64,000 nt of DNA from Hippopus hippopus (lineage: Eukaryota; Mollusca; Bivalvia; Cardiida; Cardiidae): the NCBI GenBank assembly GCA_946811185.2, contig OX328108.1, forward strand, positions 20,407,239 through 20,471,238. The letters run 5' to 3'. The notes under the pieces are model-generated. The model had not been told where the DNA came from. It made no database searches and worked only from the letters and a program-made list of their open reading frames with translations. The position numbers and the translations under genes are program-made. Below are positions 1 to 64,000 of this stretch, piece by piece (positions within the stretch are counted from its first letter, which is position 1; the number at the start of each line of letters is the position of its first letter).

Positions 1-181
1 AACCTCTACATTTTCTCTGGTTGTAGGAGGAATTCTCAAGGAATATTTTGAGGGATTATGTATTGATGTGTATAAATTACAAAACTGTTACAAAGTCATT
101 TTTGATTGGAAAAACGAAAAAGGACCTACAACCATTTTGCATTTAACTCATGATAAGAATAATTGTTTGATTTTGAGGAAA

Positions 182-402
182 CTAACCCCTGACCAAACTA
201 CAATCTTTTCCACATTGAGAGCATCTTTAGATAACTATATTAGAACTGGTACAAATTGACCAAAAAGATCTCACATGGTAGAAAACTTTGTGGGAAAAGG
301 AGAAAATACTGGTTACCAGCATTTTATCCTTTTATTGTAAATTTTTCAAAAGTTTTCTTCCTCAAGGTTGTTAAAATTCCTAATAGTGTGGTAAAGGGTT
401 AA
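182..402. mobile_element. F1 TTAA palindromic MITE
   Basis: The right end is intact (GTAAAGGGTTAA, TTAA at 399-402); the left TTAA has decayed to CTAA. The central palindrome is imperfect (~281-350). Right duplicate at 23787-24007. Confidence 0.75.
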
Positions 403-1009
403 AGTAGCAAGATAATGCCAAAATCTCAAGACATTTTTGCTGTGAATTATGAGGGCTTTTCAGAAATTATTTGAGACTACGCTTATAATATGAGAATGAT
501 AAGACTTACAAACGAAATATTTTATTTACAAATGACATATACTTTATTACTTTATACATGCCAAACATTGGGCCGCTAGGTTTTCTGTTTAGTGTCAGGG
601 CCTGTTGGAAATATACCATCTCGCTTGGTCTGGAGCACAACAATGCTTTGAATGTGACGTCCTATCAACATTACTGCGCGTTTACACTACTGCATGTCAT
701 TCCTTTTCAATAAACACCATTCAATCTAACTTAATATGTCGCTGCACCCATTTGTCGTACAGTTTTACATCATTTGCTATCTAATTACCTCACTACATTT
801 AGTTGCCTCAGTCTTCAGTTCACTAAATTATTGAATTTTATACCTCTCAACTGAGACTTGACACATGGAAAGACGTCGATGATCGGCGGTCCCCACCTCC
901 TTTTGTGATGAACGGAGATGATGCATCTTTCACAAACCGATTGTGGCACTGATAAATAAGAGCCCAAGACACACCTCTTCCGCTCTGTGTCATGTCTACC
1001 ATCTTTTTA
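403..1009. other. No gene or named element seen
   Basis: Less AT-rich than its surroundings but without long open frames or paired termini. Duplicated at 24008-24613. Confidence 0.5.
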
Positions 1010-1958
1010 AGCTCACCTGAGCACAACGTGCTCAAGTGGAGCTCTTAGAATCACATTGTGTCCATTGTACGTCGTGCGGCATCAACATTTCTTTAAACAT
1101 CTTCTCCTCCTAAACCGCTGGGCCAATTTGGACCAAATTTGGCTGGAATGTTTCTTGGGAGGTCCTCTTTAAGAATTGTTCACAAAATTTGATTCCATCA
1201 AAAACTCTGGTTGCCATGGCAACCAAATGGAATTTTCTAAGAAATTCTGTAAAAATCTTCTACGAAACCGCTGGTCAGATTTTGAAATAATATCACAGAA
1301 ATGTTCCTTGGGTGACCCTTTTCAAAAATTGTTTGCGAAATTTTGATCCATCGAAAAACATGGCTGTGGTGGTGGGGGGCTATTTGCACTATACGGACAT
1401 GAAGAAATTCTTAAAAATTCTTCTTCTCTGAAACCACTGGTCAGATTTTAAAATAATTTCACAGAAATGATCCTTATATTATGCCCCTTTTTTAGCTCAG
1501 CTGTTTCCGAAGAAAATATCAAGGTATTGTCATAGCCCTGTTGTGGTCGTCTGTGTTGTTGTCGTTGTTGTTGTGCAAAAACTTGACATTCTGCTATATC
1601 TCGGCTTCCACTCAACACATATACTTGAAACTTGGAATAATTGTTGACTAGTAAAAGAGCAACCCATACAACAAAGGCAGATAACTCTAAAATCATTTTT
1701 GTCCAAATTATGCCCCTTTTTCAACTTGGAATTTTAACTTACTATCCAGCATCCAACAGCCAATTGTTGGCACCCGCATGCAGTGCTCTTGTTCGACTTA
1801 ATATTTTTAGCCACTATCGGGCATGTGCTCTTGTTCATGAAATGGTCCTTGGGTGACCTGTCCCAAAATTTATTTGCAGAATTCTGATTCGTCAAAAACA
1901 TGGCTGTGGTGATGATTGTAGGGGTAGTGACAGATTTTGAAATGATTTTTACAGGTGA
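1010..1958. mobile_element. Tandem-repeat element, deleted at one end (left copy)
   Basis: Begins GCTCACCTGAGCACAACGTG (a terminal hairpin TGAGCACAACGTGCTCA). It contains ~155-bp repeats each marked by AAACCGCTGG or AAACCACTGG (about 1112, 1266, 1429). The far terminus found in the right copy is deleted here. Confidence 0.65.
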
Positions 1959-2806
1959 CCTTGTTTATTTCAGTAGAAGTTTTTCCAAGCTTGACCCAAA
2001 ACTTTACGTAAGCTTGCTGCTCCATCATCCTTTGTTATCCATTTTGTTGCCGTTTCTTTGATTACATGAACTTCCGGAAAATGGTAAAAAATTGTTTATC
2101 AATTATGTGAACAATATGAAACTTTACTGGAAATTCGTTAGAATAATGTAGTGTATATGACATCATTCTAACTTACTTTTCCCAGCTATTTTGATATCAT
2201 TTAAGCTTTTATTCAAGTGTGATTTATTTGAACTAACTCATTTTTACGGCGAGCTCTGATTACTCACACCTGTTGTTGATTTTAGGTTATATACTATTAT
2301 AACGTGTAACTCATACAGATTTCATTTAGGTCTTTCAATTTATTAAAGATTAATTCACGTTTATTGAAAATTTTATGCACATGTGTTAAGTTTTTCTCTG
2401 AAAGCATACATTGTCTCAATAGTTTCTGAACAACCCTCGTAAGTTTCAAAAACTTGTATGAATGGTATATGAAAAATAAAATGAATTTCTGCATATTGTG
2501 GTAATTCCACTGGTTCGACTATAGCCAGTCCCGCATGTGCTTAATAAATGCCTGAGAACTCTGTATCATAAAGCTAGCCTCAGGCGATATCCAAAAGCTA
2601 AACTGAAAAGACATGTTTTTTTGTGACTTTGTTTTGTGTGTTGAGCGGCATCTGCTTGTAGAAAAAGCGACTAGCATTTTTTTAACCCTCGTAACCAGTT
2701 ACAAATAGGCAAGTCTGATTTTAAACAATATTGTCAGAAGTGGAAATGGTCAATCACTTTGTAATCATTGTGTATGTTGGAGGAGGGGTGTTCTCTGGGT
2801 TGATGA

Positions 2807-3313
2807 TTAAATCTCTGTCATTTGACAAAATACTTGATAATATGTCTTAATTTCAAAGCATATGCAGAGCATAACTATAAATTTGGCTCAAATGACAGAA
2901 TTTTTGTAAGTCAAAGGACAGAAAACAACGTGGAAAAAGGAGAGAAGCAGCATTTTCTCCTTTTCCCACAATGTTTTCTAAAGCTGTGTCTGTTAGGGTT
3001 GTTAGAACTCAGGATTGTGTGGTAAAGCCTTAAGCAAAATAAATCTCCTGTGTACTCATGCAGCTATGTTATAGCCATTTAGCCATTTAGCCCCATGTTA
3101 CACAATCCCTACTTTTAACAACACTGACGGAGAAGACTTTTAATACATTGTGGGAAAAAGAGAAAATGCTGGCAACAGGTATTTGCCCCTTTTCCCACTA
3201 AACGTTCTACCCTGTGAAAGAACTTTGGTTTATTTGTACCACTTTCGCCATTGTTTTCTACAGATGCTTTCACTTAGGAAGAGTCTAGAATTTGTCTCTT
3301 GGTAAAGAATTAA
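2807..3313. mobile_element. Two neighbouring F1 MITEs
   Basis: Units 2807-3033 and 3087-3313, in opposite orientations. In the first, the left core arm is shortened (GGAGAGAAGCAGC). Right duplicates at 26530-26756 and about 26810-27034. Confidence 0.7.
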
Positions 3314-4394
3314 GTTTAAATAATTAAATTTTGCTAAGATGAAATATCAAGTATTAAGACGGAGCACATGATTCTCCGCATTCTATACCCCTGTATTTTT
3401 GTTTTTCTTTTTTGGTAAAATACTGCAATTCTATTACTTCTTCATAGGGGTGTAATTGAGTACTTAAAAATGTAATTAAGGAAAGTACCAGAATTGTATT
3501 ATGCCTGTGCTGATAAAACTTGAGTCCATGCTCAACTGTGCTTATAAAACTTGCATGCTGAACTGAGTTTGTGCTTAAACTTTAAAGTCTAATTATCGTT
3601 TGGACGGTATGAATATTTACAATGAAGACTTCAAATCAAAAGGCAGACACAAAGCAAAGCTGTAAAGTTCAGAAGTTATTCAATAAGGTTTATCAAATTA
3701 GATTTCTACAACTTATGAAATTTCATGTTCAGCTGAGTTATATAAGCATTAACTGAGTTTGAAATGGTTTTCTTTTGTAAATCTTTTTATTGAAAGTTTT
3801 GTATTTGAAGGACTCTAACTGCCTATCAAAGGGTTCTAAGGTTGTTAACAGTACCAAGGCATGCTACATATCCCCAACTGCCTTGATACAACAGTTTCCT
3901 TATACATGTATAATGTTTTCAATATCCTGATCAGTTGCTTTATTCACAGACTGTCCCGAAGATAGCTCTTCTAAATTCCAATAGTAGTTACCTGTGTCTG
4001 TTGATTTAGAGATGAGGCATCTTATTGGCTGAGACACATTGTATCTCAGCCAGTTTGATCCCTGTCTCTAAATTAAGCTTAAGAATAATGTGCAGAATAG
4101 CTATATGATATGAAATACAATGAAGAAAATGGAGTTACTGCTTGTACAAGCATTTTTTCCCATTTTCCAACAGTGTTGGTTTAAGCTATCCTTTCCTTGG
4201 CTAAAAAAAAAAATTATGATATCTAATTCATGTAAATGGCGATAGTAGACACTGCAAAGCATAAGCAAGTATTTATTTTTTATTACCGGTATACTTTGTT
4301 AAAGCTTGAATATCTTTAAATATCATTATGACTAAATAAAAGATGCTTTATTAAACTACTTTGTTATTTTTATTCTGCTATTGTTTTTACTATT
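3314..4394. other. AT-rich intergenic DNA
   Basis: Apart from the 4004-4071 hairpin and a small F1 core fragment near 4130-4180, nothing recognisable. Duplicated in the right copy. Confidence 0.5.
4004..4071. repeat. Hairpin TTTAGAGA...TCTCTAAA (left copy)
   Basis: Nested arms TTTAGAGA, GGCATC and GGCTGAGACA with their inverses. The right copy (27705-27771) pairs better than this one (GATGCC versus GATCCC, TGTCTCAGCC versus TATCTCAGCC). Confidence 0.6.
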
Positions 4395-4594
4395 TTAAAC
4401 CCTTTTAAAAAGGATCCTGTGCTTTTATCATTCTGAAGAAGGCTTTTGAAATCATAGTTGGCAATGAAAGAAATGCTGATAACCAGCATCTTCTTTTTCC
4501 ACCATGTTCTCTACCTTTTCAAAGCTTGTTTAATCGTTTGAGTCAGTTATTTGTCATCTGAAAGCCTAAAATATTTTATTTGGGGAAGGGTTAA
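4395..4594. mobile_element. F1 MITE, old copy
   Basis: TTAA at both ends. The core is diverged (AAATGCTGATAACCAGCATC) but still palindromic. Right duplicate at about 28096-28297. A smaller core fragment is at 4130-4180. Confidence 0.65.
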
Positions 4595-4689
4595 CTTGTA
4601 ATACAGAACAACAACCTTGTCAGATATGGTACTAATTCACAAATAATTCAAAATATTGTTCTAATATGATTTCATGACTCAATATTGAG

Positions 4690-5260
4690 GGTTGATGGTT
4701 TGAAAATTGCAGCTGGACCAATTTCTTTCAAACGACTAAAGATGCTCGTTTTACGTAACAGGATTCATTGCTTTCTCAATGCTGATCATTGTTATACCCC
4801 TGCAAAACGAATCAGCCTGTCTGTCCATGTGTCCGTCTGTGGACAAAATACTAGTAATTTTGTGTCGCGAACTCCTGCAGGTTTGCTGCTATTGTATTGA
4901 AAGTTTGGTGATATATTGGTCGTATACTGAAGTTGTGCAAGACGCAGTTTTCAATCATCTACTCCCTATGATTCCAGGGTAATCTCCCCTTGAACTAAGA
5001 ATATTCTTTGTTAAATTCCCTGTTTCTGTCAAAGCGCTGGCGGGCGTATTAAGTCACATTCAGTGACAGCTCTAGTTTCAACAATCTTTATAAAGGAAAG
5101 CAGCCAGGTGCTTGGGAAGAATATTATGCAAAGGACTGGTAAAAAAGGATTTCACGGAGAGCATCAATAGGTGCACTGGCTGCTGCGATATAAATGAAAT
5201 AATGTTGAAAGTGGTGTTAAACACCATACAAACAGCAAGTGGAGAACAAATACAGTATTT
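4690..5260 (+). repeat. SINE interrupted by another insertion (left copy)
   Basis: The segments 4690-4793 and ~5095-5240 match the 6312-6594 SINE (GATTCATTGCTTTCTCAATG; then GCTGGCTGCTGCGATATAAA and GTTGAAAGTGGTGTTAAACA). About 300 bp starting TATACCCCTGCAAAACGAAT is inserted between them. Right duplicate at about 28390-28960. Confidence 0.55.
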
Positions 5261-5341
5261 TAATGTGACTGGACAAGGGACAATGGTAACTCAAAATGCC
5301 CAACAATTGTTCTAATTCTTGACCACTAGTATAACTAGTCT

Positions 5342-5606
5342 AGGCCCGGTAGGGTAGTTCACTGGTCAGCGTATCTGACTTGTAATCTGCAGGTTGGATA
5401 CCTGGTTGAGGCAAACTTTCTTTCCAGTGATTTTTCAGCTCTCGCCTCTAATGCATGTGAGATAAGTAGTCAAGGGCTTTAAACAAAAGTTGTGTCAGCA
5501 CTAGTGTGATAAAGCCAGGAAACCCATGTTTAGGTGCATTGATAACTGTGATAAGACCTAAGTTGTAAAAACAGCGTTAAACTCCCAATACAGACAAAAT
5601 AACTAG
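5342..5606 (+). repeat. tRNA-derived SINE (left copy)
   Basis: A tRNA-like head (GGGTAGTTCACTGGTCAGCG; B-box GGTTGGATACC; anticodon-loop-like CTTGTAATC), a body of ~190 nt, and a tail GTTGTAAAAACAGCGTTAAA. Right duplicate at about 29045-29310. Confidence 0.6.
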
Positions 5607-5750
5607 TTTAATCACCTGACTGGCAGAAACGTTCAATCTCAACCAATGAAATGGCTTATCATGGAAATTAGAATTGAGTTGAATAGAACCCTAATTCTTG
5701 AAAATATTGTGTCCCCAAGATGCTCATTACAACTTTTGCCAATGAATATG

Positions 5751-5968
5751 AGTTACGCTTTGTGAAAAGGGGGTTTAGTGCATCTGCAAAATGTATTGAC
5801 ACATGTCAGCCTGTGCAGTTTGCTCAAGTCCAAAGACCATTCTACCTGATGATTCAGTCGGTTGTTAGACGAAATGAATCTCATGATCTGGATCCATAAT
5901 TATATGATGACTTGCTTGGCATAATGCATCATAGAGATGTACTAAATGCCCTTTTGTAAGAGCCCTGA
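5751..5968. mobile_element. F2 foldback MITE
   Basis: Starts TTTGTGAAAAGGGGGTTTAG and ends with the complementary CTAAATGCCCTTTTGTAAG. The internal palindrome is decayed. Right duplicate at about 29455-29672. Confidence 0.65.
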
Positions 5969-6049
5969 TCATACTATTTTGACTCAGTTGATATGAAAAA
6001 AGTGATTCAGAAGGAACATTCACAATTCTGATATTGGGAAAAGTCATTT

Positions 6050-6270
6050 TATACCTTTATGAAACAATTCCTTGATAAACAACTAAGAATTATACAGCTA
6101 TATAAAACATTTTTGGAGAAGGAGGAGTTGCTGTCAGCAAGCATTTTCTCCTTTTTCCACCATGGCTTTTTTACCTTTTCAATGACAAATTCAATCATTT
6201 GTACCAAAGTCTATTTGTTGTCTGCAAATGCTTTTAAATTAGACAAGTCTAAAATTTTGTAACCTGGTAA
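6050..6270. mobile_element. F1 MITE, degraded
   Basis: The inner TIR-flank motif (GTCTGCAAATGCTTTTAAATT) and right terminal GGTAAAGGG are recognisable; the palindrome retains AAGCATTTTCTCC. Right duplicate at about 29754-29975. Confidence 0.6.
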
Positions 6271-6311
6271 AGGGACATACGTTAAATTTGGTAAATTTAG
6301 AGAGAACATGT

Positions 6312-6594
6312 GCTAAGCCTGGTAGCGCAGCTGTTAGCGTACAGGGCTTGAAACCTGGTGGTCAATGGTTCAAGTTCCAATGCAGTCTATTTCTTTCCAA
6401 GGATAGATGGTATTCATTGCAACAAGATTCATTCCTTTCTCATGCCTGATCATTGTTTCAGTGTTTGTTACTGTGTCAAAAGAGCTATTGCCTTGGAAAC
6501 AAAATTTTGCAAAGTGCTGGTAATTGAAATTCCGGGATAGCATGGAAAGATGCACTGGCTGCCCGAGATATAACTGAAATGATGTTGAAAATAG
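6312..6594 (+). repeat. tRNA-derived SINE (left copy)
   Basis: Head GGTAGCGCAGCTGTTAGCG with B-box GGTTCAAGTTCC, and body and tail ending ATGATGTTGAAAATAGTGTT. The F1 element begins exactly at its tail. Right duplicate at about 30016-30298. Confidence 0.65.
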
Positions 6595-6825
6595 TGTTAC
6601 CTCTTTACCAAATGACAAAATTTAAGGTTAGTCCAAATTCAAAGTATTTGTAGACAACAAAATAAATGTGACTCAAATTTCGAAGGTTGTTCTGGGAAGG
6701 GTAGAAAACATTGTGGGAAAAGGAGAAAATGCTGCTTACTAGCATTTTCTCCTTTTCCCACAGTGTTTTCAAAAGGCTTCTTTTTCAGGGTCGTTAAAAG
6801 TCGAGATTGTGTCGTAAAGGGTTAA
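6595..6825. mobile_element. F1 MITE
   Basis: Ends in TCGTAAAGGGTTAA; core at about 6707-6774. The right duplicate (about 30299-30487) has lost 40 bp of the left internal region, apparently between short repeats of CAAATT. Confidence 0.75.
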
Positions 6826-7040
6826 CTTAAACATCAAACAAAGAAACAAAATTAAACGCATGAAAATATGCAAAAACGAAAAATAACTACCATCAAGTTC
6901 TGAACTTTTAATACAAGCAAAAAAAATACTTTAAAAAAAAGGAAACTATAAATAGGAAAAACAATGATATCAATTTTATAATCATTCATTCACTCCAGCA
7001 CTTTCTCCCCTTTCAGCCTTCTCAAGACAAATCCTTGCAT

Positions 7041-7263
7041 TTAACTTTTTACCAAACAACAACATTTTAGATCGGAAGCATTTGCAGACAACAAATCAAA
7101 CATTGCTCAAATGATGACATTTGACTGTAATAGTATACTAGAAAAAATTTTGGTAAAAGGAGAAAATGCTGGTTACCAGCATTTTCTCCTTTTCCCAAAA
7201 TGTTTTCAAAAGCATGTTTTCCCTGGAGTCGTTAAAACTTTGGATTTTGTGGTAAAGGCTTAA
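7041..7263. mobile_element. F1 MITE sharing a TTAA with the next copy
   Basis: TTAA at 7041-7044 and 7260-7263. The second TTAA is also the first TTAA of the following element. Right duplicate at 30703-30925. Confidence 0.85.
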
Positions 7264-7488
7264 CTCTTTACCAAACGACAAAATTTTAGACTTGTCCAAA
7301 TTGAAAGCATTTGCAGACGACAAAATAAACGTGACTCAAAAATTGAAACTTGACTTTAGAAGAGTAGAAAACATTGTGGAAAAAGGAGAAAATGCTGGTT
7401 ACCAGCATTTTCTCCTTTTCCCACAATGTTTTCACAAAGCTTCTTCCTCTGGGTCGTAAAAACCAGGGATTGTTTGATAATGGGTTAA
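7260..7488. mobile_element. F1 MITE, head-to-tail neighbour
   Basis: A near-consensus copy: TTAACTCTTTACCAAACGAC at the left and GGGTTAA at the right, with a long core palindrome around 7370-7434. Right duplicate at 30922-31150. Confidence 0.87.
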
Positions 7489-7545
7489 ACCACATTTGAT
7501 GCTATCAATATGGAAACGTTTAAAATTTTGTCATCCGTTACAGTG

Positions 7546-7840
7546 TTAACCCTTACCACACAATCCAGAGATTTAAGGACCCTGAGAAAGAAAGCTTCTG
7601 AAAATATTGTGTGAAAAATAGAAAACTCTGGTAACTAGCATGTTATCCTTTTACCACAATGCTTTCTACACAATCAAAGTCAAGTTGCATCATTTGAGCC
7701 AGCAGTAATTTATTGTCTGCAAATGTTTTGAATTTTGACAAGTCTACAATTTTGTCATACAGAAAAGAGTTAACTCTTTTAAGACAAAGTTTTAGGCTGA
7801 ACCAAGTTGAAAGCAGGTGACAAATCACCCCTTACAGTGC
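7546..7840. mobile_element. F1 MITE plus truncated second copy sharing TTAA
   Basis: 7546-7773 is a complete but diverged inverse-orientation copy. Its right TTAA (7770-7773) also starts a truncated left end (7770-7840). Right duplicate at 31208-31435 with the same truncated tail. Confidence 0.7.
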
Positions 7841-7841
7841 C

Positions 7842-8015
7842 TTATAAACCAAATAGACATTTTTCTGTCTAGAAATTAGACCCAAATAAGTGGAATTTCA
7901 AGGTTGTCTTTATCTATAGGAAGTTTAGATCCAAGATCAGACTGCATGTTTTGTGCAGAATAATCTTGATCTACACTGGCTGCAAAGGCAAAGATAGTGG
8001 TTAAAAGTACTCTCA
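7842..8015. mobile_element. F5 repeat family
   Basis: Marked by CTTGATCTACACTGGCTGCA and AAGGCAAAGATAGTGGTTAA, with an inner inverted GATCAGACTGCATG..TGCAG..ATCTTGATC. Relatives at 31502-31672 (duplicate), 42556-42760 (begins TTAACCTTTAAAGTGCC), 43432-43560 and 59212-59330. Confidence 0.5.
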
Positions 8016-8018
8016 GGG

Positions 8019-8221
8019 TTAATGAAGCTCAGCTGTTGATTTGTTAGAAAAGATTGTGGGAAAAGATACAAATGGAGGAAAAGGAGAAAATGCTGGTAAT
8101 CAGCATTTTATCCTTTTTCCACAATGTTTTCTACCCTTTACTTGAGAGTGTTAAATTTGTCATCTACAATAGCTTTCTAAATGTCCATGTTTAAAATTTT
8201 AAAATTCTGGTAAAGAATTAA
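8019..8221. mobile_element. F1 MITE with partly duplicated core arm
   Basis: The left arm begins twice (GTGGGAAAAGATACAAATGG, then GGAAAAGGAGAAAATGC), so the palindrome is asymmetric. Right duplicate at about 31682-31868, where 13 bp are missing at the left edge. Confidence 0.6.
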
Positions 8222-8387
8222 AAAACATGTAAAATGGATATAGTTAACATACATGTTGATCAACAAACACATGTGACACCTTTCTGTTTGCTGCAGAAGT
8301 TTCTCATCTTCTGCAATTTCTCCATTAGCTACAATGTTTCCAAAAGAGGTCTGCTACAAGATAAACAATGACAATTTCATAGAGTGT

Positions 8388-8668
8388 CTATTTTTCTTCT
8401 TTCCACGCAGACAATCTTGTTTTAAATTGGTTATCTGGAGTTGGTGTTGGAACTTTAGCTGACTTCGTCGTAGATCCAGATATAGGTCGAGTCGTGTAGG
8501 ATGTCGACGGGCGTGTCGTGGAAGAAGATGGCCGACTGTTTTCATCTGACCGAGAAATTCCTATACTTGGTGTTTTCTTTCCTCGTGCTGGGGCCGAGAC
8601 AGCTCTATTGGCAAGGTTATTTGTATCTTGTTTCCTAGATTTAGGTTGTGTGGTATTAGGTCTTACCC
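8388..8668 (-). pseudogene. ANKAR: ANKAR duplicate terminal exon
   Basis: A 281-nt exon with the same 92 codons and TAG stop as 32038-32318. The two substitutions (CCT/CCC, AAA/AAG) are silent. Confidence 0.8.
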
Positions 8669-8937
8669 CTGTAGTAAAAATAGAAAGCAGACTGGTTCAG
8701 CTTCAATTTGACAACTTTCAACCCCAGTTGTCTTTGCAAGTTTAACACCAGAAAGTTTTTTTCTTTATACTGCAACAAAATACTTTTGAAGCCATTGTGA
8801 TGGAAGGTAAAATACTCAAGAGAATTTCATTCAACCACAATGTTTTCATATAAATTACTGTACAACATATCAGGATTGACATACTGTACTTCAGAAGGAC
8901 GTTTTCAGTTGCATCTGCTTTAAATATGTTTCAGAAA

Positions 8938-9365
8938 GTAACAAACTACCCATAACAATCCTGACTTTTAATGACCCTAGGGAAGAAGGCTTTTGAAAAC
9001 ATCATGGGAAAAGGAGAAAATGCTGGTAACCAGCATTTTCTCCTTTTCCCACAATGTTTTCTACCCAATCAATGACAAATTTTGATATATGGGCCACCTT
9101 TAATTTCTCGTCTGTAATTGTTGTCAATTTGGACCAGTCTGAGACTTTGTCCTTTGGTAAAGAGTTAACTCTGTATCAGATGACAAAATTTTGGACCGCA
9201 CTAACTTGAAAGCATTTGCAGATGACAAAGTAAAATGTGGCCCCAAAGAAGATTTCTGTCTTTTAAATGACAGAAAATATAGCACTTTCTCCTTTTCCTA
9301 CAATGTTTTCAAAAGCCTTCTATCTCAGGGTTATTGAAACTCTGGATTGTTTGCTAAAGGGTTAA
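8938..9365. mobile_element. Two F1 MITEs sharing one TTAA
   Basis: 8938-9168 is in inverse orientation with an almost perfect core (about 9000-9063). 9165-9365 is in direct orientation and has lost most of the left core arm. They share TTAA 9165-9168. Right duplicates at about 32588-32817 and 32814-33015. Confidence 0.78.
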
Positions 9366-9461
9366 ATTTTAAACATGGATAAAGCCAACTGATGCTTTCT
9401 AATGAAAACATTAGAAACAATTCTAGTGACTGGAGAGAAACAGATCCTGTCTATGGTACTC

Positions 9462-9712
9462 TCGCAAAACTGGGCTAATGCATCTTTGCAAAGCACTATG
9501 CAAAGCATGTCAGAGTACAATATGGATGTATAATTAAAAAACAACTTAATAATGAGATGGAATGGTCCACTGACATGCAGAAAATTTAACAATAGCAAAA
9601 TGTTTCAACCCAGGTCAGCCTGCGTGGGCGGCACAAGCTGACATGGGTCAATAAGGCTTGCAGATGCATCAAAGCCCCTTTTCACAAAGCATGACTCTTG
9701 TGAAAATGGTGC
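9462..9712. mobile_element. F2 foldback MITE
   Basis: The core is CAGGTCAGCCTGCGTGGGCG followed by an imperfect inverse, with terminal AAAGCCCCTTTTCACAAAGC at the right. Right duplicate at about 33112-33360. Confidence 0.7.
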
Positions 9713-9732
9713 AGAAGTGCAGTCTTTAAGTC

Positions 9733-9951
9733 TTAACCTGACAAAATTCTAGACTTGTCCAAATTGACAGCACTTGCAGATGACAAAATAAATGGGACTC
9801 AAAAATTGAAATTTGTTTTGAGAAGGGTAGAAAACATTGTGGGAAAAGGAGAAAATGCTGGTTACCAGCATTTTCTCCTTTTCCCACAATGTTTTTAAAA
9901 GGCTTCTTTCTCAGGGTCGTGAAAACCCAGGATTGTTTGGGAATGGGTTAA
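9733..9951. mobile_element. F1 MITE with perfect 65-bp palindrome
   Basis: Bases 9831-9895 are an uninterrupted palindrome: a 32-bp arm, one central base, then the exact reverse complement (centre GCTGGTTACCAGC). TTAA at 9733-9736 and 9948-9951. In the right duplicate (about 33382-33600) one base in the distal arm has changed. Confidence 0.9.
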
Positions 9952-9954
9952 GTC

Positions 9955-10142
9955 TTAATCAGAAGATATAAAATTAGAATAGATCTTTTTTGAAGAAAAT
10001 GAAGGACACTGAACAATTTTGCGTGAAATGACGCAATTCGTCTGGGAATGGGTGGAAAACATTGTGGGAAAAAAGCTGGAAAATGCTGGAAACCCTCATT
10101 TTTTTTTTCCTCTTTATTTTCAAAATACAGGTAAAGGGTTGA
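9955..10142. mobile_element. F1 MITE, decayed
   Basis: Begins immediately after the previous unit and ends in GGTAAAGGGTTGAA. The core is reduced to AAAATGCTGGAAACCCTCAT. Right duplicate at about 33604-33793. Confidence 0.55.
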
Positions 10143-10240
10143 ATTTTAAAGCATTCCTTAAATTTACTGGGAAATAACAAGAATCAGAAAAAAATCCTGG
10201 AATTAAAAGAACATGAAAAAAAAATTAAAGCTACACCTAC

Positions 10241-10299
10241 CAAATGTATTTCCCATCCTGCTGCTAGGTATAATTGGATAACCCCCATTTATTTCCAAG
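10241..10299 (-). pseudogene. ANKAR: ANKAR duplicate NGG mini-exon
   Basis: A 59-nt exon identical to 33893-33951, including acceptor and donor. It lies downstream of the nonsense codon, so it would be untranslated in any transcript of this copy. Confidence 0.75.
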
Positions 10300-10400
10300 C
10301 TAAAAATAGAACAAAACAGTTTCCAAGCTAAAGATAGACAAAAATCCATGCCAGAAATAGCACAAAAAGTTTCCAAGCTAAAAATTTTCTACAATCTCCC
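10286..10400. repeat. Threefold direct repeat at the NGG mini-exon acceptor (left copy)
   Basis: TTTCCAAGCTAAA followed by A/G-rich sequence occurs at about 10293, 10320 and 10370. The first copy spans the exon start and its TAG acceptor. Right duplicate at about 33945-34050. Confidence 0.8.
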
Positions 10401-11266
10401 ATTTCTTTTTCACATAGGAGTAGAAAATTTTTAGAAATTTTTAACAAAATTTAAGTAGGATAAAGACGAGATGCTTTGCAAACTGTCGATTTAGATTAAA
10501 ATCCACGTAAATTACTGTCTGCATTTTTCGATTTTTGGTTTATATTATATGACTGAGACCTTGAGATTAAAATTTCAGACTTGTCAAAACTAAAAACATG
10601 TGTAGATGACACTTAATATGCTGCTAAAATGATGAAATTTGTCCTTTCAATTGTTGAAAACATTTTTTCACTTGAATGTTTGATAAATGGCTATACTGAG
10701 AGGAGATCTAGTTTTTTCAATGGTCCCCTGAAAATTTATATCCTTACGATGCTTGCATTCATGTATGGAAAGCATAAAGATAGTCAAAGAAAAGAGCCCA
10801 AGTATCAACCATTGTAGATAGCAGAAAGGGATTAATACTGGTAAGTAGTATAGTGCCATGTCCATCGACTTAAAAATTAATGCTAGACTCTAAATGCTAA
10901 AAATGGTTTCTGCAGTGTATTAGAAATAACCCTATGTCAGACAAATGAAGTAATTCTCTTACAACGATTAAGAAAGAAGAAAAAAGTAAATAATAAGACT
11001 GTAAGTAAACACTGTGACAAAACAGACCATAAATATTATAATGACCTAAGTGACACTGACCTCATCCTCTTGATGTCAAAATCATTAGGGATCATTTCAA
11101 CTTCATGATCAATATTAATTTTATGTCATCTTTGAAGAACCTAGGTCAGCCAACATCTATGTTTTGTCAAAATAGGTTTTTGTATTCTGACAGACCAGAC
11201 CAAATGACAGATATTTATGGGCAAAGCATGTACAACTCTTCTTTCATGGGGGCATATTTACTATTA

Positions 11267-11452
11267 TTTAAACTCTAATGACTTAGAAATATATGAAATT
11301 TATGAATGATGGAATTTGTTTTCAAAAGGGTGAAAAAAATTGTGGGAAAAGGAGAAAATGCTGGTAACCAGAATTTTCTCATTTTCCCACAATGTTTTCA
11401 AAAGCCTTCTCCCTTAGGGTCATTAAAACACCAGCTTGCTTTCTATAGGGCT
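11267..11452. mobile_element. F1 MITE next to the large ARM exon (left copy)
   Basis: The core arms are still near-complete around 11340-11403, while both outer flanks are badly diverged. It ends about 100 nt from the ARM exon. Right duplicate at about 34916-35100. Confidence 0.65.
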
Positions 11453-11550
11453 AATAATAATGATGACACTATTAGTCATAATTAGAAACAAATCATAGAA
11501 ATGAAGATATCCCAACACCTCTTCCTAGAAAAAAAGATCAAACAACTTAC

Positions 11551-11975
11551 CATTGGGAAGGCAGACCAACAATCTTTGCTCGCTTGAAGTCCTCCATGAA
11601 GTCGGGGCTGATTTTGGGACTTTCCCCAATATTATCCATTAGCTTCTTGTGAAGCCCCGGTTTATTTCGACAAGCACTGAACAACAATCTAGCTGCTGTC
11701 TTATTAAATGTTCAGTAACCAAGAGCAACAGCTACAGAATTTCTAACTTGTTCATTTGGAGAGTCTAGTCTCTTAATGAGGGCATCTATAGCCCCCGTGG
11801 TTACCATGGCATCTGGCAGGCCAGCCCGGGTGTGGGACAGACTTGAAAGTAAGCTGCTGGCAAGGACAACCACGTTGTCATCTTCTGACGGAATCTTCTT
11901 GACCAAGATTGTGACTCCCTGGGCGGTAAGGGAGACTTGGTCCCTGTCAACAATGACTCTCGCTAACACAACAAT
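11551..11975 (-). pseudogene. ANKAR: ANKAR duplicate large ARM exon with premature stop
   Basis: A 425-nt exon homologous to 35196-35620. In VALGY-L-TFN the Leu codon TTA is TGA here (minus strand, bases 11714-11712), so translation would end inside an ARM repeat and lose about 53 codons of this exon plus both downstream exons. The one other difference is silent (CTG/CTT). The donor is the consensus GTAAGT, better than in the intact copy. Confidence 0.93.
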
Positions 11976-12094
11976 CTGTTCAACAATAGCAAAGAGATAC
12001 AATGTATTATAGTGTTACGGGAGATCATTCCTTCCTTACTGCATAGCTTCTACCCGTATAAAATCAGAATCTAACAACTGCGTTGGATAGAATT

Positions 12095-12182
12095 CTCTTT
12101 AGCTCAGTGGTTAAGGTGTTGGTGTTTTAAACCTCAAAATATGGGGATCTTTACTGCACGGGTTCGAATCCCAGCTGGGGCA
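12095..12182 (+). repeat. tRNA-like sequence (SINE head or tRNA pseudogene, left copy)
   Basis: A-box-like TTAGCTCAGTGGTTAAGG and B-box GGGTTCGAATCCC at tRNA spacing. The 5' acceptor arm (TTCTCTTT) does not pair with the 3' GCTGGGG, so a functional tRNA is unlikely. Confidence 0.6.
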
Positions 12183-12253
12183 GATTGTATATGAGCTATG
12201 CATTTGTTGAAAACTTTCATGTTCGTACGAATAGAATGAATGGTAAAGCATAC

Positions 12254-12445
12254 TTAACCTTTTACCACACAAAAAAATCTTAGACTTAATCTTTACAATT
12301 GATAGCATTTGCAGGCAACAAAAGGAATGTGGATCACATGACAAACTTTGTCTTTGAAAGGGAAGAAAACATTGTGGGGAAAAGGGGAAAATGCTGGTTA
12401 CCAGCATTACCCTTTTTCCACAATGTTTTCGGCCTTTTGAGAGAA
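12254..12445. mobile_element. F1 MITE, right end missing
   Basis: TTAACCTTTTACCACAC at the left, core around 12370-12430, and homology stops after TTTTCGGCC. Right duplicate at about 35900-36085. Confidence 0.65.
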
Positions 12446-12686
12446 AAATCCCTTCTTTTGAGCTAAACTGAACTTGTCTTTTGCAAATCATTTCAAGATG
12501 GATGATCTACAATTTTCTTGTGTAGTAATATCTTAGGTCATATATAGGCAACAGCTTTCTCTTTCATTTATTCCATGGTTTTAAAAAGTACATGTACTTA
12601 CATATTCAGGGCCTGCAGTGCCTTGACCAAGGGCACTCTAACAACAAACCCAGTGGCATTGTCTCAAGACTACTAAACCAAACACC

Positions 12687-12874
12687 TTAACCCTTTACCA
12701 TGCATTCCAGTGGGAAATGGAGAAAATGCTGGTATCCAGCATTTTCTCCTTTTCCCACAATGTTTTCTAACCTTCCATAAATAAATTTCAATTTCTTTGT
12801 CGTATTTATTTTGTTGTCTGCAGATGCTTACAATTCTGACAAATTAAGCTTTTTGTTATTTGGTAAAGAGTTAA
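12687..12874. mobile_element. F1 MITE with internal deletion
   Basis: TTAACCCTTTACCA at the left and GGTAAAGAGTTAA at the right. About 40 bp between the left terminus and the core are missing. Right duplicate at about 36330-36517. Confidence 0.75.
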
Positions 12875-12961
12875 TCACTGATACCAACATGGCTTCCACA
12901 ACATGAAATGGAAAAGCCATATTTGAAAAACAACATTTCAAACAACCTTATCACCCCTTAC

Positions 12962-13120
12962 CTGAAAGGCTGCATAGCAGTTGTGAAATTCATCCATGGA
13001 TTCAATGAAGGGTTCAAACACAGAATACTTGATGCCTCCAGCTGCCCTGATGGCATACTGCTGGGTTGTATTGTTGAACGCAAATATTGTCAGAGCCATA
13101 CCAGCTTTTAGTCTTGTATC
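12962..13120 (-). pseudogene. ANKAR: ANKAR duplicate exon (left copy of 36607-36765)
   Basis: A 159-nt exon encoding the same 53 residues as the right copy, with a single silent AAA/AAG change and both splice sites intact. Confidence 0.87.
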
Positions 13121-13227
13121 CTGTAAAAATAATTATCATTATCATTTTCTATTATCTCTTTGCAAGACCAAATAATTTCATACTTGTTCAAATCAAAAGT
13201 ATTGGCACATGGCAAATGAAATGTGGC

Positions 13228-13439
13228 TTAAGGATAGGGCACCCTAATGGGATTTCTGTAACATCGCCTATCATCTCCAAAATCATACGGATTCGGCTAA
13301 GACTCGGGTAATCGATGCAGGGAACCAGCATGTATCGGCCGATCGATTACAGATTACCTGGGTCTTAGCTGAATCCGTACGTTTTTTCGGCGACGAAAGG
13401 CGATGTTACAAGAATCCAATTAGGGTGCCCTATCCTTAA
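13228..13439. mobile_element. 212-bp TTAA foldback element (left copy)
   Basis: TTAAGGATAGGGCACCCTAA at the left and its inverse at the right, TTAA at both ends. Nearly the whole length is one inverted repeat (TAACATCGCCT, GGATTCGGCTAAGAC and ATCGATC arms). It lies about 110 nt from the 12962-13120 exon. Confidence 0.85.
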
Positions 13440-13501
13440 ATGGGAAAATTTGGATTCATGAGGGTAGTAAGATTTGTAGGAAACATTGTGGGAACACTTA
13501 C

Positions 13502-13618
13502 CCTTGTTTTAGACTTTAACAGATCCAAGAGGACTGTAAATCTAAATTCCTCCTCTGAATTGAGAATTTCCTGATTCTTTGGGTTACTGAGTATAATACA
13601 TCCCAATGCAATGGCAAC
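13502..13618 (-). pseudogene. ANKAR: ANKAR duplicate exon (left copy of 37147-37263)
   Basis: A 117-nt exon. Its last codon is AGG (Arg) before the GTAAGT donor, where the right copy has ATG (Met); the other difference is silent. Confidence 0.87.
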
Positions 13619-13639
13619 CTGAAGTGATGAAAATAATGA

Positions 13640-14740
13640 AATAAAATTTATGTTACATTATGACACTGTTATTCAAACAGCAAGACACATAAAAATGATA
13701 CCATCCAATTTTACTGCTCTTTACAATCTGAATTATTTTGTCAAAATAAACTGACACAAAAAATAACGATAAATAGAAGAATAAGAGAGCCATGATTGTT
13801 CTGAATTGCTCACTTGACCCTTTTTAGTCTTTGAAAACATACTACAAAATATAGACAGTTTTTCAAAATTGTTTATGATATCAGGAAAAAAATATTTTGA
13901 TCCAGTTTGATGTGGTCTCTAGAAATGTATTCCAGTGACCTACTTTTAAACCTGATGCAATAAAATTTGTAATTTGTGTGAAAGGTCTCGCAAACTTTCA
14001 CAAGGAACAGACACAAGATTTCTCAAATTTTGACCTAGTTTCAAAATCAGAAAACTAAATTTTTGAAATGAAGCCCTCACCAATCGGTGCCAACTTACAT
14101 ACTCAGAGCCCATCCACATAATCGGAGCCCTTCTTTATTTTCATCATTTTTTGTGCTATTTCTTTTCAATTCTTTACCAGCAGTGAATGTAACATTTCAT
14201 GACATTAATTCACACTTTTGGGACAGCAAGACTCTTTCTTATTTGCCACTTAAAATGACAAAAATAGACTAAATTTACGGCCTGTGACGTATTATTTCGG
14301 CTACGGTCAACCCACGCCACAAATGATTCAGACAACATCATACACTTGTTTCAACTTTCCGTAGTGCAGAAAACATGTTGAAAGACCAGAGCATTGCATG
14401 ACATTCTCTCCTTTTTGGGAACTTCAAAAACATAAGAACAATGATTACAAATAATGACAAGCTTGTCTGTTTTTTGGTTGTTTTTCAGCCAACATTTTCA
14501 GAAAGGGAAGACCAACACAACATTTTCTCGTCAGAGCCACTGGCTCCGAATATGAAGTTTCCTACCTGTGAAAGGCTTCTGTCCCAGGATCGTTAAAGTC
14601 TGCATTGTGTGGTCAAGGGTTAAACACAGGATTGTTTCGTAAACGGCTAAAGTACCAATAGCGAACAAATTGCAACACAGAAAACAATTTAGAAGAGTCT
14701 GTTCACTAATTTCATACAATAGAACACAAAAAATATAAAG
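13640..14740. other. Intron of duplicated ANKAR copy, mostly unassigned
   Basis: Contains a decayed F1 right end (about 14565-14627, TGTGGTCAAGGGTTAA); otherwise no element or exon seen. Equivalent to 37285-38380. Confidence 0.5.
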
Positions 14741-14753
14741 CACCGTGACACAC

Positions 14754-14866
14754 CTCTACTTGCACTTCCTCTGACAAAGGATCATTGAGCATCTGCACCA
14801 ATAAGGGTATGGCCCCTTCTTCTGCAATTTTCTGTTGGGTTTTGGGGTTACTTGTGTATGCAATCC
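14754..14866 (-). pseudogene. ANKAR: ANKAR duplicate exon (left copy of 38390-38502)
   Basis: A 113-nt exon, protein-identical to the right copy (one silent CCC/CCA change), with donor GAG|GTGTGT and acceptor TTCTACAG preserved. Confidence 0.87.
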
Positions 14867-15172
14867 CTGTAGAATAATAATAGATTCAACCCTATCAAAT
14901 GATAATCTATAGAACATGCAATGTTCAGAAAAGTATGTTTCCTAACTTGTTTTTTCAATATTTTGTATCCATAAATGGGCACTTTTTGGGGAAAAAAATG
15001 AAACAAGAAACTGGCGAATGGGCATATTTTCAATCTGCAAGCATGTTTTTTCCCTTTTGTTTCTCTCTTTTATTTTGCTACCTTTTTCACTCTTGACATT
15101 TGATCATAATGAAACAATTAAGCTGTATATAAAGCACTATGACCCTGATGATTTTCTGTGAAGGTGACTTAC

Positions 15173-15334
15173 CAACACAAAGTGTTCCAAGCACCTTTAT
15201 GACCATGAGCATGACTTTCTGTGATGACTTGTGTCTGCGAAGCAGTCTAACAAGCTGTGAGAAACAATCAGCATCTGCCAGTCTATTCTGATTCTCAATA
15301 CGTTCTCGACCAAGAGCGATACACATCATACAAC
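15173..15334 (-). pseudogene. ANKAR: ANKAR duplicate exon (left copy of 38812-38973)
   Basis: A 162-nt exon with intact acceptor ATTTTAG and donor G|GTAAGT. It keeps the full reading CMMCIALGRERIENQNRLAD onward, with Arg where the right copy has Ser. It is the first exon remaining after the 5' truncation; about 1.1 kb further up the homology stops. Confidence 0.88.
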
Positions 15335-15387
15335 CTAAAATATGGAAACATACAGGTGATTATGTAAATGTATGCTTTTATTGAGTG

Positions 15388-15591
15388 TTAACTCTTAACA
15401 AGAAGACAAAATTTTAGACTTTTCAAAAATGAAAGGGTTTGCAGATGATAAATTCTGGATAGCTAAGGGATTTATCTGTGACAGAGTAGACAGCATTGGG
15501 GAAAATAGAAAATGCTGGTAACCAATATTTTCATCTTTCCCACGATGGTTTCAAAAGCCTTCTTTCTCAGGGTTTTCAAAATGAGGGTTAA
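15388..15591. mobile_element. F1 MITE, diverged
   Basis: TTAA at 15388-15391 and 15588-15591. The core has many mismatches. It lies about 50 nt upstream of the first duplicated ANKAR exon. Right duplicate at about 39028-39231. Confidence 0.65.
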
Positions 15592-16784
15592 ACAAAGCCC
15601 AAACCTGAATTCACAGAACGTTCAACATAAATATGGAAAGAGGTGACTTACAGGACCGGTAAAGTTAATTTAAGAAGGGTCTCTTAACGCTGTGGTTGCT
15701 TAATTCATGGGGCCTCTATGATCAGTTCAAGTGTATTTTTGACTTCAACAGCATCTTTCCACTATCCTTTCGGATACATCATATTTATATTAATGTTCAA
15801 TTTGTAAACAGATCAAGGTTTCCATTTATGACCTAAAAGTATCTATATACACATGAAAATCAGCTTGGACGCAACATTTTAAAGCTGATGGCATCCCTTG
15901 GATGCAGACAAAGATGAAAAATTAGTCAAACCAATCATTTAACTACATTAATAAGGAAAACAATGCAAAACACAAGGATTTAACTCTTCCCATACAAACT
16001 AACCATTCAAATTTGTAATTGTCTATTAATAGATACTGGTATGCCAAGATGTAACCGAAGGCTCTGAAAACAGATCTCTTTGTCTTCACATTCGACTGGT
16101 TACCCATGTTATGGCAATACTACCTTTTCCAGCAAACTAGTTGCAGGAAAACAGCTGATGCTTAACATTTCTATACTGAAACTGAAGATGGCTTTCCCAG
16201 CCAAATAGCAAAAGGATTCGTAATCTTTCAAAGATCCTGCTTCAAAGATTGTTTCCTGACAGAAACTAATTAAATGGTTTCCTCCAGTTGTATGAAGTAT
16301 TGATTTGTTGTGAAACTAAGCAGAAAAACGTTTTTACAACAGGTTCTACCGACTTTCAGAGAAGTTCCGTTGTAACATATATTTTGAGGGATGGTCACTG
16401 GCATGCACAGCCCATGTAATATGCATCAGGATATGCAACTGCAGTAATGACATCATGAATGATATTGGCTTAATCATAAATGTGATGTACATCCGCAGAA
16501 AATTGTTGTGGCAAAGAAATCAGTATTGATATTTCTGTGTTAATTTCAGCATAATAGACATAAAGAAAGCAGCGTGTTCGTGTGTACGGCACGCTGTTAT
16601 TGGGGCGAAATGATAGAAGGTGACAGGATAAAGAAAGATCATTCTTAACAGTTCTGGAAAATGAAAAGGGCTTTCTCTAAAATATTTTTAAGACTCTTCT
16701 TACTGAGAGTTATTACAAGATTGTAACCTGTGGTAAGAGTCTTATTCCCATTATACTCCTCCAGCCTTACATACGTGTTTGAGC

Positions 16785-17946
16785 CATGCTCTGGCAAAAG
16801 GGGGTTTAATACATCTCCATGATTATAGAATTGTAGAGTTGTCCTTTAACATACAGAAAACTGACCAATAGCAAAAAGTTTCGACCCAGGTCAGCCTGCG
16901 CAGGCTGACCTGGGTTGATACTTTTTGCCAATATATTAAGCCTCCTTTTCACTGAGCATGGCTAAAGTATTTCTTTCTTCCACAGACACTAGCCAAAGTG
17001 ATTGGGACAGTAGTTCAGTTTTCTGAAGATCAGATGAAACAGATTTTGGTAAAAGAAGATAAAGCTGGGGTAAGTTCACTCTTTGCTGATATTGTTACTC
17101 TTTGTTACTCTTTTCAGAAGCTAGTTCACTTATCATAGTAAAATTTCATGTGGAATCATCCTTGCTAGGTTTGGAGTGGTAAAAAGATTGTATCTTCTTG
17201 CTTGTTTTAACTATATTTGCACAGGTGCCTTGAGAAAAACAACTTAAATATTCTTTTTCCACAATATTTTTACAAGGCTGTCAGATTTAAGGGTGTGAAA
17301 AGCTGTATTTTTAAAGTAATGTGTCAATGTAGGAGGTGATCAATAGTTGTATGTTCATCTCTACTATCTTTTATATGTCAATTACCAAGAATTAAATGCT
17401 AGATCTGCAGGGAGGGGCAGCCATTTTGCAATGTGATTTATTGCACATCCTAAACTGTGATACCCTGTATCTATGTGTGTGTTCCATTTTGCAATGTAAA
17501 CGTAGAAACACATATAAAAATTGCTGTCTTTTCTTTCTAAACCACAGAAGGTCCAGTAAGGTTGTGTCATTTTACTTTTACCCGGCTTGTTTTTCATCCT
17601 TCCAAATTCATTGATTTAGTTAAACTTATCTGTTGGGTTGAGGGTTATATGACCAAAGATGTCTGTTCTATTTATTTAGATCTCTGAAGGCTTATATTTG
17701 AGCCATGCTCTGGCAAAGAAGGGGCTTAATGCATCTCCGTGATGCATGATACCAAGCATGTCGTCACAGTATTATACATCCCTGAAATCTGTTTTGCAAT
17801 AACAATCTACTGAATCTTAAGGTACACCAGTCCTTTGACATACAGAAAACTGACCAATAGCGAAAAACATCGGCCCAGGTCACACAGGCTGACCTGGGTC
17901 AATGCTTTTTGCAAATGCATTAAGGCCCCATTTCACAGAGCATGAC
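16785..17946. mobile_element. Two F2 foldbacks flanking the golgin exon
   Basis: 16785-16972 and 17698-17946. The first has core CCAGGTCAGCCTGCGCAGGC and ends only 13 nt before the golgin exon, so its edge lies against the acceptor. Confidence 0.75.
16986..17069 (+). CDS. GRIP-domain exon of a GOLGA4-like golgin
   Basis: An 84-nt exon with acceptor TTTCTTCCACAG (ends 16985) and consensus donor GG|GTAAGT. Its 28 codons read TLAKVIGTVVQFSEDQMKQI then LVKEDKAG. This matches the second half of the GRIP domain at the C-terminus of golgin-245/GOLGA4-type trans-Golgi coiled-coil proteins, where this segment follows a tyrosine-containing EYL...YMMG block and binds Arl1-GTP. The preceding GRIP exon and the coiled-coil exons are not visible, so they lie left of the window or are lost. 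It sits in the unique spacer, on the strand opposite ANKAR. Confidence 0.72.
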
Positions 17947-18157
17947 TCATTTATGTGTAGTTATGAATAGCTTTGATGCTGCAGCAATTTTAGGGGATTT
18001 ATTTTTGGACTCAATGCAAGGCATTCATTTAATTTACATGGTATATTAAGGTTTAGGTCTCATAGATTGTTTTCTTGAATTATTAGTTATTAAAAAATAA
18101 ATTGGAGCAAACAAAGCATCATTATAATACATGTATATGGATAGTAAACATAAAATC

Positions 18158-19069
18158 TCTTTAGGTGATGACTTGTTTCAGACATGTCCAATTGAAAACA
18201 TTTGAGGAAAAAAAAATTAATATGGTTCAAATGCTGAAATATGTCTTTGATAGGTTAGAAAACAGCGGATAGGGGTGGAGGAAATACTTCAGTAACCATT
18301 TCTTTCTATTATTCCCATTATGTTTTCAGAAGCATTCTTTTTCAGTGTTGTAAAAAGATGGGATTTTTTTCCAGAAGGGATATGATTAATGTATGCATGT
18401 GATATATTTTTAGCCTATCAAATAATTGTCTTTTATAAGCATTTTCTCTTTTTACTTCAATGTTTTCAAAATCAGTCTGTTGCAAGAAGAAAGAAGTTGC
18501 CCTCAGATGGAGCTGCATGGGGATTTCTTTTTATTTTTGTCTGGGAGTCAGATATATGGTGAAAGCAACCGTTTTTTTAGCATGAGCTTCCCATCTTTTA
18601 TTTTCTCCCTTCTCTTAGCGCTTAACTCTCTATCATACAGTAGAATTTTAGTTTGTCAAAAATGAAAGTATTTGCAGAATCAAAATTCATTATGACTCAA
18701 ATGCTGAGATTTGTCTTGGTAAAGGTAGAAACCTTTGTGGGGAAAAAGGAGAAAATGCTGGTAAAGATTTTCAGCTGTCAAAAAGGGGAAATTAAAGTGA
18801 GAGGAGTTAATCAGGGGAAAAAACCGAAAAAACAGAGCAGCTGTTTTATTAACTCTTTACCACACAATCCTGAGTTTAATGACCCTGAGATAGAAGGCTT
18901 TTGAAAACATTGTGGGAAAAGGAGAAAATGCTGGTAACCAGCATTTTCTCCTATTCCCACAATGTTTTCTACACTTCCAAATAGAAATTTTAGTTTCTGA
19001 GTCACATTTATATTGTATTCTGCAAATGCTTTCAATTTGGACAGGTCTAAAATTTTGGTAAAGAGTTAA
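18158..19069. mobile_element. Cluster of three F1 MITEs in the spacer
   Basis: 18158-18388 is very diverged. 18621-18815 has an intact left half but its right half is replaced after GCTGGTAAAGATT. 18849-19069 is an intact inverse copy (TTAACTCTTTACCACACAAT to GGTAAAGAGTTAA) with a core of about 60 bp. Confidence 0.75.
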
Positions 19070-19189
19070 TATATTGTGTATACTACAACTCTAGGGAGTT
19101 GGGATGATTTGGGGTCACTTATGTCATTATATCAAGTACACCATGTTAAGATAACATTTACCTTTAATGTTTTCCAAACTCCAATTCAG

Positions 19190-19632
19190 GCACAAAGGAC
19201 AAATTCTAGACTCTGCTAATTTACAGAAACGGGTACAAATGAACAGAAGTTCTTTGACAGGGTAGAAAACATTATGGGAAATGGAAAAAATGCTGGTTAC
19301 CAGCATTTTCTCCTTTTCCCACAATGTTTTCAAAAGGTCTCTGCTTCAGCATCATTTAAACATAGGATTATTAAGCAAAGGGTTGACACAAATCAATGTA
19401 ACTTCACATCTGTAATGTAAAAAGCTTTATCAAATTGAACAATCAGTCTAATGATACCATGTTTTTATGATCCTATGTTTTCAAAAACATCGTGGAGAAA
19501 GGAAAAAATTCTATTGACCAGAATTTTCTCCTTTTTCCACAATACTTTTTTTTTCTGAGCAACATTTGGGTTTTCATTCATAACTCTTCAATATGGAGGA
19601 GTTGAAAACTATGTTGTCTGGCAAAGAGATGA
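19190..19632. mobile_element. Two diverged F1 MITEs
   Basis: 19190-19383 keeps a long core (about 19263-19336) with poor ends. 19430-19632 has core GAAAAAATTCTATTGACCAG, imperfectly paired. Confidence 0.55.
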
Positions 19633-19689
19633 GTGACCTTGTCCATTTTGAGGGTCACAACTTATAAATAGAGGATAGTTGTTAGTTTT

Positions 19690-19810
19690 GGTGAAAGATC
19701 AAAATTTGTTTCATTGACTGATCATCATCAGTACTATTTTCACGAGTGGTGGGAGTGAAAATATTATCACTGATTTTCTGGAGATGAAATAAATTTTGAT
19801 CTTTCACTGA
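19690..19810. repeat. Inverted repeat in spacer
   Basis: GTGAAAGATCAAAATTTGTT and inverse AATAAATTTTGATCTTTCAC, with a second nested pair (TATTTTCAC / GTGAAAATA) inside; total ~120 bp. A small foldback element. Confidence 0.75.
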
Positions 19811-20249
19811 AAGAAAAAAAAAACATGTATTTATTTCATGCTTCTAGCCCCTTTTGTTGGTTATACGGTTGTTTTCTGTAATTCCCTATAGCATACCTCC
19901 CCCCACATAACAATGCATTACAATATTACGTAAAGCGCAAGAAGAGTTGGGTAATTGTGCTTAAATTGCTACATATTTCCCTGTAGTTGAATGGCATGCA
20001 CTGTTTACCTAGGTAACTAGTGCGTGGGAACTGCTGTTTATGCCTTCAATTGAAGAGTTATGGAAACATTTAAAGTAAATTTCACTGGTGGAAACCATGA
20101 ATTACCAAACCTTATAATCCACCATTACTTCTCAATAAACTACCGAAAAGCACGAAATAAAGGAAGTGTAAATGTCTTGCTGAGACAAGAATTAATATCT
20201 CACAGACAGTCCAAGTTTATCATTGTTCGTATTTACTTTTTTATTTCAG

Positions 20250-20264
20250 GGCCTTTTCCGATGA
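20250..20264 (+). CDS. Possible terminal exon of the golgin (GLFR-stop)
   Basis: A strong acceptor (TTACTTTTTTATTTCAG, ending 20249) is followed by GGC CTT TTC CGA TGA. Spliced in phase 0 to the 17069 donor it would end the protein KEDKAG-GLFR, a plausible short tail after a GRIP domain. The intron would be 3.2 kb. There is no homology to test on four codons, and AATAAA is seen only far downstream (around 23336 and 23458). Confidence 0.28.
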   Translation, partial: GLFR

Positions 20265-21055
20265 GAGGAATATCAGGTTAAACATCCAACACAGAAAATA
20301 GCTATGAAATCCATAGTTTCAAGATACAGAGGGACCAAAGTTGTACAAGAATCAGGATTATGCAGACATTTCTATATGATAAGAGCTACTCAGGGCTTTT
20401 AGTGGTGGTTGTAGTGGAAAAGATCACTTTTATTGGGGGGAGAAAGAAAACACAAAAAATTCCAATACATGATGTGTAACAGGGTGAAGTGGATTTTTCT
20501 TATCCTTTTGTAATTGTACAAGCTTCTCTCAAAAACAATGAAGAATACGACATACTGATATATCATTTTTTAGGGCTGTCTTTCATCCAGACCTTGTCTG
20601 AAACCCTAAAGTGCTGAGTTCGAGCTTGTTTTCAGATCAGTATAGGCTAAGATCAGAGAATGCAGAATTTGCAATCTGATTGTGGATCTACACTTTCAGG
20701 CTACTTTGAGACATACTCTTGTCAAAATAGTCTTGAAATTGCCTTCGGGTTTTTTGTTGTAAACTGAGAATGTCTATAATTTGCTATTTAGAGATCTTTA
20801 GTCTAAATATGGATATTTTACATGTGCTTTTTTGTGTAGAAGTCTGCCATGTAAATGTTCTGTAGCTGTTGCCATAGATGCTTCAGGATGCGAGAAAACC
20901 GTATAAATTGTGTTATACAAAACATATCAACTGGTATAATAGCTCATTTCATTGGTGCAAAACATCATCATGTTGTCAACAGATATTAGTCACAATGTAT
21001 TTAGATATTACTGTTGACCAGATCAAGATTTTCAAGACTGGGTCCTTTATTTTCC

Positions 21056-21981
21056 CCTTACACATATTTTTGAGTTTTAACAACTGAGAGAAAGAAGGCT
21101 TTTGAAAACATTGTGGGGAAAGAAAAAAATGCTGGCAACCAGCATTTTCTCCTTGTCCCACAATGTTTTCTACCATTGGGAAGACAGATTCCATAGTTTT
21201 AACTTGCATTTAAGCTCTCTTTAGCAATATGTAAGACTTGTTTGTTTAGATTTCAAGTGTGAAAGATATTCAATCAAAGTGAAACAATGGCAGATACATG
21301 TTTTGTGAATCACTCGGTATCTGAGGGAAAAGACATAGTTTAAAGTCCAACCTGTATTAAACAAAAACCTAAGATAATTATACTCCAAATTTTTTTGCTT
21401 TGTACAGGTACATTTCACCATGTTTGTCTTCACTTAGAAATTAACATAATTATGCTTGCTTAACCCTGTGCCACGCAATCCAAACTTTTAATGACCCTGA
21501 GAAAAAAGCCTTTTTGAAAACTTTGCGGGAAGAGGAGTAAATGCTGGTAACCAGCATTTTCTCCTTGTCCCACAGTTTTCTACCCGTCCTAAAACAAATT
21601 TCAATTTTTTTTTGAGTCACATTTATTTTGTCGCTTGCAGATGCTTTCAATTTGAACTATTCTAAAATTGTGTCATTTAGTGAAAAGTCAATACAGCTTA
21701 ATAGAGGTGGATACTGAAACAGGTGTCTCTGTATGTCATTGAAAGACATGTCGTTACCACATGAAAAAGATGTAGACTTTTCGAAATGGAAAGTATTTGT
21801 AGACAACAGTTTAAATGTGACTTAAATAATGAAATTTGTGTTTGATAAGGTAGAATACATTATGGCTAAATGAGAAAATGCTGGTTACCAGCAATTTTTT
21901 ATACCCTACAATGTTATCAAAACTTCAAAAGACATCTTCCTCAGGCTTATTAAGTTGGGATTGTGTGGTAACAAGTTTAAT
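21056..21981. mobile_element. Three F1 MITEs in the spacer
   Basis: 21056-21185 (right part missing), 21460-21690 (TTAACCCTGTGCCACGCAAT start, good core) and 21755-21981 (direct orientation, distal core arm eroded). Confidence 0.65.
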
Positions 21982-22130
21982 GTCTGCCAAAAAAAGCTAT
22001 GAGTTTGCCAGAGAAATGAGTGCCTTCAGGCAGCAACATAATACATTCATACCTGAGATGTATTCAGGTCCCTTTTAGCACATAGTTAAGCAAGCTTTTT
22101 TGTCATGTTTTTCTGTTCACTGCCTTCTTT

Positions 22131-22357
22131 TTAATATTTACCACACCACTAGAATGGAGACTTGTCCAAATTGAAAGCTTTTGTAGACAACAATTAAATT
22201 GTGGCTCAGAAGATGTGATATACCTTTGGTAGGATAGGAAACATTGTGGAAAAGGAGAAAATGCTTGTTACCAGCATTTTCTTCTTTTCCCACAATGTTT
22301 TCAAAAACACTTTGCATCAAGTGTGTTAAAGCTCGGGATTGTGAGGAAAAGGGTTGA
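22131..22357. mobile_element. F1 MITE
   Basis: The left end is TTAATATTTACCACAC and the right end GGGTTGAA. The core (about 22238-22305) lacks one G-tract base on the left arm. Confidence 0.7.
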
Positions 22358-22557
22358 ACCCATTTATATGTATTTTATAGATATACTGTGTATGATAATC
22401 ATATGAGATAAATGTACTTATATAGGTTGTTACACTCATAGATACGCATAATGATAGGTGGAATCTAGAAGAAATTGCATTAGTACTATGCAAGTCCACT
22501 TGCTGACATAATGTGACTTATTGACTAATATCTTCTTCTAAATCTACAGGTCATGGC

Positions 22558-22977
22558 TTAACTCTATACCAAACGACCAAATTTTAGACTAGCCCAGTTT
22601 GAAAGAACTTGCAGATGACAAAAAAAATATGGCACAGATGATGGGATTTGTATCAGATAGATCATAAAACATATAGAAAAAGGAGAAAATGCTGGTTACC
22701 AGCATTTTCTCCTTTTCCCACAATGTTTTCAAAAGGCCTCGTCAGGGACGTTAAAACTCGCGATTTTGTGGTAAAGGGTTAAACCCTCCCATGTTTCATT
22801 GACCCTTTAGTAAAAAGCTTTGAAAAACATTGTGGGAAAAGGATGAAATGCTTATAACTAGCATTTTATCCTTTTCTCAGAAAAGCTTTCACCATTTCAG
22901 TGTCAAATCACAACATTTTAGTCATATTTTGTCATCTGCAAATGTTTGGACAAACCTGAATTTCTATGGTCTAATTG
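22558..22977. mobile_element. Two F1 MITEs sharing one TTAA
   Basis: 22558-22782 is direct with a good core (about 22675-22733). 22779-22977 is inverse and diverged. The shared TTAA is 22779-22782. Confidence 0.75.
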
Positions 22978-23003
22978 AGTTTTTCAGATAAGCTAGCAAT
23001 CTA

Positions 23004-23232
23004 TTAACCCTTTACCACACAATTCCTTCTTTAATAACCCGTACAAAAAGTCTTGTAGTGGTAAAGAAAGAAAATACTATGGAACCAGCTTTTTTTGTTT
23101 TTCTGATGATTTTTTCCATTATTTCAAGGACACTATTAATTTCTTCCATTTTAGCAAAATTTAATCCATGGTCCATAGATGCTTTGGAGTATATATGTAA
23201 GTCTTAAATTTTGTCTTCTGGTAAAGGGATAA
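23004..23232. mobile_element. F1 MITE with ruined palindrome
   Basis: The left terminus TTAACCCTTTACCACACAAT is perfect and the right terminus GGTAAAGGGATAA nearly so, but the core arms no longer pair. Confidence 0.6.
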
Positions 23233-24613
23233 ACTTTCTGTGAATATGTGAATTTTTTTTATTAGCTCATAGTCTTGCAGTCATTTCAGTATATGTATTT
23301 TTTTTTTTTAAATTAAAAATGTGTAAATATTGAAAAAAATAAAATCACTTGCATTTGAATTGTGTCATAATAAGTGCAATATATCAATTTTCTTATTTTC
23401 ATTGACTTCATGCTGAAAGTTGTACTCCTGTTCTTCATTTTCTTTATATTTTACTCAAATAAAAGACAACATGTGTATCATCTAAGCATGACCATAACAC
23501 AGGTTTGATGCAAACGGTTGTAACCCACTCTTTCAATATTTACAGGAGAAGAAAAAACTGATAATTTTTTTCATGAAAGGTACATGTAGTTTTGATTTGA
23601 GACATAACCTCTACATTTTCTCTGGTTGTAGGAGGAATTCTCAAGGAATATTTTGAGGGATTATGTATTGATGAGTATAGATTACAAAACTGTTAAAAAG
23701 TCATTTTTGATTGGAAAAAAGAAAAAGGACCTACAACCATTTTGCATTTAACTCATGATAAGAATAGTTGTTTGATTTTGAGGAAACTAACCCCTGACCA
23801 AACTACAATCTTTTCCACATTGAGAGCATCTTTAGATAACTATATTAGAACTGGTACAAATTGACCAAAAAGATCTCACATGGTAGAAAACTTTGTGGGA
23901 AAAGGAGAAAATACTGGTTACCAGCATTTTATCCTTTTATTGTAAATTTTTCAAAAGTTTTCTTCCTCAAGGTTGTTAAAATTCCTAATAGTGTGGTAAA
24001 GGGTTAAAGTAGCAAGATAATGCCAAAATCTCAAGACATTTTTGCTGTGAATTATGAGGGCTTTTCAGAAATTATTTGAGACTACGCTTATAATATGAGA
24101 ATGATAAGACTTACAAACGAAATATTTTATTTACAAATGACATATACTTTATTACTTTATACATGCCAAACATTGGGCCGCTAGGTTTTCTGTTTAGTGT
24201 CAGGGCCTGTTGGAAATATACCATCTCGCTTGGTCTGGAGCACAACAATGCTTTGAATGTGACGTCCTATCAACATTACTGCGCGTTTACACTACTGCAT
24301 GTCATTCCTTTTCAATAAACACCATTCAATCTAACTTAATATGTCGCTGCACCCATTTGTCGTACAGTTTTACATCATTTGCTATCTAATTACCTCACTA
24401 CATTTAGTTGCCTCAGTCTTCAGTTCACTAAATTATTGAATTTTATACCTCTCAACTGAAACTTGACACATGGAAAGACGTCGATGATCAGTCGTCCCCA
24501 CCTCCTTTTGTGATGAACGGAGATGATGCATCTTTCACAAACTGATTGTGGCACTGATAAATAAGAGCCCAAGACACGCCTCTTCCTCTCTGTGTCATGT
24601 CTAACATCTTTTT

Positions 24614-25689
24614 CAGCTCACCTGAGCACAACGTGCTCAAGTGGAGTTCTTAGAATCACATTGTGTCCATTGTACGTCGTGCGGCGTCAACATTTCTTTA
24701 AACATCTTCTCCTCCTAAACCGCTGGGCCAATTTGGACCAAATTTGGCTGGAATGTTTCTTGGGAGGTCCTCTTTAAGAATTGTTCACAAAATTTGATTC
24801 CATCAAAAGCTCTGGTTGCCATGGCAACCAAATGGAATTTTCTAAGAAATTCTGTAAAAATCTTCTATGAAACCGCTGGTCAGATTTTGAAATAATATCA
24901 CAGAAATGTTCCTTGGGTGACCCTTTTCAAAAAATGTTGGCGAAATTTTGATCCATCGAAAAACATGGCTGTGGTGGTGGGGGGCTATTTGCACTATACG
25001 GACATGAAGAAATTCTTAAAAATTCTTCTTCTCTGAAACCACTGGTCAGATTTTAAAATAATTTCACAGAAATGATCCTTATATTATGCCCCTTTTTTAG
25101 CTCAGCTGTTTCCGAAGAAAACATCGAGGTATTGTCATAGCCATGTTGTGGTCGTCTGCATTGTTGTCGTTGTTGTTGTGCAAAAACTTGACATTCTGCT
25201 ATATCTCGGCTTCCACTCAACACATATACTTGAAACTTGGAATAATTGTTGACTAGTAAAAGAGCAACCCATACAACAAAGACAGATAACTCTAAAATCA
25301 TTTTTGTCCAAATTATGCCCCTTTTTCAACCAGGAATTTTAACTTACTATCCAGCATTCAACAGCCAAGTGTTGGCACCCGCATGCAGTGCTCTTGTTCG
25401 ACTTAATATTTTTAGCCACTATTGGGCATGTGCTCTTGTTCATGAAATGGTCCATGGATGACCTGTCCCAAAATTTATTTGCAGAATCCTGATTCGTCAA
25501 AAACATGGCTGTGGTGATGATTGTAGGGGTGGTGACAGATTTTGAAATGATTTTTACAGGTGACCTTTTCAAAATTACTTGGCAAAATAATGATTTTGTT
25601 TCCAAAATTTCAATACTTCAAAAAAAATTGGCTATGGTCCTCTTGAAAATTCAGGGGAGTGATCCAGGGCCATCTTGGCCCTCTTGTTT
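24614..25689. mobile_element. Tandem-repeat element, complete (right copy)
   Basis: Same element with both ends: AGCTCACCTGAGCACAACGT and GGCCATCTTGGCCCTCTTGT, the latter being the inverse of the AAACAAGAGGGCC start of two other elements here. The layout (short conserved ends, internal tandem repeats) resembles non-autonomous tandem-repeat elements described in bivalves. Confidence 0.7.
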
Positions 25690-28600
25690 ATTTCAGTAGG
25701 CGTTTTTCCAAGCTTGACCCAAAACTTTATGTAAGCTTGCTGCTCCATCATCCTTTGTTATCCGTTTTGTTGCCGTTTCTTTGATTACATGAACTTCCGG
25801 AAAATGGTAAAAAATTGTTTATCAATTATGTGAACAATATGAAACTTTACTGGAAATTCGTCAGAATAATGTAGTGTATATGACATCATTCTAACTTACT
25901 TTTCCCAGCTATTTTGATATCATTTAAGCTTTTATTCAAGTGTGATTTATTTGAACTAACTCATTTTTACGGCGAGCTCTGATTACTCACACCTGTTGTT
26001 GATTTTAGGTTATATACTATTATAACATGCAACTCATACAGATTTCATTTAGATCTTTCAATTTATTAAAGATTAATTCACGTTTATTGAAAATTTTATG
26101 TACATATGTTGAGTTTTTCTCTGAAAACATACATTGTCTCAATAGTTTCTGAACAACCCTCGTAAGTTTCAAAAACTTGTATGAATGGTATATGAAAAAT
26201 AAATTGAATTTCTGCATATTGTGGTAATTTCACTGGTTCGACTATAGCCAGTCCCACATGTGCTTAATAAATGCCTGAGAACTCTGTATCATAAAGCTAG
26301 CCTCAGGCGATATCCAAAAGCTAAACTGAAAAGACATGTTTTTTTGTTACTTTGTTTTGTGTGTTGAGCGGCATCTGCTTGTAGAAAAAGCGACTAGCAT
26401 TTTTTTAACCCTCGTAACCAGTTACAAATAGGCAAGTCTGATTTTAAACAATATTGTCAGAAGTGGAAATGGTCAATCACTTTGTAATCATTGTGTATGT
26501 TGGAGGAAGGGTGTTCTCTGGGTTGATGATTAAATCTCTGTCATTTGACAAAATACTTGATAATATGTCTTAATTTCAAAGCATATGCAGAGCATAACTA
26601 TAAATTTGGCTCAAATGACAGAATTTTTGTAAGTCAAAGGACAGAAAACAACGTGGAAAAAGGAGAGAAAAAGCATTTTCTCCTTTTCCCACAATGTTTT
26701 CTAAAGCTGTGGCTGTTAGGGTTGTTAGAACTCAGGATTGTGTGGTAAAGGCTTAAGCAAAATAAATCTCCTGTGTACTCATGCAGCAATGTTATAGCCA
26801 TTTAGCCATTTAGCCCCATGTTACACAATCCCTACTTTTAACAACACTGACGGAGACTTTTAATACATTGTGGGAAAAAGAGAAAATGGTGGCAACAGGT
26901 ATTTGCCCCTTTTCCCACTAAACGTTCTACCCTGTGAAAGAACTTTGGTTTATTTGTACCACTTTCGCCATTGTTTTCTACAGATGCTTTCACTTAGGAA
27001 GAGTCTAGAATTTGTCTCTTGGTAAAGAATTAAGTTTAAATAATTAAATTTTGCCAAGATGAAATATCAAGTATTAAGACGGAGCACATGATTCTCCGCA
27101 TTCTACACCCCTGTATTTTTGTTTTTCTTTTTTGGTAAAATACTGCAATTCTATTACTTCTTCATAGGGGTGTAATTGAGTACTTAAAAATGTAATTAAG
27201 GAAAGTACCAGAATTGTATTATGCCATGCTCAACTGTGCTTATAAAACTTGCATGCTGAACTGAGTTTGTGCTTAAACTTTAAAGTCTAATTATCCTTTG
27301 GACGGTATGAATATTTACAATGAAGACTTCAAATCAAAAGGCAGACACAAAGCAAAGCTGTAAAGTTCAGAAGTTATTCAATAAGGTTTATCAAATTAGA
27401 TTTCTACAACTTATGAAATTTCATGTTCAGCTGAGTTATATAAGCATTAACTGAGTTTGAAATGGTTTTCTTTTTTAAATCTTTTTATTGAAAGTTTTGT
27501 ATTTGAAGGACTCTAACTGCCTATCAAAGGGTTCTAAGGTTGTTAACAGTACCAAGGCATGCTACATATCCCCAACTGCCTTGATACAACAGTTTCCTTA
27601 TACATGTATAATGTTTTCAATATCCTGATCAGTTGCTTTATTCACAGACTGTCCCGAAGATAGCTCTTCTAAATTCCAATAGTAGTTACCTGTGTCTGTT
27701 GATTTAGAGATGAGGCATCTTATTGGCTGAGACAAATTGTGTCTCAGCCAGTTCGATGCCTGTCTCTAAATTAAGTTTAAGAATAATGTATAGAATAGCT
27801 ATATGATATGAAATACAATGAAGAAAATGGAGTTACTGCTTGTACAAGCATTTTTTCCCATTTTCCAACAGTGTTGGTTTAAGCTATCCTTTCCTTGGCT
27901 AAAAAAAAAAAAAATTATGATATCTAATTCATGTAAATGGCGATAGTAGACACTGCAAAGCATAAGCAAGTATTTATTTTTTAATACCGGTATACTTTGT
28001 TAAAGCTTGAATATCTTTAAATATCATTATGACTAAATAAAAGATGCTTTATTAAACTACTTTGTTATTTTTATTCTGCTATTGTTTTAACTATTTTAAA
28101 CCCTTTTAAAAAGGATCCTGTGCTTTTATCATTCTGAAGAAGGCTTTTGAAATCATAGTGGGCAATGAAAGAAATGCTGATAACCAGCATCTTCTTTTTC
28201 CACCATGTTCTCTACCTTTTCAAAGCTTGTTTAATCGTTTGAGTCAATTATTTGTCATCTGAAAGCCTAAAATTTTTTATTTGGGGAAGGGTTAACTTGT
28301 AATACTGAACAACAACCTTGTCAGATATGGAGCTAATTCACAAATAATTCAAAATATTGTTCTAATATGATTTCATGACTTAATATTGAGGGTTGCTGGT
28401 TTGAAAATTGCAGCTGGACCAATTTCTTTCAAACGACTAAAGATGCTCGTTTTACGTAACAGGATTCATTGCTTTCTCAATGCTGATCATTGTTATACCC
28501 CTGCAAAACGAATCAGCCTGTCTGTCCATGTGTCCGTCTGTGGACAAATACTAGTAATTTTGTGTCGCGAACTCCTCCTACAGGTTTGCTGCTATTGTAT

Positions 28601-31600
28601 TGAAAGTTTGGTGATATATTGGTCGTATACTGAAGTTGTGCAAGACGCAGTTTTCAATCATCTACTCCCTATGATTCCAGGGTAATCTCCCCTTGAACTA
28701 AGAAAATTCTTTGTTAAATTCCCTGTTTCTGTCAAAGCGCTGGCGGGCGTATTAAGTCACATTCAGTGACAGCTCTAGTTTCAACAATCTTTATAAAGGA
28801 AAGCAGCCAGGTGCTTGGGAAGAATATTATGCAAAGGACTGGTAAGAAAGGATTTCACGGAGAGCATCAATAGGTGCACTGGCTGCTGCGATATAAATGA
28901 AATAATGTTGAAAATGGTGTTAAACACCATACAAACAGCAAGTGGAGAACAAATACAGTATTTTAATGTGACTGGACAAGGGACAATGGTCACTCAAAAT
29001 GCCCAACAATTGTTCTAATTCTTGACCACTAGTATAACTAGTCTAGGCCCGGTAGGGTAGTTCACTGATCAGCCTATCTGACTTGTAATCTGCAGGTTGG
29101 ATACCTGGTTGAGGCAAACTTTCTTTCCAGTGATTTTTCAGCTCTCACCTCTAATGCATGTGAGATAAGTAGTCAAGGGCTTTAAACAAAAGTTGTGTCA
29201 GCACTAGTGTGATAAAGCCAGGAAACCCATGTGTAGGTGCATTGATAACTGTGATAAGACCCAAGTTGTAAAAACAGCGTTAAACTCCCAATACAGACAA
29301 AATAACTAGTTTAATCACCTGACTGGCAGAAACGTTCAATCACAACCAATGAAATGGCTTATCATGGAAATTAGAATTGAGTTGAATAGAACCCTAATTC
29401 TTGAAAATATTGTGTCCCCAAGATGCTCATTACAACTTTTGCCAATGAATATGAGTTACACTTTGTGGAAAAGGGGGTTTAGTGCATCTGCAAAATGTAT
29501 TGACACATGTCAGCCTGTGCAGTTTGCTCAAGTCCAAAGACCATTCTACCTGATGATTCAGTCGGTTGTTAGACGAAATGAATCTCATGATCTGGATCCA
29601 TAATTATATGATGACTTGCTTGGCATAATGCATCATAGAGATGTACTAAATGCCCTTTTGTAAGAGCCCTGATCATACTATTTTGACTCAGCTGATATGA
29701 AAAAACTGATTCAGAAGGAACATTCACAATTCTGATACTGGGAAAAGTCATTTTATACCTTTATGAAACAATTCCTTGATAAACAACTGAGAATTATAAA
29801 GCTATATAAAACATTTTTGGAGAAGGAGGAGTTGCTGTCAGCAAGCATTTTCTCCTTTTTCCACCATGGCTTTTTTACCTTTTCAATGACAAATTCTATC
29901 ACTTGTACCAAAGTCTATTTGTTGTCTGCAAATGCTTTTAAATTAGACAAGTCTAAAATTTTGTAACCTGGTAAAGGGACATACGTTAAATTTGGTAAAT
30001 TCACAGAGAACATGTGCTAAGCCTGGTAGCGCAGCTGTTAGCGTACAGGGCTTGAAACCTGGTGGTCAATGGTTCAAGTTCCAATGCAGTCTATTTCTTT
30101 CCAAGGATAGATGGTATTCATTGCAACAAGATTCATTCCTTTCTCATGCCTGATCATTGTTTCAATGTTTGTTACTGTGTCAAAAGAGCTATTGCCTTGG
30201 AAACAAAATTTTGCAAAGTGCTGGTAATTGAAATTCCGGGATAGCATGGATAGATGCACTGGCTGCCCGAGATACAACTGAAATGATGTTGAAAATAGAG
30301 TTACCTCTTTACCAAATGACAAAATTTAAGGTTAGTCCAAATTGAAAGGTTGTTCTGGGAAGGGTAGAAAACATTGTGGGAAAAGGAGAAAATGCTGCTT
30401 ACCAGCATTTTCTCCTTTTCCCACAGTGTTTTCAAAAGGCTTCTTTTTCAGGGTCGTTAAAAGTCGAGATTGTGTCGTAAAGGGTTAACTTAAACATCAA
30501 ACAAAGAAACAAAATTAAACGCATGAAAATATGCAAAAACGAAAAATAACTACCATCAAGTTCTTAACTTTTAATACAAGCAAAAAAATACTTAAAAAAA
30601 AAGGAAACTATAAATAGGAAAAACAATGATATCAATTTTATAATCATTCATTCACTCCAGCACTTTCTCCCCTTTCAGCTTTCTCAAGACAAATCCTTGC
30701 ATTTAACTTTTTACCAAACAACAACATTTTAGATTGGAAGCATTTGCAGACAACAAATCAAACATTGCTCAAATGATGACATTTGACTGTAATAGTATAC
30801 TAGAAAAAATTTTGGTAAAAGGAGAAAATGCTGGTTACCAGCATTTTCTCCTTTTCCCAAAATGTTTTCAAAAGCATGTTTTCCCTGGAGTCGTTAAAAC
30901 TTTGGATTTTGTGGTAAAGACTTAACTCTTTACCAAACGACAAAATTTTAGACTTGTCCAAATTGAAAGCATTTGCAGACGACAAAATAAACGTGACTCA
31001 AAAATTGAAACTTGACTTTAGAAGAGTAGAAAACATTGTGGAAAAAGGAGAAAATGCTGGTTACCAGCATTTTCTCCTTTTCCCACAATGTTTTCAGAAA
31101 GCTTCTTCCTCTGGGTCGTAAAAACCAGGGATTGTTTGATAAAGGGTTAAACCACATTTGATGCTATCAATATGAAAACGTTTAAAATTTTGTCATCCGT
31201 TACAGTGTTAACCCTTACCACACAATCCAGAGATTTAAGGACCCTGAGAAAGAAAGCTTCTGAAAATATTGTGTGAAAAATAGAAAACTCTGGTAACTAG
31301 CATGTTATCCTTTTACCACAATGCTTTCTACACAATCAAAGTCAAGTTGCATCATTTGAGCCAGCAGTAATTTATTGTCTGCAAATGTTTTGAATTTTGA
31401 CAAGTCTACAATTTTGTCATACAGAAAAGAGTTAACTCTTTTAAGACAAAGTTTTAGGCTGAACCAAGTTGAAAGCAGGTGACAAATCACCCCTTACAGT
31501 GCCTTATAAACCAAATAGACATTTTTCTGTCTAGAAATTAGACCCAAATAAGTGGAATTTCAAGGTTGTTTTTATCTATAGGAAGTTTAGATCCAAGATC

Positions 31601-32037
31601 AGACTGCATGTTTTGTGCAGAATAATCTTGATCTACACTGGCTGCAAAGGCAAAGATAGTGGTTAAAAGTAATGAAGATCAGCTGTTGATTTGTTAGAAA
31701 AGATTGTGGGAAAAGATACAAATGGAGGAAAAGGAGAAAATGCTGGTAACCAGCATTTTATCCTTTTTCCACAATGTTTTCTACCCTTTACTTGAGAGTG
31801 TTAAATTTGTCATCTACAATAGCTTTCTAAATGTCCATGTTTAAAATTTTAAAATTCTGGTAAAGAATAAAAAAACATGTAAAATGGATATAGTTAACAT
31901 ACATGTTGATCAACAAACACATGTGACACCTTTCTGTTTGCTGCAGAAGTTTCTCATCTTCTGCAATTTCTCCATTAGCTACAATGTTTCCAAAAGAGGT
32001 CTGCTACAAGATAAACAATGACAATTTCATAGAGTGT

Positions 32038-32318
32038 CTATTTTTCTTCTTTCCACGCAGACAATCTTGTTTTAAATTGGTTATCTGGAGTTGGTGTTGG
32101 AACTTTAGCTGACTTCGTCGTAGATCCAGATATAGGTCGAGTCGTGTAGGATGTCGACGGGCGTGTCGTGGAAGAAGATGGCCGACTGTTTTCATCTGAC
32201 CGAGAAATTCCTATACTTGGTGTTTTCTTTCCTCGTGCTGGGGCCGAGACAGCTCTATTGGCAAGGTTATTTGTATCTTGTTTCCTAGACTTGGGTTGTG
32301 TGGTATTAGGTCTTACCC
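32038..32318 (-). CDS. ANKAR: ANKAR terminal exon (right copy)
   Basis: A 281-nt exon (2 nt + 92 codons + TAG) with acceptor TTTACTACAG. It reads VRPNTTQPKSRKQDTNNLAN, passes through a Ser/Thr/Pro/Arg-rich disordered stretch (SSSTTRPSTSYTTRP), and ends DNQFKTRLSAWKEEK. The phase fits the mini-exon. Its two differences from the left copy are both silent. A possible polyadenylation signal (AATAAA on the minus strand) lies at 31376-31371, about 660 nt past the stop and inside an F1 element. Confidence 0.82.
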
Positions 32319-35300
32319 CTGTAGTAAAAATAGAAAGCAGACTGGTTCAGCTTCAATTTGACAATTTTCAACCCCAGTTGTCTTTGCAAGTTTAACACCA
32401 GAAAGTTTTTTTCTTTATACTGCAACAAAATACTTTTGAAGCCATTGTGGTGGAGGGTAAAATACTCAAGAGAATTTCATTCAACCACAATGTTTTCATA
32501 TAAATCACTGTACAACATATCAGGATTGACATACTGTACTTCAGAAGGACGTTTTCAGTTGCATCTGCTTTAAATATGTTTCAGAAAGTAACAAACTACC
32601 CATAACAATCCTGACTTTTAATGACCCTAGGGAAGAAGGCTTTTGAAAACATCATGGGAAAAGGAGAAAATGCTGGTAACCAGCATTTTCTCCTTTTCCC
32701 ACAATGTTTTCTACCCAATCAATGACAAATTTCGACATATGGGCCACCTTTAATTTCTCGTCTGTAATTGTTGTCAATTTGGACCAGTCTGAGACTTTGT
32801 CCTTTGGTAAAGAGTTAACTCTGTATCAGATGACAAAATTTTGGACCGCACTAACTTGAAAGCATTTGCAGATGACAAAGTAAAATGTGGCCCCAAAGAA
32901 GATTTCTGTCTTTTAGATGACAGAAAATATAGCACTTTCTCCTTTTCCTACAATGTTTTCAAAAGCCTTCTATCTCAGGGTTATTGAAACTCTGGATTGT
33001 TTGCTAAAGGGTTAAATTTTAAACATGGATAAAGCCAACTGATGCTTTCTAATGAAAACATTAGAAACAATTCTAGTGACTGGAGAGAAACAGATCCTGT
33101 CTATGGTACTCTCGCAAAACTGGGCTAATGCATCTTTGTAAAGCACTATGCAAAGCATGTCAGAGTACAATATGGATGTATAATTAAAAAACAACTTAAT
33201 AATGAGATGGAATGGTCCACTGACATGCAGAAAATTTAACAATAGCAAAATGTTTCAACCCAGGTCAGCCTGCGTGGGCGGCACAAGCTGACATGGGTCA
33301 ATAAGGCTTGCAGATGCATCAAAGCCCCTTTTCACAAAGCATGACTCTTATGAAAATGGTGCAGAAGTGCAGTCTTTAAGTCTTAACCTGACAAAATTCT
33401 AGACTTGTCCAAATTGACAGCACTTGCAGATGACAAAATAAATGGGACTCAAAAATTGAAATTTGTTTTGGGAAGGGTAGAAAACATTGTGGGAAAAGGA
33501 GAAAATGCTGGTTACCAGCATTTTCTCCTTTTCCCACAATTTTTTTAAAAGACTTCTTTCTCAGGGTCGTGAAAACCCAGGATTGTTTGAGAATGGGTTA
33601 AGTCTTAATCAGAAGATATAAAATTAGAATAGATCTTTTTTGAAGAAAATGAAGGACACTGAACAATTTTGCGTGAAATGACGCAATTCGTCTGGGAAAG
33701 GGTGGAAAACATTGTGGGAAAAAAGCTGGAAAATGCTGGAAACCCTCATTTTTTTTTTCCCCTCTTTATTTTCAAAATGCAGGTAGAGGGTTGAATTTTA
33801 AAGCATTCCTTAAATTTACTGGGAAATAACAAGAATCAGAAAAAAAATCCTGGAATTAAAAGAACATGAAAAAAAATTAAAGCTACACCTACCAAATGTA
33901 TTTCCCATCCTGCTGCTAGGTATAATTGGATAACCCCCATTTATTTCCAAGCTAAAAATAGAACAAAACAGTTTCCAAGCTAAAGATAGACAAAAATCCA
34001 TGCCAGAAATAGCACAAAAAGTTTCCAAGCTAAAAATTTTCTACAATCTCCCATTTCTTTTTCACATAGGAGTAGAAAATTTTTAGAAATTTTTAACAAA
34101 ATTTAAGTAGGATAAAGACGAGATGCTTTGCAAACTGTCGATTTAGATTAAAATCCACGTAAATTACTGTCTGCAGTTTTCGATTTTTGGTTTATATTAT
34201 ATGACTGAGACCTTGAGATTAAAATTTCAGACTTGTCAAAACTAAAAACATGTGCAGATGACACTTAATATGCTGCTAAAATGATGAAATTTGTCCTTTC
34301 AATTGTTGAAAACATTTTGCACTTGAATGTTTGATAAATGGCTATACTGAGAGGAGACCTAGTTTTTTCAATGGTCCCCTGAAAATTTATATCCTTACGA
34401 TGCTTGCATTCATGTATGGAAAGCATAAAGCTAGTCAAAGAAAAGAGCCCAAGTATTAACCATTGTAGATAGCAGAAAGGGATTAATACTGGTAAGTAGT
34501 ATAGTGCCATGTCCATCGACTTAAAAATTAATGCTAGACTCTAAATGCTAAAAATGGTTTCTGCAGTGTATTAGAAATAACCCTATGTCAGACAAATGAA
34601 TTAATTCTCTTACAAGGATTAAGAAAGAAGAAAAAAGTAAATAATAAGACTGTAAGTAAACACTGTGACAAAACAGACCATAAATATTATAATGACCCAA
34701 GTGACACTGACCTCATCCTCTTGATGTCAAAATCATTAGGGATCATTTCAACTTCATGATCAATATTTATGTCATCTTTGAAGAACCTAGGTCAGCCAAC
34801 ATCTATGTTTTGTCAAAATAGGTTTTTGTATTCTGACAGACCAGACCAAATGACAGATATTTATGGGCAAAGCATGTACAGCTCTTCTTTCATGGGGGCA
34901 TATTTACTATTATTTAAACTCTAATGACTTAGAAATATATAAAATTTTGAATGATGGAATTTGTTTTCAAAAGGGTGAAAAAAATTGTGGAAAAAGGAGA
35001 AAATGCTGGTAACCAGAATTTTCTCCTTTTCCCACAATGTTTTCAAAAGCCTTCTCCCTTAGGGTCATTAAAACACCAGCTTGCTTTCTATAGGGCTAAT
35101 AATAATGATGAAACTATTAGTCATAATTAGAAACAAATCATAGAAATGAAGATATCCCAACACCTCTTCCTAGAAAAAAAGATCAAACAATTTACCATTG
35201 GGAAGGCAGACCAACAATCTTTGCTCGCTTGAAGTCCTCCATGAAGTCGGGGCTGATTTTGGGACTTTCCCCAATATTATCCATTAGCTTCTTGTGAAGC

Positions 35301-38300
35301 CCCGGTTTATTTCGACAAGCACTGAACAACAATCTAGCTGCTGTCTTATTAAATGTTAAGTAACCAAGAGCAACAGCTACAGAATTTCTAACTTGTTCAT
35401 TTGGAGAGTCTAGTCTCTTAATGAGGGCATCTATAGCCCCCGTGGTTACCATGGCATCTGGCAGGCCAGCCCGGGTGTGGGAAAGACTTGAAAGTAAGCT
35501 GCTGGCAAGGACAACCACGTTGTCATCTTCTGACGGAATCTTCTTGACCAAGATTGTGACTCCCTGGGCGGTAAGGGAGACTTGGTCCCTGTCAACAATG
35601 ACTCTCGCTAACACAACAATCTGTTCAACAATAGCAAAGAGATACAATGTATTATAGTGTTACGGGAGATCATTCCTTCCTTACTGCATAGCTTCTACCC
35701 GTATAAAATCAGAATCTAACAACTGCGTTGGATAGAATTCTCTTTAGCTCAGTGGGTAAGGTGTTGGTGTTTTAAACCTCAAAATATGGGGATCTTTACT
35801 GCACGGGTTCGAATCCCAGCTGGGGCAGATTGTATATGAGCTATGCATTTGTTGAAAACTTTCATGTTCGTACGAATAGAATGAATGGTAAAGCATATTT
35901 AACCTTTTACCACACAAAAAAATCTTGGACTTAATCTTTACAATTGATAGCATTTGCAGGCAACAAAAGAAATGTGGATCACATGACAAACTTTGTCTTT
36001 GAAAGGGAAGAAAACATTGTGGGAAAAGGGGAAAATGCTGGTTACCAGCATTACCCTTTTTCCACAATGTTTTCGGCCTTTTGAGAGAAAAATCCCTTCT
36101 TTTGAGCTAAACTGAACTTGTCTTTTGCAAATCATTTCAAGATGGATGATCTACAATTTTCTTGTGTAGTAATATCTTAGGTCATATATAGGCAACAGCT
36201 TTCTCTTTCATTTATTCCATGGTTTTAAAAAGTACATGTACTTACATATTCAGGGCCTTGCAGTGCCTTGACCAAGGGCACTCTAACAACAAACCCAGTG
36301 GCATCGTCTCAAGACTACTAAACCAAACACCTTAACCCTTTACCATGCATTCCAGTGGGAAATGGAGAAAATGCTGGTATCCAGCATTTTCTCCTTTTCC
36401 CACAATGTTTTCTAACCTTCCATAAATAAATTTCAATTTCTTTGTCGTATTTATTTTGTTGTCTGCAGATGCTTACAATTCTGACAAGTTAAGCTTTTTG
36501 TTATTTGGTAAAGAGTTAATCACTGATACCAACACGGCTTCCACAACATGAAATGGAAAAGCCATATTTGGAAAACAACATTTCAAACAACCTTATCACC
36601 CCTTACCTGAAAGGCTGCATAGCAGTTGTGAAATTCATCCATGGATTCAATGAAGGGTTCAAACACAGAATACTTGATGCCTCCAGCTGCCCTGATGGCA
36701 TACTGCTGGGTTGTATTGTTGAACGCAAATATTGTCAGAGCCATACCAGCCTTTAGTCTTGTATCCTGTAAAAATAATTATCATTATCATTTTCTATTAT
36801 CTCTTTGCAAGACCAAATAATTTCATACTTGTTCAAATCAAAAGTATTGGTACATGGCAAATGAAATGTGGCTTAAGGATAGGGCACCCTAATGGGATTT
36901 CTGTAACATCGCCTATCATCTCCAAAATCATACGGATTCGGCTAAGACTCGGGTAATCGATGCAGGGAACCAGCATGTATCAGCCGATCGATTACAGATT
37001 ACCTGGGTCTTAGCCGAATCCGTACGTTTTTTCGGCGACGAAAGGCGATGTTACAAGAATCCAATTAGGGTGCCCTATCCTTAAATGGGAAAATTAGGAT
37101 TCATGAGGGTAGTAAGATTTGTAGGAAACATTGTGGGAACACTTACCATTGTTTTAGACTTTAACAGATCCAAGAGAACTGTAAATCTAAATTCCTCCTC
37201 TGAATTGAGAATTTCCTGATTCTTTGGGTTACTGAGTATAATACATCCCAATGCAATGGCAACCTGAAGTGATGAAAATAATGAAATAAAATTTATGTTA
37301 CATTATGACACTGTTAATCAAACAGCAAGACACATAAAAATGATACCATCCAATTTTACTGCTCTTTACAATCTAAATTATTTTGTCAAAATAAACTGAC
37401 ATAAAAAATAACGATAAATAGAAGAATAAGAGAGCCATGATTGTTCTGAATTGCTCACTTGACCCTTTTTAGTCTTTGAAAACATACTATAAAATATAGA
37501 CAGTTTTTCAAAATTGTTTATGATATCAGGAAAAAAATATTTTGATCCAGTTTGATGTGGTCTCTAGAAATGTATTCCAGTGACCTACTTTTAGACCTGA
37601 TGCAATAAAATTTGTAATTTGTGTGAAAGGTCTCGCAAACTTTCACAAGGAACAGACACAAGATTTCTCAAATTTTGACCTAGTTTCAAAATCAGAAAAG
37701 TAAATTTTTGAAGTGAAGCCCTCACCAATCGGTGCCAACTTACATACTCAGAGCCCATCCACATAATCGGAGCCCTTCTTTATTTTTATCATTTTTTGTG
37801 CTATTTCTTTTCAATTCTTTACCAGCAGTGAATGTAACATTTCATGACATTAATTCACACTTTTGGGACAGCAAGACTCTTTCTTATTTGCCACTTAAAA
37901 TGACAAAAATAGACTAAATTTAGGGCCTGTGACGTATTATTTCGGCTACGGTCAACCCACGCCACAAATGATTCAGACAACATCGTACACTTGTTTCAAC
38001 TTTCCGTAGTGCAGAAAACATGTTGAAAGACCAGAGCATTGCATGACATTCTCTCCTTTTTGGGAACTTCAAAAACATAAGAACACATGATTACAAATAA
38101 TGACAAGCTTGTCTGTTTTTTGGTTGTTTTTCAGCCAACATTTTGAGAAAGGGAAGACCAACACAACATTTTCTCGTCAGAGCCACTGGCTTCGAATATG
38201 AAGTTTTCTACCTGTGAAAGGCTTCTGTCCCAGGATCGTTAAAGTCTGCATTGTGTGGTCAAGGGTTAAACACAGGATTGTTTCGTAAACGGCTAAAGTA

Positions 38301-41300
38301 CCAATAGCGAACACAGAAAACAATTTAGAAGAGTCTGTTCACTAATTTCATACACTAGAACACAAAAAATATAAAGCACCGTGACACACCTCTACTTGCA
38401 CTTCCTCTGACAAAGGATCATTGAGCATCTGCACCAATAAGGGTATGGCCCCTTCTTCTGCAATTTTCTGTTGGGTTTTTGGGTTACTTGTGTATGCAAT
38501 CCCTGTAGAATAATAATAGATTCAACCCTATCAAATGATAATCTATAGAACATGCAATGGTCAAAAAAGTATGTTTCCTAACTTGTTGTTTTTTCAATAT
38601 TTTGTATCCATAAATGGGCACTTTTTGGGGAAAAAAATGAAACAAGAAACTGGCGAATGGGCATATTTTCAATCTGCAAGCATGTTTTTTCCCTTTTGTT
38701 TCTCTCTTTTATTTTGCTACCTTTTTCACTCTTGACATTTGATCATAATGAAACAATTAAGCTGTATAAAAAGCACTATGACCCTGATGATTTTCTGTGA
38801 AGGTGACTTACCCACACAAAGTGTTCCAAGCACCTTTATGACCATGAGCATGACTTTCTGTGATGACTTGTGTCTGCGAAGCAGTCTAACAAGCTGTGAG
38901 AAACAATCAGCATCTGCCAGTCTATTCTGATTCTCAATACTTTCTCGACCAAGAGCGATACACATCATACAACCTAAAATATGGAAACATACAGGTGATT
39001 ATGTAAATGTATGCTTTTATTGAGTTTTAACTCTTAACAAGAAGACAAAATTTTAGACTTTTCAAAAATGAAAGGGTTTGCAGATGATAAATTCTGGATA
39101 GCTAAGGGATTTATCTGTGACAGAGTAGACAGCATTGGGGAAAATAGAAAATGCTGGTAACCAATATTTTCATCTTTCCCACGATGGTTTCAAAAGCCTT
39201 CTTTCTCAGGATTTCTCAAAATGAGGGTTAAACAAAACCCAAACCTGAATTCACAGAACGTTTGACATAAATATGGAAAGAGGTGACTTACAGGACCGGT
39301 AAAGTTAATTTAAGAAGGGTCTCTTAACGCTGTGGTTGCTTAATTCATGGGGCCTCTATGATCAGTTCAAGTGTATTTTTGACTTCAACAGTATCTTTCC
39401 ACTATCCTTTCGGATACATCATATCTATATTAATGTTCAATTTGTAAACAGATCAAGGTTTCCATTTATGACCTAAAAGTATCTATATACACATGAAAAT
39501 CAGCTTGGACGCAACATTTTAAAGCTGATGGCATCCCTTGGATGCAGACAAAGATGAAAAAATGAGTCAAACCAATGATTTAACTACATTAATAAGGAAA
39601 ACAATATAAAACACAAGGATTTAACTCTTCCCATAAAAACTAACCATTCAAATTTGTAACTGTCTATTAATAGATACTGGTATGCCAAGATGTAACCGAA
39701 GGCTCTGAAAACAGATCTCTTTGTCTTCACATTCGACTGGTTACCCATGTTATGGCAATACTACCTTTTTCAGCAAATTAGTTGCAGGAAAACAGCTGTT
39801 GCTTAACATTTCTATACTGAAACTGAAGATGGCTTTCCCAGCCAAATAGCAAAAGCATTCGTAATTTTTCAAAGATCCTGCTTCAAAGATTGTTTCCTGA
39901 CAGAAACTAATTATATGGTTTCCTCCAGTTGTATGAAGTATTGATTTGTTGTGAAACTAAGCAGAAAAACGTTTTTACAATAGGTTCTACCGACTTTCAG
40001 AGAAGTTCCGTTGTAACATATATTTTGAGGGATGGTCACTGGCATGCACAGCCCATGTAATATGCATCAGGTTCCATACAGAAGTCATTTGAAATAGCTT
40101 CTTCTTTCTATCCACTAACCAAATTTGGCCTTAATGAATGAATGAATGATTTATGCAAGCAAAAATGGGACTCAGAAGGAACTCAATGGGACCCAACTTC
40201 TTCAGCGGCTTTGGGTCCCATGAACTCAGTAAAATTTAATTCAAATGGAAACACTGAAGATGTATATGTTCCTCAACTCTTTACAAGATGACAAAATTTC
40301 AGACTGGTGCAAATTGAAAGCATTTGCAGCCAAGAAATTAAATGTAACACAACGTATGAAATTTGTCCTTGAAAGGGTAGAAAATATGGTGAGAAGAGGA
40401 GAAAATGCTGGTTACCAGCATTTTCTCCTTTTCCGACTATGTTTAACAAAGTTCTTTCCCTGGAGGTCACTAAAACTAGGGGTTGTGTGGTAGAGGATTA
40501 ACACTGTACAAGCTAGTATAAACTTACCCAAAACTATATAAAGAAAATATTTGCAGGAACGAAAAACTTGTAGAAAAGGTAGCATTTGCAGATTGTGATC
40601 TTAATTCTTTTCCAAACAGTCTCATATTTTTATGATCCTTCTCCCACAATGTTTTATACCCTCACAAACCTCCCCTCATCTGTGCCATATTGAAATTGTC
40701 ACCTGCAAAGGCTTTCAAAATGGATGAGCCTAAAATTTAATTCTTTGGTAAAAAGTTAAATCAATACTGTCCACAAATATAGGAAAGTAAAATCAAAAGC
40801 TTTAACAACTTAACCCTTTACCACACAATCCCGACTTTTAACGACCCTGAGAAAGAAGCCTTTTGAAAACATTGTGGGAAACAGAGAAAATGCTGGTAAC
40901 CAGCATTTTCTCCTTTTCCCACATTGTTTTCTACCCTTCCCAAACCAAATTTCAATTTTTTAGTCACTTTTATTTTGTTGTCTGCAAATGCTTTGAATTT
41001 GGACCAGTCTAAAATTTTCTGGTGTGGTAAAGAGTTAACCAAACCAGCCATGAATACAACAATGATTATATGGTTGCTATTTTACAAATGCCTAAAGATA
41101 CCTATCAAGCAATAATGACAACTCACCAACAGACAGAAGTTTTTCTGTAGGTTCCAGTAACATCTGATGTATATGTGTGATTCCTGTTACTTCAGCTATG
41201 TTTTTCTCTTGTGTCTTTGTGATTCCAGCCAGAGACCACAGGGCACAGGCCCCTTGTTCCCGTACCTCCACACTGATATTCTATGAAAAAGGGAACCAAT

Positions 41301-44300
41301 ACATATTTGATATTCTACATCAATTTACACTCATGTATTATGTGATATTCCCATAGAAAATCAGCTGAGCCACAGTGGGTAATGTTCAGGGTTGGCAATG
41401 ATGGAGTTGCAGATTGGACTCACTGGCTGACAGCAAAATACCTTTAGAGGCGTAATTGCTGCAACAGGATTCATTCCGCAACCATAAAAACATTGTTTGA
41501 TGTAGGAAAGAAACCCATGATTTTGAAAGTCTTGTTCAAAGGAAATAAATTAGTATAGACTAGAAAAATTGACCTGGCAGGGTGTGACTAACCTTTGACA
41601 TAGGTCAACCTGTTTATTTCTCATTGTAATGGCCTCAAGCTAGTTTGAAATAGTTCATCATAAATCTACCTGAATACATGCACCGTAACAGTGCTTTATC
41701 GATCCTTTGCCTTATGGACAAAAGAAGTGCATACTCTTTTACTGTCTGAAAACTTTGTGAAATGAAGTGCTCCTTATCCATGTTGTTCAATTCTCACATT
41801 CTTTATCTTTATATCTTTATCTTGCATTTCATTCTGCTACTCATCCTGATTTTGGAATTACCTATTTCACCTCAGTCTAATATCCAGTGAACTGTAACAT
41901 AGCTCAATCCTGCCAGGTCAGTTCTTACAGCCTATATCATATCTATTTTTTAAATGTTGTCAATGTCAAGAATTTTTTGCAAGTTCATTGCATCTTTGTA
42001 AATGGTTGTAATCCAACAGCATTATTTCACAAAGCAATCTGTTGAACTGCTGGTAAAAAATTGGTTTCAACCCTTTACCACACAATCCCATGTATTAACA
42101 TCTTCATAAAGGAAAAGCTTATGAAAACATTGCAGGAAAAGGAGAAAATGCTGGTGACCAGTATTTACACCTTTTCCTACAATGTTTTCTATCCTTCCTG
42201 ATACAAGTCTCCTGATTTGTACCATATTTGTCTTCTACGAATGTTTTCCATTTAGATCAGTCTAAAATTTTGTCAACTGGTAAAAAGTTAATAGTAAAGA
42301 TGTCCTCTTACCTTTAACAGTTTAATCAAGACTTTTGGAGCATCTAATTCCAGGAAAACAAGTTGACAGTTGATGTTGTTTGTTGCCATGGATTGTAGAG
42401 CATTGGCAGCTTTCACTTGAACCCGGACATTTCTTCCTTTAATCAGGTCTACCAGTGGTCTGTGAAAGTAAAACAAAAATAATGATAGCTATTGTTCTTT
42501 GAAGGGTTAAAAAGAGAGTGTAAGAAACAGTTCCTTTGCTAATACTCTGCATCTTAACCTTTAAAGTGCCTTTCACAACTATCTTTGCCTTCGTCACCAG
42601 TATTGATCAAGATCTGGCCGTACAACATGTGCAGCATGACCTTTGATCTACAATATCTGCTTTGCTGAAGCACTTTAGGTAAGAATAAGCTAAAAATTGT
42701 GATTATTTGGGTCTTATTTCTTGAAAATGTCTGTTTGATTTATTTAGCTCTCTAACAATTAGTATAAAAGTAGCCATTTTAGATTTCAGAAGCTTATCTT
42801 AGACTTAGAATTTTGAAAATTATGCTATAAACAAAAAAAACCCAAAATGACATTATACTATAACAATGTACAAATCTTTTATAATACTTGATAGGTAAAG
42901 CCAGTCATACACAACCTGATGTTTAATTCTTTACCAAATAACAAAATTTTACCAAATTGAGAGCATTTACAGACAAAAAATTGAATGTAGCTCAAATGAT
43001 AAATTCTGCTTTTGATAAGGGAGAAAAAATTGTGGAAAAAGGGAGAAAATGCTGGTAACCAGCATTTTGTCCTTTTCCACAATGTTTTCAAAAGCTTTCT
43101 TCTTCAGGGTCATTAAAACTTGTAAAATTTGCTTCGTAAAAGGTTGAAGAAATGAACTTAAAGCTTGTAATCAGCCTTAGTGAAAAACAAGTCCACAATG
43201 TACACATCTGGAATGTAACTAAACAATACATACTTAGCTGCCCCTTCATTCAAGAGAGCATTCTGGTTGTCCTGGTGATCTGCAGAAACAGCAGCAATAG
43301 TAGCAGCAGTGGCAGCTTGTAAGATCACTACAAAAGACGTAAAATGATTGAACGTACATGCATGTACTATCAAGCATGAAATTAATGTGACAAAGAAAAT
43401 CACAAACCATTAAAGCCCTGAGCAAAACTTGAACTCCTTTCACAGGTGGCACAGATCAAGTATTAGATGCATGGAAAGTGGCATCGGATCTTGGATCTAC
43501 ATTGTCTCACAATTTTATAAGATACAAGTATTTTGGCAAAAGTCGTCATTCATCTTCTTTACAGCTCTGAAGTTTAAAGGAAAGTCGTCACATAGGTAAA
43601 GCTGTCAACAAATCCAGTTTATACTTAACAAGAAGGCCATGATGGCCCCGAAGTCGCTCACCTGTGCCTTTTGATCAAACATAACCAATTTCCAATCTCT
43701 TCCGAGATATTAAGACAACATTCTGACAAACACGCATTAGTAATGGACTTACAAACATGGCCTCTAAAGTGTACACAAGCTTTTTCTAAAATTTGTTTCA
43801 ATGGCCTTCTTTTAAGCTCATTATTGCCTATCTTCAAACATGTGGAAATTATCCTGACAAACATTCTGACCACCTTTCATGAGTATTTGAGAGAAAATGT
43901 GGCCTATAGGGTGTAGAGAAGGTTTTTTTCCGAGATTTGACCTAATTTTATATCCAACATGACCCATTTTCATACCAGTCTAAGACATTACCAAGACAAA
44001 CATTCTGACCAGATTTCAAGATTATTGGACTGAAAATGTGGCCTCTACAGTGTACACAAGGCTTTTCAAAGATTAAATCTGGTGACCTAGTTTTAGACTC
44101 CACGTGACCCATTTTCAAACTCATGCAAGATATCATCAACACAAATATCCTGACCAAGTTTCAAGAGTATTGGACAGAAAATGTAATCTCTAGTGCCTAC
44201 ACAAGGTTTTTCTAACATTTGGCCTAGTGACCTAGTTTTTGACCCAACCTGACTCATTTTCACACTCATTCCAGATATCATCATGACAAGCATTCTGACA

Positions 44301-46400
44301 AACTTTCAAAAGCATTGGACTGAAAATGTTGCCTCTAGAGCATACACAATATTTTCTAGGATTTGACCTAGTGACCTAGTTTTACACCCAACCTGACCCA
44401 GTTTCAAACTAGTCCAAGATATCATCAAGACAAACATTCTGACCAAATTTCAAGATCATTAGACTGAAAATGTAGCCTCTAGAGTGTACACAAGGTTTTC
44501 CTAAAATGTGACCTAGTGACCTAGTTTTTGACCTAACCTGACCATTTTCAAACTCATCTAAGATATCATCAACATAAACATTCTGACCAAGTTTCAAGAG
44601 TATTGGACTGAAAATGTGGCCTCAAGAGCATACACAAGGTTTTTCTAAAAGTTGACCTAGTGACCTAGTTTTTGGCCCGACCTGACCTATTTTCGAACTC
44701 GTCTGAGATATCATCAAGGCAAAGATTCAGAACAACTTTCAAGAGCATTGGACTGAAAATGTGGCCTCTAGAGTGTACACAAGGTTTTTCTAAGATTTGA
44801 CCTAGTGACCTAGTTTTTCACCCCATCTGACCCATTTCAAACTCGTCCGAAATATTACCAAGACAAACATTTTGACCAACTTTCATGAGTATTGGACTGA
44901 AAATGTGGCCTCTAGAGCGTACACAAGGTAAAAGTTGACGTCGCACGACGAACGACAGACAACGCACGACGGACACTGGACACAGCACGATCACAAAAGC
45001 TCACCATGAGCACTTTGTGCTCAGGTAAGCTAAAAATCAACAAAAATTAGATATTTGTATCAAAGGTTCACAAAAAGTTGACATTCTGCCTCAAATTCAG
45101 AAACAAATTGAAACTTTGCAAGAGTATCAAAATAAGTTGCCATTTCTCATTAAAGTCAACAAGATGTTGATATTTTGATTGAAAATCAGCTTGAAAATGC
45201 TATTTTACCTGAATCAACCATTAAAAATTCTACCAAGGGTTCCAATCCATTGACCTTAGCAACTGTTGTCTTGTTTTCTTGGTTGTTTTCACACAGAACT
45301 CTTATTGCGTTAACAGCATTAACAAGCACATCTTCTAGTTCCGAATCAAGTAAGTTCACCAATGGAGCTATTCCTTGTTCTGCAGCAATAGATTCCTGGT
45401 TTCCTTCAATACATGCTAAGTCTGATAAGATAATAGAGGCACGAGACTGGATATCATCTATAGGAGATGACAGTAGTTTGATGAGGATTGGCCCAGCGTT
45501 ACATTTTGTAAGAGCCAGTCTGACTTCTGTCTGTTCAGAAATGTTACAAAGCACAGAAGCTGCCACACATTGAAGCTCTTCATTTTCTATCTTCAGAAGG
45601 TTTACCAAAGCAGGAACTCCCTCTGTAAAATATGTACAAATAGAGAGTTTTGCAAATTTTTTGAAGGCATACTGATCTTACATGTAAATAGTGTTACCTA
45701 ACAACCTTTGCCTGCGAAAGAAAAACAACCAATATTATAAGATCTACCCAACAATCCCATGTTTTGAAGCCCCTGAAGATGAATACTTAGTAACCAGCAC
45801 TTCCAAGGTTATACAAAAATAATTACAGTTAAATAAGTCACAATTTCATTTGCTAAAACCTATTCATGTTTTCAAAAATAGACAACGAAATGACTCTTTT
45901 TAATTTTGCAGCAGATAACTTGTGACCCTATTTCATATGGATGTTTTCAAAGTTTGTTTTGAGTGGTAATGTGTTAATTCTTTATTGTGTCAAACAATTC
46001 TGAGTTTTAGCAACACTCAAAAAGAAAGCTTTTAAAAAAATTGTGGGAAAAGGAGAAATGCTGGTAACCAGCCTATTGACCTTTTCCAACAAAACTTTTT
46101 GCCCTTTTTAACATAAATCTCATCATTTCAGCTTCATTTATTTTGTCATCTGCAATTGCCTCCAATTCTGAAATGTCTAAACCTTTGTTGTGCAGTAAAT
46201 GATTAATCAAAAATGACTTCCTGGGAAAGATTACCCTATAAATATGAAGTTTTCCTACCCTCTAGAAGACATCACTGAGAAAAAGAAGAGAGTGTAGGTG
46301 CCAACAGTTGGCTGCAGTTGCTTGATTTTCAGTGAAAATTCTAGGTCAAAAAAGGAGCACAACTGTGTCAAAAATACTTTGCTGGTTATCTGCCCTTGCT

Positions 46401-46464
<64 letters not shown>

Positions 46465-49400
46465 ACAACTTGTACAAGTCTGATGTTAAAAAATCTTCAA
46501 AAAATGACAGAGACATTGTAAAATATTAAAGTTTTTGAAAATGTCAAAGATTTTGCATGACAATGACAACAACACAGATGATGATGCCAGGGCTACAATA
46601 ATACCTTGACATTTCTTCTAAAGCAGCTGAGCTAAAAATTGAGAGGAGCAATTCATGGGCAAAATTATTCCTCCTTTTCCATTCATGATTTGTATGTAAT
46701 TCTGAAAAAAGGTTCCCCCTAACATTAAAAATATTTCTCATGCTAAGGTAGATCTATCATCATTCAGCTAGTATCATTTCTAGACAATGGTGCCTGGAAA
46801 TGGAGCATTCTTTCAATATGAAAAAGAAACATGCATTGGAAAAGAAGAGAGTATCAAAAAGTAAATGTATTGGATAAATGAACAGAGCAGAGAATAAAAG
46901 TTGAAAAAAAATAGACTTGGGCATGACATGCAATAAGCTTTCAAACAAAAAAGCATCATTTCAAAAAAAAAAAAGTAATCAAAAACTATCAACCTGAAAA
47001 TACAACCAAACTGGACAATATGCATGTAAAGTAAACTTGAATGCAGGAGAATAAAGTGAAAAAAAAATACTATACTATGCATTTGAAGCACTTTTTAGCA
47101 TAGTTTTACTATGATAAAAGTGCTAAATAAATGTGGTATAATATGGCCTTAAACACGCGAATACGGGCATTCAGACATTTGCGTAAAGTGTTGTCGCAGA
47201 TCAGCCTGCGCAATCTGCGCAGACTGATCCGAGACGACACTTTACAACTACATTCAATTTTGTCTTTCAGTAGACTTGCACAAAACAGAAAATTACATAA
47301 GAACAGAAAGTGTCGTCTTGGATTAGCCTGCGTGGACTGCGCAGGCTTATCCGAGACGACACTTTACACAAATGTCCGAATGCCTCTTTTCGTGTGTTGC
47401 AGGCTACATGATAATTACACAAAATGTGTTTTGCACTAATCATTGAGGATTTAGGAAAAAAAAAACACTTTTTTGCACCATATGTATATGAATCTTTGAT
47501 TTAAAATGAACAGTTCTTGAGTTTTCAAAATCAACAAAATTTAATGCCAATAAATTTAAAGGCATTTCTTTATTCATAAAATGACCTTTCATCAAAAAAC
47601 AATTTTTTTAATCCCTGAAAATAAACATTATCTTTGCTCTGAAAAGAGGTAGGTGCCAAGAGTAATCACATTATGCTACAACCCTAACAACTCCAAGTTT
47701 TATATTTACTCCCTTAACTACAGAATAAATACATCCAACCAATCTCTAACTTAAAATCTTTGACTTACAACACAATCCCAAGTTTTTAACATCCTTGAGA
47801 AAGAGGACTTTTGACAACATTGTGGGAAAAGGTAATCAGCATTTTCTCCTTTCCTACAATGCTTTCTACCCTTTCAAAGACATTTTTCAACATTTGAGCA
47901 AAATACTCATTTCTTGTTTGCTAATGCTTTTGATTTGGATGAATCCTAAATATGGCTTGCAACACGCGAAAAGGGGCATTTGGACATTTGTGTAAAGTGT
48001 TGTCTCGGATAAGCCTGTGCAGTTCGCACAGGCTGATCCGAGATGGCACTTTATGACTACATTAGATTTTGTGCTACAGTAGACCTGCGCAAAAACAGAA
48101 AATTACATGAAAACTGAAAGAGTTGTTTCAGATTAGCCTGTGTGGACTTCGCAGCCTGATCTGATACAATACTTAACGCAAATGTCCAAATGTCCTTTTT
48201 CGTGTGTTGCAGGCCATATGGCATTTGGTAAAGGGTAACATAATGGTGGAAAAAGTGCAGTCAAATTTTTAATGGCAGAATGAATACATCCAACTTATCT
48301 CTCTTTCAAATTCTTTTAGCTCTTGACCCAATGACAAAATTTTAGACTGGTCATACTTGACAGCACTTTCAGGCTATAAATCAACTACTGCTCAAATGGT
48401 GAGATCTGTCTCTGATAGGGTAGAGAACATTGTTGGAAAAGGAGAAAATGATGGTTACCAGCATTTTCTCCTTTTCCCACAATGTTTCCAAAAGCTTTTT
48501 CCCCAGTTGTTAAAAGATGGGATTGTTTGGTAAAGGATTAACCTCCAAAACACTGTGGAAACAGCACTGTCAACTGTTTAACTAATTCTTCATTGAATTT
48601 TGTATGTGATATGCATGGGGGGAGGAAATAGCTAAAAAAAAAAGTATTTGTAACAAGGAATATGTTGGACACTTACCAGATATCAGATAGCCTATGTGCC
48701 ATGCAAAAATGGTAACAAAGGAAAAATACAAGTGAAATATTGGTCATTACAACAAACAGTGATATATTTTGATAATGAAAACATTAATAGGTATAATCCT
48801 TTACCACACTGTACAATTTTAGACCTGTCCAAACTCAAAGCATTTGCAGACAACAAATCTAATGTGAATCAACTTGTGGAAGATGTCTGTGATTTAGATA
48901 GAAAATTTTGTACCAACCTTTTTGTCCTTTTCCCACAATGTTTCCAAAAGCCTTCTTTCTGAAGGTCATTACAACTTGGGATTGTGTAGCAAAGAATATA
49001 TTTATCCTGCCTTGCTTGTTTTGGAAAATGGACATTTTCCACCATCTCAGAGCAAGTAATACCAAAAGAGCTGCATTTGTTTTCTAAAAAAGGCAATAAA
49101 TATACACTGAGTACTCGTAAATGAAAAAAAATCTGTCTTTTTGGGGAGATATTCTTCAACAGTTTTCTTTGAAAGTTCCAAAATAATGGGTAAGTAGACA
49201 GAATAAATTCATACTCGAACATTACAAAAATATCATGGTTCATAAAAATAACTTTTTCTATAATGAAATGGACTAGGCCTGCCCCTATAATTTACAATAA
49301 ATAAGTGTGATTCACCACCAGTGTAATTTAAAACTAAGATTCAGCCAAAGAAAAAAATAAATTGATAGGACCATATATTTTACAACAAAAAGATATGATT

Positions 49401-52400
49401 TGCTACATATGAAATGGATACTTTCAGTTCATAGGTTAGACCTAGTTATTACCTACTCGTGGCTGTGTTGTCAAGAAAATCTTTAAATCAGGGGCAGTGT
49501 TGATCAATATCAAACTGCATAGAAAATGTAAACTGATCTTGATCCTAACTAGTTATATAGCCTAAACATGGCTATATGCTAATAAATCCAATATATACAC
49601 ACATAAAAAAAAAACTTAACAAGTTTTGGGTTGCAATAAAATAATGTTCCATCCTCCTACCAAATTTTCAAATGAAACAGGACAACAATCTTCTTACAAT
49701 AACATCATGATTATAATACATGCATTATATATATGATGTCGTGCAGTGACATATTTTTTTCCTATATTACAATCTAATTTCTACCAAACACAAACACTGG
49801 AATAGGTCTATGTAAAATATATGATGATTTCCCCCACACAAGGACAACTTTCACAAAATCATTTGTATAACATTTAGGGATTCGTCAATTTGTATAACAT
49901 ACAGAGGGTAGGTTTGAATGCACAACAAACAATTTTTCCCTGTTATGCATGGGTGGCACTCTGGGAAAAAGGGTTGAATGCATTTTAACCCTTATCCTGC
50001 CGAGTTTGAAATCCCAATGATTACTGAAATATATTCTGCTGAATTTAACAGCACCGAATGGAGTTTATTTGTTAGAAACTACAGAGAGAGCAGCGGAGAG
50101 TGTAGAGCAAGATCAGACTGCACGTATGTGCAGGCTGATCTTGCTTTACACTCTCCACAAAATACATCAATGGTTGCAAACAGCAGGATAAGGGTTAAGT
50201 TTGGATTGTACAAAGTGAGTTGTAGCATATTATGGATCCATTTTGCCTAAAAACCAACCGATTAAAGTAATAAAATAGTCCTTTGACCTGAAGAAACACT
50301 GCCAATGGTAAAAAGTTATGACTGTACAAACTGACCTGGGTCAATATTTTTTGCACATACATGGAACCTCCTTTTACAGATGACTCAATTACCATATGTA
50401 TTCAATACTACCAACAGATTTAAATTGTTTCATTTCAAGCAATCAAAACAATCTTTAGCTTGGTACAGTTTCGAACTAAAATATGCAACACAAGTTTCAC
50501 CAATTTAGACAACAAATATTTTGCATTTGCAAGGTTCCATTTTTGGTTGAAAACAACAGTAAGTCTTACAGACAATATGATAAATTATACAATATGGTCA
50601 TTATACCTGCATTTGACTGTATAAAAACATAAAATTGGACTTTCTTTTTAGTTAGAAGAGTATATCAAACATGATAAATATTGCTCTATATGGTTCATTT
50701 GGTGCAGTTTCACATGAGACTTAAGTTAGCTTAAACATTTATTTTACACCATTGCAAAACAAGTTGTTACAACTTCTATTAACTCTTTACAACACAATCC
50801 CAAGTTTGAATGACCCTGAAGGAGAAGGCCTTTGAAAACATTTTGGGAAAAAAGAGAAAATGCTGGTAACCCCCTTTTCCCACAATGTTTTCTACCCTAT
50901 TAAATGCTGAAATCACCATTTAAGCAACATTTGATTTGTCATCTGCAAATGCTTTCAATTTGGTACAGTCCATAATTTTGTGTTAATTAGTCTGGATGAC
51001 TGCTTCCTAGAAACCTTAATCAGTACTCATGCTGTGATGTAGGTAGACCCAAAGGTTGGCCCTGGTCATAACATGATTCAAACCCAGAACTTTCACTGTG
51101 AGAGGCAGATGCTTTACCCTTGCACAACTGTCTCCCACTTAAGTTATTGAAAAAGGGTCACCCAATGATAATGTATTTCCATCTTACTGGTATTTCCCGA
51201 AATAAAAATTTCTATAACTCTTCAGCTTAACTTCCTTCAAAGGATACTGTAATTTCATGTTGTTTCCCAATTGAATTTTTTCGAACTCTACCGCTAATTT
51301 TCTATCAAAAAATCAGAAAGTCAGTTTATATGAGTACCCACAACCACAGATTTAAAAAAAAACATTAACTGACTACATATCCAATCCCACTATGCCCTTT
51401 TTATAATAACAAGGAAAGAAATCTTTTCTTTGAAATATTCTTAGCCCTTTATATAACAACCTTACACTTTTCTGTGCTGAAGAAGACACCAATGTAAACT
51501 TTGCAGGGAAAGAACAAAATGCTGGTAACCAGCATTTTCTTCCTTTTCCCATGATGTTTTTATACCAATTCAAAGACAAATTATATAATTTGAACCAAAT
51601 TTTAATTGTTACCTAAAATTATTTTCAATTTTCAAAAAGTCTAAAATTTTTTGGTAAGGTAAAAAGCTAAACGAAAGCAGCACATACCTGCATCTAGTAT
51701 AGAGCGCCAGTGATCAGGTTTTGATGTAGAGAGAACTTCCAAACATTTCACTGAACTGTCCTTCTTCTTCATGTCAGTGCTGTTTAACATTCCTGCAGCA
51801 AAAAGCCAATTGGTTTTGTTTTGTTTGGTGTTGTACGCCATTTTCAGTATCATTAGATTTTAATTCAAACCTATACTGACCAAGCAATCCTGTGTTTTAA
51901 AGATCCTGAGGAAAAATAATCTTCTGAAAACTTTCTGGGAAAAGGAGAAAATGCTGGTAATAATCATTTTCTCCTTTCACATTAACATATTTTTTTTACC
52001 CTTTCTGACACAATTTTCAAAATTTGAGATATATCTAATTTGTCATCAGCAGATACTTTCATTTAGGACAAACCTTAAACTTTGTTGTTTGGTAAAGAGT
52101 TAACCCTTTACCACACAATCCAGAATTTTACCAACCCTGAGAAAAAACACTTTTGAAAACATTGAGGGAAAAGAAGGAAATGCTTGTAACCAGCATTTTC
52201 TTCTTTACCAACAATGTTTCCTAAAATTTAATAGAAAAATCCCATCATTTGAGCCACATATATGGATAGGTAAACTGTTTGCCGCAATAAAACTCAAACA
52301 AGAGGGCCATGATGGCCCTGTATCGCTCCACTGGCTATTAAGTAAAAACCCTACAAGCCAAACATTACAATATTCAGCAAATTGATTTTAAACACGAGGA

Positions 52401-55400
52401 CATGCAAACATTTTTCTATCTAATCCTACGAGAAAGTTGTGATCCATGGGCAAAGCCAATTTTGATCGCAAAGCTATAATTATTTGAATCCTGGTGGAGG
52501 TCCACAATATAAAGCTCCATACCAAATAATTCAGTTCTTGAATGTTATAAACAAGAAGATTTTCAAATTTTTCTCAATGAAAAGCCCTGTAAAACACGAA
52601 ACCCATGAGACAGGGCTAAATCTAATAGCCTTAGTCTTTATAATGGTTAGTAACATGATGACTTAAGATAGTTTTCATTACAAAAGCCCATGTAAAACTG
52701 GTGACCTTGTGTTCCGTGGTGTGGGGACAAACTTGGGTCAAGGACTATAATTTGGGCCCTCCTTGTAGAGGCCCACTAGATAAAGCTACATGCAAAATTT
52801 GGTAGACCCCATGGCTATTATTTGAAGGAACTTGGTCTATATTTTTTAGTTTTGTTGCCATGGCAACCAGAGTTTTTGAAGGAATAATTTGGGCACCCTT
52901 GATAGAGACCCCCTAGATAAAGCTAAATGCAAAATTTGATAGCCCTAGCCCTTATAGCTAGATGCGAAAGATTTTCCTATATAAGCCCGCCCATGTAAAA
53001 CATGTTACCCCCCGGAGCGAAGTCACATTTGACCCTCGGCTATAATTTGGACACCCTTGGTACAGGTCCACTAGATAAAGCTACATGCCAAATTTGGTCG
53101 CCCTAGGCCCCATGGCTAGGTCAAAGAAGAATTTTAAAGTTCTCCCTATATAAGCCCATGTAAAACTTGTTATATAAGCCCATGTAAAACTTGTTACCCC
53201 CGGGCAGGGCCTAATTTGACCCCAGGGCTATAATTTGAACAATCTTGGCAGAGGTCCACTAGATAAAGCTACATGCCAAATTTGGTAGCTCTAGGCCCTA
53301 TGGCTAGGTAGAAGAGGAATTTTAAAGTTCTCCCTTGTATAACTTGTAACCCCCGGGGCGGGGCCAATTTTGACCCCAGGGCTATAAATTGAAGAAACTT
53401 GGTAGAGGTCCACTAGATAAAGCTACATGCCAAATTTGGTAGCCCTTGGCCTTACGGTTTCAGACAAGAAGATTTTCAAAGATTTTCAAAATTTTTCAGT
53501 TTTGTTGCCATGGCAACCAGAGTTTTTGAAGGAATTAAATTCTTTCAAGAAATTCTGAAGAGGACCATCGCAGGATCATTTCTGTGAAGTTTCATCAAAA
53601 TTGGATGGGTAGTTTCAGAGAAGAAGACGTTTTAAAAAAAAGTTAACGCACGGACGGACGGACGCACGGACGGACGCACGACGGACAACAGGCCATGACA
53701 TAAGCCCGCTGGCCTTCGGCCAGTGGAGCTAATAATGTTGAAAACTGCATTAAACACCATACAATCAATCAATCAATTTACCATATGACAAAATTTTAGA
53801 CTTGTTCAAATCCACAACATTTCTAGACAACAAATTTGATGTGGCTCAAATGGTGCGACTGCTTTTGAAAATGGAGAAAACTTTCCTGGTTACCAGCATT
53901 TTCTCCTTTTCTCACAATGTTTTCAAAAGACCTCTATCTCAGCATTATTGAATCTGAAGATTGTGTTGTAAAGATTAACCAATCACTCAGTTTTGCCTTA
54001 GTAATTTTTTACCACAGCAGGGTATAATTAATTGCTCCCTTACTTTTTTTTTTTATGAAAATAGATTGTGTATCTACTTATAAGCAGTAATTAAAAGAAA
54101 GCCAAAGTCAAAAATATATTAATAATTTAGTTTAAACATATTTATTTTGCATCGATTGAGAAACAAGCTCTGACAACTTATACTAATCTCTCTTGATTCT
54201 GCTTCCTGGGAACTACACCAGTACTTGCGCCGAACGTGTGGGCCTTGAAAATCCCGAAGTTGCATGGTAGGAATAGATAAGGCATCTTCTGTACAGTATG
54301 TTACTGATCTTTGCTCTTTGCGAATGTACCTAATGCTAGAAATAGCAAGCCAAGAACTACAATGAAAAGAAAGGTGCTCACCAACAAGTATTTTCCAGAC
54401 ATGTACATCCACGTGGTTCCAATCTATCAGATATTCCAGGACATTGGTGTGAAACCTCATGGCAGCCAAACTTACGATCCCGTTCCCATTAGCATCCAGC
54501 CTCCTAAAGTCTGCACCAAGCTCAATAAGACCTCTTAGAGCTGACAATCCACCAGAGGTCGCTGCAAGCAGGATAGGTGTTGACCTCTCACTATAAAGGA
54601 TTAGAAAAAGTCACTGCCAAGAAGATTATATTCAGTCTAAAATAAGTAATAAATGCAAACGCAATTTATGATCTGCATGATGACCTTCATTTATTAACTC
54701 TTTATCAACCATTCCCAGTTAAACCATTTACCACACGGCAAAATTTTAGACATATCCATATTGAAAGCATTTGCAGACAACAACTAAATGTGGCTGTTAA
54801 TATGAGATTTGGCTGAGAAACAGTAGAAAACATTGTGGAAAAGAAGAATATGCTTGTTTCCCTATCAATGCGGCTGGTAATATGAGATTTGGCTGAGAAA
54901 GACATGAAAACATTGTGGGAAAAGGAGAAAATGCTGGTTCCCAACATTTTCTCCTTTTCCAACATTGTTTTCAAAAGCCTTCCTATGCAGGGTTGTTAAA
55001 ACTCAGGATTGTATGGTAAAGGGTTAAATTCTTTACTAAACAACCTTACATTAGACTTGTCCTAACTGAAAGTATTTCAATGTCAAAACATTGGACATTG
55101 TTTAAAAAATGGGACTCTGCTCTGAAAGGATGGAAAATATTATGGAAAAAGGGGAAAATGGGCAGCCTTTTCTCCATTTCCCACAATATTTTTAAATGCC
55201 TTCCTCTTCTGGGTCGTTAAAATTTGGGATTGTGTTGAAAAGCATTAAAGAGCTTTAAGAAGAAGGCTGTTGAAAACATCACCTGCAAATGCTTTCAATT
55301 TGGACAAGTCTAAAATTTTGTTGTCTGGTAGAGATAAAATGTGATCAAAATGCTATTTTTCATTTCTTACTATCATGGCCCCACAAATCCCTTTCAAGTA

Positions 55401-58400
55401 CTTTGGGTCCTTTGATTTCTTTCTCTGTTTCTTTCATAACAAGACTACAAAAAAGTATGATAAAAATTAAAAAAAACACAAAAACTGAAAAGAAAATCTT
55501 ACTCATTTTTAGTGGCCAACTCCAATAAACCTTTGTTTTTCCTTATCATTAGTCGCACAACTGGATAATGGTCAAAGAAAGCTGCATGGTGTATTGGGGC
55601 CCAACCATCTTGGTCAGTTGCTAGGATATTTGCATAGTTGGCAAGGAGACAGGCAACAGTATCCAAAGCCCCACACCTCGCAGCAACATGTATAGCTGTA
55701 GGACCTAGACAGACAAAGACACTAGTTTACCCTTTACCAAACAATAACAAGTTTTAACAAACCTTGGGTAGAAGTCTTGAAAAAAATTAAGGAAAAAGGA
55801 TAAAATGCTGGTAACCAGCATTTTCTCCTACCGTAATGCATTTTGCCCTCTCAGAGAAAAATCCCATTAACTGTGAGACATTTGTCATCTGCAAATGCTT
55901 TCAAATTGGACTGATAAAAAAGTTTGTCACTTGTTAAAGAGTAAAGTTTATCTAACAAGGTAATCAGAAACCAAAGAATAAAACATAAAAGATCCTTAAG
56001 TCAAATTCTAACTATACTCCTCACAAAAAGTTAAGCAACAATGAATTACCGCTACACCAAAATTTTATTATTACACATATAGACAATTTCACTGTATAAA
56101 TGTAGTGAATATTGAGTTAAAAACCAGTCCAAGGAATTTCGTACTTCTATAAGATCATGTTTCTCACTTTCAGGCTTTTGAAGTAAGGCACTGTCTACAT
56201 CCACATGCAAAAAAGTTGTATACTACCCAGATGTTTTAAAATCTCTAAAATTCGGTCAATCTGCAATCGGGACACAATCAGTACACGGTATGGTCACCAT
56301 TAGCACGAATACAAGCTTGAACTCTTCTGGGCATTGACCAGATCAAGCAACCAAGCTGTTGTTGTGGAATATCCTGCCATTCCTGACTCAAAAGTTGCTC
56401 AAGGTGTTGGAGGTTCTGAGGCCTCACATTTCCATCATTGACACACCTACCGAGAATGTCCCACGCATGCTCAATCGGATCGAGGTCTGGAGATCATGCC
56501 GGCAACTCAAATTGCTCAGAAGAGTTCAAGGTTGTATTCGTGGCAATACCGTGTACTGACTGTTGCAGATTGAACGAATTTTAGAAATTTTAAAATATCT
56601 GGACAGTATACCACTTTTTTGCATGTGGATTTGGACAGTGCCTTACTTCAAAAGCCTATAAGTGAGAAACATTATCTGATAGAAGTACGAAATTCCTTGG
56701 GCTCGTTTGTAACTCAATTCTCATTACATTTATACAATGAAATTGTCTATATGTGTCATAATAAAATTTTGGTGCAGCGGTAATTCATTGCTGCTTAACT
56801 TTTTGTGAGGAGTATATTTAGACAGCAGCTCTCAACATTTTACTCAGTCTCCTATAATATATAAAAGTAAATTAACAATTCAAACGAAGAAGTAGGTGTT
56901 CTGGCGGAAAGGGTAATCAATGTCAGCTGGCACGAAAGACATGGACTGAGATTGACAAAAATAGTCTTGAAATTGCAGTAAACTGGTTTTTTTCACCGTT
57001 AGAAACATTACTTATGCAATGATTTCTCCAGCTATTGTTACACATAAGATATCTAACATCTTTCATATGAAATATAAGCAATTCATTGCCAGGTCTTGAA
57101 ACATTTACTTGAAGAAAGAATACATTCTGGCCAAGTTATTAATTTTATAAGTTCTCTCTGTTTTTTTTTTTTTTAACCATTGTCTTTTAACCCAGACACT
57201 TTCAAACTCCTTAAATATAGAATGAAACCAGAAATAAAATCATTGTTCTAATTCAGGCAGCAGTGCAGGAAATACCAAACAGTAAACTAACCATTAAGAG
57301 ATAAATCTCACTGTATCAGACAATTAAGATCCAAATTCAGACTACACATTCTGTGTATCCTGATCTTGCTCTACACTGTCCACAAAAGTGCACTGAGTTG
57401 TGTTTATTAGCGTAAGAGCTAGTCCACTCATTGGCACCCTAAGGGATGCAAAAAAAAACAACTTGTGTTTTAACTTTTTCAGCACTAAATATATAAACCA
57501 TGTTCTGTGAAAAGGGGGCTTAATGCATCTGCAAAAAGTATCGTCCCAGGTCAGCCTGCGCAGTTTGCGCAGACTGACCTGGGCCTAAACTTTTCGCTAT
57601 CGCTCAATTTTCTGTATGCCCAAGGACCAGTCTATCTCATGATTAAGTTGGTTGTTAAAAAAAGTGGATATTATGGATCCATAATAATGTGATGGCTTGC
57701 TTGGTACCATGGATCACAGAAATGCATTAAGCCCCCATTTGTCAGAGAATGACTCATATATCTCAACCTCTTTTGACTGCTGAAAATACAATTCATTGCA
57801 ACTCAAAAAGATTTTATCTAATAGGCTGGACAGGCTTGACTACAGGCAGTAAGTGTAGATTCAGAATCAAACTGCAGGCTCTACCAGTCTGATCTTCATT
57901 TAAGCCATCTCAACTAACTTGGCAAAAATGTATTCACTTCAAACAAGACGGAACAAAACTATGTTCTAAAATTTTCAAATGCTTTTATGTTAAAAAAAAA
58001 GTAACTATAGCTGCCTAATTTGTCTTACAAGTATTACAAAATTTAAAGAATTAAATTATTTTCAAAAATATACAAACATTTTGAAACTTGGTTAACAGAA
58101 ACAAGAACGTTTTACACAAAATAGAAAATTTACATATAATTGTTTTTTGGCATTGGCCCATCATGACACAGATACCACTTTTTACATTCCTGCAGTGAAT
58201 AGCTTTGAAAACATCCTTGCAATAGGAGTAGTTGCACATTACAAACTATAGCTTTTTGTCTGTCAATTTTTTCCAAATTGTTCAAAACCAAAATTTCCTC
58301 TTTTCTCTGTTTTTCCTTATAGGTACAACTCCTTGATTGGCATAAATTCAGCCTTTGTAGACCATGTAATCTTTCAAAATTGAAAAAAAAATACAAACAA

Positions 58401-61400
58401 ACAAACTAATGTTTTGAAAACATTTTAAAAAAATTCAATCAAAAATTTTGTAACAAACAATTTATACCTTCACCAGATTTGGGTATTTCAGATTTTCTCT
58501 GCATGGTTAGAAAAGCAATGTTAACATTTGGGTGAAAATGAGAAACTCTTGTGAAACACACTTTTTACAAATTCAAATGTGAGTAAATTCCCATAAATTT
58601 GGGTAAATAAAGAGTCAGTTAATAACAGTTAAGATTGTGCACAAAATCACAAAAAAAACCAAAGTGAAGTTAATCAATACAGTCATGTTAATAATCCAAG
58701 ATTCTCCTGTAATAAAACGCAAAGACTGTAACTCCCACACAACAAAATTTTAGACTCATCAATATCGAAAGCATTTATTTTGTAGACAACAAACTAAACA
58801 TGATATGGCTTGCAACATGCGAAAAGGGGCATTCGGACATTTGTGTAAAGTGTCGTCTCGGATCAGCCTGCGCAGTCCGCGCAGGCTAATCCGAGACGAC
58901 ACTTTCCGTTCTTATGTAATTTTCTGTTTTGTGCAAGTCTACTGTAGGACAAAATTGAATGTAGTTGTAAAGTGCCGTCTCAGATTAGCCCGCGCGGACT
59001 GTGCAGGCTTATCCGAGACGACACTTTACGCAAATGTCCGAATGCCCCTTTTTGCGTGTTGCGGGCCATATAATGGTGAGATTCGTTTTTGATATAGAAG
59101 AAAACATTTTGGGAAAAAGGAGAACATGTTGGTTACCAGCATTTTCTCCTTTGTCCACAATTTCTTCAGAAGCCCCCCTGCTCACACTTGGGATTGTGTG
59201 GAAAAGGTTTAAACACCTTTCACAACTGTAGTTGCCTCTGTGGCCAGTTTTGATAAAGATGAGAATGCACAAAACATGCTTTCTAATCTTCGATCTACTC
59301 TGTTCTCTTTTCTGGGACATTCTGTAGAAGAGGGAACCTTAACATTGCAACTCTAATAGTTGTATTTCTATACTTAAATGTTTGTTGTACTTGTATGATA
59401 CTTTACAGATTAACTAAACCGTCCAACTAAATCACTGAACAATGCAACAGCCGACTTTATCAAGAACTACAGCATCATCAGTTGAATTTATAGGTCCATA
59501 TTAGATAAAACAAAATCTCGCTTCTTTTGAATATGCCTAATACTGACAAAAACTGTGTTATAAATAGCCATATCTTTAGGTAGTTAACCTTGTTCCACCT
59601 TTAAGAAAGATGTATCTGAAGTCATCTGAAGATGATAACTGCAGGAAATGTTGTGACAACTGACAAATGCAGAAATTTGCTCAAACTGGGCAATTTCTCC
59701 ATTTCAAGCAGTTTTCTTTGTCATTACAATAAAATATGTGTCAATACTTTGTTGTTTTTAATTAAAAAAACTGAAGTTAGATGGGCTGAAAATTAACCCT
59801 TTACAAAACAATCAAAATTTTAACAATCCTGAAGAAAAAAGATCTGAAAATATTGTGGGAAAAGAAGAAAATATTTAAAACTAGCATTTTCTCCTTTTCA
59901 CACAATGTTCTTTTATACCCTAAGAGACAAATCTTGTTCTCTGAGGTACATTTAATTTTTCATCTGCAACTGTTTGAATTTGGACGAGTCTATCATTTTG
60001 TCGTCTGGTAAAGAGTTTAGCACAGGGAGAAAGTGACAAAAGCCTGTAAAATCAAAGAGTCTTATAAAGTTCAGTTGACAAATGTCTAGATTCATATTTT
60101 ATTTGCTGAAAACATCCATTTCTATTTGACCAAATACGAAAAGTAAACCACTTCAAATGTACAAACAATCTTGATGCATGTAAAATCTATAACTTTTGTA
60201 CATTTGTCTTTGAGTCATGCTCTGTGAAAAGGGCGTTTAATTCCTTACCAAACGACAAAATGTTGGACTTGTCCAAATTGAAAGTATTTGCTAATGACAC
60301 ATTAAATATTGTTAATATTAGGATTTCTCTCCTTAAAAGGGTAGAAAACATTGTGGGAAAAGGAGAAAATTCTGGTTACCAGCATTTTCTCCTTTTCCTG
60401 CATTGTTTTCAAAAGCCCTCTTCCTTAGGGTCGTTTAAAGTCGGGATTGTGTGGTACATGTATAGGGTTAATGCACCTGCAAAAAGTATTGACCCATGTC
60501 AGCCTGCACAGTCTACCCATGCTAACATGGGTTGAAGCTTTTTTGCTGTTTGTAAATTTCCTGCATGTACCAGCATTTTCTCCTTTTCCTACAATTTTTT
60601 CTACCCTATCAAGGACATATGTTGTCGTTTAAGCTACATTTCTTATCTGCAAATGCTTTCAACTTTGATGAGTTTAAAACTTTGTTATTTTGTAAAGAGT
60701 TATTGGAGAAAACAAGTAACCCCCTTCAATAAAAATACAATTTGTTTGCAAAAAGCCTTTTAATAGTACCATATCTTTTCTGTTAAAATGAATAACTCTT
60801 TACAAGACAACAAGATTCTTGATTTATCTTATACAGAAGCATTTGCAAATGCTAATTCTAATGAGGCTCTCAAATTGTGGAATTTTTCTACCCATCTGAG
60901 AAAAGAAAAGTCCCTTTTCCTGTAACATACCTAAATTATCTGGTAATATTTATGAGAATTATGACAATATGCAAAAGAAAGCTGGAAATGTCTGAAATTC
61001 CCTTTAAACAGAAAATAAATTCCCTCCCCCTTTATTTTGTAAATGATCATGATATTGAGATTTACACATTTTTTAACCAACGTTTTATCAATTAAAAAAA
61101 AAAAAGCACACTCAATGCAAGAGTTACAAGGTCTTTAGCAAACAACAAAATTTTAGACTTGTCCTATCTAGAGGCATTTGCACATGACATGAGGCTAGGG
61201 TTTGTTTTTGAAAGGGTGAAAATAGTGTGAGAAAGGAAGAAAATGCTGGTAAGCAGCATTTTCTTCTTTCCTCTCAATTTTTTTCAAAAAATCCTCTTCC
61301 TCAGGATCAAAATATACTTGTTTGCATGGTAATGAGTTACACAATAACTAAACAACAGTTATCACTCTCTTTTTTCACAACCTTAAGTTGTTCGCTCATT

Positions 61401-61567
61401 AATTAAGGACAAAAACCAAATTTTTCCACAGCAAAAGTAAATGTACAGAATTATTTTACAAAATCAAAACATGGACACAGTTTCTATTGCAACACTACCT
61501 TGTGACCCTGGCACAGGGGTCACCATGACTGGTTCTCTGCTATTAGCAGCACTTGTAACTCTAGATC
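32038..61567 (-). CDS. ANKAR: ANKAR-like ankyrin/armadillo repeat gene, 3' two-thirds (gene span)
   Basis: Fifteen minus-strand exons (listed separately) join in one frame with GT donors and AG acceptors and give about 898 residues up to the TAG at 32040-32038. Residues ~23-150 are ankyrin repeats (motifs TAIHVAARCGAL and GWAPIHHAAFFDH). Residues ~180-770 form armadillo repeats (e.g. GVPALVNLLK, GIAPLVNLLD, GAIPLLVQML). Residues ~785-805 carry an NGGYPIIP motif, and the tail is Ser/Thr/Pro-rich and basic. The domain order, GLPS...NGG ending and motifs match ANKAR as I know it from vertebrates (about 1,400 residues), so roughly the first 500 residues are missing and should lie beyond 64000. 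ANKAR function is poorly known; both domain types bind proteins. Introns are 0.3-6 kb and filled with MITEs. Confidence 0.92.
33893..33951 (-). CDS. ANKAR: ANKAR exon (right copy): NGG motif mini-exon
   Basis: A 59-nt exon (1 nt + 19 codons + 1 nt) with a good acceptor (TTCTATTTTTAG) and donor G|GTAGGT. It reads LEINGGYPIIPSSRMGNTF. Joined to the previous exon it gives GLPSQCLEINGGYPIIP, which matches the conserved end of ANKAR proteins. It is identical in the two copies. The acceptor sits at the edge of a threefold direct repeat. Confidence 0.8.
35196..35620 (-). CDS. ANKAR: ANKAR exon (right copy): large C-terminal ARM exon
   Basis: A 425-nt exon (141 codons + 2 nt), acceptor TTGAACAG. It includes IVVLARVIVDRDQVSLTAQG, the repeat start GVTILVKKI, and VRNSVAVALGYLTFNKTAAR, ending KIVGLPSQ plus two bases. 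The frame runs into a TAA (35194-35192) inside the intron, which would add only a Trp if the intron were retained. The donor here is TG|GTAAAT, weaker than the GTAAGT of the left copy. Splicing to the NGG exon fits the family and the phase better than a stop here. Confidence 0.93.
35740..35827 (+). repeat. tRNA-like sequence (right copy)
   Basis: Duplicate of 12095-12182 with one change in the D-loop region (AGTGGGTAAGG). Confidence 0.6.
36607..36765 (-). CDS. ANKAR: ANKAR exon (right copy): ARM repeat
   Basis: A 159-nt, 53-codon phase-0 exon with acceptor TTTTACAG and donor CAG|GTAAGG. It reads DTRLKAGMALTIFAFNNTTQ, QYAIRAAGGIKYSVFEPFIE and SMDEFHNCYAAFQ. It joins the next exon as AAFQ|IVVLA, a junction typical of ANKAR. 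Confidence 0.94.
36873..37084. mobile_element. 212-bp TTAA foldback element (right copy)
   Basis: Same length and ends as 13228-13439. In this copy the pair GGATTCGGCTAAGAC / GTCTTAGCCGAATCC is fully complementary, whereas the left copy has a mismatch (TAGCTGAATCC). Confidence 0.85.
37147..37263 (-). CDS. ANKAR: ANKAR exon (right copy): ARM repeat
   Basis: A 117-nt, 39-codon phase-0 exon with acceptor CACTTCAG and donor ATG|GTAAGT. It reads VAIALGCIILSNPKNQEILN then SEEEFRFTVLLDLLKSKTM. The final codon is Met (ATG) here and Arg (AGG) in the left copy; a second difference is silent. Confidence 0.93.
38390..38502 (-). CDS. ANKAR: ANKAR exon (right copy): ARM repeat
   Basis: A 113-nt exon (2 nt + 37 codons) with acceptor TTCTACAG and donor GAG|GTGTGT. 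It reads IAYTSNPKTQQKIAEEGAIP then LLVQMLNDPLSEEVQVE. EGAIPLLVQML is an ARM repeat start. It has one silent difference from the left copy (CCA versus CCC). Confidence 0.93.
38812..38973 (-). CDS. ANKAR: ANKAR exon (right copy): ARM repeat
   Basis: A 162-nt exon (2 nt + 53 codons + 1 nt) with acceptor ATTTTAG and donor G|GTAAGT. It reads CMMCIALGRESIENQNRLAD, ADCFSQLVRLLRRHKSSQKV and MLMVIKVLGTLCV. It is the most 5' exon inside the duplicated segment. It differs from the left copy by Ser (AGT) versus Arg (CGT) in GRE-S/R-IE and by a silent GTG/GTT. Confidence 0.94.
40273..40501. mobile_element. F1 MITE
   Basis: Starts TCAACTCTTTACAAGATGAC and ends GTGTGGTAGAGGATTAA; the core is centred at about 40413. 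Confidence 0.75.
40601..40759. mobile_element. F1 MITE with most of the core deleted
   Basis: TTAATTCTTTTCCAAACAGT start and GGTAAAAAGTTAA end. Only the distal arm CTTCTCCCACAATGTTTTA remains. Confidence 0.6.
40810..41038. mobile_element. F1 MITE, reference-quality copy (229 bp)
   Basis: TTAACCCTTTACCACACAAT at the left and GGTAAAGAGTTAA at the right, both with intact TTAA. The core around 40867-40931 differs from perfect by a few bases. It lies 88 nt from the donor of the 41127 ANKAR exon. Confidence 0.88.
41127..41280 (-). CDS. ANKAR: ANKAR exon: ARM repeat
   Basis: A 154-nt exon (51 codons + 1 nt) with acceptor TTTTTCATAG and donor G|GTGAGT. It reads NISVEVREQGACALWSLAGI, TKTQEKNIAEVTGITHIHQM and LLEPTEKLLSV. 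EVREQGACALWSLAG is a textbook ARM helix 2/3 and closely resembles the ANKAR family. This is the last exon outside the duplicated segment. Confidence 0.94.
42067..42291. mobile_element. F1 MITE next to an ANKAR donor
   Basis: The inverse-orientation copy ends at TTAA 42288-42291, about 20 nt inside the intron from exon 42312-42459. The core is imperfect (GCTGGTGACCAGT). Confidence 0.75.
42312..42459 (-). CDS. ANKAR: ANKAR exon: ARM repeat
   Basis: A 148-nt exon (1 nt + 49 codons) with acceptor TTTCACAG and donor AAG|GTAAGA. It encodes PLVDLIKGRNVRVQVKAANA, LQSMATNNINCQLVFLELDA and PKVLIKLLK, one complete ARM repeat plus the start of another. An F1 element ends at 42291, about 20 nt beyond the donor. 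Confidence 0.93.
42923..43146. mobile_element. F1 MITE
   Basis: TTAATTCTTTACCAAATAAC start and CGTAAAAGGTTGAA end; core around 43023-43089. It lies about 90 nt from the 43234 exon. Confidence 0.75.
43234..43315 (-). CDS. ANKAR: ANKAR exon: short ARM exon
   Basis: An 82-nt exon (2 nt + 26 codons + 2 nt) with acceptor TTACAAG and donor AA|GTATGT. It reads ATAATIAAVSADHQDNQNAL then LNEGAA, an ARM helix 3 followed by the start of the next repeat. The Ala and Lys codons that span its two junctions restore the reading to both neighbours (SA|ATAA and GAAK|PLVDLIK). Confidence 0.9.
43627..45033. mobile_element. Tandem-repeat element with ~143-bp units
   Basis: Ends AACAAGAAGGCCATGATGGC and GAGCACTTTGTGCTCAGGTAAGC (terminal hairpin GAGCACTTTGTGCTC). 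About eight units are marked by GACCTAGTGACCTAGTTTTT at about 44080, 44223, 44365, 44508, 44653 and 44799. Codon-free intronic filler between the 43234 and 45209 ANKAR exons. Confidence 0.75.
45209..45622 (-). CDS. ANKAR: ANKAR exon: armadillo repeats
   Basis: A 414-nt exon (2 nt + 137 codons + 1 nt) with acceptor TTTTACAG and donor G|GTAAAA. It has about three ARM repeats with the canonical G-x-P-x-L-V-x-L-L starts: GVPALVNLLKIE, GPILIKLLSSP and GIAPLVNLLDSE, plus GLEPLVEFLM at the end. Helix-3 signatures are ASVLCNISEQ, ASIILSDLACIEGN and VNAIRVLCENN. A tandem-repeat element ends about 170 nt downstream of it in plus coordinates at 45033. Confidence 0.95.
45974..46206. mobile_element. F1 MITE
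   Basis: TTAA at both ends. The core keeps GTGGGAAAAGGAGAAATGCT on one arm, while the other arm is eroded. Confidence 0.65.
46399..46461. repeat. (TA)n(GA)n microsatellite
   Basis: About 22 bp of TA repeats followed by ~40 bp of GA repeats, in the intron between the 45622 and 51688 exons. Confidence 0.98.
46465..47130. other. AT-rich intron DNA
   Basis: No splice-flanked open segment on the minus strand and no element ends. Poly-A and poly-T tracts are frequent. Confidence 0.5.
47141..47413. mobile_element. F3 double-hairpin MITE
   Basis: TIRs with CGCGAATACGGGCATTCAGA and inverse GAATGCCTCTTTTCGTGTG. It contains two separate palindromes, each built on TGTCGTC..GATCAGCCTGCGC and its inverse, joined by a spacer with CAAAACAGAAAATTACAT. 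Confidence 0.78.
47760..48238. mobile_element. F1 MITE interrupted by an F3 element
   Basis: The F1 inverse copy runs 47760-47949, is broken by an F3 foldback (47950-48219), and resumes with GGCATTTGGTAAAGGGTAA. The F1 core has itself lost one arm segment. Confidence 0.72.
47950..48219. mobile_element. F3 MITE inserted in F1
   Basis: Starts ATATGGCTTGCAACACGCGA and ends with the inverse TGTTGCAGGCCATAT, giving ~35 bp TIRs. F1 sequence lies on both sides. Confidence 0.82.
48318..48996. mobile_element. Two F1 MITEs
   Basis: 48318-48541 has a good core (about 48427-48489) and right TTAA. 48793-48996 keeps the termini and one arm only. Confidence 0.7.
49985..50198. mobile_element. F4 TTAA MITE, unrelated core
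   Basis: TTAACCCTTATCCTGC at the left, GCAGGATAAGGGTTAA at the right, 214 bp. The internal hairpin has arms GGAGAGTGTAGAGCAAGATC and inverse. The TTAA plus CCCTT ends resemble F1, but the interior does not. Related cores at about 57310-57385 and 57835-57900. Confidence 0.78.
50222..50392. mobile_element. F2 foldback, partial
   Basis: Right part with GACCTGGGTCAATATTTTTT and a decayed terminus. It begins immediately after an F4 element. Confidence 0.5.
50779..50986. mobile_element. F1 MITE with core deletion
   Basis: TTAACTCTTTACAACACAAT start; the centre reads GCTGGTAACCCCCTTTTCCC, so part of the second arm is deleted. Confidence 0.7.
51443..51670. mobile_element. F1 MITE next to an ANKAR donor
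   Basis: The diverged inverse copy ends about 17 nt from the donor of exon 51688-51792. The core is centred on CTGGTAACCAG. Confidence 0.65.
51688..51792 (-). CDS. ANKAR: ANKAR exon: first ARM helix region
   Basis: A 105-nt exon (2 nt + 34 codons + 1 nt) with acceptor TTTGCTGCAG and donor G|GTATGT. It reads MLNSTDMKKKDSSVKCLEVL then STSKPDHWRSILDA, and the Glu codon spanning the junction leads into GVPALVNLL of the next exon. An F1 element ends about 17 nt from the donor. Confidence 0.9.
51877..52290. mobile_element. Two F1 MITEs sharing one TTAA
   Basis: 51877-52103 and 52100-52290, both inverse orientation, share TTAA 52100-52103. The second stops at the edge of a tandem-repeat element, which probably truncated it. 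Confidence 0.72.
52286..53732. mobile_element. Tandem-repeat element with ~150-180-bp units
   Basis: Starts AAACAAGAGGGCCATGATGG. Units are marked by CACTAGATAAAGCTACATGC (about 52776, 53081, 53262, 53411). It ends with a GGACGGACGCACGG run and hairpin GCTGGCCTTCGGCCAGTGGAGC. A SINE-like tail follows. Confidence 0.75.
53776..53980. mobile_element. F1 MITE, left core arm eroded
   Basis: A recognisable direct copy that follows a SINE tail with CAAT/AATC repeats (53733-53775). The distal core arm is intact and the proximal arm reduced. Confidence 0.65.
54382..54590 (-). CDS. ANKAR: ANKAR exon: ankyrin repeats to ARM linker
   Basis: A 209-nt exon (1 nt + 69 codons + 1 nt) with acceptor TATAG and donor G|GTGAGC. 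It reads ERSTPILLAATSGGLSALRG, then LIELGADFRRLDANGNGIVS, then LAAMRFHTNVLEYLI and HVWKILV: one complete and one degenerate ankyrin repeat followed by the linker to the ARM domain. Minus-strand reading continues open past the donor, but that extension is intron. Confidence 0.92.
54719..55335. mobile_element. Chain of three F1 MITEs, one with internal duplication
   Basis: 54719-55027 carries a duplicated internal block (TAATATGAGATTTGGCTGAG at about 54798 and 54879) and two core starts. 55024-55247 shares its TTAA. 55244-55335 is a deletion remnant joined at TTAA. A 28-bp F1 terminal stub (54693-54720) sits just before the chain. Confidence 0.7.
55503..55704 (-). CDS. ANKAR: ANKAR exon: ankyrin repeats
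   Basis: A 202-nt exon (2 nt + 66 codons + 2 nt) with acceptor CTAG and donor GA|GTAAGA. It encodes two ankyrin repeats, visible as TAIHVAARCGALDTVACLL and GWAPIHHAAFFDHYPVVRLM, with the usual TxLHxAA and LL positions. It joins in phase to the 54590 exon (Asp codon across the junction). An F1 element begins only about 20 nt upstream of the acceptor. Confidence 0.93.
55725..55945. mobile_element. F1 MITE next to an ANKAR acceptor
   Basis: Begins at TTTACCCTTTACCAAACAAT about 20 nt upstream (in transcript terms) of the acceptor of exon 55503-55704, within the likely branch-point zone. Confidence 0.7.
56013..56816 (-). mobile_element. Tc1/mariner foldback derivative with transposase remnant
   Basis: TATA-flanked ends TATACTCCTCACAAAAAGTT on both strands. 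The arms are ~320 nt. Minus-strand centre reads SPDLDPIEHAWDILGRCVND and, further on, LGCLIWSMPRRVQACIRANG and HTVY-stop: the C-terminal part of a Tc1-like DDE transposase, with the Glu of DPIEHAWD. An in-frame TGA sits where an Arg is expected just before SPDL. The second arm repeats the RRVQ-CIR-N-TVY end in inverse orientation. Confidence 0.82.
56820..58728. other. Intron DNA with F2 and F4-like pieces
   Basis: Holds F2 at 57497-57758 and F4-like cores at about 57310 and 57840. A minus-strand open stretch at 58130-58396 has no recognised domain. Confidence 0.45.
57497..57758. mobile_element. F2 foldback MITE, full length
   Basis: TIR GTTCTGTGAAAAGGGGGCTT and inverse AAGCCCCCATTTGTCAGAGA at the two ends. 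The core CCCAGGTCAGCCTGCGCAGT is near one end, so the palindrome is off-centre. Confidence 0.78.
58729..59212. mobile_element. F1 MITE interrupted by a second F3 element
   Basis: F1 direct left end (58729-58802), F3 (58803-59071), then the F1 core and right end to TTAA 59209-59212. Confidence 0.75.
58803..59071. mobile_element. F3 MITE inserted in F1 (second case)
   Basis: ATATGGCTTGCAACATGCGA to TGTTGCGGGCCATAT. The hairpins CGGATCAGCCTGCGCAGTCC / inverse are the least mutated of the three copies. Confidence 0.83.
59793..60018. mobile_element. F1 MITE
   Basis: TTAACCCTTTACAAAACAAT start and GGTAAAGAGTTTA end. The core retains both arms with several mismatches. Confidence 0.7.
60212..60565. 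mobile_element. F2 element carrying an F1 insertion
   Basis: The TIR (60212-60240) is separated from the rest (60472-60565, GTATTGACCCATGTCAGCCT) by an F1 copy. This gives the empty-site evidence for F1. Confidence 0.8.
60237..60471. mobile_element. F1 MITE inserted in an F2 element at TTAA
   Basis: TTAA 60237-60240 and 60468-60471 flank the unit. The host F2 sequence reads continuously across it: CTCTGTGAAAAGGGCGT before and TGCACCTGCAAAAAGT after. Uninterrupted F2 copies read GGGGGCTTAATGCATCTGC at the same place. Confidence 0.92.
60566..61339. mobile_element. Partial F1 copies
   Basis: 60566-60701 (right half only), 60791-60880 (left end only) and 61129-61339 (full length, diverged, core GCTGGTAAGCAGC). 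Confidence 0.55.
61499..61567 (-). CDS. ANKAR: ANKAR candidate exon 1 of the visible set
   Basis: A 69-nt open segment reading SRVTSAANSREPVMVTPVPG then SQ, ending CAAG|GTAGTG. The donor leaves one base, which completes a Gly codon with the two bases at the start of the next exon and reads directly into the first ankyrin repeat. The acceptor (TATAAAG at 61568-61570) has a weak pyrimidine tract, and a 17-bp direct repeat lies just upstream of it, so the start is uncertain. The sequence is linker-like with no domain, so support is phase and composition only. Confidence 0.45.
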
Positions 61568-61570
61568 CTT

Positions 61571-61608
61571 TATATAGTTTTACAAAATAAATAGTTTTAC
61601 AAAATAAA
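61571..61608. repeat. 17-bp tandem direct repeat
   Basis: TAGTTTTACAAAATAAA occurs twice in tandem, immediately upstream of the candidate 61499-61567 exon. Confidence 0.85.
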
Positions 61609-61709
61609 TGTGAATTTTTATCATATCATCTTTTTAGAAATATGTGAGAAGTTAAATAGTTAACAAAAGTCCAATCTTTAACTACAGTAAAAATTTATCT
61701 TGGATTACA

Positions 61710-61920
61710 CAACCCTTTAACAGATGATCGAATTTTATATCAATTTATGTCAAAAGCATTTGCAGACAACCATTTGAATTTGGCTAGAATGATGGCACTT
61801 GTCTCAGAAAAGGTAGAAACCATCTTGGGAAAAGTACAAAATGCTGCATGACAGCATTTTCTCCTTTTTCTGAAATGTTTTCAAAAGCCCTTCATTTCAG
61901 AGTTACAAAAACACAGAATA
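61710..61920. mobile_element. F1 MITE, diverged
   Basis: ACAACCCTTTAACAGATGAT start; core AATGCTGCATGACAGCATTT. It directly abuts an F2 element at 61926. Confidence 0.55.
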
Positions 61921-61925
61921 CATGT

Positions 61926-62181
61926 GAGCTGTGCTCTGTGAAAAGGGGGGTTTCATGCATCTGCGAAAAGTATCGACTCAGGTCAGCTTGCGCAGGCTGA
62001 CCTGGGTCGAAACTTTTCGCTACTGGTCAGTTTTCTGTTTGTCAAAGGACCAGTCTACCTCATGATTAAGTCAGTTATTTGAAAAAGTGGCTCTTATGGA
62101 TCCATAATTATGTGATGACTTGGGCTAGTATCATGTACAACGGAAATTCATTAAGCCCCTTTTTGCCAGAGCATGGTTCAT
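61926..62181. mobile_element. F2 foldback MITE, full length
   Basis: CTGTGCTCTGTGAAAAGGGG at the left and CCCCTTTTTGCCAGAGCATG at the right. Core GCGCAGGCTGACCTGGGTCG. Confidence 0.78.
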
Positions 62182-63723
62182 GTAGTTTGTTACAGGGTCC
62201 AATGATATTACTCATTTTTCCTCAGAATTTGGACGTTAGTAATATGAGTCTCAGAAAGCCATAATATGCACTCATAAATAGATCAAAACAAAATAGGCTC
62301 CCATGGTAGAAATATATCCTAAAAGACAACTCAAGAGAAATAACAAAAATCTCAGAAATTTTATCTGGGTCCCTATTTATCATTTTTAAGAACGTTTTTA
62401 GTCTTTTTCTCCAAGATTTTCTAAATGTGAATGTAACACAACTTCTGATTGGCTAAAACAAGTGGTTCAGCCAATCAGAAGTTGTGTTACTTTCTAAATC
62501 CAGAATCAGACCAAGAATGTTCTCAAGAATGGTTGGTGATTACAGACCCCAGATATCAATATTTTCTATTAAATAAAGTGGATTTTATCAGTCCAAAATG
62601 GTTTTATTGTGACACAAGGGATCAAAGAGATCTATGCATTTTCTTCAACATAAGTCAAGGTAGGGATTTTCCCTGAGAGTCCTCATATCTCTCTCAACAT
62701 GAGATATTGCTCATAAGCAAACAGTTTCTCTTTTTGCCACATTTGTTTCAAAAGTACAATGTAGTCTGTTGTATGACAAGAAAAGAAGTCTGAAGGAGAT
62801 CATGTGAAAAGACATTATTTGTAAACAAGTTAAGAAATGAGTCAGGAAAGCCATGGTGAATGTCCATCTGTTTACTATCTAAATGTACAGTAAAATCTTC
62901 ATCAATTGACTCAAAGAAGAATCAAAACATAAGAGAGGCCTTCTGAAAACATTGTGGAAAATGGAGAAAATGCTGGTAGCCAGCAGTTTCTCTGATTTTG
63001 TTGTTGGAAAATGTTTTCAGCTTTGACTGGTCTAAAATTCTGTGATCTTGTACAGAGCACAATCTTTGATACCGTGGTTCTTGAGAATAGCAGTATCTCT
63101 GATGGAATTTGACTGTACCTTTTTTGTTACTAAATTTAGTGTGACTCTAAAGCTGAAAGAAAGATAAAAGACATTGAGAAAATATATGAGTACATATGAA
63201 AAGGGGGACAATTAGGATTTCTTGGGAAAAAGCCATTGTGTTTGAGAGAGTCTTTGACAAGGGAAGTAACTGTTTTAATCACCTTTTTCATGACAGAGTT
63301 ATTTAACTTCCTCCTTAAACTTTCTCAGTTGTTATATTTTCAGAGTAGTTTTCATTAATGTGATGATTTCCAAAAACAGTATGGAAAAGATGTAAGGACT
63401 TGTGTCAAGTTAATTCTCTGCTCACAATGTTTTCAAAAGCTGACGAGATAATCTACAATTTATTGTGATAAATTAGAATAAAATTAACTACACAATAGTG
63501 GCCAAAAGTAAAGAATTTTAAAAAAGAGCCAAAATGCAAAAACATTTAATTCATACTCATTTAAAGTATGGATATTATTATGACCCTGATAATGATTTAT
63601 AGTGCAATTAATCAAAGTTGGGGGGGGGCCAAAAAATGTACAGTAAAACTAATACAAAAGTTGGCAACAGGACTGTCCAATACAGGGTCATTCAATGAAA
63701 TAAATTCATCTGTTACATGTATG
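62182..63723. other. Unassigned DNA near right edge
   Basis: Contains the 62433-62490 hairpin and a decayed F1 (about 62925-63060). I searched the minus strand for further ankyrin-type exons and saw none. Confidence 0.45.
62433..62490. repeat. Perfect 22-bp hairpin
   Basis: GTAACACAACTTCTGATTGG plus CT, then a 14-nt loop, then the exact inverse. TTTCTAAAT occurs on both sides, possibly a remnant of target duplication. Confidence 0.85.
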
Positions 63724-63991
63724 TGAACCATACTCTGGCAAAAGGGGGCTTAATGCATCTCCGTAATCTATCATACCAAGCAAGCCATCACATACCTACG
63801 GATCCATAATAGCCACTTTTTTTAACAACTGACTTATTCATGAGGTAGACTGGTCCTTGGACATACAGAAAATTGACCCATAGCGAAAAGTTTTGGCCCA
63901 GGTCAGCCTGCGCGGACTGCGCAGGCTGACCTGGGTCGATACTTTTCGCAGATGCATTAAGCCCCCTTTTCACAGAGCGCGGCTCATGTAT
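63724..63991. mobile_element. F2 foldback MITE, full length
   Basis: Inverse orientation: CTCTGGCAAAAGGGGGCTTA to CCCCCTTTTCACAGAGCGCG. The core palindrome at about 63897-63937 is nearly perfect around GCGCGGACTGCGC. Confidence 0.8.
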
Positions 63992-64000
63992 GTTTGCAAT

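What the first reader, a model, noticed from the sequence alone, without database searches (positions are those of the whole stretch)
182..63060. About 60 copies of a TTAA-bounded palindromic MITE (F1) in 64 kb
Units of ~190-230 bp begin TTAAC(C/T)CTTTACCA and end TGGTAAAG(G/A)GTTAA, in both orientations, with a central palindrome centred on GCTGGT-N-ACCAGC. The copies range from near-perfect to barely recognisable, so activity has been prolonged. TTAA with CCCTTT-type ends suggests mobilisation by a piggyBac-family transposase (inference). The density, roughly one per kb, is extreme, and I do not recognise the family as a named one.
Basis: partly seen in the sequence, partly recalled or inferred. 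Interest (0 to 1): 0.85.

Follow-up and report, generated by a model that had tools for sequence, protein, structure and literature searches.

The report
Million-copy TTAA MITE with central palindrome
A roughly 229-base non-coding mobile DNA element that sits at TTAA sites makes up about a seventh of this genome by extrapolation, and a palindrome in its middle has been kept as faithfully as its ends, which suggests that the mobilising enzyme needs it.

Summary
A profile finds 92 non-overlapping F1 matches in the window (43 full length, 24.5% of bases; 68 outside the second copy of a 23.6-kb duplication). The end motif occurs 208,698 times exactly in the 1.07-Gb genome (reversed control 31). 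Nineteen 10-kb samples extrapolate to 0.91 ± 0.13 million matches, about 14% of the genome. F1 is about 229 bp, TTAA-bounded, with CYCTTTACCA ends, a 67-bp central palindrome and no coding signal. Strict TTAA targeting and C[C/T]CTTT ends fit piggyBac-type mobilisation; Kolobok termini do not. The genome holds piggyBac transposase genes with open frames, but none of the 14 loci whose ends I could read has F1's ends, so the partner is unidentified. New: the palindrome carries few subfamily variants (11 of 67 columns against 69 of 134 in spacers), yet substitution rates are equal in a natural duplication (0.92% and 0.91%; small numbers). A four-base core variant is nearly always changed on both arms (544 sites against 6). 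The palindrome is probably selected during transposition, plausibly as a transposase docking site; that role is inferred.

The parts
40810..41038 (+). Reference full-length F1 copy, TTAA to TTAA, 229 bp
   Evidence: terminal arms 40810-40826 / 41022-41038, 94% complementary; profile hit 40813-41036, 232.5 bits
40865..40931 (.). Central palindrome of that copy: 33-bp arms, 1-bp centre
   Evidence: 91% complementary
7260..7488 (-). Full-length F1 copy (right end partly decayed)
   Evidence: 235.2 bits
18849..19069 (+). Full-length F1 copy
   Evidence: single-strand DNA fold z = -9.2, stem formed by the palindrome
7041..7488 (-). Two F1 copies sharing one TTAA (7041-7263 and 7260-7488)
52087..52113 (+). 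Head-to-tail junction of two F1 copies around a shared TTAA at 52100-52103
   Evidence: exact right end motif at 52090 and exact left end motif at 52100
60237..60471 (-). F1 copy inserted in another dispersed repeat; gives the empty-site test
   Evidence: joined flanks match 33 uninterrupted places (30 distinct after removing duplicated ones); 17 (16 distinct) have exactly TTAA at the junction, none shows it doubled
182..402 (-). First F1 copy named by the finding
62933..63057 (+). Last F1 fragments (62933-62992, 62995-63057)
1..16430 (+). First copy of a tandem duplication carrying 24 F1 matches
23606..40071 (+). Second copy of the duplication, with 24 F1 matches in the same order

Best explanation
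F1 is a very large family of non-autonomous, non-coding DNA transposons (MITEs) that inserted at TTAA by cut-and-paste, most likely using a transposase of the piggyBac type supplied in trans. The cis signals that lineages had to keep to go on transposing are the ends (CYCTTTACCA) and the 67-bp central palindrome. The palindrome most likely acts at the DNA level, as an internal two-fold-symmetric docking site for a transposase dimer (as the subterminal palindromes of piggyBac and piggyBat do), serving both ends of a very short element. Shown: TTAA boundaries, copy-number scale, low subfamily variation of the palindrome, equal substitution in one duplication, compensated arm variants. Inferred: cut-and-paste, piggyBac-type enzyme, docking role, and loss or decay of the partner.
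For: All four TTAA bases are about equally conserved (84, 79, 74, 84% over 80 non-redundant ends; 86, 84, 80, 88% over 116 with some ends counted twice) with a sharp outer border. Empty sites: 33 uninterrupted places, 30 distinct; TTAA in 17 (16 distinct), doubled in none. Of 95 distinct elements recruited by ends alone (<=3 mismatches), 94 are F1. In 75 distinct full copies, variants shared by >=10% of copies: 0.13 per site in spacers, 0.023 in the palindrome, 0.020 in the ends; rarer variants 0.106, 0.080, 0.10. 11 of 67 palindrome columns against 69 of 134 spacer columns carry such a variant, Fisher p 1.5e-6. Substitutions between duplication copies: palindrome 12/1307, spacer 22/2415, ends 3/353. 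Compensated four-base variant 544 sites, one-armed 6; one compensated pair 17 sites against 392 one-armed. No codon-position signal. PF13843: 119 matches, several in open frames of about 485-602 aa.
Against: No autonomous element with F1's ends was found: 0 of 14 loci with a readable end, of 31 loci fetched and 119 matches. F1 termini lack the palindrome at bp 21-36 seen in 3 of 11 piggyBac ends tested here (uncorrected p <0.05). About half of F1 ends read CTC rather than CCC (one piggyBac element here, L045, reads CTCTTT at both ends). The lower divergence of the palindrome does not fade between the closest copies: ratio to spacers 0.32 both in 60 pairs at spacer distance 0.10-0.20 and in the only 2 pairs below 0.10, so some protection at the mutation level is not excluded; the duplication test has wide intervals (0.5-1.6% and 0.6-1.4%). 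Rarer variants are also about a quarter lower in the palindrome. Symmetry could be kept by hairpin-templated repair. A TA duplication with absolute T(TA)A preference would leave the same empty sites. Odds were lowered from 0.72 to 0.66 for the close-pair result.
Confidence: 0.66

Rival explanations
1. Palindrome sequence and symmetry are kept by DNA mechanics (template switching or gene conversion between arms), not by selection for transposition.
For: Excess of complementary double changes within copies: 34 against 13.3 +- 3.5 in shuffles; partner columns 2.3% both-changed against 1.2-1.7% for slid pairs (75 distinct copies; searches agree). 17 sites with a compensated single pair, where independence of the 392 one-armed changes over about 110,000 cores would give fewer than one. 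The palindrome stays less diverged even between the closest copies.
Against: Arm-to-arm correction explains symmetry but not directly the five-fold lower number of shared variants. Substitution between duplication copies is the same in palindrome and spacer (small numbers). In the 100 listed of 110,574 cores, four arm positions being free, I saw changes on one arm only.
Confidence: 0.24
2. F1 belongs to the Kolobok superfamily, which also targets TTAA.
For: TTAA boundaries. Kolobok is reported as almost exclusively found in bivalves among molluscs (PMC10294476, passage), but the host phylum was not tested here.
Against: Kolobok and T2-MITE termini are RR / AGGRR (PMC6004289, passages); F1 begins C[C/T]C. 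Kolobok transposase genes were not searched for in this genome.
Confidence: 0.06
3. F1 is a satellite-like or segmentally amplified repeat rather than a transposon.
For: Tandem units sharing TTAA: 11 of 104 left ends (<=2 mismatches, both duplication copies counted); 3,163 exact junctions, above the naive expectation of 1,300-2,600.
Against: Mostly dispersed, both orientations, precise TTAA ends, empty sites. The junction number is only 1.2-2.4 times what random hits on existing ends would give.
Confidence: 0.02

Closest known systems
CMITE families of Acropora corals (PMC2872659; passages and section 10 read)
   Same: TTAA duplications, CCCTTT-type ends in most families, internal region conserved across families, tandem units
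   Different: About 100 bp, about 1,600 copies estimated in A. millepora; no word beginning 'palindrom' occurs in the main text; the internal sequence is not printed in the text, so homology is untested
piggyBac / piggyBat transposons (PMC11707139, passages)
   Same: TTAA target; internal palindromes bound by paired C-terminal cysteine-rich domains
   Different: Autonomous; palindromes are subterminal and 14-19 bp, not one 67-bp central palindrome
T2-MITE / Kolobok of Xenopus (PMC6004289, passages)
   Same: TTAA-targeted MITEs, long-lived
   Different: AGGRR termini
Pokey and mPok of Daphnia (search listings and abstract starts only)
   Same: piggyBac superfamily with MITE derivatives
   Different: Inserts at a specific rDNA site; putatively autonomous groups known; copy numbers and sequence not compared

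Membership tests
piggyBac/TTAA MITE | Insertion at TTAA with TTAA on both sides | tested here: met
   (16 of 30 distinct empty relatives carry TTAA, none doubled); cannot by itself separate a 4-bp from a TA duplication with absolute TTAA preference
piggyBac/TTAA MITE | Terminal motif CC[C/T]T / CCCTT | tested here: inconclusive
   F1 ends read CCCTTT or CTCTTT; second base 40-46% C, 42-53% T. Motif from PMC2872659 and PMC10813416. The CCC half fits; the CTC half deviates but is seen in the piggyBac element L045
piggyBac/TTAA MITE | Short, no transposase gene | tested here: met
   about 229 bp; an open frame in the consensus but no codon-position pattern
piggyBac/TTAA MITE | Shares TIRs with an autonomous piggyBac element | tested here: inconclusive
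   0 of 14 loci with a readable TTAACYC end (seven end types; L048 and L050 assigned by motif alone); 31 loci fetched of 119 PF13843 matches; the other ends were not seen
piggyBac/TTAA MITE | Mobilised in trans by piggyBac transposase | not testable with these tools
   needs a transposition assay
Kolobok / T2-MITE | TTAA target | tested here: met
Kolobok / T2-MITE | RR (AGGRR) termini | tested here: not met
   F1 begins CYC; motif from PMC6004289
CMITE | Homologous 75-bp internal region | not tested
   sequence not available in the text read

The most novel reading that the evidence does not exclude
The central palindrome is one internal transposase assembly site serving both ends, selected for two-fold symmetry rather than exact sequence; having the palindrome once, in the middle of a 229-bp element, is what allowed one MITE family to reach about a million copies, more than I recall for any other single MITE family (recalled, not searched exhaustively).
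Probability: 0.25. Interest if true: 0.75.

Novelty: new variant of a known kind. Interest (0 to 1): 0.5.

Why it matters
A single family of about 229 bp occupying some 14% of a gigabase genome (extrapolated) is on the scale of Alu (recalled comparison). It offers a natural mutagenesis experiment: hundreds of thousands of copies separate what the element needs for transposition (ends and, it seems, the central palindrome) from what it does not (spacers). That makes the role of internal palindromes in TTAA-targeted transposition directly testable, and could give compact transposon vectors.

Tried and rejected
Coding function: the reverse strand has an open frame through the palindrome, and a 51-aa translation finds 2,401 proteins among 2,463 candidates, 120 listed. 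The 120 listed are 58-86% identical to their best held locus, median 77; 28 stop-free copies of this genome find each other at a median of 61. Species unknown.

Autonomous partner: an element end was read at 14 of 31 fetched piggyBac loci and none matched. A decayed F1-like palindrome upstream of the 492-aa family (L041, L047, L057) was rejected as evidence of kinship, because F1 density alone makes such neighbours likely. Three 99.7% identical places (L029, L032, L033) carry an F1 relative (ends CCCTTTCCCA, GCTCGT palindrome) beside the transposase frame, but identity runs through the whole fetched stretch, so they are copies of a larger unit and show no element ends.

Palindromes as such are not special to F1 here: of 109 strong palindromes in the sequence then held, 79 match F1 and 30 belong to other repeats. 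Rfam: nothing at gathering score. Central core pattern: no exact match in GTDB species contigs or IMG/VR contigs. Literature: typed peptide strings gave 0 papers; typed end and core DNA strings gave 3 papers, unrelated by title and abstract start; MITE/piggyBac searches gave listings without a matching family. Passages of PMC11373642 and PMC8905726 list little piggyBac in bivalve genomes and were not otherwise used. The host species was not identified; a bivalve-like look is recall only.

Script faults: one search parsed one F1 domain only and is replaced. The 107 elements and 80 rows contained the same element twice in some cases; one search repeats the counts on 95 and 75 distinct elements, and those are the numbers used. 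In one search one end (L035 right) was cut 3 bases off.
Full report
OBSERVATION. The exact left motif TTAACYCTTTACCA occurs 8 times and its complement 11 times in the window, 37 and 44 times with up to two mismatches. Three seed copies align end to end and share a 67-bp central palindrome (90-96% self-complementary); two of the three have 14-17-bp matching terminal inverted repeats, and in the third the right end has decayed. A profile built from them and iterated over all sequence then held finds 92 non-overlapping matches in the window at E<=1e-3, 43 full length, 15,669 bp or 24.5% (37 plus and 55 minus strand). The window holds a tandem duplication of about 23.6 kb (1-16430 against 23606-40071); leaving out its second copy, 68 matches remain.

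GENOME SCALE. The window lies in a 1.068-Gb assembly of 34 contigs; contigs 1-18 are 36-82 Mb. The 14-base end motif occurs exactly 208,698 times on both strands together, against 31 for the reversed pattern. In 19 fixed-position 10-kb stretches (20 asked, one contig too short) the profile finds 162 matches, 59 full length, 13.9% of bases; the reversed stretches give none. With the standard error over stretches this extrapolates to 0.91 +- 0.13 million matches, 0.33 +- 0.06 million full-length copies and 149 +- 23 Mb. The palindrome core pattern (five free positions) occurs at 110,574 sites.

ENDS AND TARGET. Using only the inner motif CTTTACCA[AC], the four bases TTAA stand at 86, 84, 80 and 88% over 116 ends (some ends counted twice through the duplication and overlapping loci) and at 84, 79, 74 and 84% over 80 non-redundant ends, with a sharp outer border. 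For 80 recruited copies I joined the flanks with one TTAA and looked for uninterrupted relatives. The cleanest case is 60237-60471, which sits in another dispersed repeat: 33 uninterrupted places (30 distinct), 17 (16 distinct) with exactly TTAA at the junction, none with it doubled. Many other spanning hits are F1 against F1 and were not used; that output was cut in the middle. A TA duplication with absolute preference for T(TA)A would look the same, so this shows strict TTAA targeting rather than the length of the duplication. Copies sharing a TTAA are common: 11 of 104 left ends, 3,163 exact junctions genome-wide. Random hits on existing ends would give about 1,300-2,600 (TTAA at 7.8 per kb), so tandem units are 1.2-2.4 times the naive expectation.

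WHAT IS CONSERVED. Recruiting by ends alone (<=3 mismatches, 60-420 bp; second duplication copy and two near-identical loci left out) gave 107 entries, 106 of them F1 by profile; on recount these are 95 distinct elements, 94 of them F1. In 75 distinct full-length copies, variants shared by at least 10% of copies amount to 0.135 and 0.125 per site in the left and right spacers, 0.023 in the palindrome and 0.020 in the ends; rarer variants are 0.106, 0.106, 0.080 and about 0.10. By column, 11 of 67 palindrome positions and 69 of 134 spacer positions carry such a common variant (Fisher p 1.5e-6). With the doubled entries left in, the figures were 14 of 67 and 72 of 134. The ends are biased by the recruitment; the palindrome is not. 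The duplication gives a control for mutation rate: across 25 F1 domains, substitutions between its two copies are 12/1307 in palindromes, 22/2415 in spacers, 3/353 in ends and 185/12,263 in flanks (intervals 0.5-1.6% and 0.6-1.4% for the first two). On this evidence the palindrome is not a strong mutational cold spot, and lineages that kept amplifying kept it. Against this, palindrome divergence stays at about a third of spacer divergence even between the closest copies I hold (60 pairs at spacer distance 0.10-0.20; only 2 pairs below 0.10), where a purely lineage-level effect should fade. Each duplication copy carries 24 matches in the same order, so there is no sign of F1 movement there since the copies (or, if this is an assembly artefact, the haplotypes) parted.

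SYMMETRY. Complementary changes on both arms within a copy are more frequent than chance: 34 against 13.3 +- 3.5 in shuffles of 75 distinct copies; partner columns are both changed in 2.3% of cells against 1.2-1.7% for slid pairs (searches agree on overlapping sets). Genome-wide, a core differing at four positions in compensated fashion occurs at 544 sites, while the same two changes on one arm only occur at 6. One compensated pair alone occurs at 17 sites against 392 one-armed. A planned non-partner control pattern did not complete, so these counts lack that control. The F1 relative beside the transposase frame in L029/L032/L033 has nearly this variant core and ends CCCTTTCCCA. As single-stranded DNA a full copy folds with z = -9.2, mainly through this stem. 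The consensus has an open frame through the palindrome but no codon-position signal.

TRANSPOSASE. PF13843 (piggyBac DDE) has 119 matches in the genome, many in open frames of about 485-602 aa. At 14 a TTAACYC end, and at three of these both ends, could be read: CCCTTTA[TG]ATACGAGTA (L037, L038, L039, L042, L052), CCCTAGTCATGC (L035, L044, L049, L053), CCCATATAWGCC (L036), CTCTTTGAGCACC/CTCTTTAGGTACT (L045), CCCATTCTATACGG (L028), and, by motif only, CCCTCGTAGTGC (L048) and CCCTCTTCCTGC (L050). None is CYCTTTACCA. Of 11 such ends tested, 3 have a palindrome at bp 21-36 (L028 p 0.01, L048 p 0.004, L036 p 0.03, uncorrected) and 8 do not reach 0.05; F1's two ends have none. In piggyBac and piggyBat such palindromes are bound by paired cysteine-rich domains (PMC11707139, passages). 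My reading is that F1 carries its symmetric site once, in the middle. That is inference.

CLASSIFICATION. piggyBac-type by target and, for the CCC half of its ends, by terminal motif (PMC2872659, PMC10813416, passages); Kolobok is disfavoured by its RR termini (PMC6004289, passages). The nearest described case is the coral CMITE group, also TTAA-flanked with a conserved internal region and tandem units, but about 100 bp and about 1,600 copies. I saw no description of this family in the listings, which show titles and abstract starts of one open-access library; Repbase and Dfam could not be searched, so a deposited entry is possible.

LIMITS. The genome estimate rests on 190 kb. Full-length copies are 61-90% identical to the consensus, median 82% (105 copies), so boundaries of old fragments are soft. 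Host species and family age in years are unknown.

Noticed in passing
window 1-16430 and 23606-40071: Tandem duplication of about 23.6 kb, about 98% identical; could be a true duplication or uncollapsed haplotypes. Its flanks differ more (185/12,263) than the F1 copies inside it (37/4,075; p 0.004), unexplained.
   Followed up: partly
window 49985-50198: A different TTAA-bounded element with ends CCCTTATCCTGC; the only end-recruited element that is not F1.
   Followed up: no
window 43954-44929: Array of about 6.8 copies of a 145-bp unit (81% alike) containing GACCTAGTGACCTAG.
   Followed up: no
window 16871-16928, 61963-62020, 63883-63949 and sampled loci: A second dispersed palindromic repeat (AAAAAGTATCGACCCAGGTCAGCCTGCGCAG...), apparently the host of the F1 insertion at 60237-60471.
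   Followed up: partly
window 62429-62494; L009, L011, L018, L020: A third palindromic repeat, CTTCTGATTGGCTAAACCA/TGGTTTAGCCAATCAGAAG.
   Followed up: no
L029, L032, L033: Three places with a 491-aa piggyBac frame, 99.7% identical over the fetched 3.2-3.5 kb including F1 copies, with a possible splice acceptor just upstream of the frame; a recent spread of a larger unit.
   Followed up: partly
G000 C18:768638-773808 and C14:46865951-46872704: A split PF13843 gene type (pieces 52-182 and 197-349) lies 3-5 kb from a 491- or 505-aa piggyBac frame in opposite orientation at both places.
   Followed up: no
L018:7497-7521: A further F1-like palindrome with a different but still symmetric core (GCTCGAGACGAGC) in other surroundings.
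   Followed up: no
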